IMG/VR virus record: IMGVR_UViG_3300046002_004017 | Location: 1-40,720 of that record | Length of the DNA: 40,720 bases | Reading direction: 5' to 3' (one strand) | From: a virus | Shown here: in pieces, positions 1-40,720 of the stretch | Position numbering within the stretch: the first letter of the stretch is position 1 | Layout: each line of letters opens with the position of its first letter | Program-made: the position numbers and the translations under genes | Notes under the pieces: generated by a model | Told to the model about the DNA's origin: nothing | What the model saw: the letters and a program-made list of their open reading frames with translations, nothing else | Database searches by the model: none

Positions 1-2340
1 ATGCCATAGAGGACTATCACTATCTTTAATACCGAAGGCTGCCCCTGAGAAGGCTGCGTTATGGTGTGCTCCATCTATAAATTTATTACCAGTTCCCATT
101 ACAGGTGCGTTAGTCTTCCATGCTTGACTAAAAGCTGAGACACCATCAGCAATCCCTTTAGCTAATCCTAGTGCATAATGGTTAGCTTCTCTAAAGGTTA
201 ACTCACCTGTACCTGAGAGTTGACTCTTAGCTGCTCCTAAGTATCGTTCAGCTACAGCTCCTCCTGCTGATAAGAAGTTAGATGTGCCATTCACAGCGAA
301 AGTAAGCGGACTAAAGAAGTTATTTATCCATACCTCTGTGAGAGCATCCTTCCATTTAGGAAGTGAAGCAGCCTTAACAGCTCTTAAGATACTTACGGTA
401 TCAGGCATATCTGCAATAACTTCAGATAACAATCGACCACCATTAGACCCTGTAGATTTCATAGCGGAACTAATAGTATCAGCTATCCTACTACCATTAG
501 ATTGTCTCTTGAGTACATTTAAAGCTCTCCCTACTTCTGAAGCACTACCATCTACCATTGCTGATAAGGTAGTTAATACTTTAGCTGCATCATCAAAAGC
601 TAATTGATTGCTTAAAGTGGGTGTACCTTTGTTTGCTACTGCTAAATCACGTACTACATAAGCTACAGCATCTCTAGTATCTCTAGCATTGATAAGCTGA
701 GTGTCTAAACCTTCAGTTCTAGCAGATAACCCTACAGCATCTTCAGGTGTTAGTTTACCTGCTGCTATCGCTGATTCTTCCCATCCTCTAGTATTCTTAC
801 CTATTGCCATTTCCCGTATGTGGGCTACACCATTGATTAAATCTCGTACACCTTCTTCATCTGTAATGGATTTAATGTTAATACTGGTAGATAACTTACG
901 TGCAGCACCCTCATAGTCACCATCTAGATAAGCATTGGTAAAGTCTTTCTGTATTGCTTCATCAGGGATAGTGATGATAGGGTCTTTAAGAGTAAACCTA
1001 GGGGAATCCATAGATTGACCATTAACATCTACAATTGAAGGAGGAGTTACTACATGGTCTTTAGCTTGATTAGCCCACTCAGAAGGGAGTAGCCTTGAAT
1101 CGGGTAGCCACTCTTTACCTAAGTTTTCTACATCATCAGCTACTGAATTAGGAACATCTACATAGCGTACCTTACCTCCTTTAGCTAATACATCTGAATA
1201 CATTTCCGCATCAGCTATGTTTTTAGAGAACCATCTACCAGCCTCTTGAGGTCCTTTACCTTGTACATAATCTACAGCTGGAGGGAAGTCACCTTTTTGA
1301 CCACGATATAGTCTAGTAAAACCTTCTTGTGGAGGAGGAATTGATTTAGCTATATCTGTAATGTATGAAGCAGTAAGTTGACTTGGGGGCTTCATGCCAT
1401 GTTCTTCAGCATAGACAGTCTTAGCCTTACGTGTAGCCCCTAAGAGAGCTATGAAAGGTTCTAGTACTTTACCTATGATAAAACCTTCAGCAGTCTGTTT
1501 GACTCTCCCTAGTAACTCAGGGTCATCCTCATTAGCTGAGAGATATTGAGTGATAGCATTATCAAAGCCCGGTATACCTGACTCTTTAGCCATGTTACTC
1601 AATCGTTTCTCATACGGATTAAACACTGAGAGGTCTGCCACAGCACCAGCAGTACCTACACCAACACCAGTCTTAAGTGTCATAGCAGCTTTACTTACAC
1701 TACTGATTGCTTGAATACCCTTAACAGCCTTCAGAGCAGGTACGAAACCTACCATAAACTGTGCGATACCCTTAGTGATATTACCAGCGGTACTCGCAGG
1801 AACTTTAAGTCCTACCTCACCTAGCATATCTCCAGTAACTCTAGGAGAATACTCATCAGCTAACTTAGTGAAATACTCAGGGTCTTCTTGCCATGCTCTA
1901 GGTGCTAAGAAGTCTGCAATGTTAGCTAAGGTATGATTGATTTCAGTACCAGCATTGATAACACCATTAGCGACTCCGTAAGCTACATCAGCAGCATAAC
2001 CTCCTACACCTTCTACACCATCATCCTCTTCAGATAAATCTATAGGAGGTCTATTGTCTTCAGGTGGAATCTTACCTGACTCAATATCAGCTAACTGTTG
2101 TTTAAAATCTTCATCACTCATAGGAGCTTGTTGATTAAGATAATCTTGACTTAAATCATCCTCAACACTACCCATCTGAGTACCTACTGGATTACCACTA
2201 GGTGTACTACCTCCTACAAGTTCTGTAATAGGCTGTCTAGGTTGTTCTACTGGATTACCTTTGTCATCTAGAGACCCATCATCAGGGATACGTTTAGCTG
2301 TTACTGATATTTCCTCTAGGTTTAAGTCTGTATCTGCCAT
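1..2340 (-). CDS. Internal virion protein D (T7 gp16-like ejection protein), N-terminal part, continues across contig join
   Basis: This is the N-terminal 780 codons of a gp16-like core/ejection protein, expected to leave the virion with the DNA and help build the trans-envelope conduit. The ATG at 2340 follows the stop of the upstream gene at 2344. The frame is open to the window edge and continues at 40676 once the 42-bp terminal overlap is merged. The joined gene has 1,335 codons (1,334 aa), against about 1,318 aa for T7 gp16. The first 130 residues are acidic and proline-rich, and I see no SLT-type transglycosylase motif there. Residues about 341-422 look like an ADP-ribosyltransferase fold: LYRG at 344-347, GRWFS at 368-372 with A..Y after it, and KVRYVDVP at 390-397. 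The ejection-protein assignment rests on position, size and gene order. The ART reading is motif-level inference. Confidence 0.8.
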   Translation of the reverse strand, partial: MADTDLNLEEISVTAKRIPDDGSLDDKGNPVEQPRQPITELVGGSTPSGNPVGTQMGSVEDDLSQDYLNQQAPMSDEDFKQQLADIESGKIPPEDNRPPIDLSEEDDGVEGVGGYAADVAYGVANGVINAGTEINHTLANIADFLAPRAWQEDPEYFTKLADEYSPRVTGDMLGEVGLKVPASTAGNITKGIAQFMVGFVPALKAVKGIQAISSVSKAAMTLKTGVGVGTAGAVADLSVFNPYEKRLSNMAKESGIPGFDNAITQYLSANEDDPELLGRVKQTAEGFIIGKVLEPFIALLGATRKAKTVYAEEHGMKPPSQLTASYITDIAKSIPPPQEGFTRLYRGQKGDFPPAVDYVQGKGPQEAGRWFSKNIADAEMYSDVLAKGGKVRYVDVPNSVADDVENLGKEWLPDSRLLPSEWANQAKDHVVTPPSIVDVNGQSMDSPRFTLKDPIITIPDEAIQKDFTNAYLDGDYEGAARKLSTSINIKSITDEEGVRDLINGVAHIREMAIGKNTRGWEESAIAAGKLTPEDAVGLSARTEGLDTQLINARDTRDAVAYVVRDLAVANKGTPTLSNQLAFDDAAKVLTTLSAMVDGSASEVGRALNVLKRQSNGSRIADTISSAMKSTGSNGGRLLSEVIADMPDTVSILRAVKAASLPKWKDALTEVWINNFFSPLTFAVNGTSNFLSAGGAVAERYLGAAKSQLSGTGELTFREANHYALGLAKGIADGVSAFSQAWKTNAPVMGTGNKFIDGAHHNAAFSGAAFGIKDSDSPLWH

Positions 2341-2343
2341 AAG

Positions 2344-4029
2344 TTATTTTGTACTTTCATGTGTCTGTATAGCTTTCTTAGATTTAGCATCTTGAATAGC
2401 TTGTTGTTGTAGACGTTGTTTCTCTTTAGGAGTTAATGAAGGTAACGGGGTATTATTCTTAACTGCTTCAGTATAGGATTGAACGTTTAGTTTCTCTTTA
2501 GCTCCTTCAAGACCTTTACTGCTAATACCAGCATCTTTCATACGTTGTAAACCTAACTCAGTTGCTTTACTTGTAGCCTCTTTAACACTTACCCCACTCG
2601 CTACAGACTCTTCAATATAATCCCGCATTACTGAGATGACAGCTTCCGCATTATCTTTAGCTTGTTTGTTTGGCGTATCAAAACTACCGAAGCTATAACC
2701 TGAGTTAACATATATCTGCTTAGTAAAGTCTTTATAATAAGGATTAGAGGTGATAGGTTTCTCAGTCTTATCAGCCCTAGATGCTGCTCTATTAGCTTCA
2801 GCATCTTTAGCGTTCATAAGTTTCTCAAAGCCTGACTGAGAGATATCTCCTTGTTCTATAGCTCTAGCTATCTGAGCTGTGGTAGGATTACCTAAGCGTA
2901 ACTTATTGTAATTCTGAGCTTGATATAGAGTTTCTTCTTTCTTATCTATACCAGTTGAAGCTGTCATCAATAACTTAATAGTAGAATCTGAGATAGGTAA
3001 GCCTGACTCTGTGAGACTCTTAGTATTCATTACGAGTTCTCTAAGTTTATCTGCACGTACTGTAGGGTCTGCAAAGGTGTTAATATCTATCATCTGAAAT
3101 AAAATACCACGTTCAGATACATCAGCAGCGTTCTTAAGTTCTTTCTCAATGGCTATCTCTTTATCTTTGAAAGCCTTGTTACTTTCTACAGTTACCTTAT
3201 AAGCCAAAGCATCTAACTTATCTTTCCACTTAGGTATCTCATAGAGACCCGGAGTACCATCTAAGTGAGGATTCTTAAAGATATTTAATAGTTCAGTATC
3301 TTTAGTTTCTTCTACAGTATTCGCTACAGCCTCATAAGCTAATTCATCTAGTTGACTATTAGTTTTACCGGGGAACTGAGCTTTAAGATTAGCTCTACGT
3401 GCTTCATAATGCGTAGCTGTATAATCCATACCAGCCCCTTGCACATCGTTAATGTCATGTGAAAACATACGCATTAACTCAGTGTTATTCTTGGTATCTT
3501 GTAGTTTTGTAGCAAACTCACCTTGAGATGCCCGTATCTTTTCCATAGATTTACTAGCGAGTGTAGTAAACTTACTTGTGTAGGTATCAGTCTTATCTTG
3601 GAACGGGTGGGCTTCCCATTGAGTTTTCAGGAAGTCCTCTACATTACCATTCTCTTTATCAAAGTTAAGGTCATACTCTTGGATTACTTTCTGATTCCAG
3701 TCAGTCCAGTCATTAACAGCTTTAACACTGTCATAACCATACTGTTCCATTTCACCTTCAGCAATACCACCAGTTTGAGCCTTACCTTTACCCTTAAGAA
3801 TCTCTGCTGAATACTCTTCAGTTTTCTTATCAATAGCATAATTCATTAGTTCAGGTTTAACTGCACTGAGGGCTTGTGCTAACTGATTGATACTTGAAGA
3901 CTCTACAGCTACAGGAATGTTAAGAGGGTCTGAGTGAACCCTGAGTCGTCTAGCGTCACCTGTTTGATATTTGCTAGTGTCCTCAATGGTATTGATGACT
4001 TGGCGTTGTCCATTCTGAAAGGTAGCCAT
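2344..4029 (-). CDS. Internal virion protein C (T7 gp15-like)
   Basis: This 561-aa protein sits between a gp14-like and a gp16-like gene, exactly where T7 gene 15 lies. It is hydrophilic, rich in Lys, Glu, Ala and Gln, and predicted by eye to be mostly helical, with no signal peptide or obvious membrane span. T7 gp15 (about 747 aa) forms part of the internal core and the periplasmic part of the ejection tube; this homologue would be shorter. The gene starts 2 bp after the stop of the gp14-like gene and ends 3 bp before gp16-like starts, so the ejection proteins form a tight operon. The assignment is by synteny and general character rather than by a diagnostic motif. Confidence 0.75.
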   Translation of the reverse strand: MATFQNGQRQVINTIEDTSKYQTGDARRLRVHSDPLNIPVAVESSSINQLAQALSAVKPELMNYAIDKKTEEYSAEILKGKGKAQTGGIAEGEMEQYGYDSVKAVNDWTDWNQKVIQEYDLNFDKENGNVEDFLKTQWEAHPFQDKTDTYTSKFTTLASKSMEKIRASQGEFATKLQDTKNNTELMRMFSHDINDVQGAGMDYTATHYEARRANLKAQFPGKTNSQLDELAYEAVANTVEETKDTELLNIFKNPHLDGTPGLYEIPKWKDKLDALAYKVTVESNKAFKDKEIAIEKELKNAADVSERGILFQMIDINTFADPTVRADKLRELVMNTKSLTESGLPISDSTIKLLMTASTGIDKKEETLYQAQNYNKLRLGNPTTAQIARAIEQGDISQSGFEKLMNAKDAEANRAASRADKTEKPITSNPYYKDFTKQIYVNSGYSFGSFDTPNKQAKDNAEAVISVMRDYIEESVASGVSVKEATSKATELGLQRMKDAGISSKGLEGAKEKLNVQSYTEAVKNNTPLPSLTPKEKQRLQQQAIQDAKSKKAIQTHESTK

Positions 4030-4031
4030 TA

Positions 4032-4532
4032 TTAACCTGCTTTCGCTTTAGCTGTTGCTTTAGCTTTCTGAGTACCTGTATAAATATCAGAACCAATCTG
4101 TAAGCCTGTACCTAAGAGTGTAGGAGCTTTACTATAAGCATTAGCACTAGTAGCATTAGCTTGTCCTTCAGCTTGCTTACCTTCCCACCCAGTCTGTTTA
4201 ATAGCATTCTGTCTATTCTTCTCTAGGGATGCCATATCAGTACCTTCCTGCATATAGGAGTCACCTAAGAGTCTATCTGAAGAGATACCTAAAGCACCTG
4301 ACTCACCAGCAATGGTAGCCATTTTAGCTCTCTCTAAGAGACCCTGCTTGTTTCTCTCAGATTGGTCTAGTGCTGACTGGTCGTTAATCTGTCCTTGTTT
4401 CTCATTGATTTGAGCATACTGAATCTGAGCTTGATTATTAGCTGAAGTAGCAGCGTTCTTAGCTTGTTGTTGTCCACCTAAATAAGTAGCACCAGCAGAG
4501 ACTACTGCAATAGCTGTCATTGGGTCACACAT
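4032..4532 (-). CDS. Internal virion protein B (T7 gp14-like)
   Basis: This 166-aa protein begins MCDPMTAIAVVSAGATYLGG, the short hydrophobic N-terminal segment typical of gp14-like core proteins, followed by an Ala/Gln/Asn-rich helical stretch. In T7, gp14 is the ejection protein that forms the outer-membrane part of the DNA channel. The ATG at 4532 overlaps the last base of the upstream gene, consistent with coupled translation in the order gp13-, gp14-, gp15- and gp16-like. The N-terminal pattern and position make this one of the safer virion assignments. Confidence 0.85.
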   Translation of the reverse strand: MCDPMTAIAVVSAGATYLGGQQQAKNAATSANNQAQIQYAQINEKQGQINDQSALDQSERNKQGLLERAKMATIAGESGALGISSDRLLGDSYMQEGTDMASLEKNRQNAIKQTGWEGKQAEGQANATSANAYSKAPTLLGTGLQIGSDIYTGTQKAKATAKAKAG

Positions 4533-4996
4533 TATAATTTCCTTACATAAGTAAAAGGATGGAAGACCACCCCGTTAAGTGTTCGGGTGTGTGCCTTATG
4601 AATACTGAAGCCCATCCATGTTAACCATCTATGGGCTTTACTATTGGTAACTGATACATAGTTGTAAGAAAACCTAAAGTTATCTGTGAGTTCCTTAACG
4701 TAACCCTTACAGTGCCTTATAAATTTTCTACAACTTTTATCAAAGAGTAAATCACTTGTTAATAACCAAGGGATTCCATCCTTGTTGTAATCACGAATAC
4801 CAAAGATAGCGATACAGCCTATGTCATCTTCCATCACTGTATAAGCTTTACAAGATACATCAGCACTTGCTAAGAGAGAATCCACTAGACTCCTGTGAGG
4901 ACTAACAGCTAAGATTTCCTTAATGTCTTCCTCACGTAATCTAGTGGCTAACGCTATACAATCTTCCTCTGTGATACCTACTTTTACATAAGCCAT
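4532..4996 (-). CDS. Internal virion protein A / acetyltransferase-fold protein (T7 gp13-like)
   Basis: This 154-aa protein resembles T7 gp13 in length, place and pattern. A central stretch ends in WLLTSDLLF, followed by a basic CRKFIRHCKGYV helix, then YNYVSVTNSKAHRWLTWMGF, the GNAT-like motif in which a residue pair is followed by a 'bad neighbour' helix and GF. Proteins of this family have an acetyltransferase fold but in T7 act in virion assembly and are present in low copy; enzymatic activity is not established. The gene is fused tightly to its neighbours: its start overlaps the tail tubular B stop at 4996 and its stop overlaps the gp14-like start. Confidence 0.7.
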   Translation of the reverse strand: MAYVKVGITEEDCIALATRLREEDIKEILAVSPHRSLVDSLLASADVSCKAYTVMEDDIGCIAIFGIRDYNKDGIPWLLTSDLLFDKSCRKFIRHCKGYVKELTDNFRFSYNYVSVTNSKAHRWLTWMGFSIHKAHTRTLNGVVFHPFTYVRKL

Positions 4997-7032
4997 TAGA
5001 GATGTTTAGAAGGAGCTGTTAATACACCTTCCCACTCAGCAGCTTGTATCGTGTTAGGTAACACTGAGTCATTGATAATTGTTACTGTTGATTTCATACT
5101 ATCCCCCATGACTGGAAACCTAAACTTACCTGTACCCAAAGGGGTATCTCCAATGTAATTCACTGAGTCTCCTAATGTTTTTCCTGAGTAAACATACGAA
5201 TATGTATCTCTACCTGCTGCACTTACCTCAGCTCTAAAGTAACCTGTGGTGTCATAGAGAATCTCAAAGTTCTTAATCTTTACTTTGTAGTGAGTCACAG
5301 CTATCTTTTGTTCATCCTTAAAGATTACTGGAGAGAATGTATAACGTAATGTATAAGGTCTACCTACATAACAACTACCCGTAGAGTAATCACCTGTAAC
5401 TCTTAGCGTTGTCGTAGAGGGAGCTGAAGGTGTCTTAACGACTGCCATAGCTCCTGTGAAGGAATCCCCTAAGACTACTCTGAAAGAGTCATCTACGAGA
5501 TAAGGTGTAGTGAATGTAGTCCAATCGTTACTTGAGTCATACACTCCCGTTAAGGTTACCTTTTGGTCTAACAAGATACGCACACCTAAGCTACCATCAG
5601 TTACATCTTGTAAATCTAAAGATTCTAAGTAAGTACCATCACTACGTTTAATTACTAGGTGCATAGTGGTGTTGATAAACTCAGCATCTAATATCACAGC
5701 ATCACTATCAAATGTGAACTTACTCCAAGAGGACTGTACCTTTTCATCAGGTGAACTCCAGTAATACCGATACACATATAAAGCATTACGTTCATCTTTA
5801 GAGAGTGCTACTACGATATTGTCTAGGTTACTTGAAGCTAACTTAAAGAGATTCTTAGGAACATACTTAGGTGCATGAGCTGTTAAGTCTGAAGCATCAT
5901 TAGTGTATGTTAAGGGTTGTACTAGGTACTCTTTGATACCTGAGAAATTACCTTTAGTGACCCCAAAGAATATACTAGTACCTGAACTTGTAGGTTTAGC
6001 AGCACCTTCAATGTTGAACTCTGTAGTCACATTGATTACTGCTGTCTTAGGTGTGAGGGTATCTTTAGCTGTTAATTGAAACTGTGCTTGGTCTGCAAAT
6101 AACATCAAAGAGGTATTAAAGGCTAAGGCGTGTCTAAGTACAGCTACCTTATTGTGACTCACTGAGATGTCTACAGGGTCAGTATCGACTAACACTGTGA
6201 CTGTCTCAGGGAAGAAATTAAAGAAAGCCCCTGCTCTACTAAAGATTACATTTTCATCCGCAATGAATCCTAAACGATTCCTATGGAAGAATACATCTGC
6301 TATCTGCTTACCTACAAATGAAGGGAAAGAAGCTGACGTATCATCACCTACTAATCTATCTATCCATGCTGTAGTAGAGAATGTAAAGCTACCTCCACCA
6401 TTGTTTACTAACCTGAAAGGCATTGTAGAAGCTTTAAGTCTATTCAGTAGACCGGGCTTTTGTGTCTCTCTCCATGTGCCTGAACCATCCCACACTACAT
6501 AGTAACTATCAAAACTATTCGTACCTGTACCTACGATTTGCCAAACATCATTTAATACATTGCCTGTCGTTGGTAGGTCTACGAATTGTTGATAACCCCC
6601 TTTGTATGTGCCAATGCCCGTAGAGGTATCTTTAAGCACCGTGACAGTCTTATTAACGATAAAGGTATAGTCAGCTACAGTAACACAAGCAAAGCTCCCT
6701 AGAGGGTCTGTAGCGTTAAGATAAGCCTTACCATCAGGGAAACTTACAGTTTGCTCTACACCAGCTAAGTTATAAACCTTTAAGTCACCATTAGTAATAA
6801 TAACTTTATATTGTTCATTATCAGACCTGTTAATGGTATGTATAAAACTATCAGTATTCGTAGCGGTACTTATCTTAGCTACGTGTGAGGTAGGAGGTCT
6901 CTTAGATAATCCAAAGACAACTGAAGATAATCCATTGATTTGCTCAGAGGCTTGGGAAGGTAATCTAAGAGATGGAGGTTGTTGTGATACCCCATTGTAT
7001 ACGTTAGGTATCGAACGATTTACTAGTGCCAT
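4996..7032 (-). CDS. Tail tubular protein B (T7 gp12-like nozzle)
   Basis: This 678-aa protein starts MALVNRSIPNVYNGVSQQPP, the characteristic gp12 N-terminus of T7-like phages (NG(V/I)SQQP). It forms the hexameric nozzle of the short tail below the gp11-like ring. The body is beta-rich with many Thr, Val and Tyr residues, as expected for the beta-propeller/OB architecture of T7 gp12 (794 aa); this version is shorter. It ends against the gp13-like gene with a one-base overlap. The 72-aa gene at 7035-7253 separates it from tail tubular A. Confidence 0.93.
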   Translation of the reverse strand: MALVNRSIPNVYNGVSQQPPSLRLPSQASEQINGLSSVVFGLSKRPPTSHVAKISTATNTDSFIHTINRSDNEQYKVIITNGDLKVYNLAGVEQTVSFPDGKAYLNATDPLGSFACVTVADYTFIVNKTVTVLKDTSTGIGTYKGGYQQFVDLPTTGNVLNDVWQIVGTGTNSFDSYYVVWDGSGTWRETQKPGLLNRLKASTMPFRLVNNGGGSFTFSTTAWIDRLVGDDTSASFPSFVGKQIADVFFHRNRLGFIADENVIFSRAGAFFNFFPETVTVLVDTDPVDISVSHNKVAVLRHALAFNTSLMLFADQAQFQLTAKDTLTPKTAVINVTTEFNIEGAAKPTSSGTSIFFGVTKGNFSGIKEYLVQPLTYTNDASDLTAHAPKYVPKNLFKLASSNLDNIVVALSKDERNALYVYRYYWSSPDEKVQSSWSKFTFDSDAVILDAEFINTTMHLVIKRSDGTYLESLDLQDVTDGSLGVRILLDQKVTLTGVYDSSNDWTTFTTPYLVDDSFRVVLGDSFTGAMAVVKTPSAPSTTTLRVTGDYSTGSCYVGRPYTLRYTFSPVIFKDEQKIAVTHYKVKIKNFEILYDTTGYFRAEVSAAGRDTYSYVYSGKTLGDSVNYIGDTPLGTGKFRFPVMGDSMKSTVTIINDSVLPNTIQAAEWEGVLTAPSKHL

Positions 7033-7034
7033 GA

Positions 7035-7253
7035 CTATCCTCTATTCTTAAGTTTAATCTGTAGTTTCTTATAGTCATCAGGAGATACTCGCTTACCATT
7101 AGGCAATGCTATGTGGTCACTAGGGATACTTAGAGATGTCTGATTAGTCGTAGGTTGTATTGTAGGTTCAGGGAGTGTCCCTATAGCTTCAGCATACCTA
7201 AGACGTTCTTGAGGAGACATTGCATCACCCTTACCTATTATATTAGTACACAT
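7035..7253 (-). CDS. Small hypothetical protein between the two tail tubular genes
   Basis: This 72-aa hydrophilic, proline-containing protein lies between the tail tubular A stop (7256) and the tail tubular B start (7032), with only 2 bp on each side. I do not recognise the family. It lacks a membrane segment. An alternative in-frame start is the second Met (MSPQERLRYA). Its tight fit between two tail genes suggests a virion or assembly accessory role, but this is inference from position only. Confidence 0.6.
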   Translation of the reverse strand: MCTNIIGKGDAMSPQERLRYAEAIGTLPEPTIQPTTNQTSLSIPSDHIALPNGKRVSPDDYKKLQIKLKNRG

Positions 7254-7255
7254 AA

Positions 7256-7843
7256 CTAGCGAGAGATAATGTTAAATACATCATAGTTATCTGCTAAGTT
7301 ATAATCCCTTGCGGTTGCCTCATAGTCCTCTAGCTGTGCCTTAGCCATACCTTCCTCTACTGCTGTTACTTTCTCCATAGCGTCATCGCCTTGTACCCTA
7401 CGTTGAAACTTACGGGCTGCTGAGATAGCTATGTATTGTCTAGCAGGTTGTGGTAATTCATTCCAAGGTAAGAAGAATACAAGGTCTACTTTAATGGGAG
7501 CATCGAATACATAGGTATGATTCTTACGGTCATACATACGATTACCTCGTTGTACCACATCATATTTATAAGAGTATTCATCAGTGACATCTAGGCTTAA
7601 TACATTGCTAGGTACTACTAACTCATAATCAATGTTAAGTGCTAATGGGTAGTTCTCTTCATAGTTGAAGTGATACCCTACTGTCTGTACTTCTCTACTG
7701 GTGTCATATAGAAACTGTGTAGCCATAGCAATATGCAGGTCTCCAGTAGTGGCTAGAGATGAAACGGGAGTGTCCCCTACAGTAGCTAACATTAAGTTTA
7801 CCGCTTCGAGTTCACTCAGAGACTCGTATGTGTTTGAAGCCAT
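7256..7843 (-). CDS. Tail tubular protein A (T7 gp11-like gatekeeper ring)
   Basis: This 195-aa protein matches T7 gp11 (196 aa) in length and pattern: an N-terminal LSELEAVNLMLATVGDTPV helix-strand unit, and a C-terminal helix with PARQYIAISAARKFQRRVQG. It forms the ring between portal and nozzle. The ATG at 7843 is preceded by AAAGGAAT. An intrinsic terminator lies immediately upstream at 7863-7881. In T7 the gene directly follows the capsid gene and its terminator; here an extra cassette of five small genes intervenes. Confidence 0.93.
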   Translation of the reverse strand: MASNTYESLSELEAVNLMLATVGDTPVSSLATTGDLHIAMATQFLYDTSREVQTVGYHFNYEENYPLALNIDYELVVPSNVLSLDVTDEYSYKYDVVQRGNRMYDRKNHTYVFDAPIKVDLVFFLPWNELPQPARQYIAISAARKFQRRVQGDDAMEKVTAVEEGMAKAQLEDYEATARDYNLADNYDVFNIISR

Positions 7844-7862
7844 ATAAGGGATTCCTTTATAT

Positions 7863-7881
7863 TAAAAAAAGCCCGAAGGCT
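7863..7881 (-). terminator. Intrinsic terminator with UUCG tetraloop
   Basis: On the minus strand AGCC-TTCG-GGCT forms a 4-bp stem closed by a UUCG tetraloop, directly followed by seven T. It lies after the small membrane gene at 7906-8052 and just before the ribosome-binding site of tail tubular A. It would cap the accessory cassette. Confidence 0.75.
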
Positions 7882-7905
7882 GTTGTGAAAGCTCAAAGGA
7901 GCTTG

Positions 7906-8052
7906 TTATGTTGGGTTAAAATGCGCTAGTTGGTAGAGCTTAAATAATCTTAATAACCCTTTAATACTCAAAACCATAAGCATCAGTCCGATTACTAGCT
8001 TAAATTGAAACACTGCCAAGATAGCAAACATGAAAATTAAGTAATTGCTCAT
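7906..8052 (-). CDS. Small membrane protein (48 aa) of the accessory cassette
   Basis: The ATG at 8052 overlaps the stop of the upstream gene as ATGA, giving translational coupling. The 48-aa product has one long hydrophobic stretch (roughly residues 4-36, with FMFAILAVFQFKLVIGLMLM in it) followed by a basic tail. It is therefore probably an inner-membrane peptide with one or two spans. I do not recognise the family. A holin-like or superinfection-exclusion role is possible but only a guess. It is the last gene before the terminator at 7863-7881. Confidence 0.65.
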   Translation of the reverse strand: MSNYLIFMFAILAVFQFKLVIGLMLMVLSIKGLLRLFKLYQLAHFNPT

Positions 8053-8267
8053 TGGTTGCTTAATAACTTTCTTGCATAAATTAAGTCGTTCTCATACGCA
8101 ACTTGACAGTGGTCTTTATCAAACCATAAGACATAATCAATAACTAAGTACCATACAGATTTAGTTCTCCATGCTCTGCCTGATAAAGACTCATTAGGGT
8201 GTCCTGCTAATAAAATAACATTAGCAAGCTGGCTTGTAGCATCACCTATTTTTATCAGGTAATTCAT
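8049..8267 (-). CDS. Conserved small phage protein (ANxxLxGxPxESLSxRAxR family)
   Basis: This 72-aa protein has the pattern SQLANVILLAGHPNESLSGR, then AWR, then VIDYVLWFDKDHCQVAYEND. I recognise this arrangement from a widespread small phage protein family that often lies near tail-fibre or lysis genes. Its biochemical role is unknown to me. It is coupled by ATGA overlaps to the gene before it (8264-8698) and the gene after it (7906-8052). Confidence 0.65.
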   Translation of the reverse strand: MNYLIKIGDATSQLANVILLAGHPNESLSGRAWRTKSVWYLVIDYVLWFDKDHCQVAYENDLIYARKLLSNQ

Positions 8268-8698
8268 ACAGGATAACTCGGCATCATTAACACTGCTTCT
8301 CCACCTGTTAGCATTGGCTTAGTGCCCGCTAATACCTCTGCTTTGTAGGCTTCAGCTTCAACCCAAACATTTGCTTCCCAGGCTAAGAAAGCTAATGCTA
8401 ACGGTTGAAACGCGTTTGGTGCAGATGCATATAACATCAAAGCATTACCACTACTAAAGCCGAATGATTGTGCTTTGATGTCAATAGATTCTTGTAGTGC
8501 ATATCTTACAGATTCTGCTTGTTCTGCTAGGCTAGGTACATAAGGAGTAGGTATAACTTCTTCTATTGTTATACCCTCAATTGCAGTAGCATCCCAGTTT
8601 GCAGGGTATTTCACGCCAGTGTCAGGATGTTGCCATTTTCCTAATGTGAAGTCTGATGTGATGTCATCCCCGTTGTAGTATATTTTTTGCATAATCAT
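8264..8698 (-). CDS. Putative tail-fibre assembly/chaperone-like protein
   Basis: This 144-aa protein begins MIMQKIYYNGDDITSDFTLG and contains KYPANWD, a layout seen in proteins encoded just after phage fibre genes. The C-terminal half is alanine-rich and helical. The start overlaps the stop of the preceding putative adhesin as ATGA; a second Met (position 3) is an alternative start. A role in folding or attaching the product of 8695-9348 is inferred from coupling and composition, not from a diagnostic motif. Confidence 0.5.
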   Translation of the reverse strand: MIMQKIYYNGDDITSDFTLGKWQHPDTGVKYPANWDATAIEGITIEEVIPTPYVPSLAEQAESVRYALQESIDIKAQSFGFSSGNALMLYASAPNAFQPLALAFLAWEANVWVEAEAYKAEVLAGTKPMLTGGEAVLMMPSYPV

Positions 8699-9348
8699 GC
8701 AGCCCTAATGATAAAAGTCATGGTTAATAAAGAATACGCTGCACTGATACTTGAGCAAGGAATACTAGAGTTGCTAACCACACCAGCAACCTCCTTCACC
8801 CCTGCCCAAAGAAGGATGCTAAGACCGCTCCCACTTGAACTGTGAGTATCAGCACGAGTTGAAAATCCTGACAAACTAGCATTTGATTGGCTTGACGATA
8901 CGGTATCTACTCCACCCTTAACCCCTCTATGGCAGACCAAGTGATTATTTCCATCTGTAGGTGGGCTAACAGCAATACAAGATGTATTAGTGTTAGTGGT
9001 GTATGTTCCGTCACCGTACACAGGGGAGTCAAGATGTGCCCCCCTAACCACGAAAGGGAGCGCTTGGGTGCTAGAAGCTCTCCCATTAAAAGATGCACTC
9101 GGTTCGCTAGACGATGATGCGATTTTCCAATATACGCCTGACGTATATGTCCAGCCCGTTGAAATGATGCCTCCTACGAATGCGATGACTACAAGTAAAT
9201 CACCAGCTTGATGTGGCGGCATGGGTACTATGATGGGGGTATTTGCGGCAGCCCCTACAATAGCACCTACGCTTACGATAGCAGGAGGGACTAAACCACT
9301 TACATTACCACCACCCATCAACATTGTATTTAAGCTAGCGGGTATCAT
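8695..9348 (-). CDS. Putative virion surface/adhesin protein
   Basis: This 217-aa protein is rich in Ser, Gly, Thr and Val with few charged residues, and is predicted beta-structured. The pattern QAGDLLVVIAFVGG followed by W-containing strands resembles phage and prophage surface or tail-tip proteins that decorate virions. I chose the ATG at 9348 because it overlaps the upstream stop as ATGA; a TTG two codons earlier is less likely. Together with the preceding 132-aa protein and the following chaperone-like protein it looks like a receptor-binding or decoration cassette. The exact virion location cannot be told from sequence. Confidence 0.5.
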   Translation of the reverse strand: MIPASLNTMLMGGGNVSGLVPPAIVSVGAIVGAAANTPIIVPMPPHQAGDLLVVIAFVGGIISTGWTYTSGVYWKIASSSSEPSASFNGRASSTQALPFVVRGAHLDSPVYGDGTYTTNTNTSCIAVSPPTDGNNHLVCHRGVKGGVDTVSSSQSNASLSGFSTRADTHSSSGSGLSILLWAGVKEVAGVVSNSSIPCSSISAAYSLLTMTFIIRAA

Positions 9349-9743
9349 GCCCAAGCCTTGCTCAAAACAGCATGGATTGATGTTGATGTTCTCACCACAT
9401 AATCCAACCTATCTACTGTGTCAGCAACCGTACTCAATGATGGTGTAGTTCCACCTGCAAAATCCCAATAAGAACCAAACGCAAGTGTTCTGCTACCTGT
9501 TGCATCTTGCGTGATAAAGATTGAGCCTGATTGCCCAGCGACTAAATTTGATGGGTTATCGAGGGTGCGATTACCACCAAGCGTGACGCTAAAGAAGTTA
9601 CTATCGTTAAAATCAGATGCAATGTTTGCTACATCAGTTAATTCTGTTACTTCACCTCGTTGAGCCGCTGTGAATGATTGAGCTACCCCTAACTCAGCAT
9701 CAGGTATTCTTTTAAATACCCCATCTATCAATAGTGTATTCAT
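9345..9743 (-). CDS. Putative fibre/decoration protein (132 aa)
   Basis: The start at 9743 (MNTLLIDGVFKRIPD) is set by an AAGGAG eight bases upstream; the frame is open further upstream but lacks a better site. The protein has FTAAQRGEVTELTD and a beta-rich C-terminus with SGSIFITQDATGSRTLAFGS, a pattern common in phage fibre or pyocin-like trimeric repeat domains. It is the first gene after the terminator at 9763-9800 and is ATGA-coupled to the adhesin-like gene. A surface-exposed virion component is likely; exact identity is unknown. Confidence 0.55.
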   Translation of the reverse strand: MNTLLIDGVFKRIPDAELGVAQSFTAAQRGEVTELTDVANIASDFNDSNFFSVTLGGNRTLDNPSNLVAGQSGSIFITQDATGSRTLAFGSYWDFAGGTTPSLSTVADTVDRLDYVVRTSTSIHAVLSKAWA

Positions 9744-9762
9744 ATTAAATCTCCTTAGTACT

Positions 9763-9800
9763 AAAAAAAAGCCACTCAAAGGTTTCCCTAAGAATGGCTT
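9763..9800 (-). terminator. Intrinsic terminator downstream of capsid/endonuclease genes
   Basis: On the minus strand AAGCCATTC pairs with GAGTGGCTT (one mismatch), followed by eight T. It sits where T7 has its T-phi terminator after gene 10, except that the endonuclease VII-like gene lies between capsid and terminator here. It would lower transcription of the fibre-type cassette relative to capsid. Confidence 0.8.
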
Positions 9801-9805
9801 ATGTG

Positions 9806-10213
9806 TTACTTATTGTTTATTAGATACTGAGCAGCTTCTAGAAGAATATGTGGATTGTCTTGTGCATGACCTAACATTGAATTACAAGTAGGGCAGAGGA
9901 GTCCTCTAACCGTACCTGTTTCATGGTCATGGTCTATTACCAGTGGATTATATTTAAAAGTTGCATGAGGTATATCCTCTACTTTTGTCTTACAGATTGC
10001 ACAAGAGTTATCTTGAGTTTCTCTAAGTTCATTTATGTATCCCACAGTGACGTTATAACGGGTTGCTGCTGTATGAGAACTCCGACAGTGTTCACACTCA
10101 GTACGATACTTTTGGGAATCGTTACGGAACTGAAAGGCTGTCAGAGGTTTCTCTACGTTACATTTTCTACATTTCTTATAGGTTATATTAAGCTGATTTA
10201 AGCTCAACAGCAC
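9806..10213 (-). CDS. Endonuclease VII-family HNH/His-Me finger endonuclease (free-standing)
   Basis: This 135-aa protein has an N-terminal zinc-ribbon (CRKCN at about 14-18, CEHC further on) and a C-terminal endonuclease VII core: CAIC, then LVIDHDHETGTVRGLLCPTC with the metal-site DHDH, then NSMLGHAQDN. This family includes T4 gp49 resolvase and many free-standing homing-type nucleases. The start is a GTG at 10213 inside the last nine codons of the major capsid gene, in another frame; no ATG is available. T7 encodes a different resolvase (gp3), which this phage also has. An inserted selfish nuclease next to capsid is therefore more likely than a core resolvase. Confidence 0.82.
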   Translation of the reverse strand: MLLSLNQLNITYKKCRKCNVEKPLTAFQFRNDSQKYRTECEHCRSSHTAATRYNVTVGYINELRETQDNSCAICKTKVEDIPHATFKYNPLVIDHDHETGTVRGLLCPTCNSMLGHAQDNPHILLEAAQYLINNK

Positions 10214-11111
10214 ACTCAGGTCTAATTATCCCATGACCTACTGCATATTTAGACACAATCAAAGTACCCTGACGGCGCATATCGTACTCAGACTCAGTAG
10301 CTAAATCCATTAACTTAACTGTACCGATTGCTGCCTTGTTCATAACGAGACCTACAGTTGTACTGAAGTTACCTTGATAGGCTGCGACACCTGTAGTAAC
10401 GTTAGAGTTAGGCAAAGCATTAGTCTTAACGACTTCAATACCAGCTACACGTAAGATAGTACCATCTGAGATTGCACCTGCACCACCGTACCATTGGTTA
10501 ATCATAGTGGTATTCTGAGCTAACAAGTAGTACTGAGCAGGACGTAAGAATACATTACGCTCACTACCAATATTCTTTTCATCTAATACTTGAGCAGCAC
10601 TAAACAAGCCAGCAGCTAATACAGCAGAATCAGTACCATAAGTAGCATTAGTTAACGCTGAACCGCCTGAACCACCTGTTACTGTTGCTGTACCACGAGC
10701 AGCTAATACACCTACTTGAGCTAGGTTCTTATCCATTGTTTCAGCTAATACTTTACCTGTTTCATCAGAGTAAATTGAACGTACATCGTAGTGATTCTTA
10801 GCTTCATCAATGTTAGCAATGAAAGCCTGCGCTACTAACAAGTCATCAATAGTGATAACACGTTCAGCAGCGTTTACAGAGCCACCTACTAATTCAGTAC
10901 CGGGTGTGTGGTATGCAGCAGAGATTGTACCTACTGCTGGGAAACTAGCTGATTTACCATTAGAGATAGAACGGACACTAGATTTACCTAAGAATACATT
11001 TTCACGATGAAAAGCTGTTAATACTTCACCTGAGAAAACTTTTAGAAAGAGTGCGTCTACATCACCAGCACCATTGACTTGACCTAAACGACTAACGGTT
11101 GCGTTTGCCAT
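10188..11111 (-). CDS. Major capsid protein (T7 gp10-like)
   Basis: This 307-aa protein follows the scaffold gene and shows T7 major-capsid patterns: GEVLTAFHRENVFLGKSSVR near the N-terminus, KSASFPAVGTI, and a C-terminal GIIRPECAVELKSA that resembles the gp10 P-domain end. It builds the HK97-fold icosahedral shell. T7 gp10A is 345 aa, so this is a compact version, with no sign of a frameshifted gp10B extension. It has an unusually long 238-bp upstream untranslated leader, and its stop region contains the start of the endonuclease gene. Confidence 0.93.
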   Translation of the reverse strand: MANATVSRLGQVNGAGDVDALFLKVFSGEVLTAFHRENVFLGKSSVRSISNGKSASFPAVGTISAAYHTPGTELVGGSVNAAERVITIDDLLVAQAFIANIDEAKNHYDVRSIYSDETGKVLAETMDKNLAQVGVLAARGTATVTGGSGGSALTNATYGTDSAVLAAGLFSAAQVLDEKNIGSERNVFLRPAQYYLLAQNTTMINQWYGGAGAISDGTILRVAGIEVVKTNALPNSNVTTGVAAYQGNFSTTVGLVMNKAAIGTVKLMDLATESEYDMRRQGTLIVSKYAVGHGIIRPECAVELKSA

Positions 11112-11349
11112 AATTTTATTTCCTTATTTGATATGATATAATTGATAGAAACTGAAAGTCACTACCATTGGGTATCACTCAAGTTACTACTGGTTCACGC
11201 AGAGTTATCTCCCCTCAGGAAGGCTAAGGCTATGTGTATGAACTATTTGTGAATTTACTACTAGAAAGAGGTTGCCTCTCCATAATCCTGTTTACCAGTT
11301 AAGGCTATATCGGAGTGTCTAGAGACTATCTAGAGAGGACTTAATATTA
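11112..11349 (-). other. 238-bp untranslated leader between scaffold and capsid genes
   Basis: No gene is seen here. On the minus strand it holds a CTCTAGATAGTCTCTAGA element (about 11318-11336), a small AGAGG-CAA-CCTCT hairpin (11267-11279) followed by TTTC, and an AT-rich stretch leading to AAGGAAATAAAATT before the capsid ATG. I could not align the phage promoter motif here. It could be an mRNA processing or stabilising leader for the most highly expressed virion gene. Confidence 0.5.
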
Positions 11350-12168
11350 CTAAAAGATATTACTATTTGCTAACTTACCTTCTACTTTAGCTCGGAAGGC
11401 AGGGTCAGTCTTGTACTTAGGGTCTGCCATATCTGTCATCATCTGAGCGCGAGACTCATAAGCACCTGAAGACACCTTAGAGTTTGTCTTACCAGTAATC
11501 AGAGAACCTGTATTACCAGTATCAGCACCATACTTAGACCACATATCACGTACTGCTAACTCTCGTACACCTGCTACTGGGGAGTTAATCGCTGCGTTAT
11601 ATGCTTGGACATCTGTAGGACTACCATTGACTTTAGCCCATTCAATCATTGCTTTATAACCTTCAGCACCCTCAGTAATTGAGTAAGCCTGTGTACGCAT
11701 GACTTCTACTTTAGCTGTTTGCCCATCAATGTAGCTATCTACCATCTCTTTAGGGATACCAGCTTTAGCTAACTTATCATAGCTATCCTGAGATAATTCA
11801 CCTTCTTCAGCATATTGAGCTGATAGGGATTGCATATCTAACCCTGCATCTGAGACAGCTTTATTAGCTACATCATCAGTAGTCTCACTCTTACTGTTGT
11901 CTTTCGGAGTATCTACTGGTTTCTCTACTGGTTTATTTTTAGACTTCTCTAGTTCTACATAGCTTTTAGCTAGAGATTGGTAGTCTACTTCACCAGTAAC
12001 TGGGTTATAAAACTTATCGGGAATACCTTCAGGTTTCGCTTGAATCTCTTCAGGTTTCTCAGGGGGTACACCACCATTAACAGCAGCTTCACCCTTAGCA
12101 GCCATAGCATCAATGTATTCCTGAGACTCAGGGTTTAACTCAGGGTTTACTACAAGTTGTTCTGCCAT
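11350..12168 (-). CDS. Capsid assembly/scaffolding protein (T7 gp9-like)
   Basis: This 272-aa acidic, hydrophilic protein lies between portal and capsid genes as T7 gene 9 does (307 aa). It contains the PDKFYNPVTGEVDYQSLAKSY-type segment (here GIPDKFYNPVTGEVDYQSLA) that is conserved in T7-like scaffolds, and a Lys/Glu-rich central region. It directs procapsid assembly and leaves before DNA packaging. The ATG at 12168 starts two bases after the preceding small gene. Confidence 0.9.
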   Translation of the reverse strand: MAEQLVVNPELNPESQEYIDAMAAKGEAAVNGGVPPEKPEEIQAKPEGIPDKFYNPVTGEVDYQSLAKSYVELEKSKNKPVEKPVDTPKDNSKSETTDDVANKAVSDAGLDMQSLSAQYAEEGELSQDSYDKLAKAGIPKEMVDSYIDGQTAKVEVMRTQAYSITEGAEGYKAMIEWAKVNGSPTDVQAYNAAINSPVAGVRELAVRDMWSKYGADTGNTGSLITGKTNSKVSSGAYESRAQMMTDMADPKYKTDPAFRAKVEGKLANSNIF

Positions 12169-12169
12169 A

Positions 12170-12355
12170 TTAGTAATGTGTTACCACCGTACCGTTAGCA
12201 AGAGTGTACTCTGAGCCACTTGAGACAGCTTGTGTTAATACTGTATTAGCAGGAGTGTTTAGTTCCTCTTTAGCATCCTGACTACCTTGATTAAAATCTA
12301 CAAGAGCATCTGTTACTGGTTCTTGTGTTAATACTTCTAATTTCTCTTTAGCCAT
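12170..12355 (-). CDS. Small hypothetical protein between portal and scaffold
   Basis: This 61-aa hydrophilic protein begins MAKEKLEVLTQEPV. The start overlaps the portal stop by 8 bases and the gene ends just before the scaffold start, so it belongs to the same translation unit. I do not recognise a family or see a membrane segment. Small genes at this place are common in T7-like phages of aquatic bacteria. Function is unknown; an assembly accessory is plausible from context. Confidence 0.6.
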   Translation of the reverse strand: MAKEKLEVLTQEPVTDALVDFNQGSQDAKEELNTPANTVLTQAVSSGSEYTLANGTVVTHY

Positions 12356-13937
12356 TTACTGGTTGTCCTTGTGGTATCTGTTGCTGACTAGCCATATCTG
12401 ACATTCCCTTAACTGCATTAGGAATAGCCTGTTGTGCCATCTGCATCATTTGTTCTTGTTGAGCTTTCTGTTCTACTTCAGCTTGAGACTTAATGAGATT
12501 CTTAGTGTCAATCTGTAGGGCAGATGCTCTACGTTTAATGTATTCATCTACATTCAAGAATTTAGTAAGTGCATCAGCACCTAGTATCTGTAATGATTGT
12601 AGGAATAAGTCTAGTTTCTGTAAGTCTGCTGTACGACCTAGAGCTTCCATACCAGTAGTGATAGTTGGTTTAACCATCTCTTTAGGTAACGCTGGAATCT
12701 TCCCTTGTCGTTGCATACGTGTCATAAGTAAAGAGACTAAAGGTAATTGTAGTTCCTGTGCGAGTACACTGTAGATACCACCTAGGGCATCTTCAAGTTC
12801 ACTAGCCATGTAACGTATCTCTTCAGCAGTTACCCTATCACCCTTACGTTGGACTGCTGAGTTCAACATGAAAGCATAGGATAATCTCTCAGTAATCCCC
12901 TGAGCTACTTCCATAGCTACTCTGAAGTCACCTTGCTTGTCTGTCCGTAACATGGTGACATCAGCAGCATTACCTTCAAGAACCGCTAAGTTCTCAGCTT
13001 CAGCTACATTACGTTTACGTGTAGTACCATTAGGAGACACAAAGATTAACATCTTGGCAGCAGCAGCAGAGGCTTGTACGATTGCCTTTGTAAGACCCTC
13101 AAGTGACTTCAAGTCTCCTAAGTATTCTTCTACATAAGAACGACCATAGTCTTCATTGTCAACTGAGATTAACCGTAGAGCCATGAAAGGACTCTTATCT
13201 TTTGGATAAGTTGCCTTAGTGGATTCTATTACTTTACCTTTAACTTCTTGGCTTACTTCCCATGTACCTGTATCTGTACGTTGAACCATAGTGAATACTT
13301 CAACTTCTTCATCATCATTATCAATGACTTCACCTTCAGCTTTTTCTTCAGAGGTACTCTCAGGTTTATCTAACTCTAATTCTTTACGAATCTTAGAATC
13401 TAATACATGAACTGAGATGTCTTCTTTAGTGATGATACGCTGTACATTACCCATAGGGTCTCTTACACATACATAGCGGTCTAACCTAAAGACTCTTAAG
13501 GTTGTTGAGTTAGGGGGTAAGTAAAGTAATACATTACCTGCTATCACTAATTGCTTTATACCCTCAAAGAGTTGTACACGAATACTAGAAGAATTAACTT
13601 CAGCTACTATACGTTTCTCAATGGTACTCAAAGCATCCTCAGCATCACCCTTAGATTTACCTAGAGCTTCTAACACATCGTCATCTACAGATAACCTAAA
13701 GAAAGGCTGTGAGGGTGGGAAGAGAGCTAAAAGTAATTTACTAGAGATATTATTAAGACCTCTAGCACCAACACCTTGATAGGGTGTACTAAACTTAGTA
13801 GAACTTCCCTTAGCTGCTGGAGGTACTAACGTAGGAATCGTATAGGTAGCACATTGTCTTGCTCTGTCTAGGTATATATTCCTGTCAGGGTCTAACCTAG
13901 CGTACTCTCCTGCTATCGTTGTAGATGACCTAGCCAT
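12348..13937 (-). CDS. Head-to-tail connector / portal protein (T7 gp8-like)
   Basis: This 529-aa protein matches T7 gp8 (536 aa) in length. Near the N-terminus are YTIPTLVPP and the FSTPYQGVGARGLNNISSKL segment; LLALFPPSQPFFRLS follows, all typical of podoviral portals. The C-terminus is Gln/Met-rich (EQKAQQEQMMQMAQQA). It forms the 12-subunit ring through which DNA is packaged and ejected, and it nucleates scaffold assembly. The ATG at 13937 begins at the stop of the Pro-rich small gene upstream. Confidence 0.95.
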   Translation of the reverse strand: MARSSTTIAGEYARLDPDRNIYLDRARQCATYTIPTLVPPAAKGSSTKFSTPYQGVGARGLNNISSKLLLALFPPSQPFFRLSVDDDVLEALGKSKGDAEDALSTIEKRIVAEVNSSSIRVQLFEGIKQLVIAGNVLLYLPPNSTTLRVFRLDRYVCVRDPMGNVQRIITKEDISVHVLDSKIRKELELDKPESTSEEKAEGEVIDNDDEEVEVFTMVQRTDTGTWEVSQEVKGKVIESTKATYPKDKSPFMALRLISVDNEDYGRSYVEEYLGDLKSLEGLTKAIVQASAAAAKMLIFVSPNGTTRKRNVAEAENLAVLEGNAADVTMLRTDKQGDFRVAMEVAQGITERLSYAFMLNSAVQRKGDRVTAEEIRYMASELEDALGGIYSVLAQELQLPLVSLLMTRMQRQGKIPALPKEMVKPTITTGMEALGRTADLQKLDLFLQSLQILGADALTKFLNVDEYIKRRASALQIDTKNLIKSQAEVEQKAQQEQMMQMAQQAIPNAVKGMSDMASQQQIPQGQPVNG

Positions 13938-14126
13938 TTAAACTCCTGTAGGAATACCTAAACCAGTATCTACCTTGTTAGTCTTTAGAGCATCCTTACC
14001 TTTCTTAGTAGCACCTGAAGCTGACATTACATCAGGGTCTTCAGGAGAACCCGCTAGGAACACAGGGGTTGGTTCAGGTGGAGGCAAAGGAGGTGGAGCA
14101 TCAGGAACATCAGAACCCATACACAT
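13938..14126 (-). CDS. Proline-rich small virion-assembly protein (T7 gp7.3-like position)
   Basis: This 62-aa protein contains a PPPLPPPEPTPVF run and a Gly/Ser/Lys-rich C-terminus ending GLGIPTGV. Directly upstream of the portal, it resembles in size, composition and place the T7 gp7.3-type tail assembly or host-range protein. The start has an MCMG N-terminus like the MCxP starts of other small virion genes in this genome (7253, 4532 and 14906). The match is compositional, so the assignment is tentative. Confidence 0.6.
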   Translation of the reverse strand: MCMGSDVPDAPPPLPPPEPTPVFLAGSPEDPDVMSASGATKKGKDALKTNKVDTGLGIPTGV

Positions 14127-14129
14127 AGG

Positions 14130-14318
14130 CTAATCCTTTTCATTATAAATTGTATTGTTAGAATCTAAGACTAAGGAGTTAAGATGTTCTACTAGCCTAC
14201 GCTGATAGATACGACCCCACAGTTCTCTATCAGAAATACTGTCTGTTACATTAAGTGGAGGGTACATGACATTAAGTTCTTTAATTAAGTCTGTACTAAA
14301 GGGAGGAATAACTTGCAT
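14130..14318 (-). CDS. Small hypothetical protein, first gene after the late phage promoter
   Basis: This 62-aa protein (MQVIPPFSTDLIKELNVMYP at the N-terminus) is the first reading frame downstream of the phage promoter at 14385-14423. It contains DRELWGRIYQRRLVEHLNSL, a helical basic segment found in small proteins at this position in several T7-like phages. Function is unknown. It precedes the Pro-rich gene by 3 bases. Confidence 0.65.
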   Translation of the reverse strand: MQVIPPFSTDLIKELNVMYPPLNVTDSISDRELWGRIYQRRLVEHLNSLVLDSNNTIYNEKD

Positions 14319-14346
14319 AGAATCCTTAAGTAAATTGAAAGGTAAT

Positions 14347-14371
14347 CTTATAGATTATCTTATAGATTATT
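14347..14371 (-). repeat. Tandem ATCTATAAG leader repeat downstream of phage promoter
   Basis: Two 12-bp direct copies, ATAATCTATAAG on the minus strand, lie about 20 bases after the presumed start of the late promoter. The same 25-bp unit recurs at 33457-33481, and a variant at 28588-28606, each time just downstream of a promoter copy. Confidence 0.7.
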
Positions 14372-14384
14372 CTTAGGTATCATT

Positions 14385-14423
14385 ACCCCTATAACCGTCA
14401 CCGAAAACGGTAACCCATTGATT
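14385..14423 (-). promoter_or_regulatory. Phage RNA polymerase promoter, late (structural) genes
   Basis: Minus strand AATCAATGGGTTACCG, TTTTCGGTGACGG, TTATAGGGG. The last part resembles the T7 promoter end (TATAGGG), placing the likely first G at 14389. It aligns over about 36 bases with copies at 33.5 and 28.6 kb. It precedes the portal-scaffold-capsid block and would be read by the phage's own polymerase. Confidence 0.85.
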
Positions 14424-14466
14424 TCTATAGAAACACCTATATTTTCAATGGGTTTCCAGACTATAG

Positions 14467-14736
14467 CTAATAATGGTCTCCTGTACCTCCATTTTGCCCG
14501 ATAATATCTATCCTAGTTTCGTCCCAATCGTCTGTGGGAGACTCCATAGGTTTATCGGAGGAAGTGTTAAGTCCATCCACAGTATTGTTAACCCATTTCC
14601 ATTGAGAGATTTCTTCATCTGTGTACTCTTTAGGTTTCTTAGGTTTTCTAAAGATGTTATCGTAGTTGTCCTCGTAAGATTTACTTGGGGTTTTACTCTG
14701 TATCTTGTCACCAGTAATATCATTCTTAGCTACCAT
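14467..14736 (-). CDS. Small hydrophilic hypothetical protein (89 aa)
   Basis: Start and stop overlap as TAATG with the preceding 56-aa gene. The protein is highly charged, Asp/Lys/Ser-rich, with a DDWDETRIDIIGQNGGTGDHY C-terminus, and probably largely disordered. There is no recognised domain. It is the last gene before the late promoter at 14385-14423, so it belongs to the DNA-metabolism transcription unit. Confidence 0.55.
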   Translation of the reverse strand: MVAKNDITGDKIQSKTPSKSYEDNYDNIFRKPKKPKEYTDEEISQWKWVNNTVDGLNTSSDKPMESPTDDWDETRIDIIGQNGGTGDHY

Positions 14737-14906
14737 TAAAATCTACCTTGTAGGAGTGCTTTGAGAGGTTTCCACAGTAAAGAAACTAGAGAGTCATCAT
14801 GTTTTTCTAAAGTCTCTACAGCGTAGTCTTTAGGTACACCACTAGGTTTCTCATAGTTTCTACACTGAGGAGGAAGGGGAGGATAACCACCAGTGGGACT
14901 ACACAT
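14736..14906 (-). CDS. Small hypothetical protein (56 aa)
   Basis: The ATG at 14906 lies within the stop region of the DUF3310-like gene (CATGTGTAG) and the stop overlaps the next ATG as TAATG, so this short frame sits exactly between two coupled genes. The N-terminus MCSPTGGYPPLPPQC is Cys/Pro-rich, and the C-terminus LLWKPLKALLQGRF is amphipathic. Function is unknown; the seamless overlaps are the main support that it is real. Confidence 0.6.
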   Translation of the reverse strand: MCSPTGGYPPLPPQCRNYEKPSGVPKDYAVETLEKHDDSLVSLLWKPLKALLQGRF

Positions 14907-15273
14907 GACTAACCTGTTCCATTTGAATTAACATCTCAATGTAATGTTTAGCTTTCTCTAAGTCCTTAATACCATTCTTAGCTTTCCATCTACACACATA
15001 TTTAATTACATTACCTTCAGTGTAAGGAATATCGTTAGCATAGATAAACTCAATGGGTTGAATCTTAAAGCTCTTGTAGTGGTCTCCCCCTACTTGTAGG
15101 TCTAAAGGTTTATCCCCTGTAGTTTCTTCAGTTACACTTACCTTTGGTTCAAAGTAAATTAAACTTGGAGTCCTAGTACAATCCCAACATACTTCAGGTG
15201 CGTTATTGAAACCTGTACTAGCATCATGGTTAGTACAGTTAATACATTCAGCTTTTACTTTGGTGGTTGCCAT
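14899..15273 (-). CDS. DUF3310-like protein with N-terminal Cys motif
   Basis: This 124-aa protein has an N-terminal zinc-binding-like region (CINC at 10-13, later CWDC). The C-terminal part, with QVGGDHYKSFKIQPIEFI, then EGNVIKYVCRWKAKNG and DLEKAKHYIEMLI, matches the DUF3310 domain common in phages. DUF3310 proteins are often labelled nucleotide-kinase-like, but the activity is not established. The start overlaps the end of the exonuclease gene by 19 bases. The Cys-rich extension may be an added metal-binding domain. Confidence 0.78.
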   Translation of the reverse strand: MATTKVKAECINCTNHDASTGFNNAPEVCWDCTRTPSLIYFEPKVSVTEETTGDKPLDLQVGGDHYKSFKIQPIEFIYANDIPYTEGNVIKYVCRWKAKNGIKDLEKAKHYIEMLIQMEQVSHV

Positions 15274-16031
15274 AAGATTACCTTTCCTAATTTAAAATCA
15301 TATTCAGTATGTCTACATATCCTAGCTACTCTAGCTTGTGTGATAGCATCAAACTCAGTAAGACCTTTAGCTTCATATACAGAAACTATGCGATTCCATA
15401 GCGTCACCCAATCACCTTCTTCCCAATCAAGGAGTAACTTATCAAAGGCTTTATCCCCAGCACCCGGACAACCCTTGTAACCATCTGTAGGGTCTCCTGT
15501 GAGGCTTTGTCTAAAATGGTATAGGTTAGCCTCAGTTTCAGAAACAAATCGCTCTGAGGTGTCTTTACGTGGATTGTAGAGGTATCCTCCGATAGTCTTG
15601 AGGTCTTTATCTTCTGAGCATATAATCTTTTTACCTGAGATTAACTTAGGATGTGTCGCTAAGATACCAAGAATATCGTCAGCCTCCATCGTGGGTCTAC
15701 GGTAGCTCTCATAGGCTGTCGCTAAGTGTTCCTTAAGGGGATATAACCATTCAGGTCTTTTATCCATACCTTCTTTTCTGTGCATCTTGTAAGAAGGTAA
15801 TACACTGTTACGCCAATTCACCTTGTCATCACTAAGACAAACTATGAGTTCATCTGAGTTAGTTGCTTCAAGGTAACTATCTAGACATTCCTTTACCTGT
15901 TTCTTAATGTCATTAAAGTCATCATTGACTACCTTACTTACTATGTCATCACCCCAGTTAAACTTCTGCTCATTCACTGAGGCAATCTTGAAAGCCACTA
16001 TGTCAGAATCAACTAAGAGTGTAGTCTTCAT
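15255..16031 (-). CDS. 5'-3' exonuclease (T7 gp6-like)
   Basis: This 258-aa protein belongs to the FEN/5'-nuclease family. Metal-binding acidic motifs are visible: LVDSDIVAFK at the N-terminus, MEADDILGILAT in the middle, KIICSEDKDLKTIGG, and the helix-3-turn-type TGDPTDGYKGCPGAG near the C-terminus. In T7, gp6 removes RNA primers and degrades host DNA to recycle nucleotides. The ATG at 16031 overlaps the stop of a 56-aa gene as ATGA. Length is slightly below T7 gp6 (300 aa). Confidence 0.93.
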   Translation of the reverse strand: MKTTLLVDSDIVAFKIASVNEQKFNWGDDIVSKVVNDDFNDIKKQVKECLDSYLEATNSDELIVCLSDDKVNWRNSVLPSYKMHRKEGMDKRPEWLYPLKEHLATAYESYRRPTMEADDILGILATHPKLISGKKIICSEDKDLKTIGGYLYNPRKDTSERFVSETEANLYHFRQSLTGDPTDGYKGCPGAGDKAFDKLLLDWEEGDWVTLWNRIVSVYEAKGLTEFDAITQARVARICRHTEYDFKLGKVILWQPPK

Positions 16032-16198
16032 AGTGAGACTACTTTCTTCTTAGTTGTTTCATCCTGTATGCTGTAACCTTTAGGTAAATCTTTAAGTACC
16101 TCTGAGGCACACTTGAGACTTATATAGACTTCAGTTTTATTCTTATCTGTAATGCTTGTGTAGCCATTACCATTCTTATCTCTAATCGTGAAAGCCAT
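16028..16198 (-). CDS. Small hypothetical protein (56 aa) coupled to exonuclease
   Basis: The ATG at 16198 has an AAAGGAA site six bases upstream and the stop overlaps the exonuclease start as ATGA. The sequence MAFTIRDKNGNGYTSITDK and the C-terminal KKKVVSL are basic, with a small predicted beta-sheet. I recognise no family. Its position suggests an accessory to DNA replication or exonuclease regulation, which is inference only. Confidence 0.6.
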   Translation of the reverse strand: MAFTIRDKNGNGYTSITDKNKTEVYISLKCASEVLKDLPKGYSIQDETTKKKVVSL

Positions 16199-16207
16199 AC
16201 GTTTCCT

Positions 16208-16789
16208 TTACCATCTATATTCTCCACCAGCACCTATGAAATAATCCCCATCGCTATGGACTGACCCTGTGATACCTAAGTGAATCTCTTTGATTTGTAC
16301 GAGGTCTTCCCGTACATTAAGTCTTACTACAGGATTACTTGAGTCTCTCTTGAATCCATAGTCAACACTCGCATATCCTCTGTGTTCTAAAGAGAACCAC
16401 GGAGAGGGTAATGTAGCGACATAAGTTTTAGTTTCCCCTGTTGTAATGTCCACAACTTGATTAACTTCCGTATCTCGTTCCGACCTCTTAATAACACTCG
16501 AATCCGTGAGTTTGATGTTTGCATTAGCCACTGATTCCTTTGGTATCTTGACCCTACTCTTAGCTGAGTCTTTATAAACCTTGAGAGTTTTCTTTGGTGT
16601 ATCAAGTGTTACCTCCTGTTTGACTTCATGTTTAACTTCAGGTGACACTTGGGCTATCACGGGATTACCACTAGAAGTCTGTTGAGGACTCCGTAAGAGT
16701 AAACCCGTGAGTATCATTAAAATCCCTAACATCAGTAGTAGTATTGATACAGGGTAAGCACGTATCACATTGAGTATCTTTAAGTTCAT
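16208..16789 (-). CDS. Membrane-anchored protein with periplasmic domain (193 aa)
   Basis: Residues about 12-33 (VSILLLMLGILMILTGLLL) form one clear membrane span. It is followed by a Lys/Val-rich, probably extended region and a beta-rich C-terminus ending GITGSVHSDGDYFIGAGGEY. I do not recognise a named family; one possibility is a spanin-like or other envelope protein. It overlaps the preceding gene by 119 bases in a different frame, an unusually long overlap for this genome. Confidence 0.6.
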   Translation of the reverse strand: MNLKILNVIRAYPVSILLLMLGILMILTGLLLRSPQQTSSGNPVIAQVSPEVKHEVKQEVTLDTPKKTLKVYKDSAKSRVKIPKESVANANIKLTDSSVIKRSERDTEVNQVVDITTGETKTYVATLPSPWFSLEHRGYASVDYGFKRDSSNPVVRLNVREDLVQIKEIHLGITGSVHSDGDYFIGAGGEYRW

Positions 16790-16994
16790 CTGCTATATCT
16801 CTTTCTGAATAAAGTTGAGTACATCCACTAGGAGTAATTCTCCACGTTCCACCATAGTCACCATCAGGGTATATCGTGGAGATGTAACCTAGTGATGCTG
16901 CTAGTGCTACTAACTTAGGATGACTTCTAAAGTAATTAGACTGTAGGTCTATCCCTGACTTCCATGTTTTTTCTAATACATCAATGAGTTTCAT
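16671..16994 (-). CDS. Hypothetical protein (107 aa) downstream of DNA polymerase
   Basis: The start overlaps the DNA polymerase stop by 14 bases (ATGAAACTCATTGA). The N-terminal part looks helical, with LGYISTIYPDGDYGGTWRIT resembling the wing of a small winged-helix fold. The C-terminal third is Cys-containing (CDTCLPC) and lies entirely within the region shared with the membrane-protein gene. Function is unknown. A shorter product without the overlap tail cannot be excluded. Confidence 0.55.
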   Translation of the reverse strand: MKLIDVLEKTWKSGIDLQSNYFRSHPKLVALAASLGYISTIYPDGDYGGTWRITPSGCTQLYSERDIADELKDTQCDTCLPCINTTTDVRDFNDTHGFTLTESSTDF

Positions 16995-18792
16995 ACCATG
17001 AGTTTCCTATGCGATATTCACCTGTAATCTCACAGGCAAACTTAAGTAACTTACCTGCATCTTGTAGTGCCTTAAGACATAACTTACCAACTTCTTCAGC
17101 TATCTCAGGTTTGACTTCTAACTGCCATTCATCGTGAATGTTAAGTAAGAAAGCATAGTCAGTACCATAAGAGAACTTATCTTTAAGGGAACTATCAAGA
17201 CAAACTAATGCTTGTTTCATAATGATTGCCCCTGCTGATTGTAATAAAGTATTGAGTGCTGAATGACTACTACGCACATGGAGTAATCTACCATCTAAAC
17301 CTTTGAGAATACCTGTAGTTTCAGCCTTAGCTTTTACCCTAGAGATTAACTCTTTCATAGCTGGTATGGCTGTTAAGAATTTAGCTCTAGATAGTTTACC
17401 TTCTTTAACTGCCTTAGCACCTTTAGGATGTCCAAAGACTGTACCTAACTTTTCATCTCCAGCACCATATAGATAAGCATAAATCCAAGTTTTCGCTACG
17501 TCTCTATCAGTAATCCCTAGTGCCTTCATGTTAACTGTATGTATCTCAGTACCATCTTCCTTCTTACCTTTAGTAACTACATCTATATAAGAACCATTAT
17601 CAAATGGAAACATATAACCTGCTAGACATCGTAACTCTAAAGCTGAAGCATCAGCACCTACTAAGACATAACCCTTACGAGGTTTAAATAAAGACCTACA
17701 CTCTTTACCATAAGGACTATAGACAGCAGGTACTTGAGCTAAGTTAGGTGTCATGTGTGTCATCCTACCAGTGACAGCACCATTGGTATTAACACCACCA
17801 TAAATCACACCATCTTTCTGTAACTTAAGCCACGCTTGGTCTCCCTCAGCTACCTGTCCGATTCTCTTATTGAGCATCATATATTTAGCTAAGAGTTTAG
17901 CTTCAGGATAGGGTAGTTTACTTAACACTAAATCATCTACTTTAGGTTTACCATCATTAGTAAACTCTGTAGGTTTCCACCCTCTGATTGTCCTAAGTCT
18001 TAAACTAATGTGGTCTCTAGAACCCGGATTGAACTCTGTAAGTTTTACCTTAGTTACTGCTGAACCTTCCGTATATCCTAGCTTAACTGAAGTCTTCTTA
18101 GGAATGAAAGACTCTCTACCATCCTTAAGATAAAACGGAGGGAAGGTATCTCTAAGTTGTCTTTCAATTATCATACGTTCTTTAGATAACTCAGCGTATA
18201 AACTTGAGGCTGCCTTAACATCAAAGGTAACTCCCCTACGTTCTTGTCGTGCTAGGATAGTAGCTACTTGGTGTTCTAAGGTTAAGCACTGTGTAGAGTA
18301 ATTCTTAGTGAGGAAGAACTTATAAAGAGTTACTAAGGTTTTAACGTCTTGCTTACAATAGCTTTCCATCTCCTTATTCCATTCTTCCCACCCTCCTTCA
18401 TAGGAATCTTTCTTATCCCCTAGCCTTTCTCCCCATGCCTCTAAAGAATGTCTCCCTATATTCCTAGGATTTAATATGCCCCTACGAATTAAACTAGGGT
18501 CTGTGTCATATAGGTTTGTAAACATTACCCTAGACATAACTAGAGTATCTATAATTAGTTGAGTATCAAATTTACTATCAGGAAATACTTTTTGAATAAA
18601 AGGAATGTCAAACTTCAGCCCATTATGGAATATAAGAGCTTCAGCTTTTTGGAGTAATAAGACCCCTTCCTGCATAGTGTTCCTGTTAAAAACATATTCC
18701 ATTCCAGTGTCTATATCCACAGCTACTAACACATGGATAATGGAACCCTGCTCTAAGAAGCCATTAGTTTCAATATCACAAGCTAGGCGCAT
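16981..18792 (-). CDS. DNA polymerase (T7 gp5-like family A)
   Basis: I place the start at the ATG at 18792 (MRLACDIETNG), preceded by GAGGAG at five bases, giving 603 aa; the frame extends 21 codons further without a better site. The 3'-5' exonuclease motifs are D6-I-E8, IFHNGLKFDIPF and YCKQDVKTL. Polymerase motif A is GADASALELR (D381), motif B RDVAKTWIYAYLYG (K434, Y442-type region), motif C NIHDEW (H553, D554). It replicates the phage genome with the primase-helicase. It is about 100 residues shorter than T7 gp5. The start region overlaps the end of an HNH gene. Confidence 0.96.
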   Translation of the reverse strand: MRLACDIETNGFLEQGSIIHVLVAVDIDTGMEYVFNRNTMQEGVLLLQKAEALIFHNGLKFDIPFIQKVFPDSKFDTQLIIDTLVMSRVMFTNLYDTDPSLIRRGILNPRNIGRHSLEAWGERLGDKKDSYEGGWEEWNKEMESYCKQDVKTLVTLYKFFLTKNYSTQCLTLEHQVATILARQERRGVTFDVKAASSLYAELSKERMIIERQLRDTFPPFYLKDGRESFIPKKTSVKLGYTEGSAVTKVKLTEFNPGSRDHISLRLRTIRGWKPTEFTNDGKPKVDDLVLSKLPYPEAKLLAKYMMLNKRIGQVAEGDQAWLKLQKDGVIYGGVNTNGAVTGRMTHMTPNLAQVPAVYSPYGKECRSLFKPRKGYVLVGADASALELRCLAGYMFPFDNGSYIDVVTKGKKEDGTEIHTVNMKALGITDRDVAKTWIYAYLYGAGDEKLGTVFGHPKGAKAVKEGKLSRAKFLTAIPAMKELISRVKAKAETTGILKGLDGRLLHVRSSHSALNTLLQSAGAIIMKQALVCLDSSLKDKFSYGTDYAFLLNIHDEWQLEVKPEIAEEVGKLCLKALQDAGKLLKFACEITGEYRIGNSWYETH

Positions 18793-19180
18793 AATCACTC
18801 CTCTTACTTCTACTGTGGTTATGTAATGAGGTAACTTCTTGGTGGCAATTAGCACAAAGGATTCTACATTTAGCCATCTCTTCCATAAGTCTTTCCATAC
18901 TCACAGTTGTTCTACTTGCTATATCAAAGGATTTCTCCCCTTCTATATGGTCAAACACTAAAGCAGCAGGGTGTTTGTTATAGTCACATAAGCTACAACC
19001 TTGAGTTAATTTATAGGAATTAAGTTGTTCTCTTCTCTTCTTTTGAAAATCTCTAGTGGATTGTTTCTTTGTAACGCTTCTTGAGGAACATTTAGGAGAG
19101 CAATATTTACTTGTGCTTATCCATCCTTTATATTCTTTATTACAAACAATACATTTACAGTCAAAGTTTCTTGCTTTCAT
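18776..19180 (-). CDS. HNH endonuclease, free-standing, next to DNA polymerase
   Basis: This 134-aa protein has a zinc-ribbon N-terminus (CKCIVC, CSPKC) and an HNH core: LVFDHIEGEKSFDIA, then CRILCANCH near the C-terminus. This layout is typical of HNH homing-type endonucleases found between replication genes of T7-like phages. The stop lies 17 bases inside the polymerase gene in another frame, so the insertion is precise. Such enzymes usually cut the same locus in competing phages; that target here is inferred. Confidence 0.85.
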   Translation of the reverse strand: MKARNFDCKCIVCNKEYKGWISTSKYCSPKCSSRSVTKKQSTRDFQKKRREQLNSYKLTQGCSLCDYNKHPAALVFDHIEGEKSFDIASRTTVSMERLMEEMAKCRILCANCHQEVTSLHNHSRSKRSDYAPSL

Positions 19181-19214
19181 ACAGTCTCCCTTAGAGATAG
19201 TTGTTATGGGGGAA

Positions 19215-19634
19215 CTAAAAGTTTAGTTTAAGTACCTCGTTTATTATTTTTCGTAGTACCACATCAGTTCTTGCTGTTGCTGGTAGGTTATATATAGAAT
19301 CTACCTTGGCTTGTAGCTCTTTAACCAAAGTCCTTACACCAATAATCCTAACTTCTTGCTCAATCTTAATCTCCTGTAAGCGTGTTCTGTCAGCTTCTGG
19401 CTGTGCAATAGTGGCGGCTTGGTCTGCTATCTTTTCGTGCATAGCTCGATACAAATCATCTTTATTGACATATTCACTCATTACAAACGCTTCTCTACTC
19501 ATCCAGCCTTCACGCTGAACAGTGGGGGCGTCTTTAATGGCATCTTCAATATTCTCTAAAAACCATTCCGTATAATCTCCATTACTATTGTCTTTAAAAT
19601 ATTCCAACAAAGCATCTGCGTCAATTAGTCTCAT
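19215..19634 (-). CDS. Temperate-phage-type accessory protein (MRLIDADALLEYF family)
   Basis: The N-terminus MRLIDADALLEYF followed by DAPTVQ is a signature I recognise from small proteins scattered in many prophages; its function is unknown. The second half (139 aa in total) is a helical, coiled-coil-like stretch with EIKIEQEVRI. The start overlaps the upstream stop as ATGA-type coupling (19631-19634). It ends the five-gene accessory block and is followed by the HNH gene. Confidence 0.6.
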   Translation of the reverse strand: MRLIDADALLEYFKDNSNGDYTEWFLENIEDAIKDAPTVQREGWMSREAFVMSEYVNKDDLYRAMHEKIADQAATIAQPEADRTRLQEIKIEQEVRIIGVRTLVKELQAKVDSIYNLPATARTDVVLRKIINEVLKLNF

Positions 19635-19822
19635 GGTTTATTCCTTAAAATTTCACCTGTTTCAACATGAATACAAGCCTTTTTCATATGCGCTCGCGAC
19701 CGTTGCAATTCAGCATCATTAACAAACGCCATAGCTACTAAACATGAGTGCTTCGTTATAGGTGGTGTAATGCTAAACCCCGTTCCATTTGTAGCCCAAC
19801 TAATAATAAGTATCCACTTCAT
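19631..19822 (-). CDS. Small hypothetical accessory protein (63 aa)
   Basis: Start and stop overlap both neighbours by four bases, which supports translation. The N-terminus MKWILIISWATNGTGF is hydrophobic. The middle carries KHSCLVAMAFVNDAELQRSR and the end HVETGEILRNKP. No family is recognised. It belongs to the accessory block that separates the primase region from the polymerase. Confidence 0.5.
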   Translation of the reverse strand: MKWILIISWATNGTGFSITPPITKHSCLVAMAFVNDAELQRSRAHMKKACIHVETGEILRNKP

Positions 19823-20307
19823 GATAAAACTTTCGTGTTTAGTTGCTTGAGTTTGGCTTCAGCATTGTCAATCAAACTATCAATAGCAAACGTCACATCT
19901 ATGAGTTCACCGTGATGCTCGCCATTAAATCCTTGCTTCTCGAATGATATGTACGTTTTTTCGTCAATCAATTCAAATTGCGTTGTGCCTTCTATCAAAG
20001 ATTTTCTATCACTCAACCCTACCCACGCTCTTGGTTGTGTTGCTGTGTAGAGCGGTATCACTTCTGCTCCAGACCATATACCAGAAATATCATCTGTAAG
20101 TTTCCAAAAACCATCCATATTTTTATACTTCCATGCTACTGGCACTAATCCAGCCTTATAATTCTCAATGACAGCTTTGGCGTAGGCTTGTAGCATCTCT
20201 GTGATATTTATAACGCCGTTATCTGTGATGACTTCATCTCTACAAAGAATAGCTACACCAAATCCACACTGTATCGCTAACCTTTTAACTACTGATGCAT
20301 CAATCAT
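19819..20307 (-). CDS. Temperate-phage-type accessory protein (Eaa-like pattern)
   Basis: This 162-aa protein contains VPVAWKYKNMDGFW and VIPLYTATQPR, the W...PLY pattern common in early accessory (Eaa/Ead-type) proteins of temperate phages. These are modular and of unknown biochemical function. The C-terminal part is helical and acidic. It is coupled to the next gene by a four-base overlap. Its presence in a T7-like genome suggests exchange with lambdoid or other temperate phages. Confidence 0.5.
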   Translation of the reverse strand: MIDASVVKRLAIQCGFGVAILCRDEVITDNGVINITEMLQAYAKAVIENYKAGLVPVAWKYKNMDGFWKLTDDISGIWSGAEVIPLYTATQPRAWVGLSDRKSLIEGTTQFELIDEKTYISFEKQGFNGEHHGELIDVTFAIDSLIDNAEAKLKQLNTKVLS

Positions 20308-20322
20308 GCTTTTTCTCCGAAC

Positions 20323-20625
20323 CTAGATAAGTCTTGTTATGGTGTTAAAGTCCGTCTCTACTGATGCACCTACCGCAAGCGTCAATACGTGACCGTTGTA
20401 AAACCACAGAGTCTCTTTATGGGTTAGCCATTTAGGTGGTGTCGCTTCATCAAAAATCGTTACTGTGCCAAGCACGTGTGTTGCTTCATTTAAAGTGTTT
20501 ACTTGTGCTTCCAGTGCATCTATCTTAACTTGCTGGTGGTGCCATGCTTCCCAAGCATCTACTGTAGATTTGAAACCGCGAGCTACCCCTGCCATATAAA
20601 ACGCTTCTATTGTGTCAGTCATCAT
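20323..20625 (-). CDS. Hypothetical accessory protein (100 aa)
   Basis: The start is either of two adjacent Met residues; it overlaps the upstream gene by 11 bases. The N-terminal EAFYMAGVARGF and AWEAWHHQQVKIDALEAQVN is a helical motif seen in prophage accessory proteins, often beside Eaa-like genes. The C-terminal half is beta-rich. Function is unknown. Confidence 0.5.
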   Translation of the reverse strand: MMTDTIEAFYMAGVARGFKSTVDAWEAWHHQQVKIDALEAQVNTLNEATHVLGTVTIFDEATPPKWLTHKETLWFYNGHVLTLAVGASVETDFNTITRLI

Positions 20626-21109
20626 TCACTCCCAGCATAAGTTCTACGTCATCAGCCATATTGTCAATTACCCATTCCCATGCTTCTTTTTTGGTTGAGT
20701 AGAGTTCTTTTTCTGCGCCCTGCACATGTACACAATAATATAAAAAAAGACTTTTGGTGGTACTTCTCCACCCTACATAGTATTTCTCCTGCCTACTGTC
20801 GCTAAAATCAACCTCCAAATCACCATCTAACTCACGTAGTTTTCTGATAACTCTTACTTTAGCTAGTTGTTTATCACGGGATTTCTCGGCTTCGGCTTTT
20901 GTTTGGTAGAAGTTGCCCATAGCGATACGTTCTTTGTCTTCAGTACTACCAACGTAAGTGTCACTAGCTATACGACCATCACTGAGTATATAGCGATACT
21001 TATCACCAACCTGCGGAAACGCTTTGTCCACTTTATTAAGTGTGGCTTCCATGCTTGTTAACTTCTCACGCAGGGCTTCAATGTCTTGCTGTAATTGTTC
21101 TTTGTTCAT
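20615..21109 (-). CDS. Hypothetical accessory protein with coiled coil (164 aa)
   Basis: The ATG at 21109 is preceded by AGGAG at six bases. Residues 1-30 (MNKEQLQQDIEALREKLTSM) form a coiled coil, followed by a beta-rich domain with GDKYRYILSDGRI and KYYVGWRSTTKSLF. It looks like the surface-to-core layout of prophage accessory proteins. It opens the accessory block. I do not recognise a function. Confidence 0.55.
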   Translation of the reverse strand: MNKEQLQQDIEALREKLTSMEATLNKVDKAFPQVGDKYRYILSDGRIASDTYVGSTEDKERIAMGNFYQTKAEAEKSRDKQLAKVRVIRKLRELDGDLEVDFSDSRQEKYYVGWRSTTKSLFLYYCVHVQGAEKELYSTKKEAWEWVIDNMADDVELMLGVNDD

Positions 21110-21118
21110 TTCAATCTC

Positions 21119-21298
21119 CTATTCCTTCCGTATCACCTTATAAAATTTAACAGCTACCCAATTTAAGTCTTGAGATTTAACCTTAAAGTTTCCTCTAGCA
21201 GTCCACGTCTCTACCTCTATAAGATAATCTCTAGGTACTGGACTATCTTTAGTACCGTTATGTTTTAACCATGAGGTAAGTGTTGTGTGTTTTTCCAT
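21119..21298 (-). CDS. Small hypothetical protein (59 aa)
   Basis: The start ATG at 21298 lies inside the end of the previous gene (34-base overlap in another frame), with GGACAAGA just upstream as a moderate ribosome-binding site. The sequence has a basic, beta-like character (EVETWTARGNFKVKSQDLNW). The stop is ten bases before the ATG at 21109. Supported by good gene packing; function unknown. Confidence 0.5.
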   Translation of the reverse strand: MEKHTTLTSWLKHNGTKDSPVPRDYLIEVETWTARGNFKVKSQDLNWVAVKFYKVIRKE

Positions 21299-21495
21299 TC
21301 TTGTCCTTCAATCCATGTCTTACCTAAGTCATTGTAAGTTTTACTAGCGATATTAAAATTAGGGAAAACTTCTCTCCATATAGTATCCCTTGTACCCCTA
21401 TAGAAAGCACCTATAGTTATCAAGGGTGTATTACGGAGAGGGTGGTCTATAGGTAAATCTTTAAGTAACTCTTCCTGTATCACCAGTGTCTCCAT
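21265..21495 (-). CDS. Hypothetical protein (76 aa)
   Basis: The start overlaps the end of the 28-aa membrane peptide gene (GTATGGAG). The protein contains DHPLRNTPLITIGAFYRGTR and FNIASKTYNDLGK. It has no membrane span or recognised motif. It is located in the run of small genes directly downstream of primase-helicase. Confidence 0.5.
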   Translation of the reverse strand: METLVIQEELLKDLPIDHPLRNTPLITIGAFYRGTRDTIWREVFPNFNIASKTYNDLGKTWIEGQEWKNTQHLPHG

Positions 21496-21566
21496 ACATT
21501 TAAGAGTAAAGCTACATCAGCTACTACAGCTAGAAGAAGTATTAGGGTGTCTTTACTTAGTGACAT
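21480..21566 (-). CDS. Tiny membrane peptide (28 aa) directly after primase-helicase
   Basis: The ATG at 21566 follows the primase-helicase stop without a gap, and the stop overlaps the next gene's start region. The product (MSLSKDTLILLLAVVADVAL, then LLNVWRHW) is almost entirely one transmembrane helix. The ribosome-binding site (AGGA, ten bases away) is weak, so translation probably relies on coupling. Real but unproven. Confidence 0.4.
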   Translation of the reverse strand: MSLSKDTLILLLAVVADVALLLNVWRHW

Positions 21567-23186
21567 CTAAAAATTATCCTGTGAATTAGTGAAGGGATTA
21601 GGTTCTAGGAATTGGTCTGTTTCATCATTGTAGTAAACTGGGAATCTACCTACGTTCCCATACTCTCTATCCTTGAGTAAAACTATATGAGCTAAGTTAC
21701 GTTCTTCTTTAGTTATCTCAGGGTCTTTATTACGTTCTATACCTAACATATAATTACCAAACCTCATGAGTCCTCTAGACCCTGTGAACTGAGACTCTAA
21801 TACTTTACCTCCACGTTCATGAGGAACTCCATTAGAGGGAGCATTAAGATGTGAGAACCCATATAAGGTGAAGTCTAACTCTTGTAGTAACTTAGAGATT
21901 TCTTGTGCAATCCTATTCACTTCATCGTTAGCTTCGGAAGCAGGTAAGTGAGCTACCATGACTGTTAGGTTATCTAAGAATATATCTTTAACACCACAAG
22001 ATACCACCATGTATCTGATAGCTGACTTAATGGAATCCCAATCAGTACCACTAGTAGGATGGTTGTATAAAAATACTTTATCTTCTAGGGTGTCTATAGC
22101 TTCCTTAAGTTCTTCCTGAGTAAAACTTAAGTCAGGTCTATGGAAGGCTTTACCTACGAATTTACCAGCGATACCCTTAAGAGTCTTACCGACTGGTTCT
22201 TCTAACATGAACACACCTACCTTTAAGTTGTGAACATTAACTAACCATGACTGTAGTTCTTTAGCCCAATTAGTTTTACCAATACCGACACCAGCACCTA
22301 AGTAATAAGAAGTCTTACGTTGAATACCATAGGTTAACTTAGTGAGTGAATCCCACGGGAAAGGTATTCCCATCGTAGGTACCTTAATAGCATCCTCATA
22401 GGCATCCTGTACACTTAAGACAGCTTCAGGTCTATATACCTTAGCATCCCATATAGCTGAGATTAGTTCTTGTCCACGGTCTGCCATAAGCATCTCATTG
22501 GCATCTTTAAGTGGAAGCCTAGCTACTTTACATTTACCCGGAGTGAATAGAGATACACATTCCTCTACTGCTAGATTACCCGGTTCATCATTATCAAACA
22601 TTAAGACTACTTCTTCAAACTGTTCTAGCCATTCTAGTTCTTTAGCTAATGCTTTCTTAGCTGCATTACATCCATTAGGGATAGAGACTACAGCCCATTT
22701 ATTATTCTGTACTTGTGATACTGAGAGAGCATCTATCTCACCTTCAGTAATCACTACCCGTTTACCTCCGTCTCTCCACAGGTGCATCCCGTAGAGACCC
22801 ATGTTCTTAGCATCACCTAAGATACTAAAAGTTTTACCTGTGCCTCTAATCTTTTGAGCTACTACACTACCATCCTTAATGTAGTTAGCTATCTGTACTG
22901 TCTTACCATACTTATCTTTACCTACTTTATATCCCCACTTACGACAGGTTTCCTCAGAGATACCACGTTTAGTTAATGCTACAGCTTCACCATTTAATAT
23001 GAGACTACTAGACATACTTGTGTTGCTCCTTTTAGTTTGATTAGTAGATTGCATATTGTCATCAGGGAACTTGTAGTAATTACAACCCATTGAGAAACAT
23101 GAGTGATGCCCGTTAGTGTAGACAGCTAGGCTATCTCTGCCTCCACACTTAGGACAAGACTCATGATGACTAAAGATTTTCTCCAC
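21567..23186 (-). CDS. Primase-helicase (T7 gp4-like)
   Basis: This 539-aa bifunctional replication enzyme has an N-terminal Cys4-type zinc site (C11, C14, C30, C35) for primer-site recognition. A Toprim domain follows (E148-x-E150 in VVITEGEID; FDND at 197-200). The RecA-like helicase has Walker A GAGVGIGKT at 297-305 and a downstream FLDNLTVMV that fits Walker B. A GTG start at 23186 is preceded by AAAGGAC. The end EPNPFTNSQDNF is an acidic/aromatic tail that could contact the polymerase, as in T7 gp4. Length is close to T7 gp4A (566 aa). Confidence 0.95.
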   Translation of the reverse strand: MEKIFSHHESCPKCGGRDSLAVYTNGHHSCFSMGCNYYKFPDDNMQSTNQTKRSNTSMSSSLILNGEAVALTKRGISEETCRKWGYKVGKDKYGKTVQIANYIKDGSVVAQKIRGTGKTFSILGDAKNMGLYGMHLWRDGGKRVVITEGEIDALSVSQVQNNKWAVVSIPNGCNAAKKALAKELEWLEQFEEVVLMFDNDEPGNLAVEECVSLFTPGKCKVARLPLKDANEMLMADRGQELISAIWDAKVYRPEAVLSVQDAYEDAIKVPTMGIPFPWDSLTKLTYGIQRKTSYYLGAGVGIGKTNWAKELQSWLVNVHNLKVGVFMLEEPVGKTLKGIAGKFVGKAFHRPDLSFTQEELKEAIDTLEDKVFLYNHPTSGTDWDSIKSAIRYMVVSCGVKDIFLDNLTVMVAHLPASEANDEVNRIAQEISKLLQELDFTLYGFSHLNAPSNGVPHERGGKVLESQFTGSRGLMRFGNYMLGIERNKDPEITKEERNLAHIVLLKDREYGNVGRFPVYYNDETDQFLEPNPFTNSQDNF

Positions 23187-23204
23187 AGTCTTGTCCTTTC
23201 TTAG

Positions 23205-23375
23205 TTAACTTAAGATGCCCTCACGATTGAGCTTATGGTATGTGTTATAAGATACGTGAGCGTTCCACATAGGCTTAGGATTGACTGAAGGTTTAACTAC
23301 AGGTGAACCTAAGAACTCTCTAAAAGATTTCTGCATGATTGTCTCAAAGACTTCTGTAGTTTTCTTAGTGTGCAT
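23205..23375 (-). CDS. Small hypothetical protein (56 aa) upstream of primase
   Basis: The ATG at 23375 sits inside the stop region of the preceding gene (TATGCACACTAA) and ends 18 bases before the primase GTG. The sequence MHTKKTTEVFETIMQKSFRE plus KLNREGILS is basic. No known family. Support comes from packing and overlap. Confidence 0.5.
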   Translation of the reverse strand: MHTKKTTEVFETIMQKSFREFLGSPVVKPSVNPKPMWNAHVSYNTYHKLNREGILS

Positions 23376-23661
23376 AGCTAGGTGTTCCTACATACTTTAA
23401 TTTAGATAAGTAAGCAGTGATTACACTAGCGATTGACTTAGGTTTAACTGTAGTGTAATCACCTAGTAATTCCCATCGTGTATAACTATCACCCTTAACA
23501 TCTACCTTCTTAACAGTAGAAATGTCATAACCTGATAAACGTAACTGACGTATATTCTCAGGTAGGTTCTTAACCTTATAGTTAAGACCAATCAAACGAG
23601 TGATACCTCCGTCACGTTGCATTACTTCTAATACCAGTTGTGTCTTAGTTTTATTTTTCAT
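23365..23661 (-). CDS. Winged-helix-like small protein (98 aa)
   Basis: The sequence KTQLVLEVMQRDGGITRL, then KNLPENIRQLRLSGYDIST, then YTRWELLGDY, has the pattern of a small helix-turn-helix/winged-helix DNA-binding domain seen in phage proteins annotated as helix-turn-helix. It could bind DNA or act as a replication accessory. The ATG at 23661 lies about 100 bases after the amidase gene, leaving an untranslated gap at 23662-23768 with no visible gene. Confidence 0.55.
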   Translation of the reverse strand: MKNKTKTQLVLEVMQRDGGITRLIGLNYKVKNLPENIRQLRLSGYDISTVKKVDVKGDSYTRWELLGDYTTVKPKSIASVITAYLSKLKYVGTPSYAH

Positions 23662-23768
23662 AATTTATCTCTTCTTCTAAATAGATATAGTCCTGTACTT
23701 AGGACAGTAAAAGAAACGAGAGAACCTTTAAGATTCCCTCGCGTACTTAAGTAACCTCGTAGTTACTA

Positions 23769-24209
23769 TTAGGCTACAGCTTTAGTCCACCATTCATTAG
23801 CATCAAAACATGGACAAGCTTTTTTAACATTAGGAAAATCTCTATGTCCTAACACTTCAGCTTTAGTATGTACCTCTGAGAGTGACGTTAAGAGTCCTCT
23901 AAGGCTTTCATACTGTGCATCTGTGTAGTTAGCCTCAGGATTACCTGTAGACTCATTAAGACCCCCTACTAAGCAGATACCAAGTGTTCCTGTATTGTGT
24001 CCTGCTACATGAGCACCTACTTCTATATCTTTTCTACCTTTCTCAATCTTACCGTTACGTAAGATGACATAGTGATAGCCAATCTTTAAGAATCCTCGCT
24101 CTAAGTGCCAGCGAGTAATCACTGAGGCATCTACCTTCATACTAGGTTTAGTAGCTGAACAATGCACTACAAGATACTTAATGTTATTGTTAGTAGACAC
24201 CAAGGTCAC
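23769..24209 (-). CDS. N-acetylmuramoyl-L-alanine amidase (T7 lysozyme gp3.5-like)
   Basis: This 146-aa Amidase_2 protein has the expected zinc ligands H16, H122 and C132 (in KKACPCFD), with Y46 and K130 in the positions of the T7 catalytic Tyr and Lys. Other family motifs are GYHYVILRNGKIEKGR and GICLVGG. In T7 the enzyme both cleaves peptidoglycan for lysis and inhibits the phage RNA polymerase to switch transcription and packaging. Both roles are plausible here since a matching polymerase is present. The start is a GTG at 24209, or a second GTG four codons later. It overlaps the preceding gene by 20 bases. Confidence 0.94.
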   Translation of the reverse strand: MTLVSTNNNIKYLVVHCSATKPSMKVDASVITRWHLERGFLKIGYHYVILRNGKIEKGRKDIEVGAHVAGHNTGTLGICLVGGLNESTGNPEANYTDAQYESLRGLLTSLSEVHTKAEVLGHRDFPNVKKACPCFDANEWWTKAVA

Positions 24210-24369
24210 CTAATGAATTCCATAAGCTATAACTAAAACCCTCTCGGTCTTGAAATGTATGACTATCTTTATCTACTAACCCTGAGTTGTTTAGAATATC
24301 TTTAAGATACTTAGCTTCCTCATGGGTTAACTTAATCTTTACACTTGTTTCTGTCTCTTTAACTTTCAT
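24190..24369 (-). CDS. Small hypothetical protein (59 aa) between endonuclease I and amidase
   Basis: I choose the ATG at 24369 (MKVKETETSVKIKLTHEEAK) because GAGGAG lies seven bases upstream; the longer open frame only shadows the endonuclease gene. The protein is charged and probably alpha/beta (LKDILNNSGLVDKDSH). It is coupled to endonuclease I (overlap 11 bases) and to the amidase (overlap 20 bases). No family recognised. Confidence 0.6.
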   Translation of the reverse strand: MKVKETETSVKIKLTHEEAKYLKDILNNSGLVDKDSHTFQDREGFSYSLWNSLGDLGVY

Positions 24370-24781
24370 GTAACCACTCCTCGGGGATTTGTTTATCTGC
24401 ATACTTAAAATTATTCTTAATACACCAATCAGCATAAGTAGTCTTAGAGTTCTTACTAAGTTTTGACTTAGAGTTACTGAAGACAAACCTAATGTCCAAC
24501 TTAGGGTATTGAGCTTTAATCAATAAGTGTTTCTGTCTATCTGCTGTTAAGAACCTACCCTTAGTTTCTATAATGATTCCACTAGCTAAAATAAAATCAG
24601 GGGTATAGCTACGTTTCTTAGCGGGTTCTATGAAGTGAATCTTCTCTTCTTCATAGGTATATTGAATACCTTTAGTTGTCAGGAAGTGAGCTGTAGTTTC
24701 CTCTAGTCCACTCCTGTAACCCTCAGCGATACCTCTATGAATACTAGAAGTCCAATGAGTACCTTTAGAACTGGTCGTCAT
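24359..24781 (-). CDS. Endonuclease I, Holliday-junction resolvase (T7 gp3-like)
   Basis: I start at the ATG at 24781 (MTTSSKGTHW), within the SSB stop region, giving 140 aa, close to T7 gp3 (149 aa). The catalytic set is visible: YRSGLEE (E), YTPDFIL (D), IIIETKG (E and K), as in the PD-(D/E)xK dimer that resolves branched DNA and degrades host DNA. KHLLIKAQYPKLDIRFVFSN matches the family C-terminal half. The longer upstream frame lies inside the SSB gene and is not used. Confidence 0.93.
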   Translation of the reverse strand: MTTSSKGTHWTSSIHRGIAEGYRSGLEETTAHFLTTKGIQYTYEEEKIHFIEPAKKRSYTPDFILASGIIIETKGRFLTADRQKHLLIKAQYPKLDIRFVFSNSKSKLSKNSKTTYADWCIKNNFKYADKQIPEEWLHES

Positions 24782-25439
24782 CTTCTTCCTGAGTTGCTGT
24801 AGACTCATCAGTGAATCCACCAGTATCAGCTTCATAACCTTCTTCTTTACCGAAGCCATAACCTGAAGCTGAACCACCTGAGTTACCTTCAGACAACTCA
24901 ATGATTTGTGCAGCGATTAGATATAACTTAACACCAGCTACAGCAGTTGCAGGAATGAAGTATGGTGCTGCTTCAAAACTTACCTTACCTACCGTACCAC
25001 CTGAAACCATCGTAGGTTTAAATGCTTTACCTGTTGCATCAAAGAGTGGGATAGTGCGATTCCAAGTGTCACCTTTAGCGTTGATACCCGAAGCTTTAGT
25101 AGCAAACTTAAATACGATAAAGCCAGTAGGTTCTTCTGTAGTTTGGTCATACTCAACCTCATATAAAGGAGTCTCAGTGAGTGCCTTAAGTTTCTTACGG
25201 ACATCAACCTTTAACTGAGCAAACTTAGCTTCACCATCTTGGATTGTTTGGTCATAGACAGGTTGTAATGCTTGTAAGATTGGCTGTGCATCAGCTTCAG
25301 ATAATCGTAAGTTAACCTTATAGATACCTGTAGTGTTAGCGAATTGACCTTGACCAAAGTCAGGTTTGACTAAGTAAGGGTAAACGAATGTGCCTTTAGG
25401 GCTTGTATATCGTACTGCTTTTTGTTTGGCTTCTGCCAT
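24765..25439 (-). CDS. Single-stranded DNA-binding protein (T7 gp2.5-like)
   Basis: This 224-aa protein starts MAEAKQKAVRYTSPKGTFVY and contains ANTTGIYKVNLRLSEADAQP, the OB-fold pattern of gp2.5. The C-terminus is strongly acidic and ends EEDDDQF, the essential acidic tail with terminal Phe that binds polymerase and helicase. It coats single strands and coordinates the replisome and annealing. The gene is located between small early genes and endonuclease I, as in T7. Confidence 0.93.
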   Translation of the reverse strand: MAEAKQKAVRYTSPKGTFVYPYLVKPDFGQGQFANTTGIYKVNLRLSEADAQPILQALQPVYDQTIQDGEAKFAQLKVDVRKKLKALTETPLYEVEYDQTTEEPTGFIVFKFATKASGINAKGDTWNRTIPLFDATGKAFKPTMVSGGTVGKVSFEAAPYFIPATAVAGVKLYLIAAQIIELSEGNSGGSASGYGFGKEEGYEADTGGFTDESTATQEEDDDQF

Positions 25440-25441
25440 AA

Positions 25442-25612
25442 TTATTCTTCCTCTGTTTCTGTTATTGGGTTATTGGTGGTGTACTTAGTCTCTAAGATAT
25501 GAGGGTCTAATCCTTCACTGAGTAAACTTATGAATAAAGTAAGAGGAATAATCTCTCCCTTTTGCCATGAGGCTTCAGCTTGTGCTACTAATTGTTCTTG
25601 ATAATATGTCAC
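25442..25612 (-). CDS. Small hypothetical protein (56 aa), GTG start
   Basis: The GTG at 25612 overlaps the preceding stop as GTGA. The product (MTYYQEQLVAQAEASWQKGE at its N-terminus) is helical with an acidic tail (TETEEE) and ends just before the SSB ATG. No known family. The perfect overlap supports it as a coupled gene of the replication operon. Confidence 0.55.
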   Translation of the reverse strand: MTYYQEQLVAQAEASWQKGEIIPLTLFISLLSEGLDPHILETKYTTNNPITETEEE

Positions 25613-25899
25613 TTTAATTCCATGTTCATATAGTTTTGGATAGCCCTAGTGTGTTCACCTTTCCCAACTAAGAGGGAATCGTATAAAACGTGAGATGATT
25701 TATCTAGGATGTCTCTAGGTTTTACTTTGAAGCGTTCACACAACATTAAGAACATCATTGCTATTCCCACTAGTTGGTCTCCAGTGGAATAACTTTGTAA
25801 ACCTTCCAGTACCTTGAAGGCTACTAGCTGTCCTTTTGTTACAGTTGTGTTATTGATTTGGTCTATTGGGTTCGTTTTGATACTCCTTGCGATAGACAA
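25609..25899 (-). CDS. Hypothetical protein (up to 96 aa) with unclear start codon
   Basis: The frame opens at a TTG (25899) lying in the T-run of a terminator, with no ribosome-binding site before it. A good AAGGAG lies inside the frame five codons later and is followed after seven bases by ACG, with no ATG, GTG or TTG at normal spacing. The body FKVLEGLQSYSTGDQLVGIA, then MMFLMLCERF, is helical and possibly a small alpha protein. Function is unknown. The start is the uncertain part; the frame itself looks coding and overlaps the next gene as GTGA. Confidence 0.6.
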   Translation of the reverse strand: MSIARSIKTNPIDQINNTTVTKGQLVAFKVLEGLQSYSTGDQLVGIAMMFLMLCERFKVKPRDILDKSSHVLYDSLLVGKGEHTRAIQNYMNMELK

Positions 25900-25931
25900 A
25901 AAGAAACCCCAAAGGATTAACCAATGGGGTC
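25896..25931 (-). terminator. Intrinsic terminator after the RNA polymerase gene (T7 TE-like)
   Basis: On the minus strand ACCCCA pairs with TGGGGT around a 13-base loop, followed by TTCTTTTTG. It lies about 105 bases after the RNA polymerase stop and about 30 bases after a degenerate phage promoter. Its place matches the T7 early terminator that stops host RNA polymerase. Confidence 0.75.
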
Positions 25932-25955
25932 TAAGAGTTGAACTTGGAGGTTCTT

Positions 25956-25992
25956 ATTGCTATAACTGTCAGTGAGAACTATAAGTCATTGT
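25956..25992 (-). promoter_or_regulatory. Degenerate phage RNA polymerase promoter before DNA-metabolism genes
   Basis: Minus strand ACAATGACTTATAG, TTCTCACTGACAG, TTATAGCAAT aligns with the other three copies but differs at several positions, including GCAA instead of GGGG at the start. Likely first base at 25960. It would drive the SSB-to-exonuclease genes, probably more weakly than the 14.4 and 33.5 kb copies. Confidence 0.7.
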
Positions 25993-26035
25993 TTTATATC
26001 TTTAAGATTACATTTAGTTTCCTTTAAGATACCTT

Positions 26036-28489
26036 CTAAGCAAAAAAATATTCGCTATCCAATACTACGTTTATATCCAAGTCACCATAAGGTGGTAGCT
26101 CAGGTAACTCTTTAACTAACTCACCTGCCCCTGAGTCCACGAGTTGACTTATGATTTCATCTCTGAATTTAGCTAGGACATCTTCAGAATACTGAATCAC
26201 AAAGGCTTCTCTAAGTGTCTGCGCTAATACACCTGTGTCACACGCATGGACACCATAGCTATCGTGAATCATTGAGTAACTATTGATACCAGCAGATTTA
26301 CACATAGAGATAGTACGCATCATGTGAGCAGCATCACAGCTATGTACGAAGTTAGGTGAGATACCAGCAGATTGCTTTCGGGGGTTTATATCAGTACCTT
26401 GTCGGTTAAACTGTATGCGTACTTTCCTCCCTCCTGAAAAGATATTAACTTCTTCAGCTAACTGTGTGGTATAGAACTGTCTCACGGGTAATCCTGTAGG
26501 TGTATGCCATACCACAGGTAGCCCATTACTTGAGACAACCTTAGCGACATCCTGTAACCACTTCATAGCAGCTTCGGCAGCGACTACAACTTGGCTGATA
26601 GCTCTCAAGTTTTTATCTGCTAGGTAGTAAGCTGTTCTTGAGATGTCTACAGTTTTATCTCTAAACTTAATACTTCCTTCTTCTAACATAGTGTCTAGTT
26701 CCTGTACTAGCTGGTCTCTCATACCGAAAGCTGTTACTGAGTAAGGTCTAGTCATTGTGTTTCTCTTAGTCAACTTACGACCAATCGGTTTGTTTACCCA
26801 GTGGTCTCCCTCACGATATAGAGCAGTCTTCCAATTGATTGCCTCTAGGACACCTGCATCAGCATCAATATCTAACATACCTTGGACAACATTAGCGACT
26901 TCTTGATAGATGTCTGAAGGTTTCTTTGAGGGTACTAAATTGGTAGCTTTACCCCCTATGCTGTCTCTTAGCATTGCTGAGAAGTTCTGTAGTCCATTGC
27001 AAGAACCATCAAGAGCTATGGCAATATGTGATACATAGTCAGACCCTTGCATTGTGTAACCTAACCATTCAAAACAAGCAGCTAGGAATAAGAATGGTTT
27101 ATCTGCTAATAACCAAAAACGATTACCTTCAGTAGGTCTTAGTGCTGAATCTAATATAGCATCTGTATTCTCTTCAGCCCATTCAATACGTTTATCAAAG
27201 TCTACTTTGTCATAGCCGAAACAGTTAGCTAAATGAATGGCTAACCATGCGACACCCTCAGTACCTAGCGGTTTACCTTCAGCAAACTGAATGAGTGCCT
27301 TACCTGAGTCATCAGATTGAGGGTTAACAAAGCCGGGTATCGCATAAGCCCTGCCTCTCCAGTCTAATACGTGAGGAAAGTAGATAGTATCTTCATTGAG
27401 AAACTTTTCAGCTACCCATAACTTTTGACTTAAGGCTATCACTTTAGCTTTAGCTTTAAAGTTTTCATTATAGGTACTAGCTGCTTTACCTTTCCATAAC
27501 TTAAGACTATCAGGGTTAGTGTCTATGTCGATAGGTTTATCTGGCATAGCCTTACCTTCTTTAAAAGGTAACTTAGCAATTCCACCACCTGTAGTTTCCC
27601 ATAGTTCTTTCATGACTGAGTACACAGCCTTGTTAATCTGCCAAGGAGTATCTTGTAGTGCATTAAGTGACTCATAAACGATAGGCATATCTACGTGTTC
27701 TAACTCTTGTAGGTAAGCCTTGTTGCGAGTCTTCATGATACTTAGAGGTGTCTTAAGATACCCACCATCAGTAGGTGTTGACCAAGGAGTAGGCTTAGAG
27801 ACCATCGGGAGATACAAAGGGGATAACAAAGAGCAGGTCTGATTCTGTAGAGCTAACCATACCTGTAGAGAATCTGTAGGTTCAATGTAGTACACAGCCT
27901 TATTCTTAGCTTCATTATGTAATGTTTTCTTAATTAGATTTAAACTCTCTACCATATCTAAAAGTTTAAAACCTAGCTGTAATCTTAAGTCAGTCTCTAA
28001 GACTATCTTATCAACATTACCTAACTTAACTTGAGCACCTTGTATAACCTTACGTTTATGCTGGTCATTAGCAGCAGTCCCCTTAAGGTTGTCTAGAATC
28101 TTACGCATAAGCCTAGGCTGTTCTTTATTAAACTCTCTGTAGTTGAGTTCATCTTCTAACAGTGTAGCGATAGCGATAGCCATTGAAGCTAACTTTTCTC
28201 TACTAGAGATACCATTGATAACTCTCTTCAGGGTTAAGTAAGCTACTTCTTTATGTCCTACTAACTCAAAGTATTGAGCAGTCCTAAAGAATCTCCTAGC
28301 ATAACCACTTTTAGTATCAGCACTAAATTTATCTAGGAGTTCAATCATAGGTGCTAAAGAGTTCTCAATGAGTACAGCACCTACACGGTTATTATCTTGT
28401 CCTTGTTTATCTAAACTTTTGAAGTAAGCTGCTACGCCAAGACTCCCCATCTCTGTCTCTAATTCTATTTGCTTATCTAGGTTACTCAT
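26036..28489 (-). CDS. Single-subunit DNA-dependent RNA polymerase (T7 gp1-like)
   Basis: This 817-aa enzyme has all expected signatures: DWRGR at 376-380, motif A DGSCNGLQNFSAMLRD with catalytic D494, motif B RKLTKRNTMTRPYSV (catalytic K near 572-575 and Y583), and motif C MIHDSYG with H742 and D743. It ends SEYFFA, the aromatic-Ala tail needed at the active site in T7 (FAFA). It transcribes all middle and late genes from the motif described at 14.4, 26.0, 28.6 and 33.5 kb. Length is slightly below T7 (883 aa). It has its own phage promoter upstream. Confidence 0.97.
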   Translation of the reverse strand: MSNLDKQIELETEMGSLGVAAYFKSLDKQGQDNNRVGAVLIENSLAPMIELLDKFSADTKSGYARRFFRTAQYFELVGHKEVAYLTLKRVINGISSREKLASMAIAIATLLEDELNYREFNKEQPRLMRKILDNLKGTAANDQHKRKVIQGAQVKLGNVDKIVLETDLRLQLGFKLLDMVESLNLIKKTLHNEAKNKAVYYIEPTDSLQVWLALQNQTCSLLSPLYLPMVSKPTPWSTPTDGGYLKTPLSIMKTRNKAYLQELEHVDMPIVYESLNALQDTPWQINKAVYSVMKELWETTGGGIAKLPFKEGKAMPDKPIDIDTNPDSLKLWKGKAASTYNENFKAKAKVIALSQKLWVAEKFLNEDTIYFPHVLDWRGRAYAIPGFVNPQSDDSGKALIQFAEGKPLGTEGVAWLAIHLANCFGYDKVDFDKRIEWAEENTDAILDSALRPTEGNRFWLLADKPFLFLAACFEWLGYTMQGSDYVSHIAIALDGSCNGLQNFSAMLRDSIGGKATNLVPSKKPSDIYQEVANVVQGMLDIDADAGVLEAINWKTALYREGDHWVNKPIGRKLTKRNTMTRPYSVTAFGMRDQLVQELDTMLEEGSIKFRDKTVDISRTAYYLADKNLRAISQVVVAAEAAMKWLQDVAKVVSSNGLPVVWHTPTGLPVRQFYTTQLAEEVNIFSGGRKVRIQFNRQGTDINPRKQSAGISPNFVHSCDAAHMMRTISMCKSAGINSYSMIHDSYGVHACDTGVLAQTLREAFVIQYSEDVLAKFRDEIISQLVDSGAGELVKELPELPPYGDLDINVVLDSEYFFA

Positions 28490-28587
28490 AGTTTTCTCCT
28501 AAGGGATAGTTGTGATTAGATTACTATCTATGTAATAGAAATCCATAAGACTACTCATTAAGTAATCTTATGGTTTACTACTAGTAT

Positions 28588-28606
28588 CTTATAGATAATC
28601 TATAAG
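28588..28606 (-). repeat. Near-palindromic leader element after promoter
   Basis: CTTATAGAT and ATCTATAAG face each other around one base. It is a variant of the tandem element found after the 14.4 and 33.5 kb promoters. Located about 25 bases downstream of the presumed RNA start at 28631. Confidence 0.6.
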
Positions 28607-28626
28607 TATTATTATAAGTATTCTCT

Positions 28627-28666
28627 ACCGCTATAACCGTCACTGAAAACTGTAAGTCATTGATTC
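28627..28666 (-). promoter_or_regulatory. Phage RNA polymerase promoter upstream of its own polymerase gene
   Basis: Minus strand AATCAATGACTTACAG, TTTTCAGTGACGG, TTATAGCGG, nearly identical to the 33.5 kb copy apart from two changes. Likely first base at 28631. It lies about 140 bases before the polymerase ATG and would give positive autoregulation. Confidence 0.85.
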
Positions 28667-28754
28667 TTACTACTAAGTGATTGTTTCTTAAGAGAAACTT
28701 TCCGTATTCATTAAGACAAACTACGGTCAAACTATACTCTAACTCATTGATTAA

Positions 28755-28810
28755 CCGGGTGATAAACGAGATTTTAAGTCTCTTGTGTCTACCAATTTCA
28801 CCACCCGGGC
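28755..28810 (-). other. Candidate attP: 5' half of a tRNA-Leu(UAA) gene
   Basis: On the minus strand GCCCGGGTGGTGAAATTGG, then TAGACACAAGAGA, CTTAAAA, TCTC reproduces the acceptor 5' strand, D-arm and anticodon arm of proteobacterial tRNA-Leu(UAA); the anticodon TAA lies within CTTAAAA. After the anticodon stem the match ends: no variable arm, T-arm or CCA follows. It lies 28 bp downstream of the integrase stop, the usual attP place. Known relatives with tRNA-Leu-derived attP beside int include the T7-like cyanophage P-SSP7. The last seven bases, CACCCGG, are complementary to CCGGGTG at the tRNA 5' end. Confidence 0.75.
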
Positions 28811-28838
28811 TTGGGATAAGTCCTTGAATTTAAAGACT

Positions 28839-29909
28839 TCAGTGATTAGCTACTAAGGGTAGTTTGACTACAGTTTGACTAGAATAAGACAAACTATGGG
28901 CAAACTCTTGGTGTCCTTTAGAGCCTGTATTTATTACTTTTACTACATCTTGCAGGTGTACTTCAGATAACTGAGCATACTTTAAAGTGGTGCTATAACT
29001 CTTATGCCCTAACCATGCTTGTACTCTTTTTAAGTCAACTCCTTGAGCTACTAAACGACTAGCACAAGTATGTCTTAAGCTGTGAATAACAAAAGTAGAG
29101 TCACTTTGATACCCTAAGTGTTTCCTAAAGTGTAACCAATAGGATTCTACCATGTCTATTGTGTAAGGGAATGGCACAGGAAGACCCCTACGAAGCTCTA
29201 GGACACGTTTCATTGTATCGGTAAGGGGTTTGTGTAGGGTCTCTCCTGATTTCGTGTCTGTGAACCTTACAGCACTACTTTTGAAGTCTACATCAAACCA
29301 AGTTAACTTTAATACTTCACTTAATCTATTACCACTACTTAATAAAAATTCAAATAATCCTGCTTGTTCTTCAGTGTAAGAATTATTGAAGAAGCGCATC
29401 ATACTGAGTTCTTCATCATCAGTCAATACTCTATGTCTACTAGGTGGTTCTTTTAAAGCTTTAATCTTAGGAGCATAACTTAACTTGCCCCATTCAATAC
29501 ATAAATTAAGTAGTGTCCTGAGAGTAGCTAACTTACGGTTAATCGTAGCAGGTGAGTTATTGATACCCCTAAGTTTAATCGTTATGTCTCTTATGGTTTC
29601 ACTAGTAACACTTGAGACATCTTTAGTTATATCTAAGTGTTCACTTAATAATACCCAGTTCTGACTTACTTTATACTCACTCTTGTTGCCTTTCCAGTGT
29701 GACTTCACGGCTAACTTAAAGGCTTCATCAAGGGTAAATACTTTAGATTTCTTAAGTATTCCCCAAGATTCTTTTAACATCTCAGCCTCAATCAAAGCGT
29801 GTAACTTGAGAGCTAAAGTTTTATCTTTAGTCTTTGTAGATTTTCTATGTCTTATTCCATTGATAGTTAAATCAATTTGCCATATTCCATACTCATTTCT
29901 TTCTAACAT
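28839..29909 (-). CDS. int: Tyrosine-family integrase
   Basis: This 356-aa phage integrase has an N-terminal arm-binding-like region, a core-binding SAM-like domain (about 60-150), and a catalytic domain with the full set R195 (GNRLSEVLKL), K220, H276-x-x-R279 (HSLRHTCASRL), H302 (WLGHKS) and nucleophile Y311 (TTLKYAQL). It would catalyse integration and, with a directionality factor, excision. No excisionase is obvious, though several small early proteins could serve. It lies 9 bases after the MarR-like gene and is followed by the tRNA-derived attP candidate. Integrase is absent from T7 itself but known in some marine T7-like phages. Confidence 0.95.
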   Translation of the reverse strand: MLERNEYGIWQIDLTINGIRHRKSTKTKDKTLALKLHALIEAEMLKESWGILKKSKVFTLDEAFKLAVKSHWKGNKSEYKVSQNWVLLSEHLDITKDVSSVTSETIRDITIKLRGINNSPATINRKLATLRTLLNLCIEWGKLSYAPKIKALKEPPSRHRVLTDDEELSMMRFFNNSYTEEQAGLFEFLLSSGNRLSEVLKLTWFDVDFKSSAVRFTDTKSGETLHKPLTDTMKRVLELRRGLPVPFPYTIDMVESYWLHFRKHLGYQSDSTFVIHSLRHTCASRLVAQGVDLKRVQAWLGHKSYSTTLKYAQLSEVHLQDVVKVINTGSKGHQEFAHSLSYSSQTVVKLPLVANH

Positions 29910-29918
29910 AATAACCTC

Positions 29919-30329
29919 CTAAGTAGTGGTTAATACTTTCGTTATTCTATTACCAATAAAAGAAATTAACTCACGGCAAACTTCAGCACCTTTTGGGGTT
30001 AACGTGAGTAACATTCTGCGTCTATCATTATAATCAACCAATGATTTAATAAGGTTTAAACCATCAGTCCCATTACGCCCATCAGCTAATCTATAATAAT
30101 TCCTAGAGCTTCCAGCTTTAGATAATCCTAACGCTGCCCCTACATTGCTAATATCCACAGGCTCTTCTTGACTGGCTATATAGAGTAAATACTTCACAGT
30201 TTGCGCCTCTACAGTTTCATGGAGATGTTTCTGTAAGAGACTCTCAAAGTCCATTAAGATACCTGCGATTCGTCTATCTTTTACAACTAATAATGATTCT
30301 GAGTTTATAGCATTCAATTTCGTATTCAT
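29919..30329 (-). CDS. MarR-family winged-helix regulator, candidate lysogeny repressor/switch
   Basis: This 136-aa protein has an N-terminal helical dimerisation part and a winged helix: DISNVGAALGLSKAGSSR as helix-turn-helix, then DYNDRRRMLLTLTPKGAEVC, the MarR wing signature (D-x-R-R ... L-T-x-x-G). It binds DNA as a dimer by family analogy. The ATG at 30329 has AAGGAG seven bases upstream. The order promoter with dyad, small gene, regulator, integrase suggests it controls its own operon or the early lytic promoter. Most temperate phages use cI-type repressors, so a MarR-type switch would be unusual. Confidence 0.82.
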   Translation of the reverse strand: MNTKLNAINSESLLVVKDRRIAGILMDFESLLQKHLHETVEAQTVKYLLYIASQEEPVDISNVGAALGLSKAGSSRNYYRLADGRNGTDGLNLIKSLVDYNDRRRMLLTLTPKGAEVCRELISFIGNRITKVLTTT

Positions 30330-30438
30330 GGGGGCTCTCCTTATAAAACTTAGGCAACCAAGTGATTACCTCATGTGCTCTTTTAGTTTCTACTAGAATT
30401 TCTATGCAATTAAAACAACTAAAATAAGTTATAAACAT
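30274..30438 (-). CDS. Small Cys-containing protein (54 aa) overlapping the regulator gene
   Basis: The ATG at 30438 is preceded by GAAGGAAAG at a suitable distance and is the first start after a strong sigma70-type promoter. The product MFITYFSCFNCIEILVETKR plus IECYKLRIIISCKR has a C-x-x-C and overlaps the regulator start by 56 bases in another frame. It may be a leader whose translation couples to the regulator, or a small protein in its own right. Confidence 0.45.
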   Translation of the reverse strand: MFITYFSCFNCIEILVETKRAHEVITWLPKFYKESPHEYEIECYKLRIIISCKR

Positions 30439-30481
30439 ATCTTTCCTTCTTTTTATATCTTTAGTTTCCTAAAGAATTTTG

Positions 30482-30511
30482 ATTATATGATGATTGATTG
30501 ATTAAGGTCAA
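30482..30511 (-). promoter_or_regulatory. Host sigma70-type promoter before the MarR-integrase operon
   Basis: Minus strand TTGACC (30506-30511) and TATAAT (30482-30487) with an 18-base spacer, a near-consensus pair with a perfect -10. It faces the regulator and integrase genes. Confidence 0.8.
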
Positions 30512-30514
30512 TCC

Positions 30515-30539
30515 CTCAGTAGACTATCACTCTACTGAG
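30515..30539. promoter_or_regulatory. 25-bp perfect dyad abutting the -35 box, candidate operator
   Basis: CTCAGTAGA and TCTACTGAG flank a 7-base centre, a 9-bp perfect inverted repeat three bases upstream of the -35. There is no T-run after it on either strand, so it is not a terminator. A dimeric winged-helix regulator such as the MarR-type protein encoded next door is the natural candidate ligand. Confidence 0.6.
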
Positions 30540-30570
30540 AAGTAACCCTAAAAGATACCATTAAGACGTT

Positions 30571-30714
30571 CTAAAGTTTCCCTTGATAGAGTCTAGTAGA
30601 TGCCTTACGGTTAACTGGCTGCTTAGTTATAAGATAAACTATAAAATCCCCCAGGGCAAATATAATTAAGAATGAAAACATAAATATGAATAATAAGATG
30701 TAGTTTTCAATCAT
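30571..30714 (-). CDS. Small membrane protein (47 aa), early region
   Basis: The ATG at 30714 lies one base after the stop of the upstream early gene. Residues 4-30 (NYILLFIFMFSFLIIFALGD) are a clear membrane span, followed by a basic cytoplasmic tail (KQPVNRKASTRLYQGKL). A superinfection-exclusion or host-takeover peptide is possible; no family recognised. Confidence 0.6.
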   Translation of the reverse strand: MIENYILLFIFMFSFLIIFALGDFIVYLITKQPVNRKASTRLYQGKL

Positions 30715-30715
30715 T

Positions 30716-31072
30716 TTAATAATACCCCTGCTCTCTACCTTTAGTATTTACAGCCTTTACATCTACTAAATGATTATCTGATAAGAATTGTTTAACGTAC
30801 TCACTAGTTAATTGTTTAGAGCTGGCATATTCATCTAAAGGTTTAGTAAACTCAGCTCTTATTGCCACTTCGTTAAGGTTCGGATAACTATAGATACTCG
30901 CTGAGTTTCTTAAGACTCTTTTACGTGGTATGCCTTTACTCGGTTTAATACCTTTAAGTTCACATAAGGCATCAAAAGAATCTACAGTGGTATAATTCCT
31001 TTTCTCCCTTATTGGTTTAAGTTTTTCAGCTTCACTGACTAATATTTTATATTTAGCTTTAAGCGTAGTCAT
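30716..31072 (-). CDS. Early hypothetical protein (118 aa)
   Basis: Basic, mostly helical protein (MTTLKAKYKILVSEAEKLKP, then GIPRKRVLRNSASIYSYP). The ATG overlaps the preceding gene by 14 bases. The C-terminal KPLDEYASSKQLTSEYVKQF could be a small DNA-binding helix pair, but I see no certain motif. As an early gene it probably acts on the host. Confidence 0.6.
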   Translation of the reverse strand: MTTLKAKYKILVSEAEKLKPIREKRNYTTVDSFDALCELKGIKPSKGIPRKRVLRNSASIYSYPNLNEVAIRAEFTKPLDEYASSKQLTSEYVKQFLSDNHLVDVKAVNTKGREQGYY

Positions 31073-31346
31073 GAGTATTCTCCCCTACGTAGCTCTTAAT
31101 GATTTGGTTTAATTCTGAGTTATCTACCAAATAATCATCATGCTCTGTGTATAGATTATTCTGTTTAAGCTTACTTATAAAAGCTTGTGCAGACATTTCA
31201 GCAATCATTGTATAGTTACGGTCTATTTTAGCTTTGAGTAACTCTAAGGTTAACCCGGTAAATCGTACACCTTGCAGCGTAGCTATATACTTTGGCACAT
31301 AGTCCAATCGCTGAGTTTTCTTAATGTAAAAGTTTTTGTAAAACAT
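31059..31346 (-). CDS. Early hypothetical protein (95 aa)
   Basis: A 95-aa protein with KTQRLDYVPKYIATLQGVRF at the N-terminal side and an acidic C-terminus. It has no membrane segment or known motif. It overlaps the next early gene by 14 bases, showing an operon. The ATG is preceded by AAAGGAATC. Confidence 0.6.
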   Translation of the reverse strand: MFYKNFYIKKTQRLDYVPKYIATLQGVRFTGLTLELLKAKIDRNYTMIAEMSAQAFISKLKQNNLYTEHDDYLVDNSELNQIIKSYVGENTHDYA

Positions 31347-31433
31347 AATGATTCCTTTAAGTTAATTTTAATGAGATTAAACAATCCCCTAATAGTTACC
31401 AAGTAATTAAACGGATAACTATTAAGTGAGTGT

Positions 31434-31700
31434 TTAAAATATATTACCTCTAGTAACTAAAGGGCTTTCTATATGGGCATTACGTACCATCAATTCAAAC
31501 TTAGCCTTAGCTTGCTCTAAAGTTTTAAACATACCATTAGAGCAGAATGGACATTTAGTTGTCTCATAGACAGCATAAGATAATCCATTGGCATAAGGTT
31601 TAATCAACCTGATAAGGTTTACCACTGAACCATCAGTAAAGTTTGCATATTCCATTAGAGGACTATTAAAGACACGTTTTGGGAGTATTGGATAACTCAT
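31434..31700 (-). CDS. Early hypothetical protein with CPFC motif (88 aa)
   Basis: Contains a single C-x-x-C (TKCPFCSNGMF) followed by a helix LEQAKAKFELMV, like half of a zinc ribbon that could dimerise around a metal. It is located five bases after the stop of the 59-aa early gene. No named family. Confidence 0.6.
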   Translation of the reverse strand: MSYPILPKRVFNSPLMEYANFTDGSVVNLIRLIKPYANGLSYAVYETTKCPFCSNGMFKTLEQAKAKFELMVRNAHIESPLVTRGNIF

Positions 31701-31705
31701 AATAA

Positions 31706-31885
31706 TTAATCCTTAGTAGTAGTAGTAAGTAAAATCAAAGCAATTTCAGCATCATCATAATCGCTATATTCAGCTAGTAATTTAGTAGCCTCTTCAAAAG
31801 TTAAGTAATAATCGTTAACTTCCAAACCACCTACATAAACACTATAAAATTTTAATGCTTGGTCTTCTCTGTATTCAATTTTCAT
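31706..31885 (-). CDS. Early small acidic protein (59 aa)
   Basis: The ATG at 31885 has GGAG at about ten bases. The product begins MKIEYREDQALKFYSVYVGG and is acidic in its second half (EEATKLLAEYSDYDDAE), ending in a Thr run. Gene packing with 31434-31700 supports it. The 179-base gap to the previous gene (31886-32064) holds no frame I can support. Function unknown. Confidence 0.6.
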   Translation of the reverse strand: MKIEYREDQALKFYSVYVGGLEVNDYYLTFEEATKLLAEYSDYDDAEIALILLTTTTKD

Positions 31886-32064
31886 GATGTTAATTCTCCA
31901 GTATAGTAATAGTTAAGTGAGACTAAGAGCAAAGCTCGCTCCGCTTGCGTGAAACAGTCCCCATATAGAAACCTTAAGGGTTAATTCTTGTTGGGATTAT
32001 CCCCAAGTAACCACTAGATGACTAATGATTACTAAGTGATACTCACTGTTAAGGAGCTATTTAG

Positions 32065-32397
32065 TTAAAATTGTTGATAAACTATATCTTCACCATTACA
32101 ACCTAAAACCTGTGTGTTATCGTTAAGGTAATTTAAGACAATCTCAAATTCCTCTTCAGAGTCACCATCAGCTTCTGTTATATCAATACTATAATTATTA
32201 GCAATATCCATATAATGGTCTTCACTATAATCACAACAAATAGCTATAACATCTAGTTCTATCTCTTCACCTGTAGACTCTTCATATTCTTCTAGATACT
32301 CAAAGATTATGCCTTTAGCTTCATAACTAAATTGTTCAGTGCGACCATGATTATGAAAAGCATCACAGAATTGGCTAAAGTTGATTGATTGTTTCAT
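32065..32397 (-). CDS. Strongly acidic early protein, candidate DNA-mimic anti-restriction protein
   Basis: This 110-aa protein has 27 Asp/Glu against three Lys/Arg, a net charge near -24. It contains FSYEAKGIIFEYLEEYEEST and LDVIAICCDYSED, a pattern I recognise from small phage and plasmid proteins of unknown function. It is the first sizeable gene after the strong host promoter at 32568-32596. T7 has its DNA-mimic Ocr (gp0.3, about 117 aa) at the same place with the same size and charge. No sequence homology to Ocr is evident, so the analogy is of position and charge. Confidence 0.75.
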   Translation of the reverse strand: MKQSINFSQFCDAFHNHGRTEQFSYEAKGIIFEYLEEYEESTGEEIELDVIAICCDYSEDHYMDIANNYSIDITEADGDSEEEFEIVLNYLNDNTQVLGCNGEDIVYQQF

Positions 32398-32422
32398 GAT
32401 TAAATTATCCTTTAGGTTACTA

Positions 32423-32512
32423 TTAAATTAAATTACTACGGATTAACTTACGTTGTCTTAATGTTACTAACATCTCACTACATTCTAAATAAAGGTTATT
32501 TATGTGTTTCAT
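32423..32512 (-). CDS. Leader peptide or tiny early protein (29 aa)
   Basis: The ATG at 32512 has a consensus AAGGAG eight bases upstream and is the first start after the host promoter. The product MKHINNLYLECSEMLVTLRQ plus RKLIRSNLI is helical and basic. It may be a genuine tiny protein or a translated leader for the acidic gene 26 bases downstream. Confidence 0.5.
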   Translation of the reverse strand: MKHINNLYLECSEMLVTLRQRKLIRSNLI

Positions 32513-32567
32513 TTTAAAACTCCTTTTTAATTAACTTACTAAACTACTTATCTACTACTGAGACTCC

Positions 32568-32596
32568 ACAATATATAGATAGTTACTACGTGTCAA
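32568..32596 (-). promoter_or_regulatory. Host sigma70-type early promoter
   Basis: Minus strand TTGACA (32591-32596, perfect) and TATTGT (32568-32573) with a 17-base spacer; TATATT with a 15-base spacer is an alternative -10. It faces the early genes and is preceded by an AT-rich upstream stretch resembling an UP element. Confidence 0.75.
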
Positions 32597-32734
32597 CAGT
32601 TATTTTAAAGAAATAGTAAATTAATAGTAATAAATGAAAAAATAGGTGAAAACTTATAATCAATATATAGATGTCATAGAGTAGCTACCATCACTTCGTT
32701 GACACTCCGCTGGCTATCATATAACAGAATGTAA

Positions 32735-32776
32735 GATAATCATGAGATGACTAAAGATAATCATGAGATGACTAAA
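32735..32776. repeat. Two perfect 21-bp tandem repeats
   Basis: The unit GATAATCATGAGATGACTAA plus A occurs twice without a gap, 32735-32755 and 32756-32776. A 21-bp period equals two helical turns, so two protein-binding sites would lie on the same DNA face. It lies about 140 bases upstream of the early promoter -35. Confidence 0.85.
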
Positions 32777-32785
32777 GATGTATAC

Positions 32786-32832
32786 ATAAGTAAAACTTAT
32801 TGATAACTGAAGATTCCATAAGTTTTACTTAT
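32786..32832. repeat. Nested 15-bp inverted repeats
   Basis: ATAAGTAAAACTTAT (32786-32800) and its exact reverse complement (32818-32832) flank a 17-base centre. Each arm is itself a dyad (ATAAGT, AAA, ACTTAT). This fourfold arrangement is typical of paired operator half-sites or a recombination/replication element. Confidence 0.85.
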
Positions 32833-32919
32833 ATAAAAAAAATAGTGAAATAAGCAATTAAATATATTAAGAGTATACCGACCTGTATACACCTTAAGAA
32901 TCTCTGCTTATTTCACTAT
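32833..32919 (-). terminator. Large-hairpin intrinsic terminator between late and early regions
   Basis: Minus strand ATAGTGAAATAAGCA (32905-32919) pairs perfectly over 15 bp with TGCTTATTTCACTAT (32842-32856) and is followed by T8. Inside the 48-base apical region GTATAC, six bases, GTATAC forms a second stem. It would stop transcription running out of the terminase gene before it reaches the early promoter. Confidence 0.8.
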
Positions 32920-33209
32920 GTTTGCTACTGATTACCCTGCCGATTACCCTTGTATTATCCCCAGTTTACCCTTAAGACATTCCATATCTCTTTACTTCCT
33001 ATATATATCAATCACTTACGTGTTACCTTGCCTTAATCCTGCCGTAGATGTGCATGATTTGTATATAGGGGCAGCTCGTTGAGTATATTCTCGCGACAAT
33101 CTATAGATACCTCCCGATAACCTAAAGAGTATCGCGAGTACCCCAGCGGGGGGAAACCCTACGCTACACGCTAGAGTAACCTACTCATATTTTTTCTACT
33201 AAATTATTC

Positions 33210-33299
33210 CCCCTGTGGGTAATCTTTGAGTAACCTTATGTTTCCCTTGTGGGTAATCTTTAAGATACCTTTTGGTTTCCTTAAAGGTAATCTATCACT
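33210..33299. repeat. Imperfect ~34-bp tandem repeats
   Basis: Two long units share CCTGTGGGTAATCTTT / CCTTGTGGGTAATCTTT and a following ACCTT..G-TTT; a third truncated unit begins CCTTAAAGGTAATCTAT. Repeats of this type flank the terminal redundancy in T7-like genomes. Confidence 0.65.
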
Positions 33300-33456
33300 C
33301 TGCTATAGGATAACTAGGAGATTGCTATAGGAGTCTTATAGATTTATGTTAAGTATTATTTAATACATAATCATGATATAGAATAAATTGTAAGTTAATG
33401 TATAAGAAATGCTACTAGAACACTATAAGAGAATCTATTAGATTATCTAGTAGTAT

Positions 33457-33481
33457 CTTATAGATTATCTTATAGATTATT
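33457..33481 (-). repeat. Tandem ATCTATAAG leader repeat after the 33.5 kb promoter
   Basis: The same 25-bp unit as 14347-14371, placed about 20 bases downstream of the promoter's presumed RNA start. Confidence 0.7.
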
Positions 33482-33494
33482 ATTAGTATTCTCT

Positions 33495-33534
33495 ACCCCT
33501 ATAACCGTCACCGAAAACTGTAAGTCATTGATTC
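33495..33534 (-). promoter_or_regulatory. Phage RNA polymerase promoter at the genome left end
   Basis: Minus strand AATCAATGACTTACAG, TTTTCGGTGACGG, TTATAGGGG; likely first base at 33499. It is the best match to the consensus of the four copies. In T7 such end-proximal promoters (phi OL) help replication initiation and DNA entry. Confidence 0.85.
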
Positions 33535-33608
33535 TTTATATCAAGTGGTTGATTCTTAAGACAATTATTAGGCTACTTTTAGACCTCTTAAAATTACCCT
33601 TTAAAAGC

Positions 33609-33652
33609 TCTAAAAGAGTATCTAATAATGTCTAAAAGAGTACCTAATAATG
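33609..33652. repeat. Two 22-bp tandem repeats
   Basis: The unit TCTAAAAGAGTATCTAATAATG is followed by a copy with one change, 14 bases after the terminase stop. Possibly a remnant of the packaging or end region. Confidence 0.75.
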
Positions 33653-33665
33653 CTATTTATTTAGT

Positions 33666-35357
33666 CTAATAGTTTACCCAAGAATCACTTCTCATTCCTC
33701 CGTGACCTGACATATCCATGAAGTCATTCAATGCGTCTCTCCGTAAGTCCTCTAAGTGGTCTTGATGAACTGTATCTTGATTCTTTCTAAGTGAGTCCTG
33801 CCAATAGGCTACTGCACCTGCGAAAGCATCTAGTCTATCATCATGAATTAAAGCCCCTCTGTCTCTAGTGATTCTAGAGAGTTGATAGAATAAACTATAG
33901 CGTGGGTCTTCAGTCTTTAAGTCTGACTCTATGACATCTCTAGATACCACTAGTCTATGCTGAGCTAACACAGGCTCTAGAATATCTATGATACGTTTTT
34001 CTTTCTGTATATTAGTTCTACTTTTTTCAGGGTTAATAGTCACTGGATAAATACTAGCCATAGCAGCTTCCAGTAATGTCTTAAACATCCCATCCCCAAA
34101 GTTATCCTCAATATCAATGAAGTTGACTGTGTGTTTCTTAGCGAGATTCCCTAGTGCCATAAGGGTACTCTCAGAGTAACCATCCTTAAACCCACCTGAA
34201 GCTACTAGATACAGCATACCATTGAGTTGTTTAACTATAGCATAGCCTGTTTCATCTTTACCTCTACCTGAAGGGTCAATAAACATCATGCACCCTTGGT
34301 AATCTATCCACTCAGGAGATACCCACATAGGTTTATACCACTTGTCTCCTGATAACCCGATAGACTCTATAGGTAACAGTTGTTCTCTACCTGAAGCCCA
34401 TGACACTTTCACAGGGGCTACATCAGTATGCAAGTCTAATACAGTAAAGTCTGATAACTTAAGAGGAAACTTATCAATATCACTAAGGCTAGTGTCCAAC
34501 ATAAACTGTAAGGCAAACCCTGCTTTACCATAGGATGCCTCACGTTCTACTAAGTCTAAGTCAGTAAACCTTAAGGGGTCTGTAGGTTGTCCTCTACCTC
34601 CACAGTCAGTACTAATGGAAGGATTAGCAGTCAAAGCTTTAGTAATGAAGTCTGCTAGAGTTCCATTGTATCTCGCAGGATTCTTAGGGTATCTCGAAGT
34701 CCAAATCTTAACCTCATACCCACGTTCAGGGAGTGACTTATAGATAGACATCTCAGATTGTGGTGTACCAAGATAGGTAATCTCTCCACCCGGTAAGATA
34801 ATTGCATCAAACTCTTTAATGATATTCAGTAGTGTATCTCTAGCTGTCTGTGTCACAGAGTTATTCAATGACTCAATATCATCAGCAATGATACGACTAG
34901 CACGAGACCCTGTAAGTTGACCAGTGATACCTACAGATTTAACTGAGGGAGCATGGGCAGGTCTCGCAGGTGCTACATCAAAAGCAATGTTAGAATCCCG
35001 TTGACCATCATTAGCAACTAAGTGTTGTAGAAACGGAACATCATTGATAAGTCTCTTAGTGAATATACTAAAGTCATCTGAACGGGTCTTACTTGCAGAT
35101 ACCACAAGAATCTTTTCATCAGGATTATTTAATAATAACCAACAACAATAAGCAGAAGTAATCCAACTCTTACCAATACCACGGAAAGCCTGAATCATCC
35201 TACGCTTAGGTGCATATTGTAAGTAATACGCTATGTCATACTGTACTGGTGTAGGGTCAGGTAATGCTAAATGTTTCCATATCACATAGAGAAACTTACG
35301 GAAGTCTTTCTTAATCTCTATTAACTGTGATGTAGGTATCTTCTTTAATTCTTTCAA
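33666..35357 (-). CDS. Large terminase subunit (T7 gp19-like)
   Basis: This 563-aa packaging motor has an ATPase domain with Walker A RGIGKS at 59-64 (AFRGIGKSWITSAY matches the T7 pattern) and Walker B IIADDIE near 156-162. The nuclease domain has MFIDPSGRGKDETG (D361) and the C-terminal DDRLDAFAGAVAYW. It cuts concatemers and pumps DNA into procapsids. A TTG start at 35357 is supported by AAAGGAG six bases upstream and by overlap with the stop of a 33-aa gene. Confidence 0.95.
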   Translation of the reverse strand: MKELKKIPTSQLIEIKKDFRKFLYVIWKHLALPDPTPVQYDIAYYLQYAPKRRMIQAFRGIGKSWITSAYCCWLLLNNPDEKILVVSASKTRSDDFSIFTKRLINDVPFLQHLVANDGQRDSNIAFDVAPARPAHAPSVKSVGITGQLTGSRASRIIADDIESLNNSVTQTARDTLLNIIKEFDAIILPGGEITYLGTPQSEMSIYKSLPERGYEVKIWTSRYPKNPARYNGTLADFITKALTANPSISTDCGGRGQPTDPLRFTDLDLVEREASYGKAGFALQFMLDTSLSDIDKFPLKLSDFTVLDLHTDVAPVKVSWASGREQLLPIESIGLSGDKWYKPMWVSPEWIDYQGCMMFIDPSGRGKDETGYAIVKQLNGMLYLVASGGFKDGYSESTLMALGNLAKKHTVNFIDIEDNFGDGMFKTLLEAAMASIYPVTINPEKSRTNIQKEKRIIDILEPVLAQHRLVVSRDVIESDLKTEDPRYSLFYQLSRITRDRGALIHDDRLDAFAGAVAYWQDSLRKNQDTVHQDHLEDLRRDALNDFMDMSGHGGMRSDSWVNY

Positions 35358-35455
35358 TGGTTCTCCTTTGGTTTCTTAAAGATTACTATTACTTCATAGG
35401 AAGCTCTAGGAGGCTCTACTACAACTCTACCTATACAAACATATAGGTAAAACAT
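35354..35455 (-). CDS. Tiny protein (33 aa) coupled to large terminase
   Basis: The ATG at 35455 has a full AGGAGG seven bases upstream and the stop overlaps the terminase TTG. The product MFYLYVCIGRVVVEPPRASY plus EVIVIFKKPKENH is hydrophobic at the N-terminus and basic at the end. The ribosome-binding site lies within a GCCTC-TAG-GAGGC hairpin that could regulate it. In T7 the Rz/Rz1 spanin genes lie here, but this is too short to be called one. Confidence 0.6.
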   Translation of the reverse strand: MFYLYVCIGRVVVEPPRASYEVIVIFKKPKENH

Positions 35456-35579
35456 AGTAATGCCTCCTAGAGGCTCTTACGTGCGTTCTAGGGGTATCTA
35501 TAGACTACCTAGAGACTCCCAAAGTTAAACTCTGTGAGATTATCTCTAGGAATCTATAGTTATCTAAGGTATCTAAAGG

Positions 35580-35858
35580 TTAATGAAATGCAGACTCACC
35601 ACTAAAATCAGGTAAGCTATTAACGACATCTTGAATATCTTCAGCTACTTTAGGACTATCAATCTTATTGTCTTTTAAGAATTGCCTTACGATATTCAGA
35701 TAGGTTGCTGAGGGTGGAATTAACCACGGACTACCATCTTCTTTAAGGACAGCCTTACCTTCATCTGTAAGTAATGGCATACCCTGTAAGACTAACTTAC
35801 ACCATGAAGCCATACTGCCATGTATTTCACCTAATTCTATTTCTGTTGCTTTACTCAT
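35580..35858 (-). CDS. Small terminase subunit (T7 gp18-like)
   Basis: This 92-aa protein precedes large terminase and is similar in length to T7 gp18 (89 aa). It contains LGEIHGSMASWCKLVLQGMP and PPSATYLNIVRQFLKDNKID, the pattern of small terminases with helical DNA-binding and oligomerisation segments. It recognises concatemer DNA for packaging. The ATG has AAAGGAATC upstream. Confidence 0.88.
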   Translation of the reverse strand: MSKATEIELGEIHGSMASWCKLVLQGMPLLTDEGKAVLKEDGSPWLIPPSATYLNIVRQFLKDNKIDSPKVAEDIQDVVNSLPDFSGESAFH

Positions 35859-35872
35859 TAAGATTCCTTTTG

Positions 35873-36490
35873 TTAAATGTTAAGACCAGCATCAAGAGTA
35901 CCAAAAGGATTTAAACTTACGGTACTACTGCCTACACCTGTACCTACTGTACGAGGAATCTTAAGACTATCTGAAGAGTTCAATTGATTACCAGTAGCAG
36001 AACCATTAGATTTACCTTGAGAGTTCTGCTGGATTAACATATTGTTATCTTCAGCTAACCTAGGGGATTTGTAAGATGACTCAAAGTACTTATTCCAACC
36101 ATCAGGGTGTGCATTGAAAGACTCTACCATCTGAGGTTTCTGAACGTAGTCTGAAGGTTTTAAGGTAAACCCTTGTAACCTACTTAATCCCTCACTAGCT
36201 TCTGTTTGAGTATTACTAGTGACACCTGTAAAGATATTTCTAGTCGTAGCAGGTTTATAATCAGCAGTACCTATACGGTTCTTTTGAGCATTAGCCAGTT
36301 TAGAAGTAAAATAACCAGTAGCTTCTTTTAAAGAAGACAATACAGAGTCATAAGAGTCTGAACCATAATACTTACCACTATAAGGGTCTTTAACTAAACT
36401 TAAAGATTTCTCTCTAGAGATTCCTTGTCCAAATATAGGGTCTGCTAGGTAACTAAAGATATTCTCTACTGAAGCCTTTTGATTAGCCAT
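35873..36490 (-). CDS. Hypothetical virion-region protein (205 aa)
   Basis: Hydrophilic Ser/Asn/Tyr-rich protein beginning MANQKASVENIFSYLADPIF and ending SLNPFGTLDAGLNI. The ATG overlaps the holin stop by one base and it ends 15 bases before the small terminase start. I do not recognise the family. It is probably largely disordered between residues about 90 and 170. A virion or packaging accessory role is possible from position only. Confidence 0.6.
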   Translation of the reverse strand: MANQKASVENIFSYLADPIFGQGISREKSLSLVKDPYSGKYYGSDSYDSVLSSLKEATGYFTSKLANAQKNRIGTADYKPATTRNIFTGVTSNTQTEASEGLSRLQGFTLKPSDYVQKPQMVESFNAHPDGWNKYFESSYKSPRLAEDNNMLIQQNSQGKSNGSATGNQLNSSDSLKIPRTVGTGVGSSTVSLNPFGTLDAGLNI

Positions 36491-36768
36491 TAGGGTACTC
36501 CTGTGATTCTCTGTAAGATTTTCTCTAAGGCACTCGTACCTAAACTAGCCAGTACCGCAGCGATACCTAGTTGTGCAGCAAAAGGTAATGTAGGCATAAA
36601 GCTAATAGCAGCAGCAGCAGCCATACCTAATGCACCACTACAGATTGCCCTGCCGATTACTATACGAACTGTTAAGACATCTTTAGTTAACAGGAGTTGA
36701 CCTAAGCCCACTAGAGAACCTAGTAGAGCAAGCCATAAGACTCCCTTGGTTGCTTCATCGTGAATCAT
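36490..36768 (-). CDS. Putative holin
   Basis: This 92-aa protein has two or three hydrophobic spans: GVLWLALLGSLVGLGQLLL, ICSGALGMAAAAAISFM, and AQLGIAAVLASLGTSAL, with a charged end. This pattern and the position before terminase fit a holin that times lysis; in T7 the holin gp17.5 lies at the same point between fibre and small terminase. It overlaps the upstream gene by one base. Confidence 0.72.
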   Translation of the reverse strand: MIHDEATKGVLWLALLGSLVGLGQLLLTKDVLTVRIVIGRAICSGALGMAAAAAISFMPTLPFAAQLGIAAVLASLGTSALEKILQRITGVP

Positions 36769-37340
36769 TATGTAACCTTTCTTATCCCTAAAATCCTACC
36801 TGCATAAAGCATCTTAGGCATATCTGTGTGTGACTTCCAACCTATATTGATAGAGTTATATTTACCGCGCCACAATGGATGATGTACCTCAAGCTGAAAG
36901 CTAGATGGTCTAATGTCTAAGTGGAACCACCATGCAGTAGCCTCATTGCCCCACTCATAAGACTTAGTGACATCTTCTAGTGGCTTGCTAAAGTAAGCAT
37001 AATTAAATCCATATGCACTGTTACGTTGTAACCACATTACTCTGCACCACCAGCGATATACAGCATGAGTGTCATAGTACGCTTGCGTCTTGAGGACAGT
37101 ATTGCCATACATCCCATACCAAAATTCATCTGTATTATTGTCGTGAGTATTAAACCAACTAAGCCATGACACTAAGTTATCTCTTGGTAGAGTTACTTTC
37201 TGCTTGCTATAGCGTTTAACTGTATCAAGTTTAAAAGTCCTAGTGATAAACATACAGGCGATAGGTGAAAGAACCCTAGCCACTTGCCCTACAACGAATA
37301 GTGGTAGCCAGTAGATTGCCCATTGTAGGTATTTAAACAA
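36768..37340 (-). CDS. DUF7338-like membrane-anchored phage protein (190 aa)
   Basis: An N-terminal span (YLQWAIYWLPLFVVGQ) is followed by a Trp/Tyr-rich domain with WFNTHDNNTDEFWYGMYG and WLQRNSAYGFNY, a pattern I recognise from a widespread phage family often placed near lysis genes (DUF7338). Its activity is unknown. The start overlaps the chaperone-like gene and the stop overlaps the holin start, so it is in the fibre-lysis operon. Confidence 0.65.
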   Translation of the reverse strand: MFKYLQWAIYWLPLFVVGQVARVLSPIACMFITRTFKLDTVKRYSKQKVTLPRDNLVSWLSWFNTHDNNTDEFWYGMYGNTVLKTQAYYDTHAVYRWWCRVMWLQRNSAYGFNYAYFSKPLEDVTKSYEWGNEATAWWFHLDIRPSSFQLEVHHPLWRGKYNSINIGWKSHTDMPKMLYAGRILGIRKVT

Positions 37341-37689
37341 TTGAATCCCTCGCTTCTTGACGTAATAGTTTTATTGCAGCAGGAATAGCTATACCTGTTT
37401 CACTAAAGCGAGCTACAAGCCAATCTGTTGAGGCTAGGTAGGCTATGGCTTCTGCGTTGATTTCTGATTGTGTTTTAACTGGCTCAACATACGGCTGAAT
37501 GTTAGCTTCAACATCGGCAATAATATCGGCAAAGTCTGTTAAGTCGCCCCCATATTTAGCTACGTCTGCACGTAATAAATCCATCTGACTGTCAGCGTAA
37601 GCAATAGAGGCAATCTGCTTAAATCCATCATCAAGCCAAGTGGCTTCTATTGCGTTAGCGTTAGTATATTTAATTACATTTAAAATCAT
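37333..37689 (-). CDS. Putative tail-fibre assembly protein (118 aa)
   Basis: The ATG overlaps the fibre stop as ATGA. The C-terminal half SEINAEAIAYLASTDWLVAR followed by AIKLLRQEARDSIV matches a pattern common in proteins encoded right after phage fibres and thought to help fibre folding. The N-terminal half is alpha/beta. T7 has no such chaperone, so fibre and chaperone may have been exchanged together. Confidence 0.62.
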   Translation of the reverse strand: MILNVIKYTNANAIEATWLDDGFKQIASIAYADSQMDLLRADVAKYGGDLTDFADIIADVEANIQPYVEPVKTQSEINAEAIAYLASTDWLVARFSETGIAIPAAIKLLRQEARDSIV

Positions 37690-38933
37690 AACGTTGACCC
37701 TTTTAATAAAATGTAGTTAATAACTACAGCATCTGATAGTGACGCCCCACTAATGTTAGAAAGTACAATATAAAAACCACCTGCTGAGGGGAACGCAACG
37801 GAACGATAACTAACGGCATTAGCTGAACCTGAATTAACTGTTGCGAGTACAGAATAACCAGCTGAAAATAATGAGTTATTTACATAAAATTGAGCTGTCA
37901 CTCCAGATGATAGCGCTGCATTGTGAGTTGTTATTTGTCCAGAAGGTTTATTTAAAGTAACTGAGGTTGATTTGCTGGTAGCTTGAGTAACAGAACCACC
38001 TAAGCCTTCTCTATACCCTACTAGCGTAGAAGCTGTGTCACCATCTTTACGCTTAATCGTCACATAAAACGTACTAGTAGTAACCGCTGTGATAGTCAAC
38101 TCATCACCACTAGCTACGGTATAGCTTGCATTGCCCTGTACGCTAATGTTCCCACCATGTGTGATGATAGTACCAGCCGCAGGATAAACGATACGCCATG
38201 AGCCAGCCTGTGGTGCATTAGGGAGTGCTGTGATGGTTGGTGTGGCTGTCCAGTCTTGTAGATTACCGTTAGCAGTAGTCCACAATGGCGTTGTTGTAGC
38301 TGTTGCTGTTATTGTTGCGCGTTTAGTTTCAATAGCACCAGTAAGTGAGCCACCAGCAATATCTAGTTTTAAACTTGGGTCATACAGACTAGCAGCTAGA
38401 GCACTAGCAGCAGCTTCACTAGCTTTAACCGTAGCGATACCTGCTTGAGTCGTAGCAATGCCAGCCTGTGTTGTGGCTGTAGCTACACTGGTGGGTATCG
38501 TAGAGTCAACATAAGATTTACTTGTAGCATCTGAAGCATCTACAGGTGTCCCTACGTTCTTAATTACCTTACTATTAGCTTCATATTTGTTATCTAAGGT
38601 ATCTAGTACCATAGCATTTACTAGAGAATCATTACCTTCTTCTACAACATATAAACCTTGTAGAGAGGAAGTATCTAATAGACTCTCAGTTAACGTAGAA
38701 CCATCTACAAAGTCAACGATAGGTGTCGTAGGAGTTACTCGCTTGATTAACACGATTGCTAATGAAGCTGGTGCTGTAGTAATTGAAATACTTGATGCTG
38801 TTAGCCATGTGTAATCGGTAGTCTCTACACCTGCTACATAGACTTTCACATGGGCTTTCGCTAGATACAGGAAGGTAACTGAGAATATCTTATTACTTCC
38901 ATCACCTAGATAGGAAACACTTGAGAGTGCCAT
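37686..38933 (-). CDS. Tail fibre protein with T7 gp17-type N-terminus
   Basis: The N-terminal 150 residues (GDGSNKIFSVTFLYLAKAHV, then VKVYVAG and RVTPTTPIVDF) match the T7 fibre attachment domain that binds the tail. A short collagen-like/heptad region follows (TTQAGIATTQAGIATVKASE, about residues 154-175), then a beta-rich tip with Thr/Ser. At 415 aa it is much shorter than T7 gp17 (553 aa), so the receptor-binding tip is different. The ATG at 38933 has AAAGGAAT upstream and follows a terminator. Confidence 0.88.
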   Translation of the reverse strand: MALSSVSYLGDGSNKIFSVTFLYLAKAHVKVYVAGVETTDYTWLTASSISITTAPASLAIVLIKRVTPTTPIVDFVDGSTLTESLLDTSSLQGLYVVEEGNDSLVNAMVLDTLDNKYEANSKVIKNVGTPVDASDATSKSYVDSTIPTSVATATTQAGIATTQAGIATVKASEAAASALAASLYDPSLKLDIAGGSLTGAIETKRATITATATTTPLWTTANGNLQDWTATPTITALPNAPQAGSWRIVYPAAGTIITHGGNISVQGNASYTVASGDELTITAVTTSTFYVTIKRKDGDTASTLVGYREGLGGSVTQATSKSTSVTLNKPSGQITTHNAALSSGVTAQFYVNNSLFSAGYSVLATVNSGSANAVSYRSVAFPSAGGFYIVLSNISGASLSDAVVINYILLKGSTL

Positions 38934-38945
38934 TTGATTCCTTTA

Positions 38946-38985
38946 GAAAAATTGAAAGAGTCCTCTAGGGTTACTAAAGGACTCT
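38946..38985 (-). terminator. Intrinsic terminator between internal virion protein D and tail fibre
   Basis: Minus strand AGAGTCCT pairs perfectly over 8 bp with AGGACTCT around a 13-base loop and is followed by TTCAATTTTTC. It would lower fibre expression relative to the ejection proteins. Confidence 0.78.
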
Positions 38986-39010
38986 AATGGTTATCATTAC
39001 TTTTAAGGTA

Positions 39011-40720
39011 CTATTGGAATAATTCAATACCTAGATTACTTCTTACTATTTCATCATCTCTCTTATCAATGAAGTCTTGACGTGTCATACCTACCTCACC
39101 AAACAAAGCTTTAGACTTAGAATAAACTTTAGTACCAACCTTAGAGGCAATCGGAGTGATTCTCTTATAGTCATACAAGTCATACGCTTCAGCATACGGT
39201 CTAGGTTCACCTCTAGAGAACATCAATGAGTCATACTGCAAGGCTTTAACAGCAAAGGCTTTACGTTTGTTATACACCTTAGAAAGAATCTCATTACGTT
39301 TAGCATCTGTAGTATTAGGGTCTTGATAGTCACTAGACACAATAATTTCCTCTAGAGAATCTATAAGGTCTTTACCTTCAGAGTCTTTCAGTTGTCTTAC
39401 GAACTGCATATAGTTCCACTTCTCAGTACCATCAAGTTTAACCTTAGAATCCCCTGCACCTACAAACCTAGTGACACCCCCTAAGATTACATCGTTAGGT
39501 GTCTTAAGTTGTAACCGACGTAGTTCCTGCATAACAGGATGATTATTAGGTACTGTAGTTGGAGCTACACTTAAACCACCTAGTCCTCTTTGAACAGGAC
39601 TGATAGGTAATCCTAATAGGTCAGGTCTTGGAGGTAAACTGTTAGATAACCCTGGTATCTTAGCTTGGATTTCCTCTAAAGCATTGGAAGCCTCACGCAT
39701 ATACTTATCATTGTATTGCTGATTAAACCATTTAATAGTATTACCAGCAGGAAGTAAGTTACCCATACTACGTTGGACATAGTTACCCATAGTGTCATTC
39801 TTAATACCATCTAGTAACTGTGCCATACCACTTGACCATGACTTACTCATAGCATATTGAGAACCTACACCAATAGGAATACTCATGATGTCTAAAATAC
39901 CATCACCTAGTTCATCAGGGGTTAATTCTTCAGCATTAGCATCTATATAAGCCTGTACTGTTTCATGTACTGAAGCTGCTAACAGCAAGAAGGAGATAGG
40001 ATTACCATCTAGTCTACTTAAGTCAGTCATACTTCCGTCTTCTTGGTCAACTACAGACTGTTGTACAACACCTAACTGTGTTAAGTTACGAGATGCTGAG
40101 AAGTTATTTGTGATTTGACCCTTAAGATACCCTGTAGAAGCTAGTGTTAAACCTGCTGTTAACCACATAGAACCTGTAGCTATCTGAGCATAAGCCAAGT
40201 CAGCCCTAGCACCACCAGCTTCCATCTCTTTAAGCATATAAGATGAATGACCTGCTAAACCGGGTGTACGTCTAGCCATATACTTAACTAAATTCACAGG
40301 TGTCTTAATAAATGGTAAGACAATGTAAGTTTCCCTAAAGTGTCTTGCACCTTCTAGTAATAACTCCCCACCTTCACCAAAGTTTTCTGTAAAGGTTTGT
40401 CTAGCAGCATGGTCTTGAGATGCCATAGAGATACCATAGTAAGGGTCTCCTACTTTAGCCTTATTAACACCTTCTAACACTTCAGATACCTTAGCTAGAT
40501 ACTCAGGTGTACCCTTTGTTAACCCTGACTTAGTAGCTTCTCGCTGTGCTAAAGCAGATAACTCTCCTTTATAAAAGATAGCCTTGAAGAACTCGTCAGT
40601 TGCCATAAGAGACCTAGTACCACCGGGCATACTTCTTAAGCCTGTGCCAATGTAATCTAAGCCTGTGCCTATATGTTGCCATAGAGGACTATCACTATCT
40701 TTAATACCGAAGGCTGCCTC
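39011..40720 (-). CDS. Internal virion protein D (T7 gp16-like), C-terminal part
   Basis: This is the C-terminal part of the gene that begins at 2340. From the stop TAG at 39011 the frame is open through the window end, and after merging 40677-40718 with 2-43 it continues without a frame change. The Met at 40630 is internal (SPLWQHIGTG and DYIGTGLRSM precede it). The sequence is hydrophilic with several helices; ITNNFSASRNLTQLG and YMREASNALEEIQAKIPGLS are typical of large core proteins. The combined product of 1,334 aa is close to T7 gp16. Confidence 0.8.
   Translation of the reverse strand, partial: EAAFGIKDSDSPLWQHIGTGLDYIGTGLRSMPGGTRSLMATDEFFKAIFYKGELSALAQREATKSGLTKGTPEYLAKVSEVLEGVNKAKVGDPYYGISMASQDHAARQTFTENFGEGGELLLEGARHFRETYIVLPFIKTPVNLVKYMARRTPGLAGHSSYMLKEMEAGGARADLAYAQIATGSMWLTAGLTLASTGYLKGQITNNFSASRNLTQLGVVQQSVVDQEDGSMTDLSRLDGNPISFLLLAASVHETVQAYIDANAEELTPDELGDGILDIMSIPIGVGSQYAMSKSWSSGMAQLLDGIKNDTMGNYVQRSMGNLLPAGNTIKWFNQQYNDKYMREASNALEEIQAKIPGLSNSLPPRPDLLGLPISPVQRGLGGLSVAPTTVPNNHPVMQELRRLQLKTPNDVILGGVTRFVGAGDSKVKLDGTEKWNYMQFVRQLKDSEGKDLIDSLEEIIVSSDYQDPNTTDAKRNEILSKVYNKRKAFAVKALQYDSLMFSRGEPRPYAEAYDLYDYKRITPIASKVGTKVYSKSKALFGEVGMTRQDFIDKRDDEIVRSNLGIELFQ
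40677..40718. repeat. 42-bp copy of the window start (assembly overlap)
   Basis: Identical to 2-43; flanking bases differ on both sides (the last two bases differ). It lies inside a protein-coding gene, so it is an artefact of a circular assembly graph rather than the phage's terminal repeat. Confidence 0.9.

Follow-up and report, generated by a model that had tools for sequence, protein, structure and literature searches.

Joint loss of GATC and other Type II restriction sites in a T7-like phage with an integrase and a Methylotenera-like host signature

General features of the genome

The window analyzed here, the whole stretch of 40,720 bases, corresponds to positions 1-40,720 of the IMG/VR record IMGVR_UViG_3300046002_004017 and is a T7-like phage genome. 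The contig ends share a 42-nt overlap, with one mismatch just beyond it, and this overlap falls inside a single large ORF for an internal virion protein; the genome is therefore essentially complete. The gene content is that of a T7-like podovirus of the Autographiviridae type (Table 1). There is a single-subunit RNA polymerase, and the genes for replication, head, tail and terminase are of T7 type and all run in the same direction. This set includes a primase/helicase, a DNA polymerase, a gp2.5-like protein, endonuclease I, an amidase, and portal, head, tail and terminase proteins. The RNA polymerase was used as the marker that defines the clade discussed below, and the terminase large subunit as the marker for a tree. 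A DNA search against named phages found no relative, only a 50-bp match to a maturase and a 41-bp match to a tRNA-Leu gene. As the original prediction had stated, no methyltransferase gene is visible: PHROGs and Pfam searches of the encoded proteins gave no match to such a family, with the internal virion ORF that spans the contig ends and some small ORFs taken in partly or not at all.

Table 1. Features of the phage genome and the evidence for them (counts are observed/expected unless stated)
Feature	Position	Strand	Evidence or counts
Whole phage genome	1..40720		0 GATC, 0 GGCC; CCWGG 3/36, GGWCC 1/21
Cassette singled out in the original prediction	7906..9743	-	0 GATC vs ~8 expected
Major head protein	10188..11111	-	phrog_267 E 1e-80
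Head-tail connector (portal)	12348..13937	-	phrog_449 E 3e-174
DNA polymerase	16981..18855	-	phrog_17 E 3e-136
Cassette singled out in the original prediction	19215..21109	-	0 GATC vs ~6 expected
DNA primase/helicase	21567..23186	-	phrog_239 E 1e-177
T7-type single-subunit RNA polymerase, 817 aa	26036..28489	-	phrog_414 E 5e-236
attP core	28769..28810	-	exact match to nt 1-43 of tRNA-Leu(UAA), Methylovorus MM2
Tyrosine integrase, 356 aa	28839..29909	-	PF00589 E 4e-23; phrog_1 E 1e-46
Terminase large subunit	33666..35357	-	phrog_38 E 1e-115

Restriction sites missing from the phage

GATC is absent from both strands of the window and does not arise across the joint of the contig ends. The original prediction had put the chance expectation at about 140 sites, and the computed values agree, being 141 when base composition is considered and 144 under a maximal-order Markov model (z = -12). 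The two cassettes for which it had claimed the same absence are indeed free of the site (Table 1). When synonymous codons were shuffled in 300 runs over 11,780 codons, with the proteins and the overall codon usage held constant, GATC occurred 97 times on average (s.d. 7, minimum 72), against none observed. Before a codon starting with C, Asp is encoded 50 times by GAC and never by GAT, while elsewhere GAT is used in 311 of 438 cases (Fisher p = 6e-25). After a codon ending in G, ATC is used for none of 96 Ile residues, compared with 130 of 337 elsewhere (p = 7e-18), and none of the seven Ser codons after GA is TCN. The word GATG is over-represented.

GGCC is likewise missing (0/29, observed/expected), a second zero overlooked by the original prediction, which had named this palindrome, with CATG and CTAG, for contrast. 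CCWGG and GGWCC are nearly lost, and TCGA (11/35) and ATTAAT (2/21) are also low. The remaining contrast palindromes are near normal or mildly low: CATG 110/160, GTAC 162/206, CTAG 227/257, AGCT 299/335 and ACGT 104/115. TTAA is near normal. Unrelated palindromes of the same composition are thus not equally depleted, most being near expectation. GATC stays under a tenth of its expected number even when composition and codon usage are allowed for (0/144, and 0 versus 97±7 in the shuffles), and the depleted words are recognized Type II sites while unrelated palindromes are normal (TCGA and ATTAAT being low as well); these are two sequence marks of Type II site avoidance. The loss of GATC thus belongs to a broader pattern that takes in several sites.

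Integration site and host assignment

The tyrosine integrase and an attP core that matches a host tRNA gene mark the phage as temperate, and its own integration is predicted from these features. The 42-nt core is conserved in members of the clade, whose sequences diverge beyond it. Among the matches listed from species-representative genomes, exact copies of the core are mostly in Methylophilaceae (Methylotenera, Methylobacillus, Methylophilus, Methylopumilus and OM43); they also occur in some Azonexaceae and in Marinobacter, which counts against the host assignment. The position of the core in tRNA-Leu(UAA) points to a probable host in the Methylophilaceae. A relative of the RNA polymerase with 70% identity is encoded on a 17-kb contig of the Methylophilaceae assembly G085, and a second, with 44%, belongs to a distant T7-like prophage carried by Methylovorus sp. 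MM2. Exact 60-bp repeats of tRNA-Leu(UAG) flank this prophage, which shows that integration does take place among T7-like phages of the wider group. The GC content and the site fingerprint favor a Methylotenera-like host over pelagic Methylophilaceae and Azonexaceae. The identity of the host is an inference from these features.

Site depletion in host chromosomes

In Methylotenera loci, the observed/expected ratio of GATC is 0.51 pooled (median 0.49), compared with 0.91 in pelagic Methylophilaceae (Mann-Whitney p 4e-6) and 0.87 in Azonexaceae. The four lowest of the 25 sites tested in Methylotenera are CCWGG (0.46), GATC (0.49), GGWCC (0.50) and GGCC (0.63), for which pelagic Methylophilaceae have 0.82-0.97. 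It is these four that are absent, or almost so, from the phage. The rank correlation in this comparison is 0.63, a descriptive value, as the sites were picked with the phage result known. One genome with a Sau3AI enzyme (G051) has no depletion of GATC (0.93), and this is counted against a role of restriction.

Distribution among T7-like phages

The original prediction described a single unusual genome. That the genome is free of GATC is correct, but the picture is incomplete, since the loss extends across the clade and turns up again elsewhere among T7-like phages. Clade members with 71-74% RNA polymerase identity have GATC counts of 0/34, 14/66, 0/9, 0/17 and 8/100 (observed/expected), structural halves of clade members have 0/45, 0/34 and 1/57, and the G085 phage contig has 11/72. 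No depletion is seen in relatives with 36-41% identity (2952/2942 pooled). The clade has also lost CCWGG and GGWCC. In the MM2 prophage, CCWGG (2/51) and GGWCC (0/43) are eliminated or nearly so, but GATC is only halved (76/165). An early idea that the loss of GATC was unique to the clade was dropped, since unrelated T7-like lineages also show elimination: the ratio is below 0.05 in 32 of the 193 loci with enough sequence, these loci being partly redundant. A terminase tree with 83 tips, a quick tree with many long branches, requires a minimum of 7 changes of GATC state. Among T7-like phages the loss of GATC thus comes up repeatedly and in scattered lineages, a distribution that would be expected if it tracks host enzymes.

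Restriction systems in Methylophilaceae

Restriction genes specific for GATC, which the original prediction had suggested seeking in candidate hosts, were surveyed in 187 Methylophilaceae genomes (species representatives). Recognized systems are present in nine of them, and the host strain of the phage may carry a matching enzyme. DpnI-type enzymes occur in five genomes and are full-length with a C-terminal winged helix where checked; one (L213) combines PF06044 and PF17726, the catalytic domain and the C-terminal winged helix, and is a predicted enzyme. The DpnI match to PDB 4esj covers 255 residues with 318 bits. Two genomes have Sau3AI-type enzymes adjoining C5 methyltransferases, one of them short. 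Three genomes have a DpnM-like adenine methyltransferase adjoining a DUF6996/DUF6997/DUF7226 protein, which is a Type II restriction endonuclease according to PADLOC. Its DpnM-like partner suggests that this DUF6997 enzyme is specific for GATC; our literature search found no publication mentioning DUF6996, DUF6997 or DUF7226. Dam-like methyltransferases are found in 35 genomes. For the other sites, NgoPII-type enzymes (GGCC) occur in 3/187 genomes and EcoRII-type enzymes (CCWGG) in 2/187. HaeIII (PF09556) was considered as the cause of the GGCC loss and rejected, with matches in 0/187 genomes.

The MboI/DpnII-type enzyme originally proposed was right as to the presence of GATC-cutting enzymes, but DpnII or MboI proper is nearly absent, and DpnI, Sau3AI and DpnM-plus-DUF6997 systems were found in its place. 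DpnII proper (PF04556) was rejected as a general host feature, with 0/25 named genomes and 1/187 positive, the latter as a weak relic of 42 residues. At two loci, each a single MAG, a GATC-methylating system looks to have been replaced by DpnI: in G168 an intact DpnI gene adjoins the C-terminal half (206 aa, 88% identity) of a DUF6997 enzyme, and in G124 DpnI adjoins the weak DpnII relic.

Recognized GATC systems are thus confined to a small share of the species representatives, which counts against a general role of restriction; strain variation and families yet to be recognized lie outside this sample. Also counted against it, no recognized GATC system was found in most Methylotenera, nor in the G085 MAG that holds the closest phage contig.

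Proposed mechanism and alternatives

We propose, at a probability of roughly 0.78, that orthodox and methyl-directed Type II restriction systems of Methylotenera-like hosts drove the purge of GATC, GGCC, CCWGG and GGWCC from the phage. Such hosts would carry Type II enzymes that cut these four sites. A new GATC arising by mutation or recombination would be a cut site during infection that selection would remove, in most cases by exchanging a codon for a synonymous one. Strains with DpnI would cut methylated GATC, while strains with Sau3AI-type or DpnM-linked endonucleases would cut the unmethylated site. Methylation would then offer no escape from both kinds of strain, and loss of the site would work in each. 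Several lines of evidence argue for restriction: GATC is zero under three null models; several Type II sites are lost jointly with controls near normal; relatives with 71-74% RNA polymerase identity are depleted and those with 36-41% are not; the attP core, the G085 relative and the MM2 prophage link the phage to Methylophilaceae; the four sites are also under-represented in Methylotenera chromosomes; and GATC systems (DpnI, Sau3AI-type and DpnM-linked) as well as NgoPII and EcoRII types occur in the family. That the family's enzymes restrict the phage is what we infer. The strong and long-term selection put forward originally, most likely by host restriction at GATC, agrees with the joint loss of Type II sites, the depletion in the host group and the GATC enzymes of the family.

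An artefact of composition or codon usage is refuted. AAAA, AATT and some other 4-mers are also low under the codon shuffle, but this does not account for a zero against 97±7, for the missing GAT among the 50 Asp codons before C or for the surplus of GATG. Methyl-directed mismatch repair, in which MutH nicks unmethylated GATC in fast-replicating phage DNA or the loss of GATC evades repair, was part of the original prediction and is an effect known for enterobacteriophages and phiX174 (PMC5014478). Dam-like methyltransferases would provide one component of it in the family. However, PF02976 matched only 2/187 genomes, in both cases a protein for which Sau3AI restriction enzyme is the best name and which adjoins a C5 methyltransferase, so that true MutH was not found in the 187 genomes. 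Nor would MutH explain why GGCC, CCWGG and GGWCC have been lost from the phage and the host group as well; this alternative is close to refuted.

Phylogenetic inertia, with an ancestor that lost GATC under restriction and sites that are slow to return, fits a loss seen across the clade, but appears unlikely. Zero GATC persists in clade members at ~71% DNA identity, and the two cassettes judged in the original prediction to be acquired are also free of it; purging therefore seems current. Moreover, some sites are present in L002 (14/66), L005 (8/100) and L175 (11/72), either regained or never lost. A narrower form of the restriction account, compatible with it, is classical restriction-modification that cuts only unmethylated GATC (Sau3AI, DpnII or DpnM-linked), with no role for DpnI. 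Sau3AI and DpnM-linked types do exist in the family, one kind of enzyme suffices, and this is the usual explanation; against it, DpnI is no rarer than the others (5 genomes versus 2 and 3). We consider this form possible, though doubtful.

Under the broader restriction account, enzymes against methylated and against unmethylated GATC are both found in the family, and we propose therefore that loss of the sequence would be the sole escape in all hosts. It is plausible that coexisting DpnI and Sau3AI-type or DpnM-linked strains make it the only one that works in both. A more specific version is tentative: in Methylotenera populations, strains with DpnI and with Dam-type restriction-modification may swap at cassettes. 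The phage would then be safe in neither methylation state, which may lead to total loss of GATC even in a temperate phage and to a similar thinning in host chromosomes.

Comparison with known systems

Elimination of restriction sites by phages, GATC included, is already established (PMC6286503). GATC was low in all 46 phages with hosts encoding the Type IIM enzyme (Rusinov et al. 2018, PMC6286503). Our case resembles these in that palindromic Type II sites, including a site of methyl-directed enzymes, are eliminated from a dsDNA phage. In the same work, site elimination was rare in temperate phages, which counts against restriction as the cause here; unlike those phages, this one carries an integrase and attP, yet two sites are gone and two more nearly so. 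Rusinov et al. 2015 (PMC4687349) described thinning of GATC in DpnI hosts, often with DpnII-type systems in sister strains, and gave a similar explanation. As in those hosts and in pneumococcus (PMC3573125), DpnI-type and GATC-methylating systems go together with GATC-depleted chromosomes; unlike them, Methylophilaceae use Sau3AI and DpnM/DUF6997 systems and not DpnII proper. Methylophilaceae are not known to be among the examples of complementary DpnI/DpnII systems and GATC avoidance named there. Less usual in this case are that a phage with an integrase and attP has lost GATC totally, that phage and host group agree in four sites, and that DpnI and Dam-type systems are mixed in freshwater methylotrophs.

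The phage phiX174 has single-stranded DNA. It too lacks GATC completely, and this has been discussed in terms of mismatch repair (PMC5014478); unlike that 5.4 kb coliphage, the present one has 40.7 kb of dsDNA and a host family in which no MutH was found.

Four sites are missing or nearly so from the phage and run low in Methylotenera chromosomes; such a fingerprint of the host could help to assign uncultured phages. The case is also a test of the view that elimination of restriction sites is rare in temperate phages. Finally, it suggests that a standoff between DpnI and Dam-type systems, like the one in pneumococcus and a few further genera, may also exist in freshwater methylotrophs.

GATC content of other T7-like phages

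GATC is absent or nearly absent from further T7-like contigs that are distant from the clade of the window phage. There is also a T7-like prophage in Methylovorus sp. MM2, a distant relative of the window phage, in which GATC is merely halved, whereas CCWGG and GGWCC are almost gone.

Attachment site and small ORFs of the window phage

The part of tRNA-Leu(UAA) matched by the attP core (28769-28810) is the 5' half, through the anticodon loop, and not the 3' half, which is the part usually matched by attP cores. The arms flanking the core (28714-28734 and 28860-28880) are 81% complementary. The phrog_9974 ORF might encode a DNA-mimic or anti-restriction protein. The HNH endonuclease and endonuclease VII-like ORFs are likely homing-type elements.

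Features of phage and host sequences
Feature	Location	Remarks
GATC-free or near-free distant T7-like contigs	L245, L249-L252, L256, L257, L262, L280, L286, L337-L346, L350, L394, L396	
T7-like prophage of Methylovorus sp. MM2	G011:C1 ~1168910-1209303	located at tRNA-Leu(UAG) and bounded by 60-bp att repeats
Small acidic ORF, 110 aa	window 32065-32397	among early genes; phrog_9974 (family without an assigned function)
HNH endonuclease ORF	window 18776-19180	adjoins DNA polymerase gene
Endonuclease VII-like ORF	window 9806-10213	adjoins major head gene
Intact DpnI gene, adjoining DUF6996/6997/7226 Type II restriction enzyme fragment	L214:6256-7965	genome G168
DpnI gene, adjoining DpnII C-terminal relic and 136-aa ORF	L217:5421-6864	genome G124

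DpnI loci with apparent remnants of other GATC systems

GATC is wholly absent from a host contig (L219, G176:C18, 4072 bases) encoding a DpnM-like methyltransferase and its restriction enzyme. Two other Methylophilaceae genomes carry DpnI beside apparent remnants of other GATC systems. The DpnII relic in G124 comprises 42 C-terminal residues and scores 23.3 bits, barely above the cut-off. In G168, named Methylotenera sp. LF-bin-133 in locus L091, the truncated restriction enzyme retains only its C-terminal half (206 aa, 88% identity). Judging from this gene arrangement, a GATC-methylating system was apparently swapped for DpnI in G168.

Follow-up and report, generated by a model that had tools for sequence, protein, structure and literature searches.

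The 5' half of tRNA-Leu(UAA) as the probable attP core of a T7-like phage

Genes and tRNA sequence at the locus

The window, by which we mean the whole stretch of DNA that was analysed, is a virus record 40,720 bases long with T7-like gene content. A tyrosine integrase gene (int, 28839-29909, minus strand; Pfam PF00589, 82.5 bits) is located just upstream of the gene for a T7-type single-subunit RNA polymerase (26036-28489, minus strand; Pfam PF00940, 381.6 bits), as in the integration module of P-SSP7 and S-TIP37. When bacterial genome contigs were searched for the integrase we obtained only two relatives, both of them distant. Next to int there is an ORF of 136 aa (29919-30329, minus strand), which we assign, by position only, to the slot in which related phages have a MarR-like regulator. 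The ORF shows no Pfam match; in HTVC105P, HTVC019P and LUZ100 the same slot is occupied by MarR genes. A sigma-70-like promoter, TTGACC-18-TATAAT (30482-30511, minus strand), lies upstream of this ORF and of int and agrees with the consensus in 11 of 12 positions, in a region where promoter-like matches were no more frequent than in shuffled sequences. After the terminase gene, 1.27 kb (32398-33665) are free of ORFs and contain several IHF-like sites and one copy of a promoter-like element. The genome probably has its true left end here, and the record therefore seems to be circularly permuted.

The int stop ends at position 28839 and thus a spacer of 28 nt separates int from a piece of a tRNA gene (28768-28810, minus strand), which lies upstream of the RNA polymerase gene. 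From 28810 to 28768 the minus strand reads GCCCGGGTGGTGAAATTGGTAGACACAAGAGACTTAAAATCTC and it continues from 28767 to 28755 with GTTTATCACCCGG. The first 43 nt comprise the acceptor 5' strand, the D arm, the anticodon loop (CTTAAAA) and the anticodon stem except for its last base, and they match, base for base, the 5' half of a complete tRNA-Leu(UAA) that ARAGORN called on contig L053. Past this shared segment the L053 tRNA continues with TCGCTCG and differs from the window. Exact matches to the core were found in the complete tRNA-Leu of L053 and L057 and also at the junction on contig L042, and several other tRNA-Leu genes are ~95% identical to it (E down to 3e-12). The plasmid collection contained no exact match to the core, and a literature search with the core sequence returned none. 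Over the whole window ARAGORN detected no tRNA gene. The Rfam tRNA model scored 28810-28752 with 23.1 bits, under its cut-off of 29 bits, with the variable and T arms missing.

The first-pass annotation had proposed that the phage captured the 5' half of tRNA-Leu(UAA), a claim that would fall if no tRNA matched over the core. It is confirmed by the complete L053 tRNA, which matches 28810-28768 over all 43 nt, and by the complete tRNA-Leu of L057 with the same 43 nt. The range originally given, 28755-28810, stands for 28768-28810; the remainder includes 12 nt which are not part of the tRNA and are able to pair with its nt 3-14. L053 itself (IMGVR_UViG_3300013132_001115) is a different element, which carries an integrase and a protein with a reverse-transcriptase domain on the 3' side of the complete tRNA-Leu(UAA). 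Its int is convergent with the tRNA.

Conservation and layout of the probable attachment site

We aligned five phages at the site, namely the window and four relatives from IMG/VR (L002, L003, L004 and L017). All four relatives carry the same tRNA piece directly after int. Nucleotides 1-42 are invariant in five out of five phages; nt 43 varies, and so do the flanks. L002-L004 have integrases that share 66-74% identity with that of the window (L017 is outside that alignment), and given this divergence chance is excluded as the reason why nt 1-42 are fixed. The invariance fits the outcome to be expected if selection acted on the rebuilding of a working tRNA. The anticodon stem-loop is a plausible crossover core, as the shared site of P-SSP7 extends over 39 nt up to the anticodon loop (PMC8776855) and as two of the relatives already diverge at nt 43. 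Strand exchange would most likely take place within this stem-loop.

Six exact copies of the repeat AGTTTGNC are grouped within 250 bp and flank the core on either side, which is the layout of a lambda-type attP. Elsewhere in the window no stretch of 250 bp contained more than two copies, and the same maximum was observed across 200 simulated genomes. Four copies are located in the 3' end of int (28861-28906), two on the minus strand (28899-28906 and 28888-28895) and two on the plus strand (28872-28879 and 28861-28868), so that two are direct and two inverted. The other two are found on the RNA polymerase side (28715-28733, minus strand). The relatives have the repeats at the same positions on either side, although some copies are degraded. 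We regard all of them as candidate arm sites to which Int would bind. The int-side repeats fall within the integrase reading frame and thus the C-terminus of the integrase and the attachment site share DNA.

Two IHF-like sites flank the core. Between the core and the arm sites on the RNA polymerase side, AATCAATGAGTTA (28740-28752, minus strand) matches WATCAANNNNTTR and is found at the same position in all five relatives, with an exact match in four. Between int and the core, ATTCAAGGACTTA (28817-28829, minus strand) shows one mismatch, and all five relatives have the site at the same position, again with one mismatch. Both are candidate sites at which IHF would bind. Over the whole window, however, we counted 10 matches to the IHF consensus compared to 2.6 expected, and one of those near attP belongs to another repeat. 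The matches at 28653 and 28674 were discarded as IHF sites of the attP: the first begins a repeated element of ~43 bp and the second is beside it. This element, AATCAATGACTTACAG...GGTTATAG(C/G)GGTA, is present near attP (28626-28665, minus strand) and again at ~14.4 and 33.5 kb (14384-14423 and 33494-33533). We infer that it is probably a promoter region for the phage RNA polymerase.

A probable attL and the predicted outcome of integration

A pattern scan with the core returned L042, a contig of 20,012 bases from metagenome 3300029818, on which we can see the junction predicted for the promoter side of an integrated phage. The leading 83 nt have no match in any of the relatives; within them, CTGACA-16-TAGAAT agrees with the sigma-70 consensus in 10 of 12 positions. 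From base 84 the contig continues with nt 1-43 of the tRNA and then with phage sequence. Over the first 300 nt of this part the identity to L017 is 99.3%, and beyond the flank ~20 kb are collinear with the window, with gaps. In all relatives the main alignment to L042 starts at base 84, which is base 1 of the tRNA. Nothing in the plasmid collection covered most of the flank together with the core. Judged by its sequence, L042 appears to be a natural attL, the probable promoter-side junction of an integrated phage, with a host-side flank of only 83 nt.

Alternatively, assembly could have fused a contig of the host with the genome of a free phage via the shared 43 nt, in which case the attP reading would stand and the natural attL would not. 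The join does fall on the shared segment, 83 nt away from the end of the contig. As a real junction must also join at the shared segment, the position of the join is not decisive. The final k-mers of many metagenome assemblers exceed 43 nt, which would argue against such a chimera, and we regard it as unlikely.

L042 also bears on the possibility that the fragment is the relic of a tRNA gene which was once acquired and then lost its 3' half together with its role in integration. The complete tRNA-Leu near int in LUZ100, RHEph01, the Limnohabitans phage and Pasto would be in line with such a history. However, a relic would not keep 42 nt fixed in five diverged phages while the flanks vary, the core is framed by arm-type repeats at fixed positions, and L042 resembles a site that has been used. 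We therefore consider a relic extremely improbable. Use of the piece as an attachment site, as had been proposed from the letters of the window, is instead supported by the adjacent int, the arm-type repeats on both sides and the probable attL. It is thus very probable that a T7-like phage with a tyrosine integrase of the lambda type uses the locus as its attP and that the core of the site is formed by the first 43 nt of the host tRNA-Leu(UAA).

On L042 the break is exactly at base 1 of the tRNA, and therefore integration at this attP probably rebuilds the tRNA near int and aims the host promoter at the RNA polymerase gene. The int-side junction would combine the phage 5' half with the host 3' half, which would place an intact tRNA gene immediately after int, at a distance of 28 nt and severed from its own promoter. 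A scripted join of the phage int side with the 3' half of the L053 tRNA gave an intact tRNA-Leu according to ARAGORN, and neither the L042 junction nor attP did. The earlier prediction of a tRNA rebuilt downstream of int thus finds support in the scripted join, and L042 supports a host promoter left at the far junction. Among the contigs newly found with the core we detected no attR (the int-side junction), and in none of them does a relative of the window integrase stop shortly before a complete tRNA. It follows from the geometry that the rebuilt tRNA would depend on phage-side transcription, and it would presumably be expressed with the int operon. At the other junction the host tRNA promoter would be followed by the tRNA 5' half and then by the phage RNA polymerase gene.

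Predicted RNA structures and related integration modules

Directly downstream of the core, UUUAUCACCCGG (28755-28766, minus strand) is predicted to pair with nt 3-14 of the tRNA in an RNA helix of 12 bp. Its duplex energy is better than that of at least 99.4% of the shuffled sequences in each of the five relatives, and the region folds with -19.6 kcal/mol (z -2.7). The 3' strand of the helix varies and is shifted in L004, and the pairing is largely kept. The helix was not significant in P-SSP7, HTVC105P and MedDCM-OCT-S35-C6 (S35-C6), which rules out a downstream inverted repeat common to all phages with a 5' half. The maintenance of the pairing in five relatives despite the changing 3' strand, together with the T-armless tRNA shape seen by Rfam, could indicate that the piece acts mainly as RNA, as a processing or attenuation structure in a transcript running from int to the RNA polymerase gene, and that integration is secondary. 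On the other hand, the tRNA strand is fixed beyond what the pairing needs (nt 15-42), and distant phages have the same att arrangement without the helix. We consider a primary role as RNA very improbable.

A terminator-like hairpin with a weak T tract is located between attP and the RNA polymerase gene (28543-28573, minus strand; z -6.7). Hairpins that differ in sequence occur near this position in all six genomes examined. At the corresponding site P-SSP7 and P-SSP2 have a hairpin that ends in a T-rich tail, HTVC105P one that lacks such a tail, and LUZ100 an annotated terminator (PMC10134795). After integration at the attP, the helix and then the hairpin would stand between the captured host promoter and the RNA polymerase gene, and the hairpin may damp that promoter. 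As the T tract is weak in the window, the hairpin is also a possible processing site, for example for RNase III.

One further idea, which we hold to be doubtful, is that the capture of a 5' half serves as a regulatory device based on a promoter swap. The host promoter, which should follow the growth rate, would then read through the conserved helix, which would sequester the truncated tRNA, and through the hairpin into the RNA polymerase gene, and the essential tRNA would come under the control of the int operon. Leakage through the hairpin would set induction, and silence of the int operon would be lethal to the lysogen. Apart from this idea, the probable attL indicates that integration would swap the promoters of an essential tRNA gene and of the key lytic gene of the phage. 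Such a swap could bear on the finding that T7-like cyanophages integrated but formed no lysogens (PMC8776855).

The first-pass annotation had set the 5' half against the 3' end carried by most phages that integrate into tRNA genes. The novelty of the arrangement was overstated, as it is known in T7-like phages (P-SSP7, S-TIP37 and pelagiphages). The cyanophages P-SSP7 and S-TIP37 share with the window int, an attP that matches the 5' half of a host tRNA-Leu, and the RNA polymerase gene, in this order, and P-SSP7 also has a hairpin in the interval from attP to the RNA polymerase gene. They differ in the tRNA sequence, in the length of the core (39 nt) and in their integrases (~25% identical), and P-SSP7 lacks the downstream 12-bp helix. 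Integration of both phages is experimental, and for S-TIP37 it was shown to be dependent on int and attP (PMC8776855), whereas for the window we infer it. The Pelagibacter phages HTVC105P and S35-C6 have a MarR-like gene, int, the 5' half of tRNA-Leu(UAA) and the RNA polymerase gene in the same order as the window, though the HTVC105P integrase is only ~31% identical to that of the window. A tRNA-Leu fragment of 46 bp, identical to Ca. Pelagibacter HTCC7211, was described in a genome related to pelagiphage HTVC019P (PMC3861242).

The Pseudomonas phage LUZ100 likewise has its RNA polymerase gene downstream of int; it carries a terminator mapped behind int and has a phage promoter ahead of the RNA polymerase gene (PMC10134795). 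It differs from the window in that a complete tRNA-Leu lies on the opposite strand between the MarR gene and int, and that no 5' half follows int. With the tRNA-dependent lysogeny of mycobacteriophage Fionnbharth the window would have in common that an essential tRNA of the lysogen is tied to the prophage (PMC10865867). In Fionnbharth, however, the core measures ~10 bp, integration does not restore the host tRNA and a complete tRNA gene comes with the phage (PMC10865867), whereas the window has a core of 43 nt, a tRNA that is rebuilt in the scripted join, and no tRNA gene of its own. The window thus does not show the combination of a short core, a tRNA left unrestored and a complete phage tRNA gene.

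What appears to be new is a further clade of T7-like phages to which integration at the 5' half of tRNA-Leu extends, the anatomy of its attachment site, the probable attL and the conserved 12-bp helix predicted between tRNA nt 3-14 and the downstream DNA. A limited literature search returned no earlier description of the probable attL or of the clade-specific helix. A different arrangement, in which a complete tRNA lies next to int on the opposite strand, was observed in the int-bearing T7-like phages RHEph01 (L067, 1238-1319; unannotated in the record) and LUZ100 (L066, 1283-1368) as well as in the Limnohabitans phage (L005, 4955-5043).

Follow-up and report, generated by a model that had tools for sequence, protein, structure and literature searches.

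A conserved, covarying stem-loop joined to the promoter of a MarR-integrase operon in a T7-like freshwater phage

It is still an open question how temperate T7-like phages choose lysis or lysogeny. Control by a MarR-type regulator has been proposed by others, and to our knowledge no operator has been shown for these phages. A T7-like freshwater phage (IMGVR_UViG_3300046002_004017; the complete sequence of 40,720 nt was analysed and is called the window here) raises this question in a concrete form, since a palindrome lies beside the promoter of an operon for a MarR-type protein and an integrase. It may be asked whether this palindrome is the binding site of the regulator, as a preliminary description of the locus had it, or something else. 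The idea of a MarR-based lysogeny switch is already published, since it was proposed for LUZ100 and other temperate T7-like phages by authors who credit it to earlier work (PMC10134795; Boeckman 2022 and Zhao 2019 as cited therein for the module). Repression of the polymerase or of its promoter by MarR is put forward as a hypothesis in the same paper.

On the minus strand of the window the genes follow each other in the order small open reading frame, MarR-like regulator, tyrosine integrase and single-subunit RNA polymerase, which confirms the arrangement that had been described, with a promoter leading into a small ORF, a regulator of MarR fold and an integrase. The small beta-rich protein (54 aa, 30274-30438) overlaps the start of the regulator (136 aa, 29919-30329), after which come the integrase (356 aa, 28839-29909; PF00589, E=4e-23; phrog_1, E=1e-46) and the polymerase (817 aa, 26036-28489; phrog_414, E=5e-236). 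The MarR-integrase-polymerase order is also present in the related phages L002, L010 and L011 and in the isolates inspected. The small reading frame had been presented as a gene for a Cys protein; it does precede the MarR gene, but its cysteines are not conserved and the label is not meaningful. Its AlphaFold2 model is all-beta and gave no significant match among PDB folds. A small ORF ahead of MarR recurs in temperate T7-like phages (L154, 2072-2239; L004, about 3200-3350), and counterparts in LUZ100, RHEph01 and HTVC019P, where it carries no annotation in the last, are probable from position and loose alignment only.

The regulator matches phrog_9665 (E=1.4e-17), which is a transcriptional regulator family, and its AlphaFold2 model (pLDDT 77.9) has the predicted winged helix with flanking helices that marks the MarR family. 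The best PDB matches of this model in Foldseek (MepR, ZitR, SlyA and MarR) all belong to that family, with a probability of 1.00 and modest E values (6e-4). A Pfam search of the regulator matched no family, and the NCBIfam profiles BilQ, MprA and MarR gave weak scores, far below their cut-offs. Counterparts found by tblastn, about 27-40% identical, occur in pelagiphages, cyanophage P-SSP7, Rhizobium phage RHEph01 and a Limnohabitans phage. The regulator has a single cysteine (residue 118); its lack of conservation speaks against a thiol switch common to the relatives.

The linkage of the regulator to an integrase also stands, and for integration by this kind of module there is direct sequence evidence, which comes from a relative and not from the window phage itself. 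In Methylotenera sp. 24-45-7, contig L144 contains a phage closely related to L010; from its integrase end the sequence passes through a 45-nt core and continues as a complete tRNA-Leu gene, beyond which different DNA follows. In the window, the attP core (28768-28812, minus strand) consists of the same 45 nt, identical to the 5' half of tRNA-Leu(UAA), so that, as for a lysogeny module, the phage has an attP that corresponds to a host tRNA gene and a relative is seen integrated. Since the near relative is integrated in a Methylotenera contig, Methylophilaceae are suggested as the host group, and a genus with an integrated relative can be named. On the host side of the L144 junction (2797-5824) lies a RepA-type plasmid replication gene, and the target tRNA may therefore be located beside or on a plasmid-like element. 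The attP of the window also bears a shortened tRNA-like sequence (28752-28810, minus strand), with a possible acceptor-like stem CCGGGTG ... CACCCGG and a weak Rfam tRNA match; the 3' stretch of attP is largely kept in relatives, though the match to the host tRNA is limited to the 45-nt core.

The palindrome itself, CTCAGTAGA-GTGATAG-TCTACTGAG (30515-30539, minus strand), had been described as a 25-bp perfect dyad just outside the -35. The arms are indeed perfect and end 3 bp from the -35, but a length of 25 bp is reached only when the 7-nt spacer is counted (9+7+9). No short-spacer inverted repeat in the window exceeds the dyad in length, though it is equalled; it occurs once even if three mismatches are allowed, and the early region named in the preliminary description holds no second copy. 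By itself the dyad is unremarkable, since 0.72 inverted repeats with arms of at least 9 and loops of up to 12 are expected and two are observed in 5.2 kb; its significance comes from conservation in relatives. In five further phages (L002, L010, L011, L028 and L015), a 55-bp block aligns with that of the window without gaps and occupies the same site, ahead of the small ORF; in the window it lies at 30496-30550 (minus strand; TAGGGTT, stem-loop, GGGATTGACCTTAATCAATC), and its general layout is TAGGGTT-N2-stem-GTGAYAG-stem-GGATTGACCTTAATCAATC. A covariance model of the block finds it once per phage examined. The 5' flank, the loop and the 3' flank are invariant except at one Y and at a small number of junction bases, whereas the stem is variable.

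The stem-loop that contains the dyad (30513-30541, minus strand) has 11 bp, nine perfect in the window plus two G-U, around the 7-nt loop GTGATAG. Among the six phages, six of the nine core pairs are altered on both sides with pairing kept, and 98.5% of the 66 stem cells are paired. The covariation score is 0.715 as compared to 0.355 in shuffles, none of 500 of which reached it, and slid controls gave at most 0.24; these values refer to only six independent sequences, two of which have a recent shared ancestor. On the early-transcript strand the non-Watson-Crick cells comprise 13 G-U, no A-C and one U-U out of 66, with 10 of the 13 G-U cells in the two outer pairs, one of them invariant, and just three in the core. 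The sense (early-gene) strand folds more stably than the antisense strand in all six phages, and RNAalifold recovers the same stem, closed by pairing of the invariant TAGGGTT (30544-30550) with GACCTTA (30503-30509), which is folded on the sense strand in all six; this closing pairing is invariant and hence beyond the reach of covariation, and would arise by chance with a probability of 1-7%. Because the arms are compensated while loop and flanks are fixed, the 25-bp dyad looks like a conserved RNA hairpin, of which the structure is computed and the function proposed, and it is not read as an operator because an operator would keep its arms.

Searches for the element elsewhere were carried out at several levels. 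With E values of up to 5 admitted, no Rfam covariance model matched 30496-30550, the covariance model of the block run across 187 Methylophilaceae genomes matched only the Methylotenera prophage, and a loose hairpin pattern had 119 matches in viral contigs, with a complementary stem and the right flanks only in the known relatives. L014 was rejected as a carrier of the block, its 3' flank occurring by chance inside a gene. A GNRA tetraloop with an R-Y closing pair was dropped as the pairing is broken in L028 and L015, and the dyad as a multi-copy phage promoter was dropped as it is single-copy and the phage promoter family has a different motif. Within the genome, only scattered 9-10-mers and no clear antisense partner of the arms were found. 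The block is preceded by a short gene for a putative membrane protein ending in RLYQGKL (30585-30713, minus strand), and similar ORFs precede it in L010, L011, L028, L015 and L144.

The sigma70-type promoter of the operon, TTGACC-18-TATAAT, is present at 30511-30482 (minus strand) and is as close to consensus as had been noted (11/12), and no other site in the window reaches 11/12; 0.475 such matches are expected from shuffles of the surrounding 5.5 kb, so that alone it is not beyond chance. In all six phages a -10-like hexamer (at least 4/6) lies 17-18 nt past an invariant TTGACC. The -35 is covered by a second, invariant perfect dyad, GATTGA-CCTTAA-TCAATC (30496-30513, minus strand). GATTGA-N6-TCAATC is unchanged in the six phages while the DNA downstream diverges, and GATTGACCTTAATCAATC is invariant in all of them as well. 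For MarR-family operators, such a size and such a position over the -35 are expected. Since this 18-bp dyad is operator-like in size and position, is invariant and covers the -35, and since the -10 is kept in every relative, we infer that it is a better candidate for the MarR operator than the 25-bp dyad.

We regard the locus as a lysogeny module of known kind that carries a new composite control element, an RNA stem-loop fused to a promoter/operator. With a probability of roughly 0.55, the region 30482-30550 would combine the operator dyad and the stem-loop in one element, placed where the early operon borders on the lysogeny operon, which comprises the small protein, MarR and integrase. At the DNA level, a MarR dimer most likely binds the 18-bp dyad holding the -35 and would thereby repress its own operon, and by analogy to the LUZ100 model it may act in addition as a repressor of the phage-polymerase promoter that precedes the RNA polymerase gene. 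At the RNA level, the 25-bp dyad would encode a stem-loop in early transcripts that presumably enter the block from genes further upstream. A GUGAYAG loop and flanks that are fixed, beside a freely covarying stem, suggest that this RNA is recognised or processed as a structure, by cleavage or protein binding, and the stem-loop would limit early read-through or separate it from expression of the lysogeny operon. Its most likely identity is that of a processing hairpin of RNase III type, like those that divide the T7 early mRNA, with an added recognition loop. Such processing would be the simplest role, since hairpins are also predicted in other early gaps and before the polymerase gene, as in T7, while the fixed loop and TAGGGTT suggest an additional reader of the RNA. 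Against the composite element it may be said that a symmetric operator with changing specificity would likewise give compensated arms, and that constancy of loop and flanks is not required of ordinary RNase III sites.

It is possible, though we hold it only tentatively, that the stem-loop is simply a T7-like RNase III site of the early mRNA, the flanks being promoter and operator and the loop having a minor role. The element is intergenic, has 18 bp with an internal loop, and is a long hairpin predicted in all six phages that an early transcript would probably cross. Other hairpins in early gaps of the window stand out too (31377-31437 and 32783-32923), and another long hairpin occurs in the leader of the RNA polymerase gene (28543-28573, minus strand), at the same place in L002, L008-L011 and L028, with a sequence that changes freely; this one is terminator-like in the scan and could instead be an attenuator. 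The same hairpin scan applied to T7 gives low z near 890, 1468, 3138, 5887 and 6448, positions which we take to be the T7 RNase III sites, and also at some other places. The T7 sites, between early genes and before the polymerase gene, resemble the hairpins of the window in stability and location, but the element discussed here differs from them in its promoter fusion and in its fixed loop and flanks: GUGAYAG and the 5' TAGGGTT are constant in 6/6 phages, which RNase III does not demand. The fixed 3' flank could be explained by promoter and operator. A more specific proposal, which we regard as rather speculative, is that in a freshwater clade of temperate T7-like phages the lysogeny promoter is physically joined to a cis-acting RNA of dedicated function, the loop of which is fixed as GUGAYAG while the stem changes fast; a phage or host RNA-binding protein would read the loop, and the RNA would gate early (lytic) read-through against the MarR-integrase operon.

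For the regulator, it seems unlikely that MarR is an early transcription factor of lytic growth instead of a lysogeny switch. Such a function would fit cyanophage P-SSP7, which like the pelagiphage HTVC019P group has the same gene order and a MarR about 30% identical, and the MarR of which is cited in one paper as diverting transcription from the host to the phage; moreover, MarR and polymerase are early genes in HTVC022P (PMC12753301). The constant linkage to integrase and the relative found integrated argue otherwise, and the lytic and lysogenic roles of MarR need not exclude each other. No 55-bp element was found in P-SSP7 or the HTVC019P group with the covariance model and an inverted-repeat scan. 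The pelagiphages L004, L148, L149 and L151-L153 have a different dyad just before MarR, about AAGTGTGGTTGTCTTCACTT, which is a candidate operator there.

The proposal made at first for the 25-bp dyad, a MarR dimer operator or activator site, taken here with arms that would have changed along with each regulator, as in immunity types, appears improbable to us. The position just upstream of the -35 would suit an activator, a change of specificity would agree with both arms changing symmetrically, and in the closest pair, L028 and L015, the arms diverge faster than the flanks (5/18 bases against 0/37 in the remainder of the block). The recognition helices of these two phages are near-identical, however, and whereas the arms differ between phages by 4-12 of 18 bases, freely but in a compensatory way, the recognition helix (SKAGSSRNYYRL and variants; pattern SKxxxSRNxYxL) and the wing (DxxDxRR, also given as DYxDRRR) show almost no variation among the six. 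An operator that co-evolves with its regulator is possible, yet its reader would hardly have changed. Furthermore, the spacer is fixed instead of the arms, the reverse of a usual operator, the mismatches are G-U and never A-C, and a single copy exists in the genome. A palindrome beside a regulator gene can thus be an RNA structure instead of the site of the regulator. An intrinsic terminator of the early operon, for which a stable hairpin closing an early gene group would be suitable, is very improbable, since the stem is followed by GGGAUUGACC / GGGATTGACC without a U-run and was not reported by a terminator scan.

The closest described system is LUZ100, which resembles the window phage in the order of small ORF, MarR, integrase and polymerase, with tRNA-Leu nearby, and in having a host promoter for MarR and integrase and a phage promoter before the polymerase gene, mapped as P3 and phi1, respectively (PMC10134795). 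P3 is located inside the small ORF, whereas the promoter of the window lies upstream of it and, unlike that of LUZ100, is combined with an invariant dyad and a stem-loop that covaries; a short-loop inverted-repeat scan upstream of MarR in LUZ100 gave no comparable dyad. The single-operator autoregulated repressors MarR, SlyA and MepR are similar in fold and in having a dyad over the -35, the operator of the window being a prediction. The locus offers one precise candidate operator and one strongly covarying RNA element that any model of the decision must explain.

Four near-identical 35-nt intergenic copies of AATCAATGACTTACAGTTTTCRGTGACGGTTATAG (14389-14423, 25960-25994, 28631-28665 and 33499-33533, minus strand) are probably promoters of the phage RNA polymerase. 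Two of them, the one ahead of the polymerase gene and the one at 33.5 kb, are accompanied by an additional repeat that lies upstream at a distance of about 21 bp. Between att and the phage promoter, TCAATSASTTA repeats are kept in relatives, and these have TCAAT in common with the candidate operator. Positions 1-40 of the window recur almost identically at 40676-40720, as an assembly overlap or as a repeat inside a structural gene.
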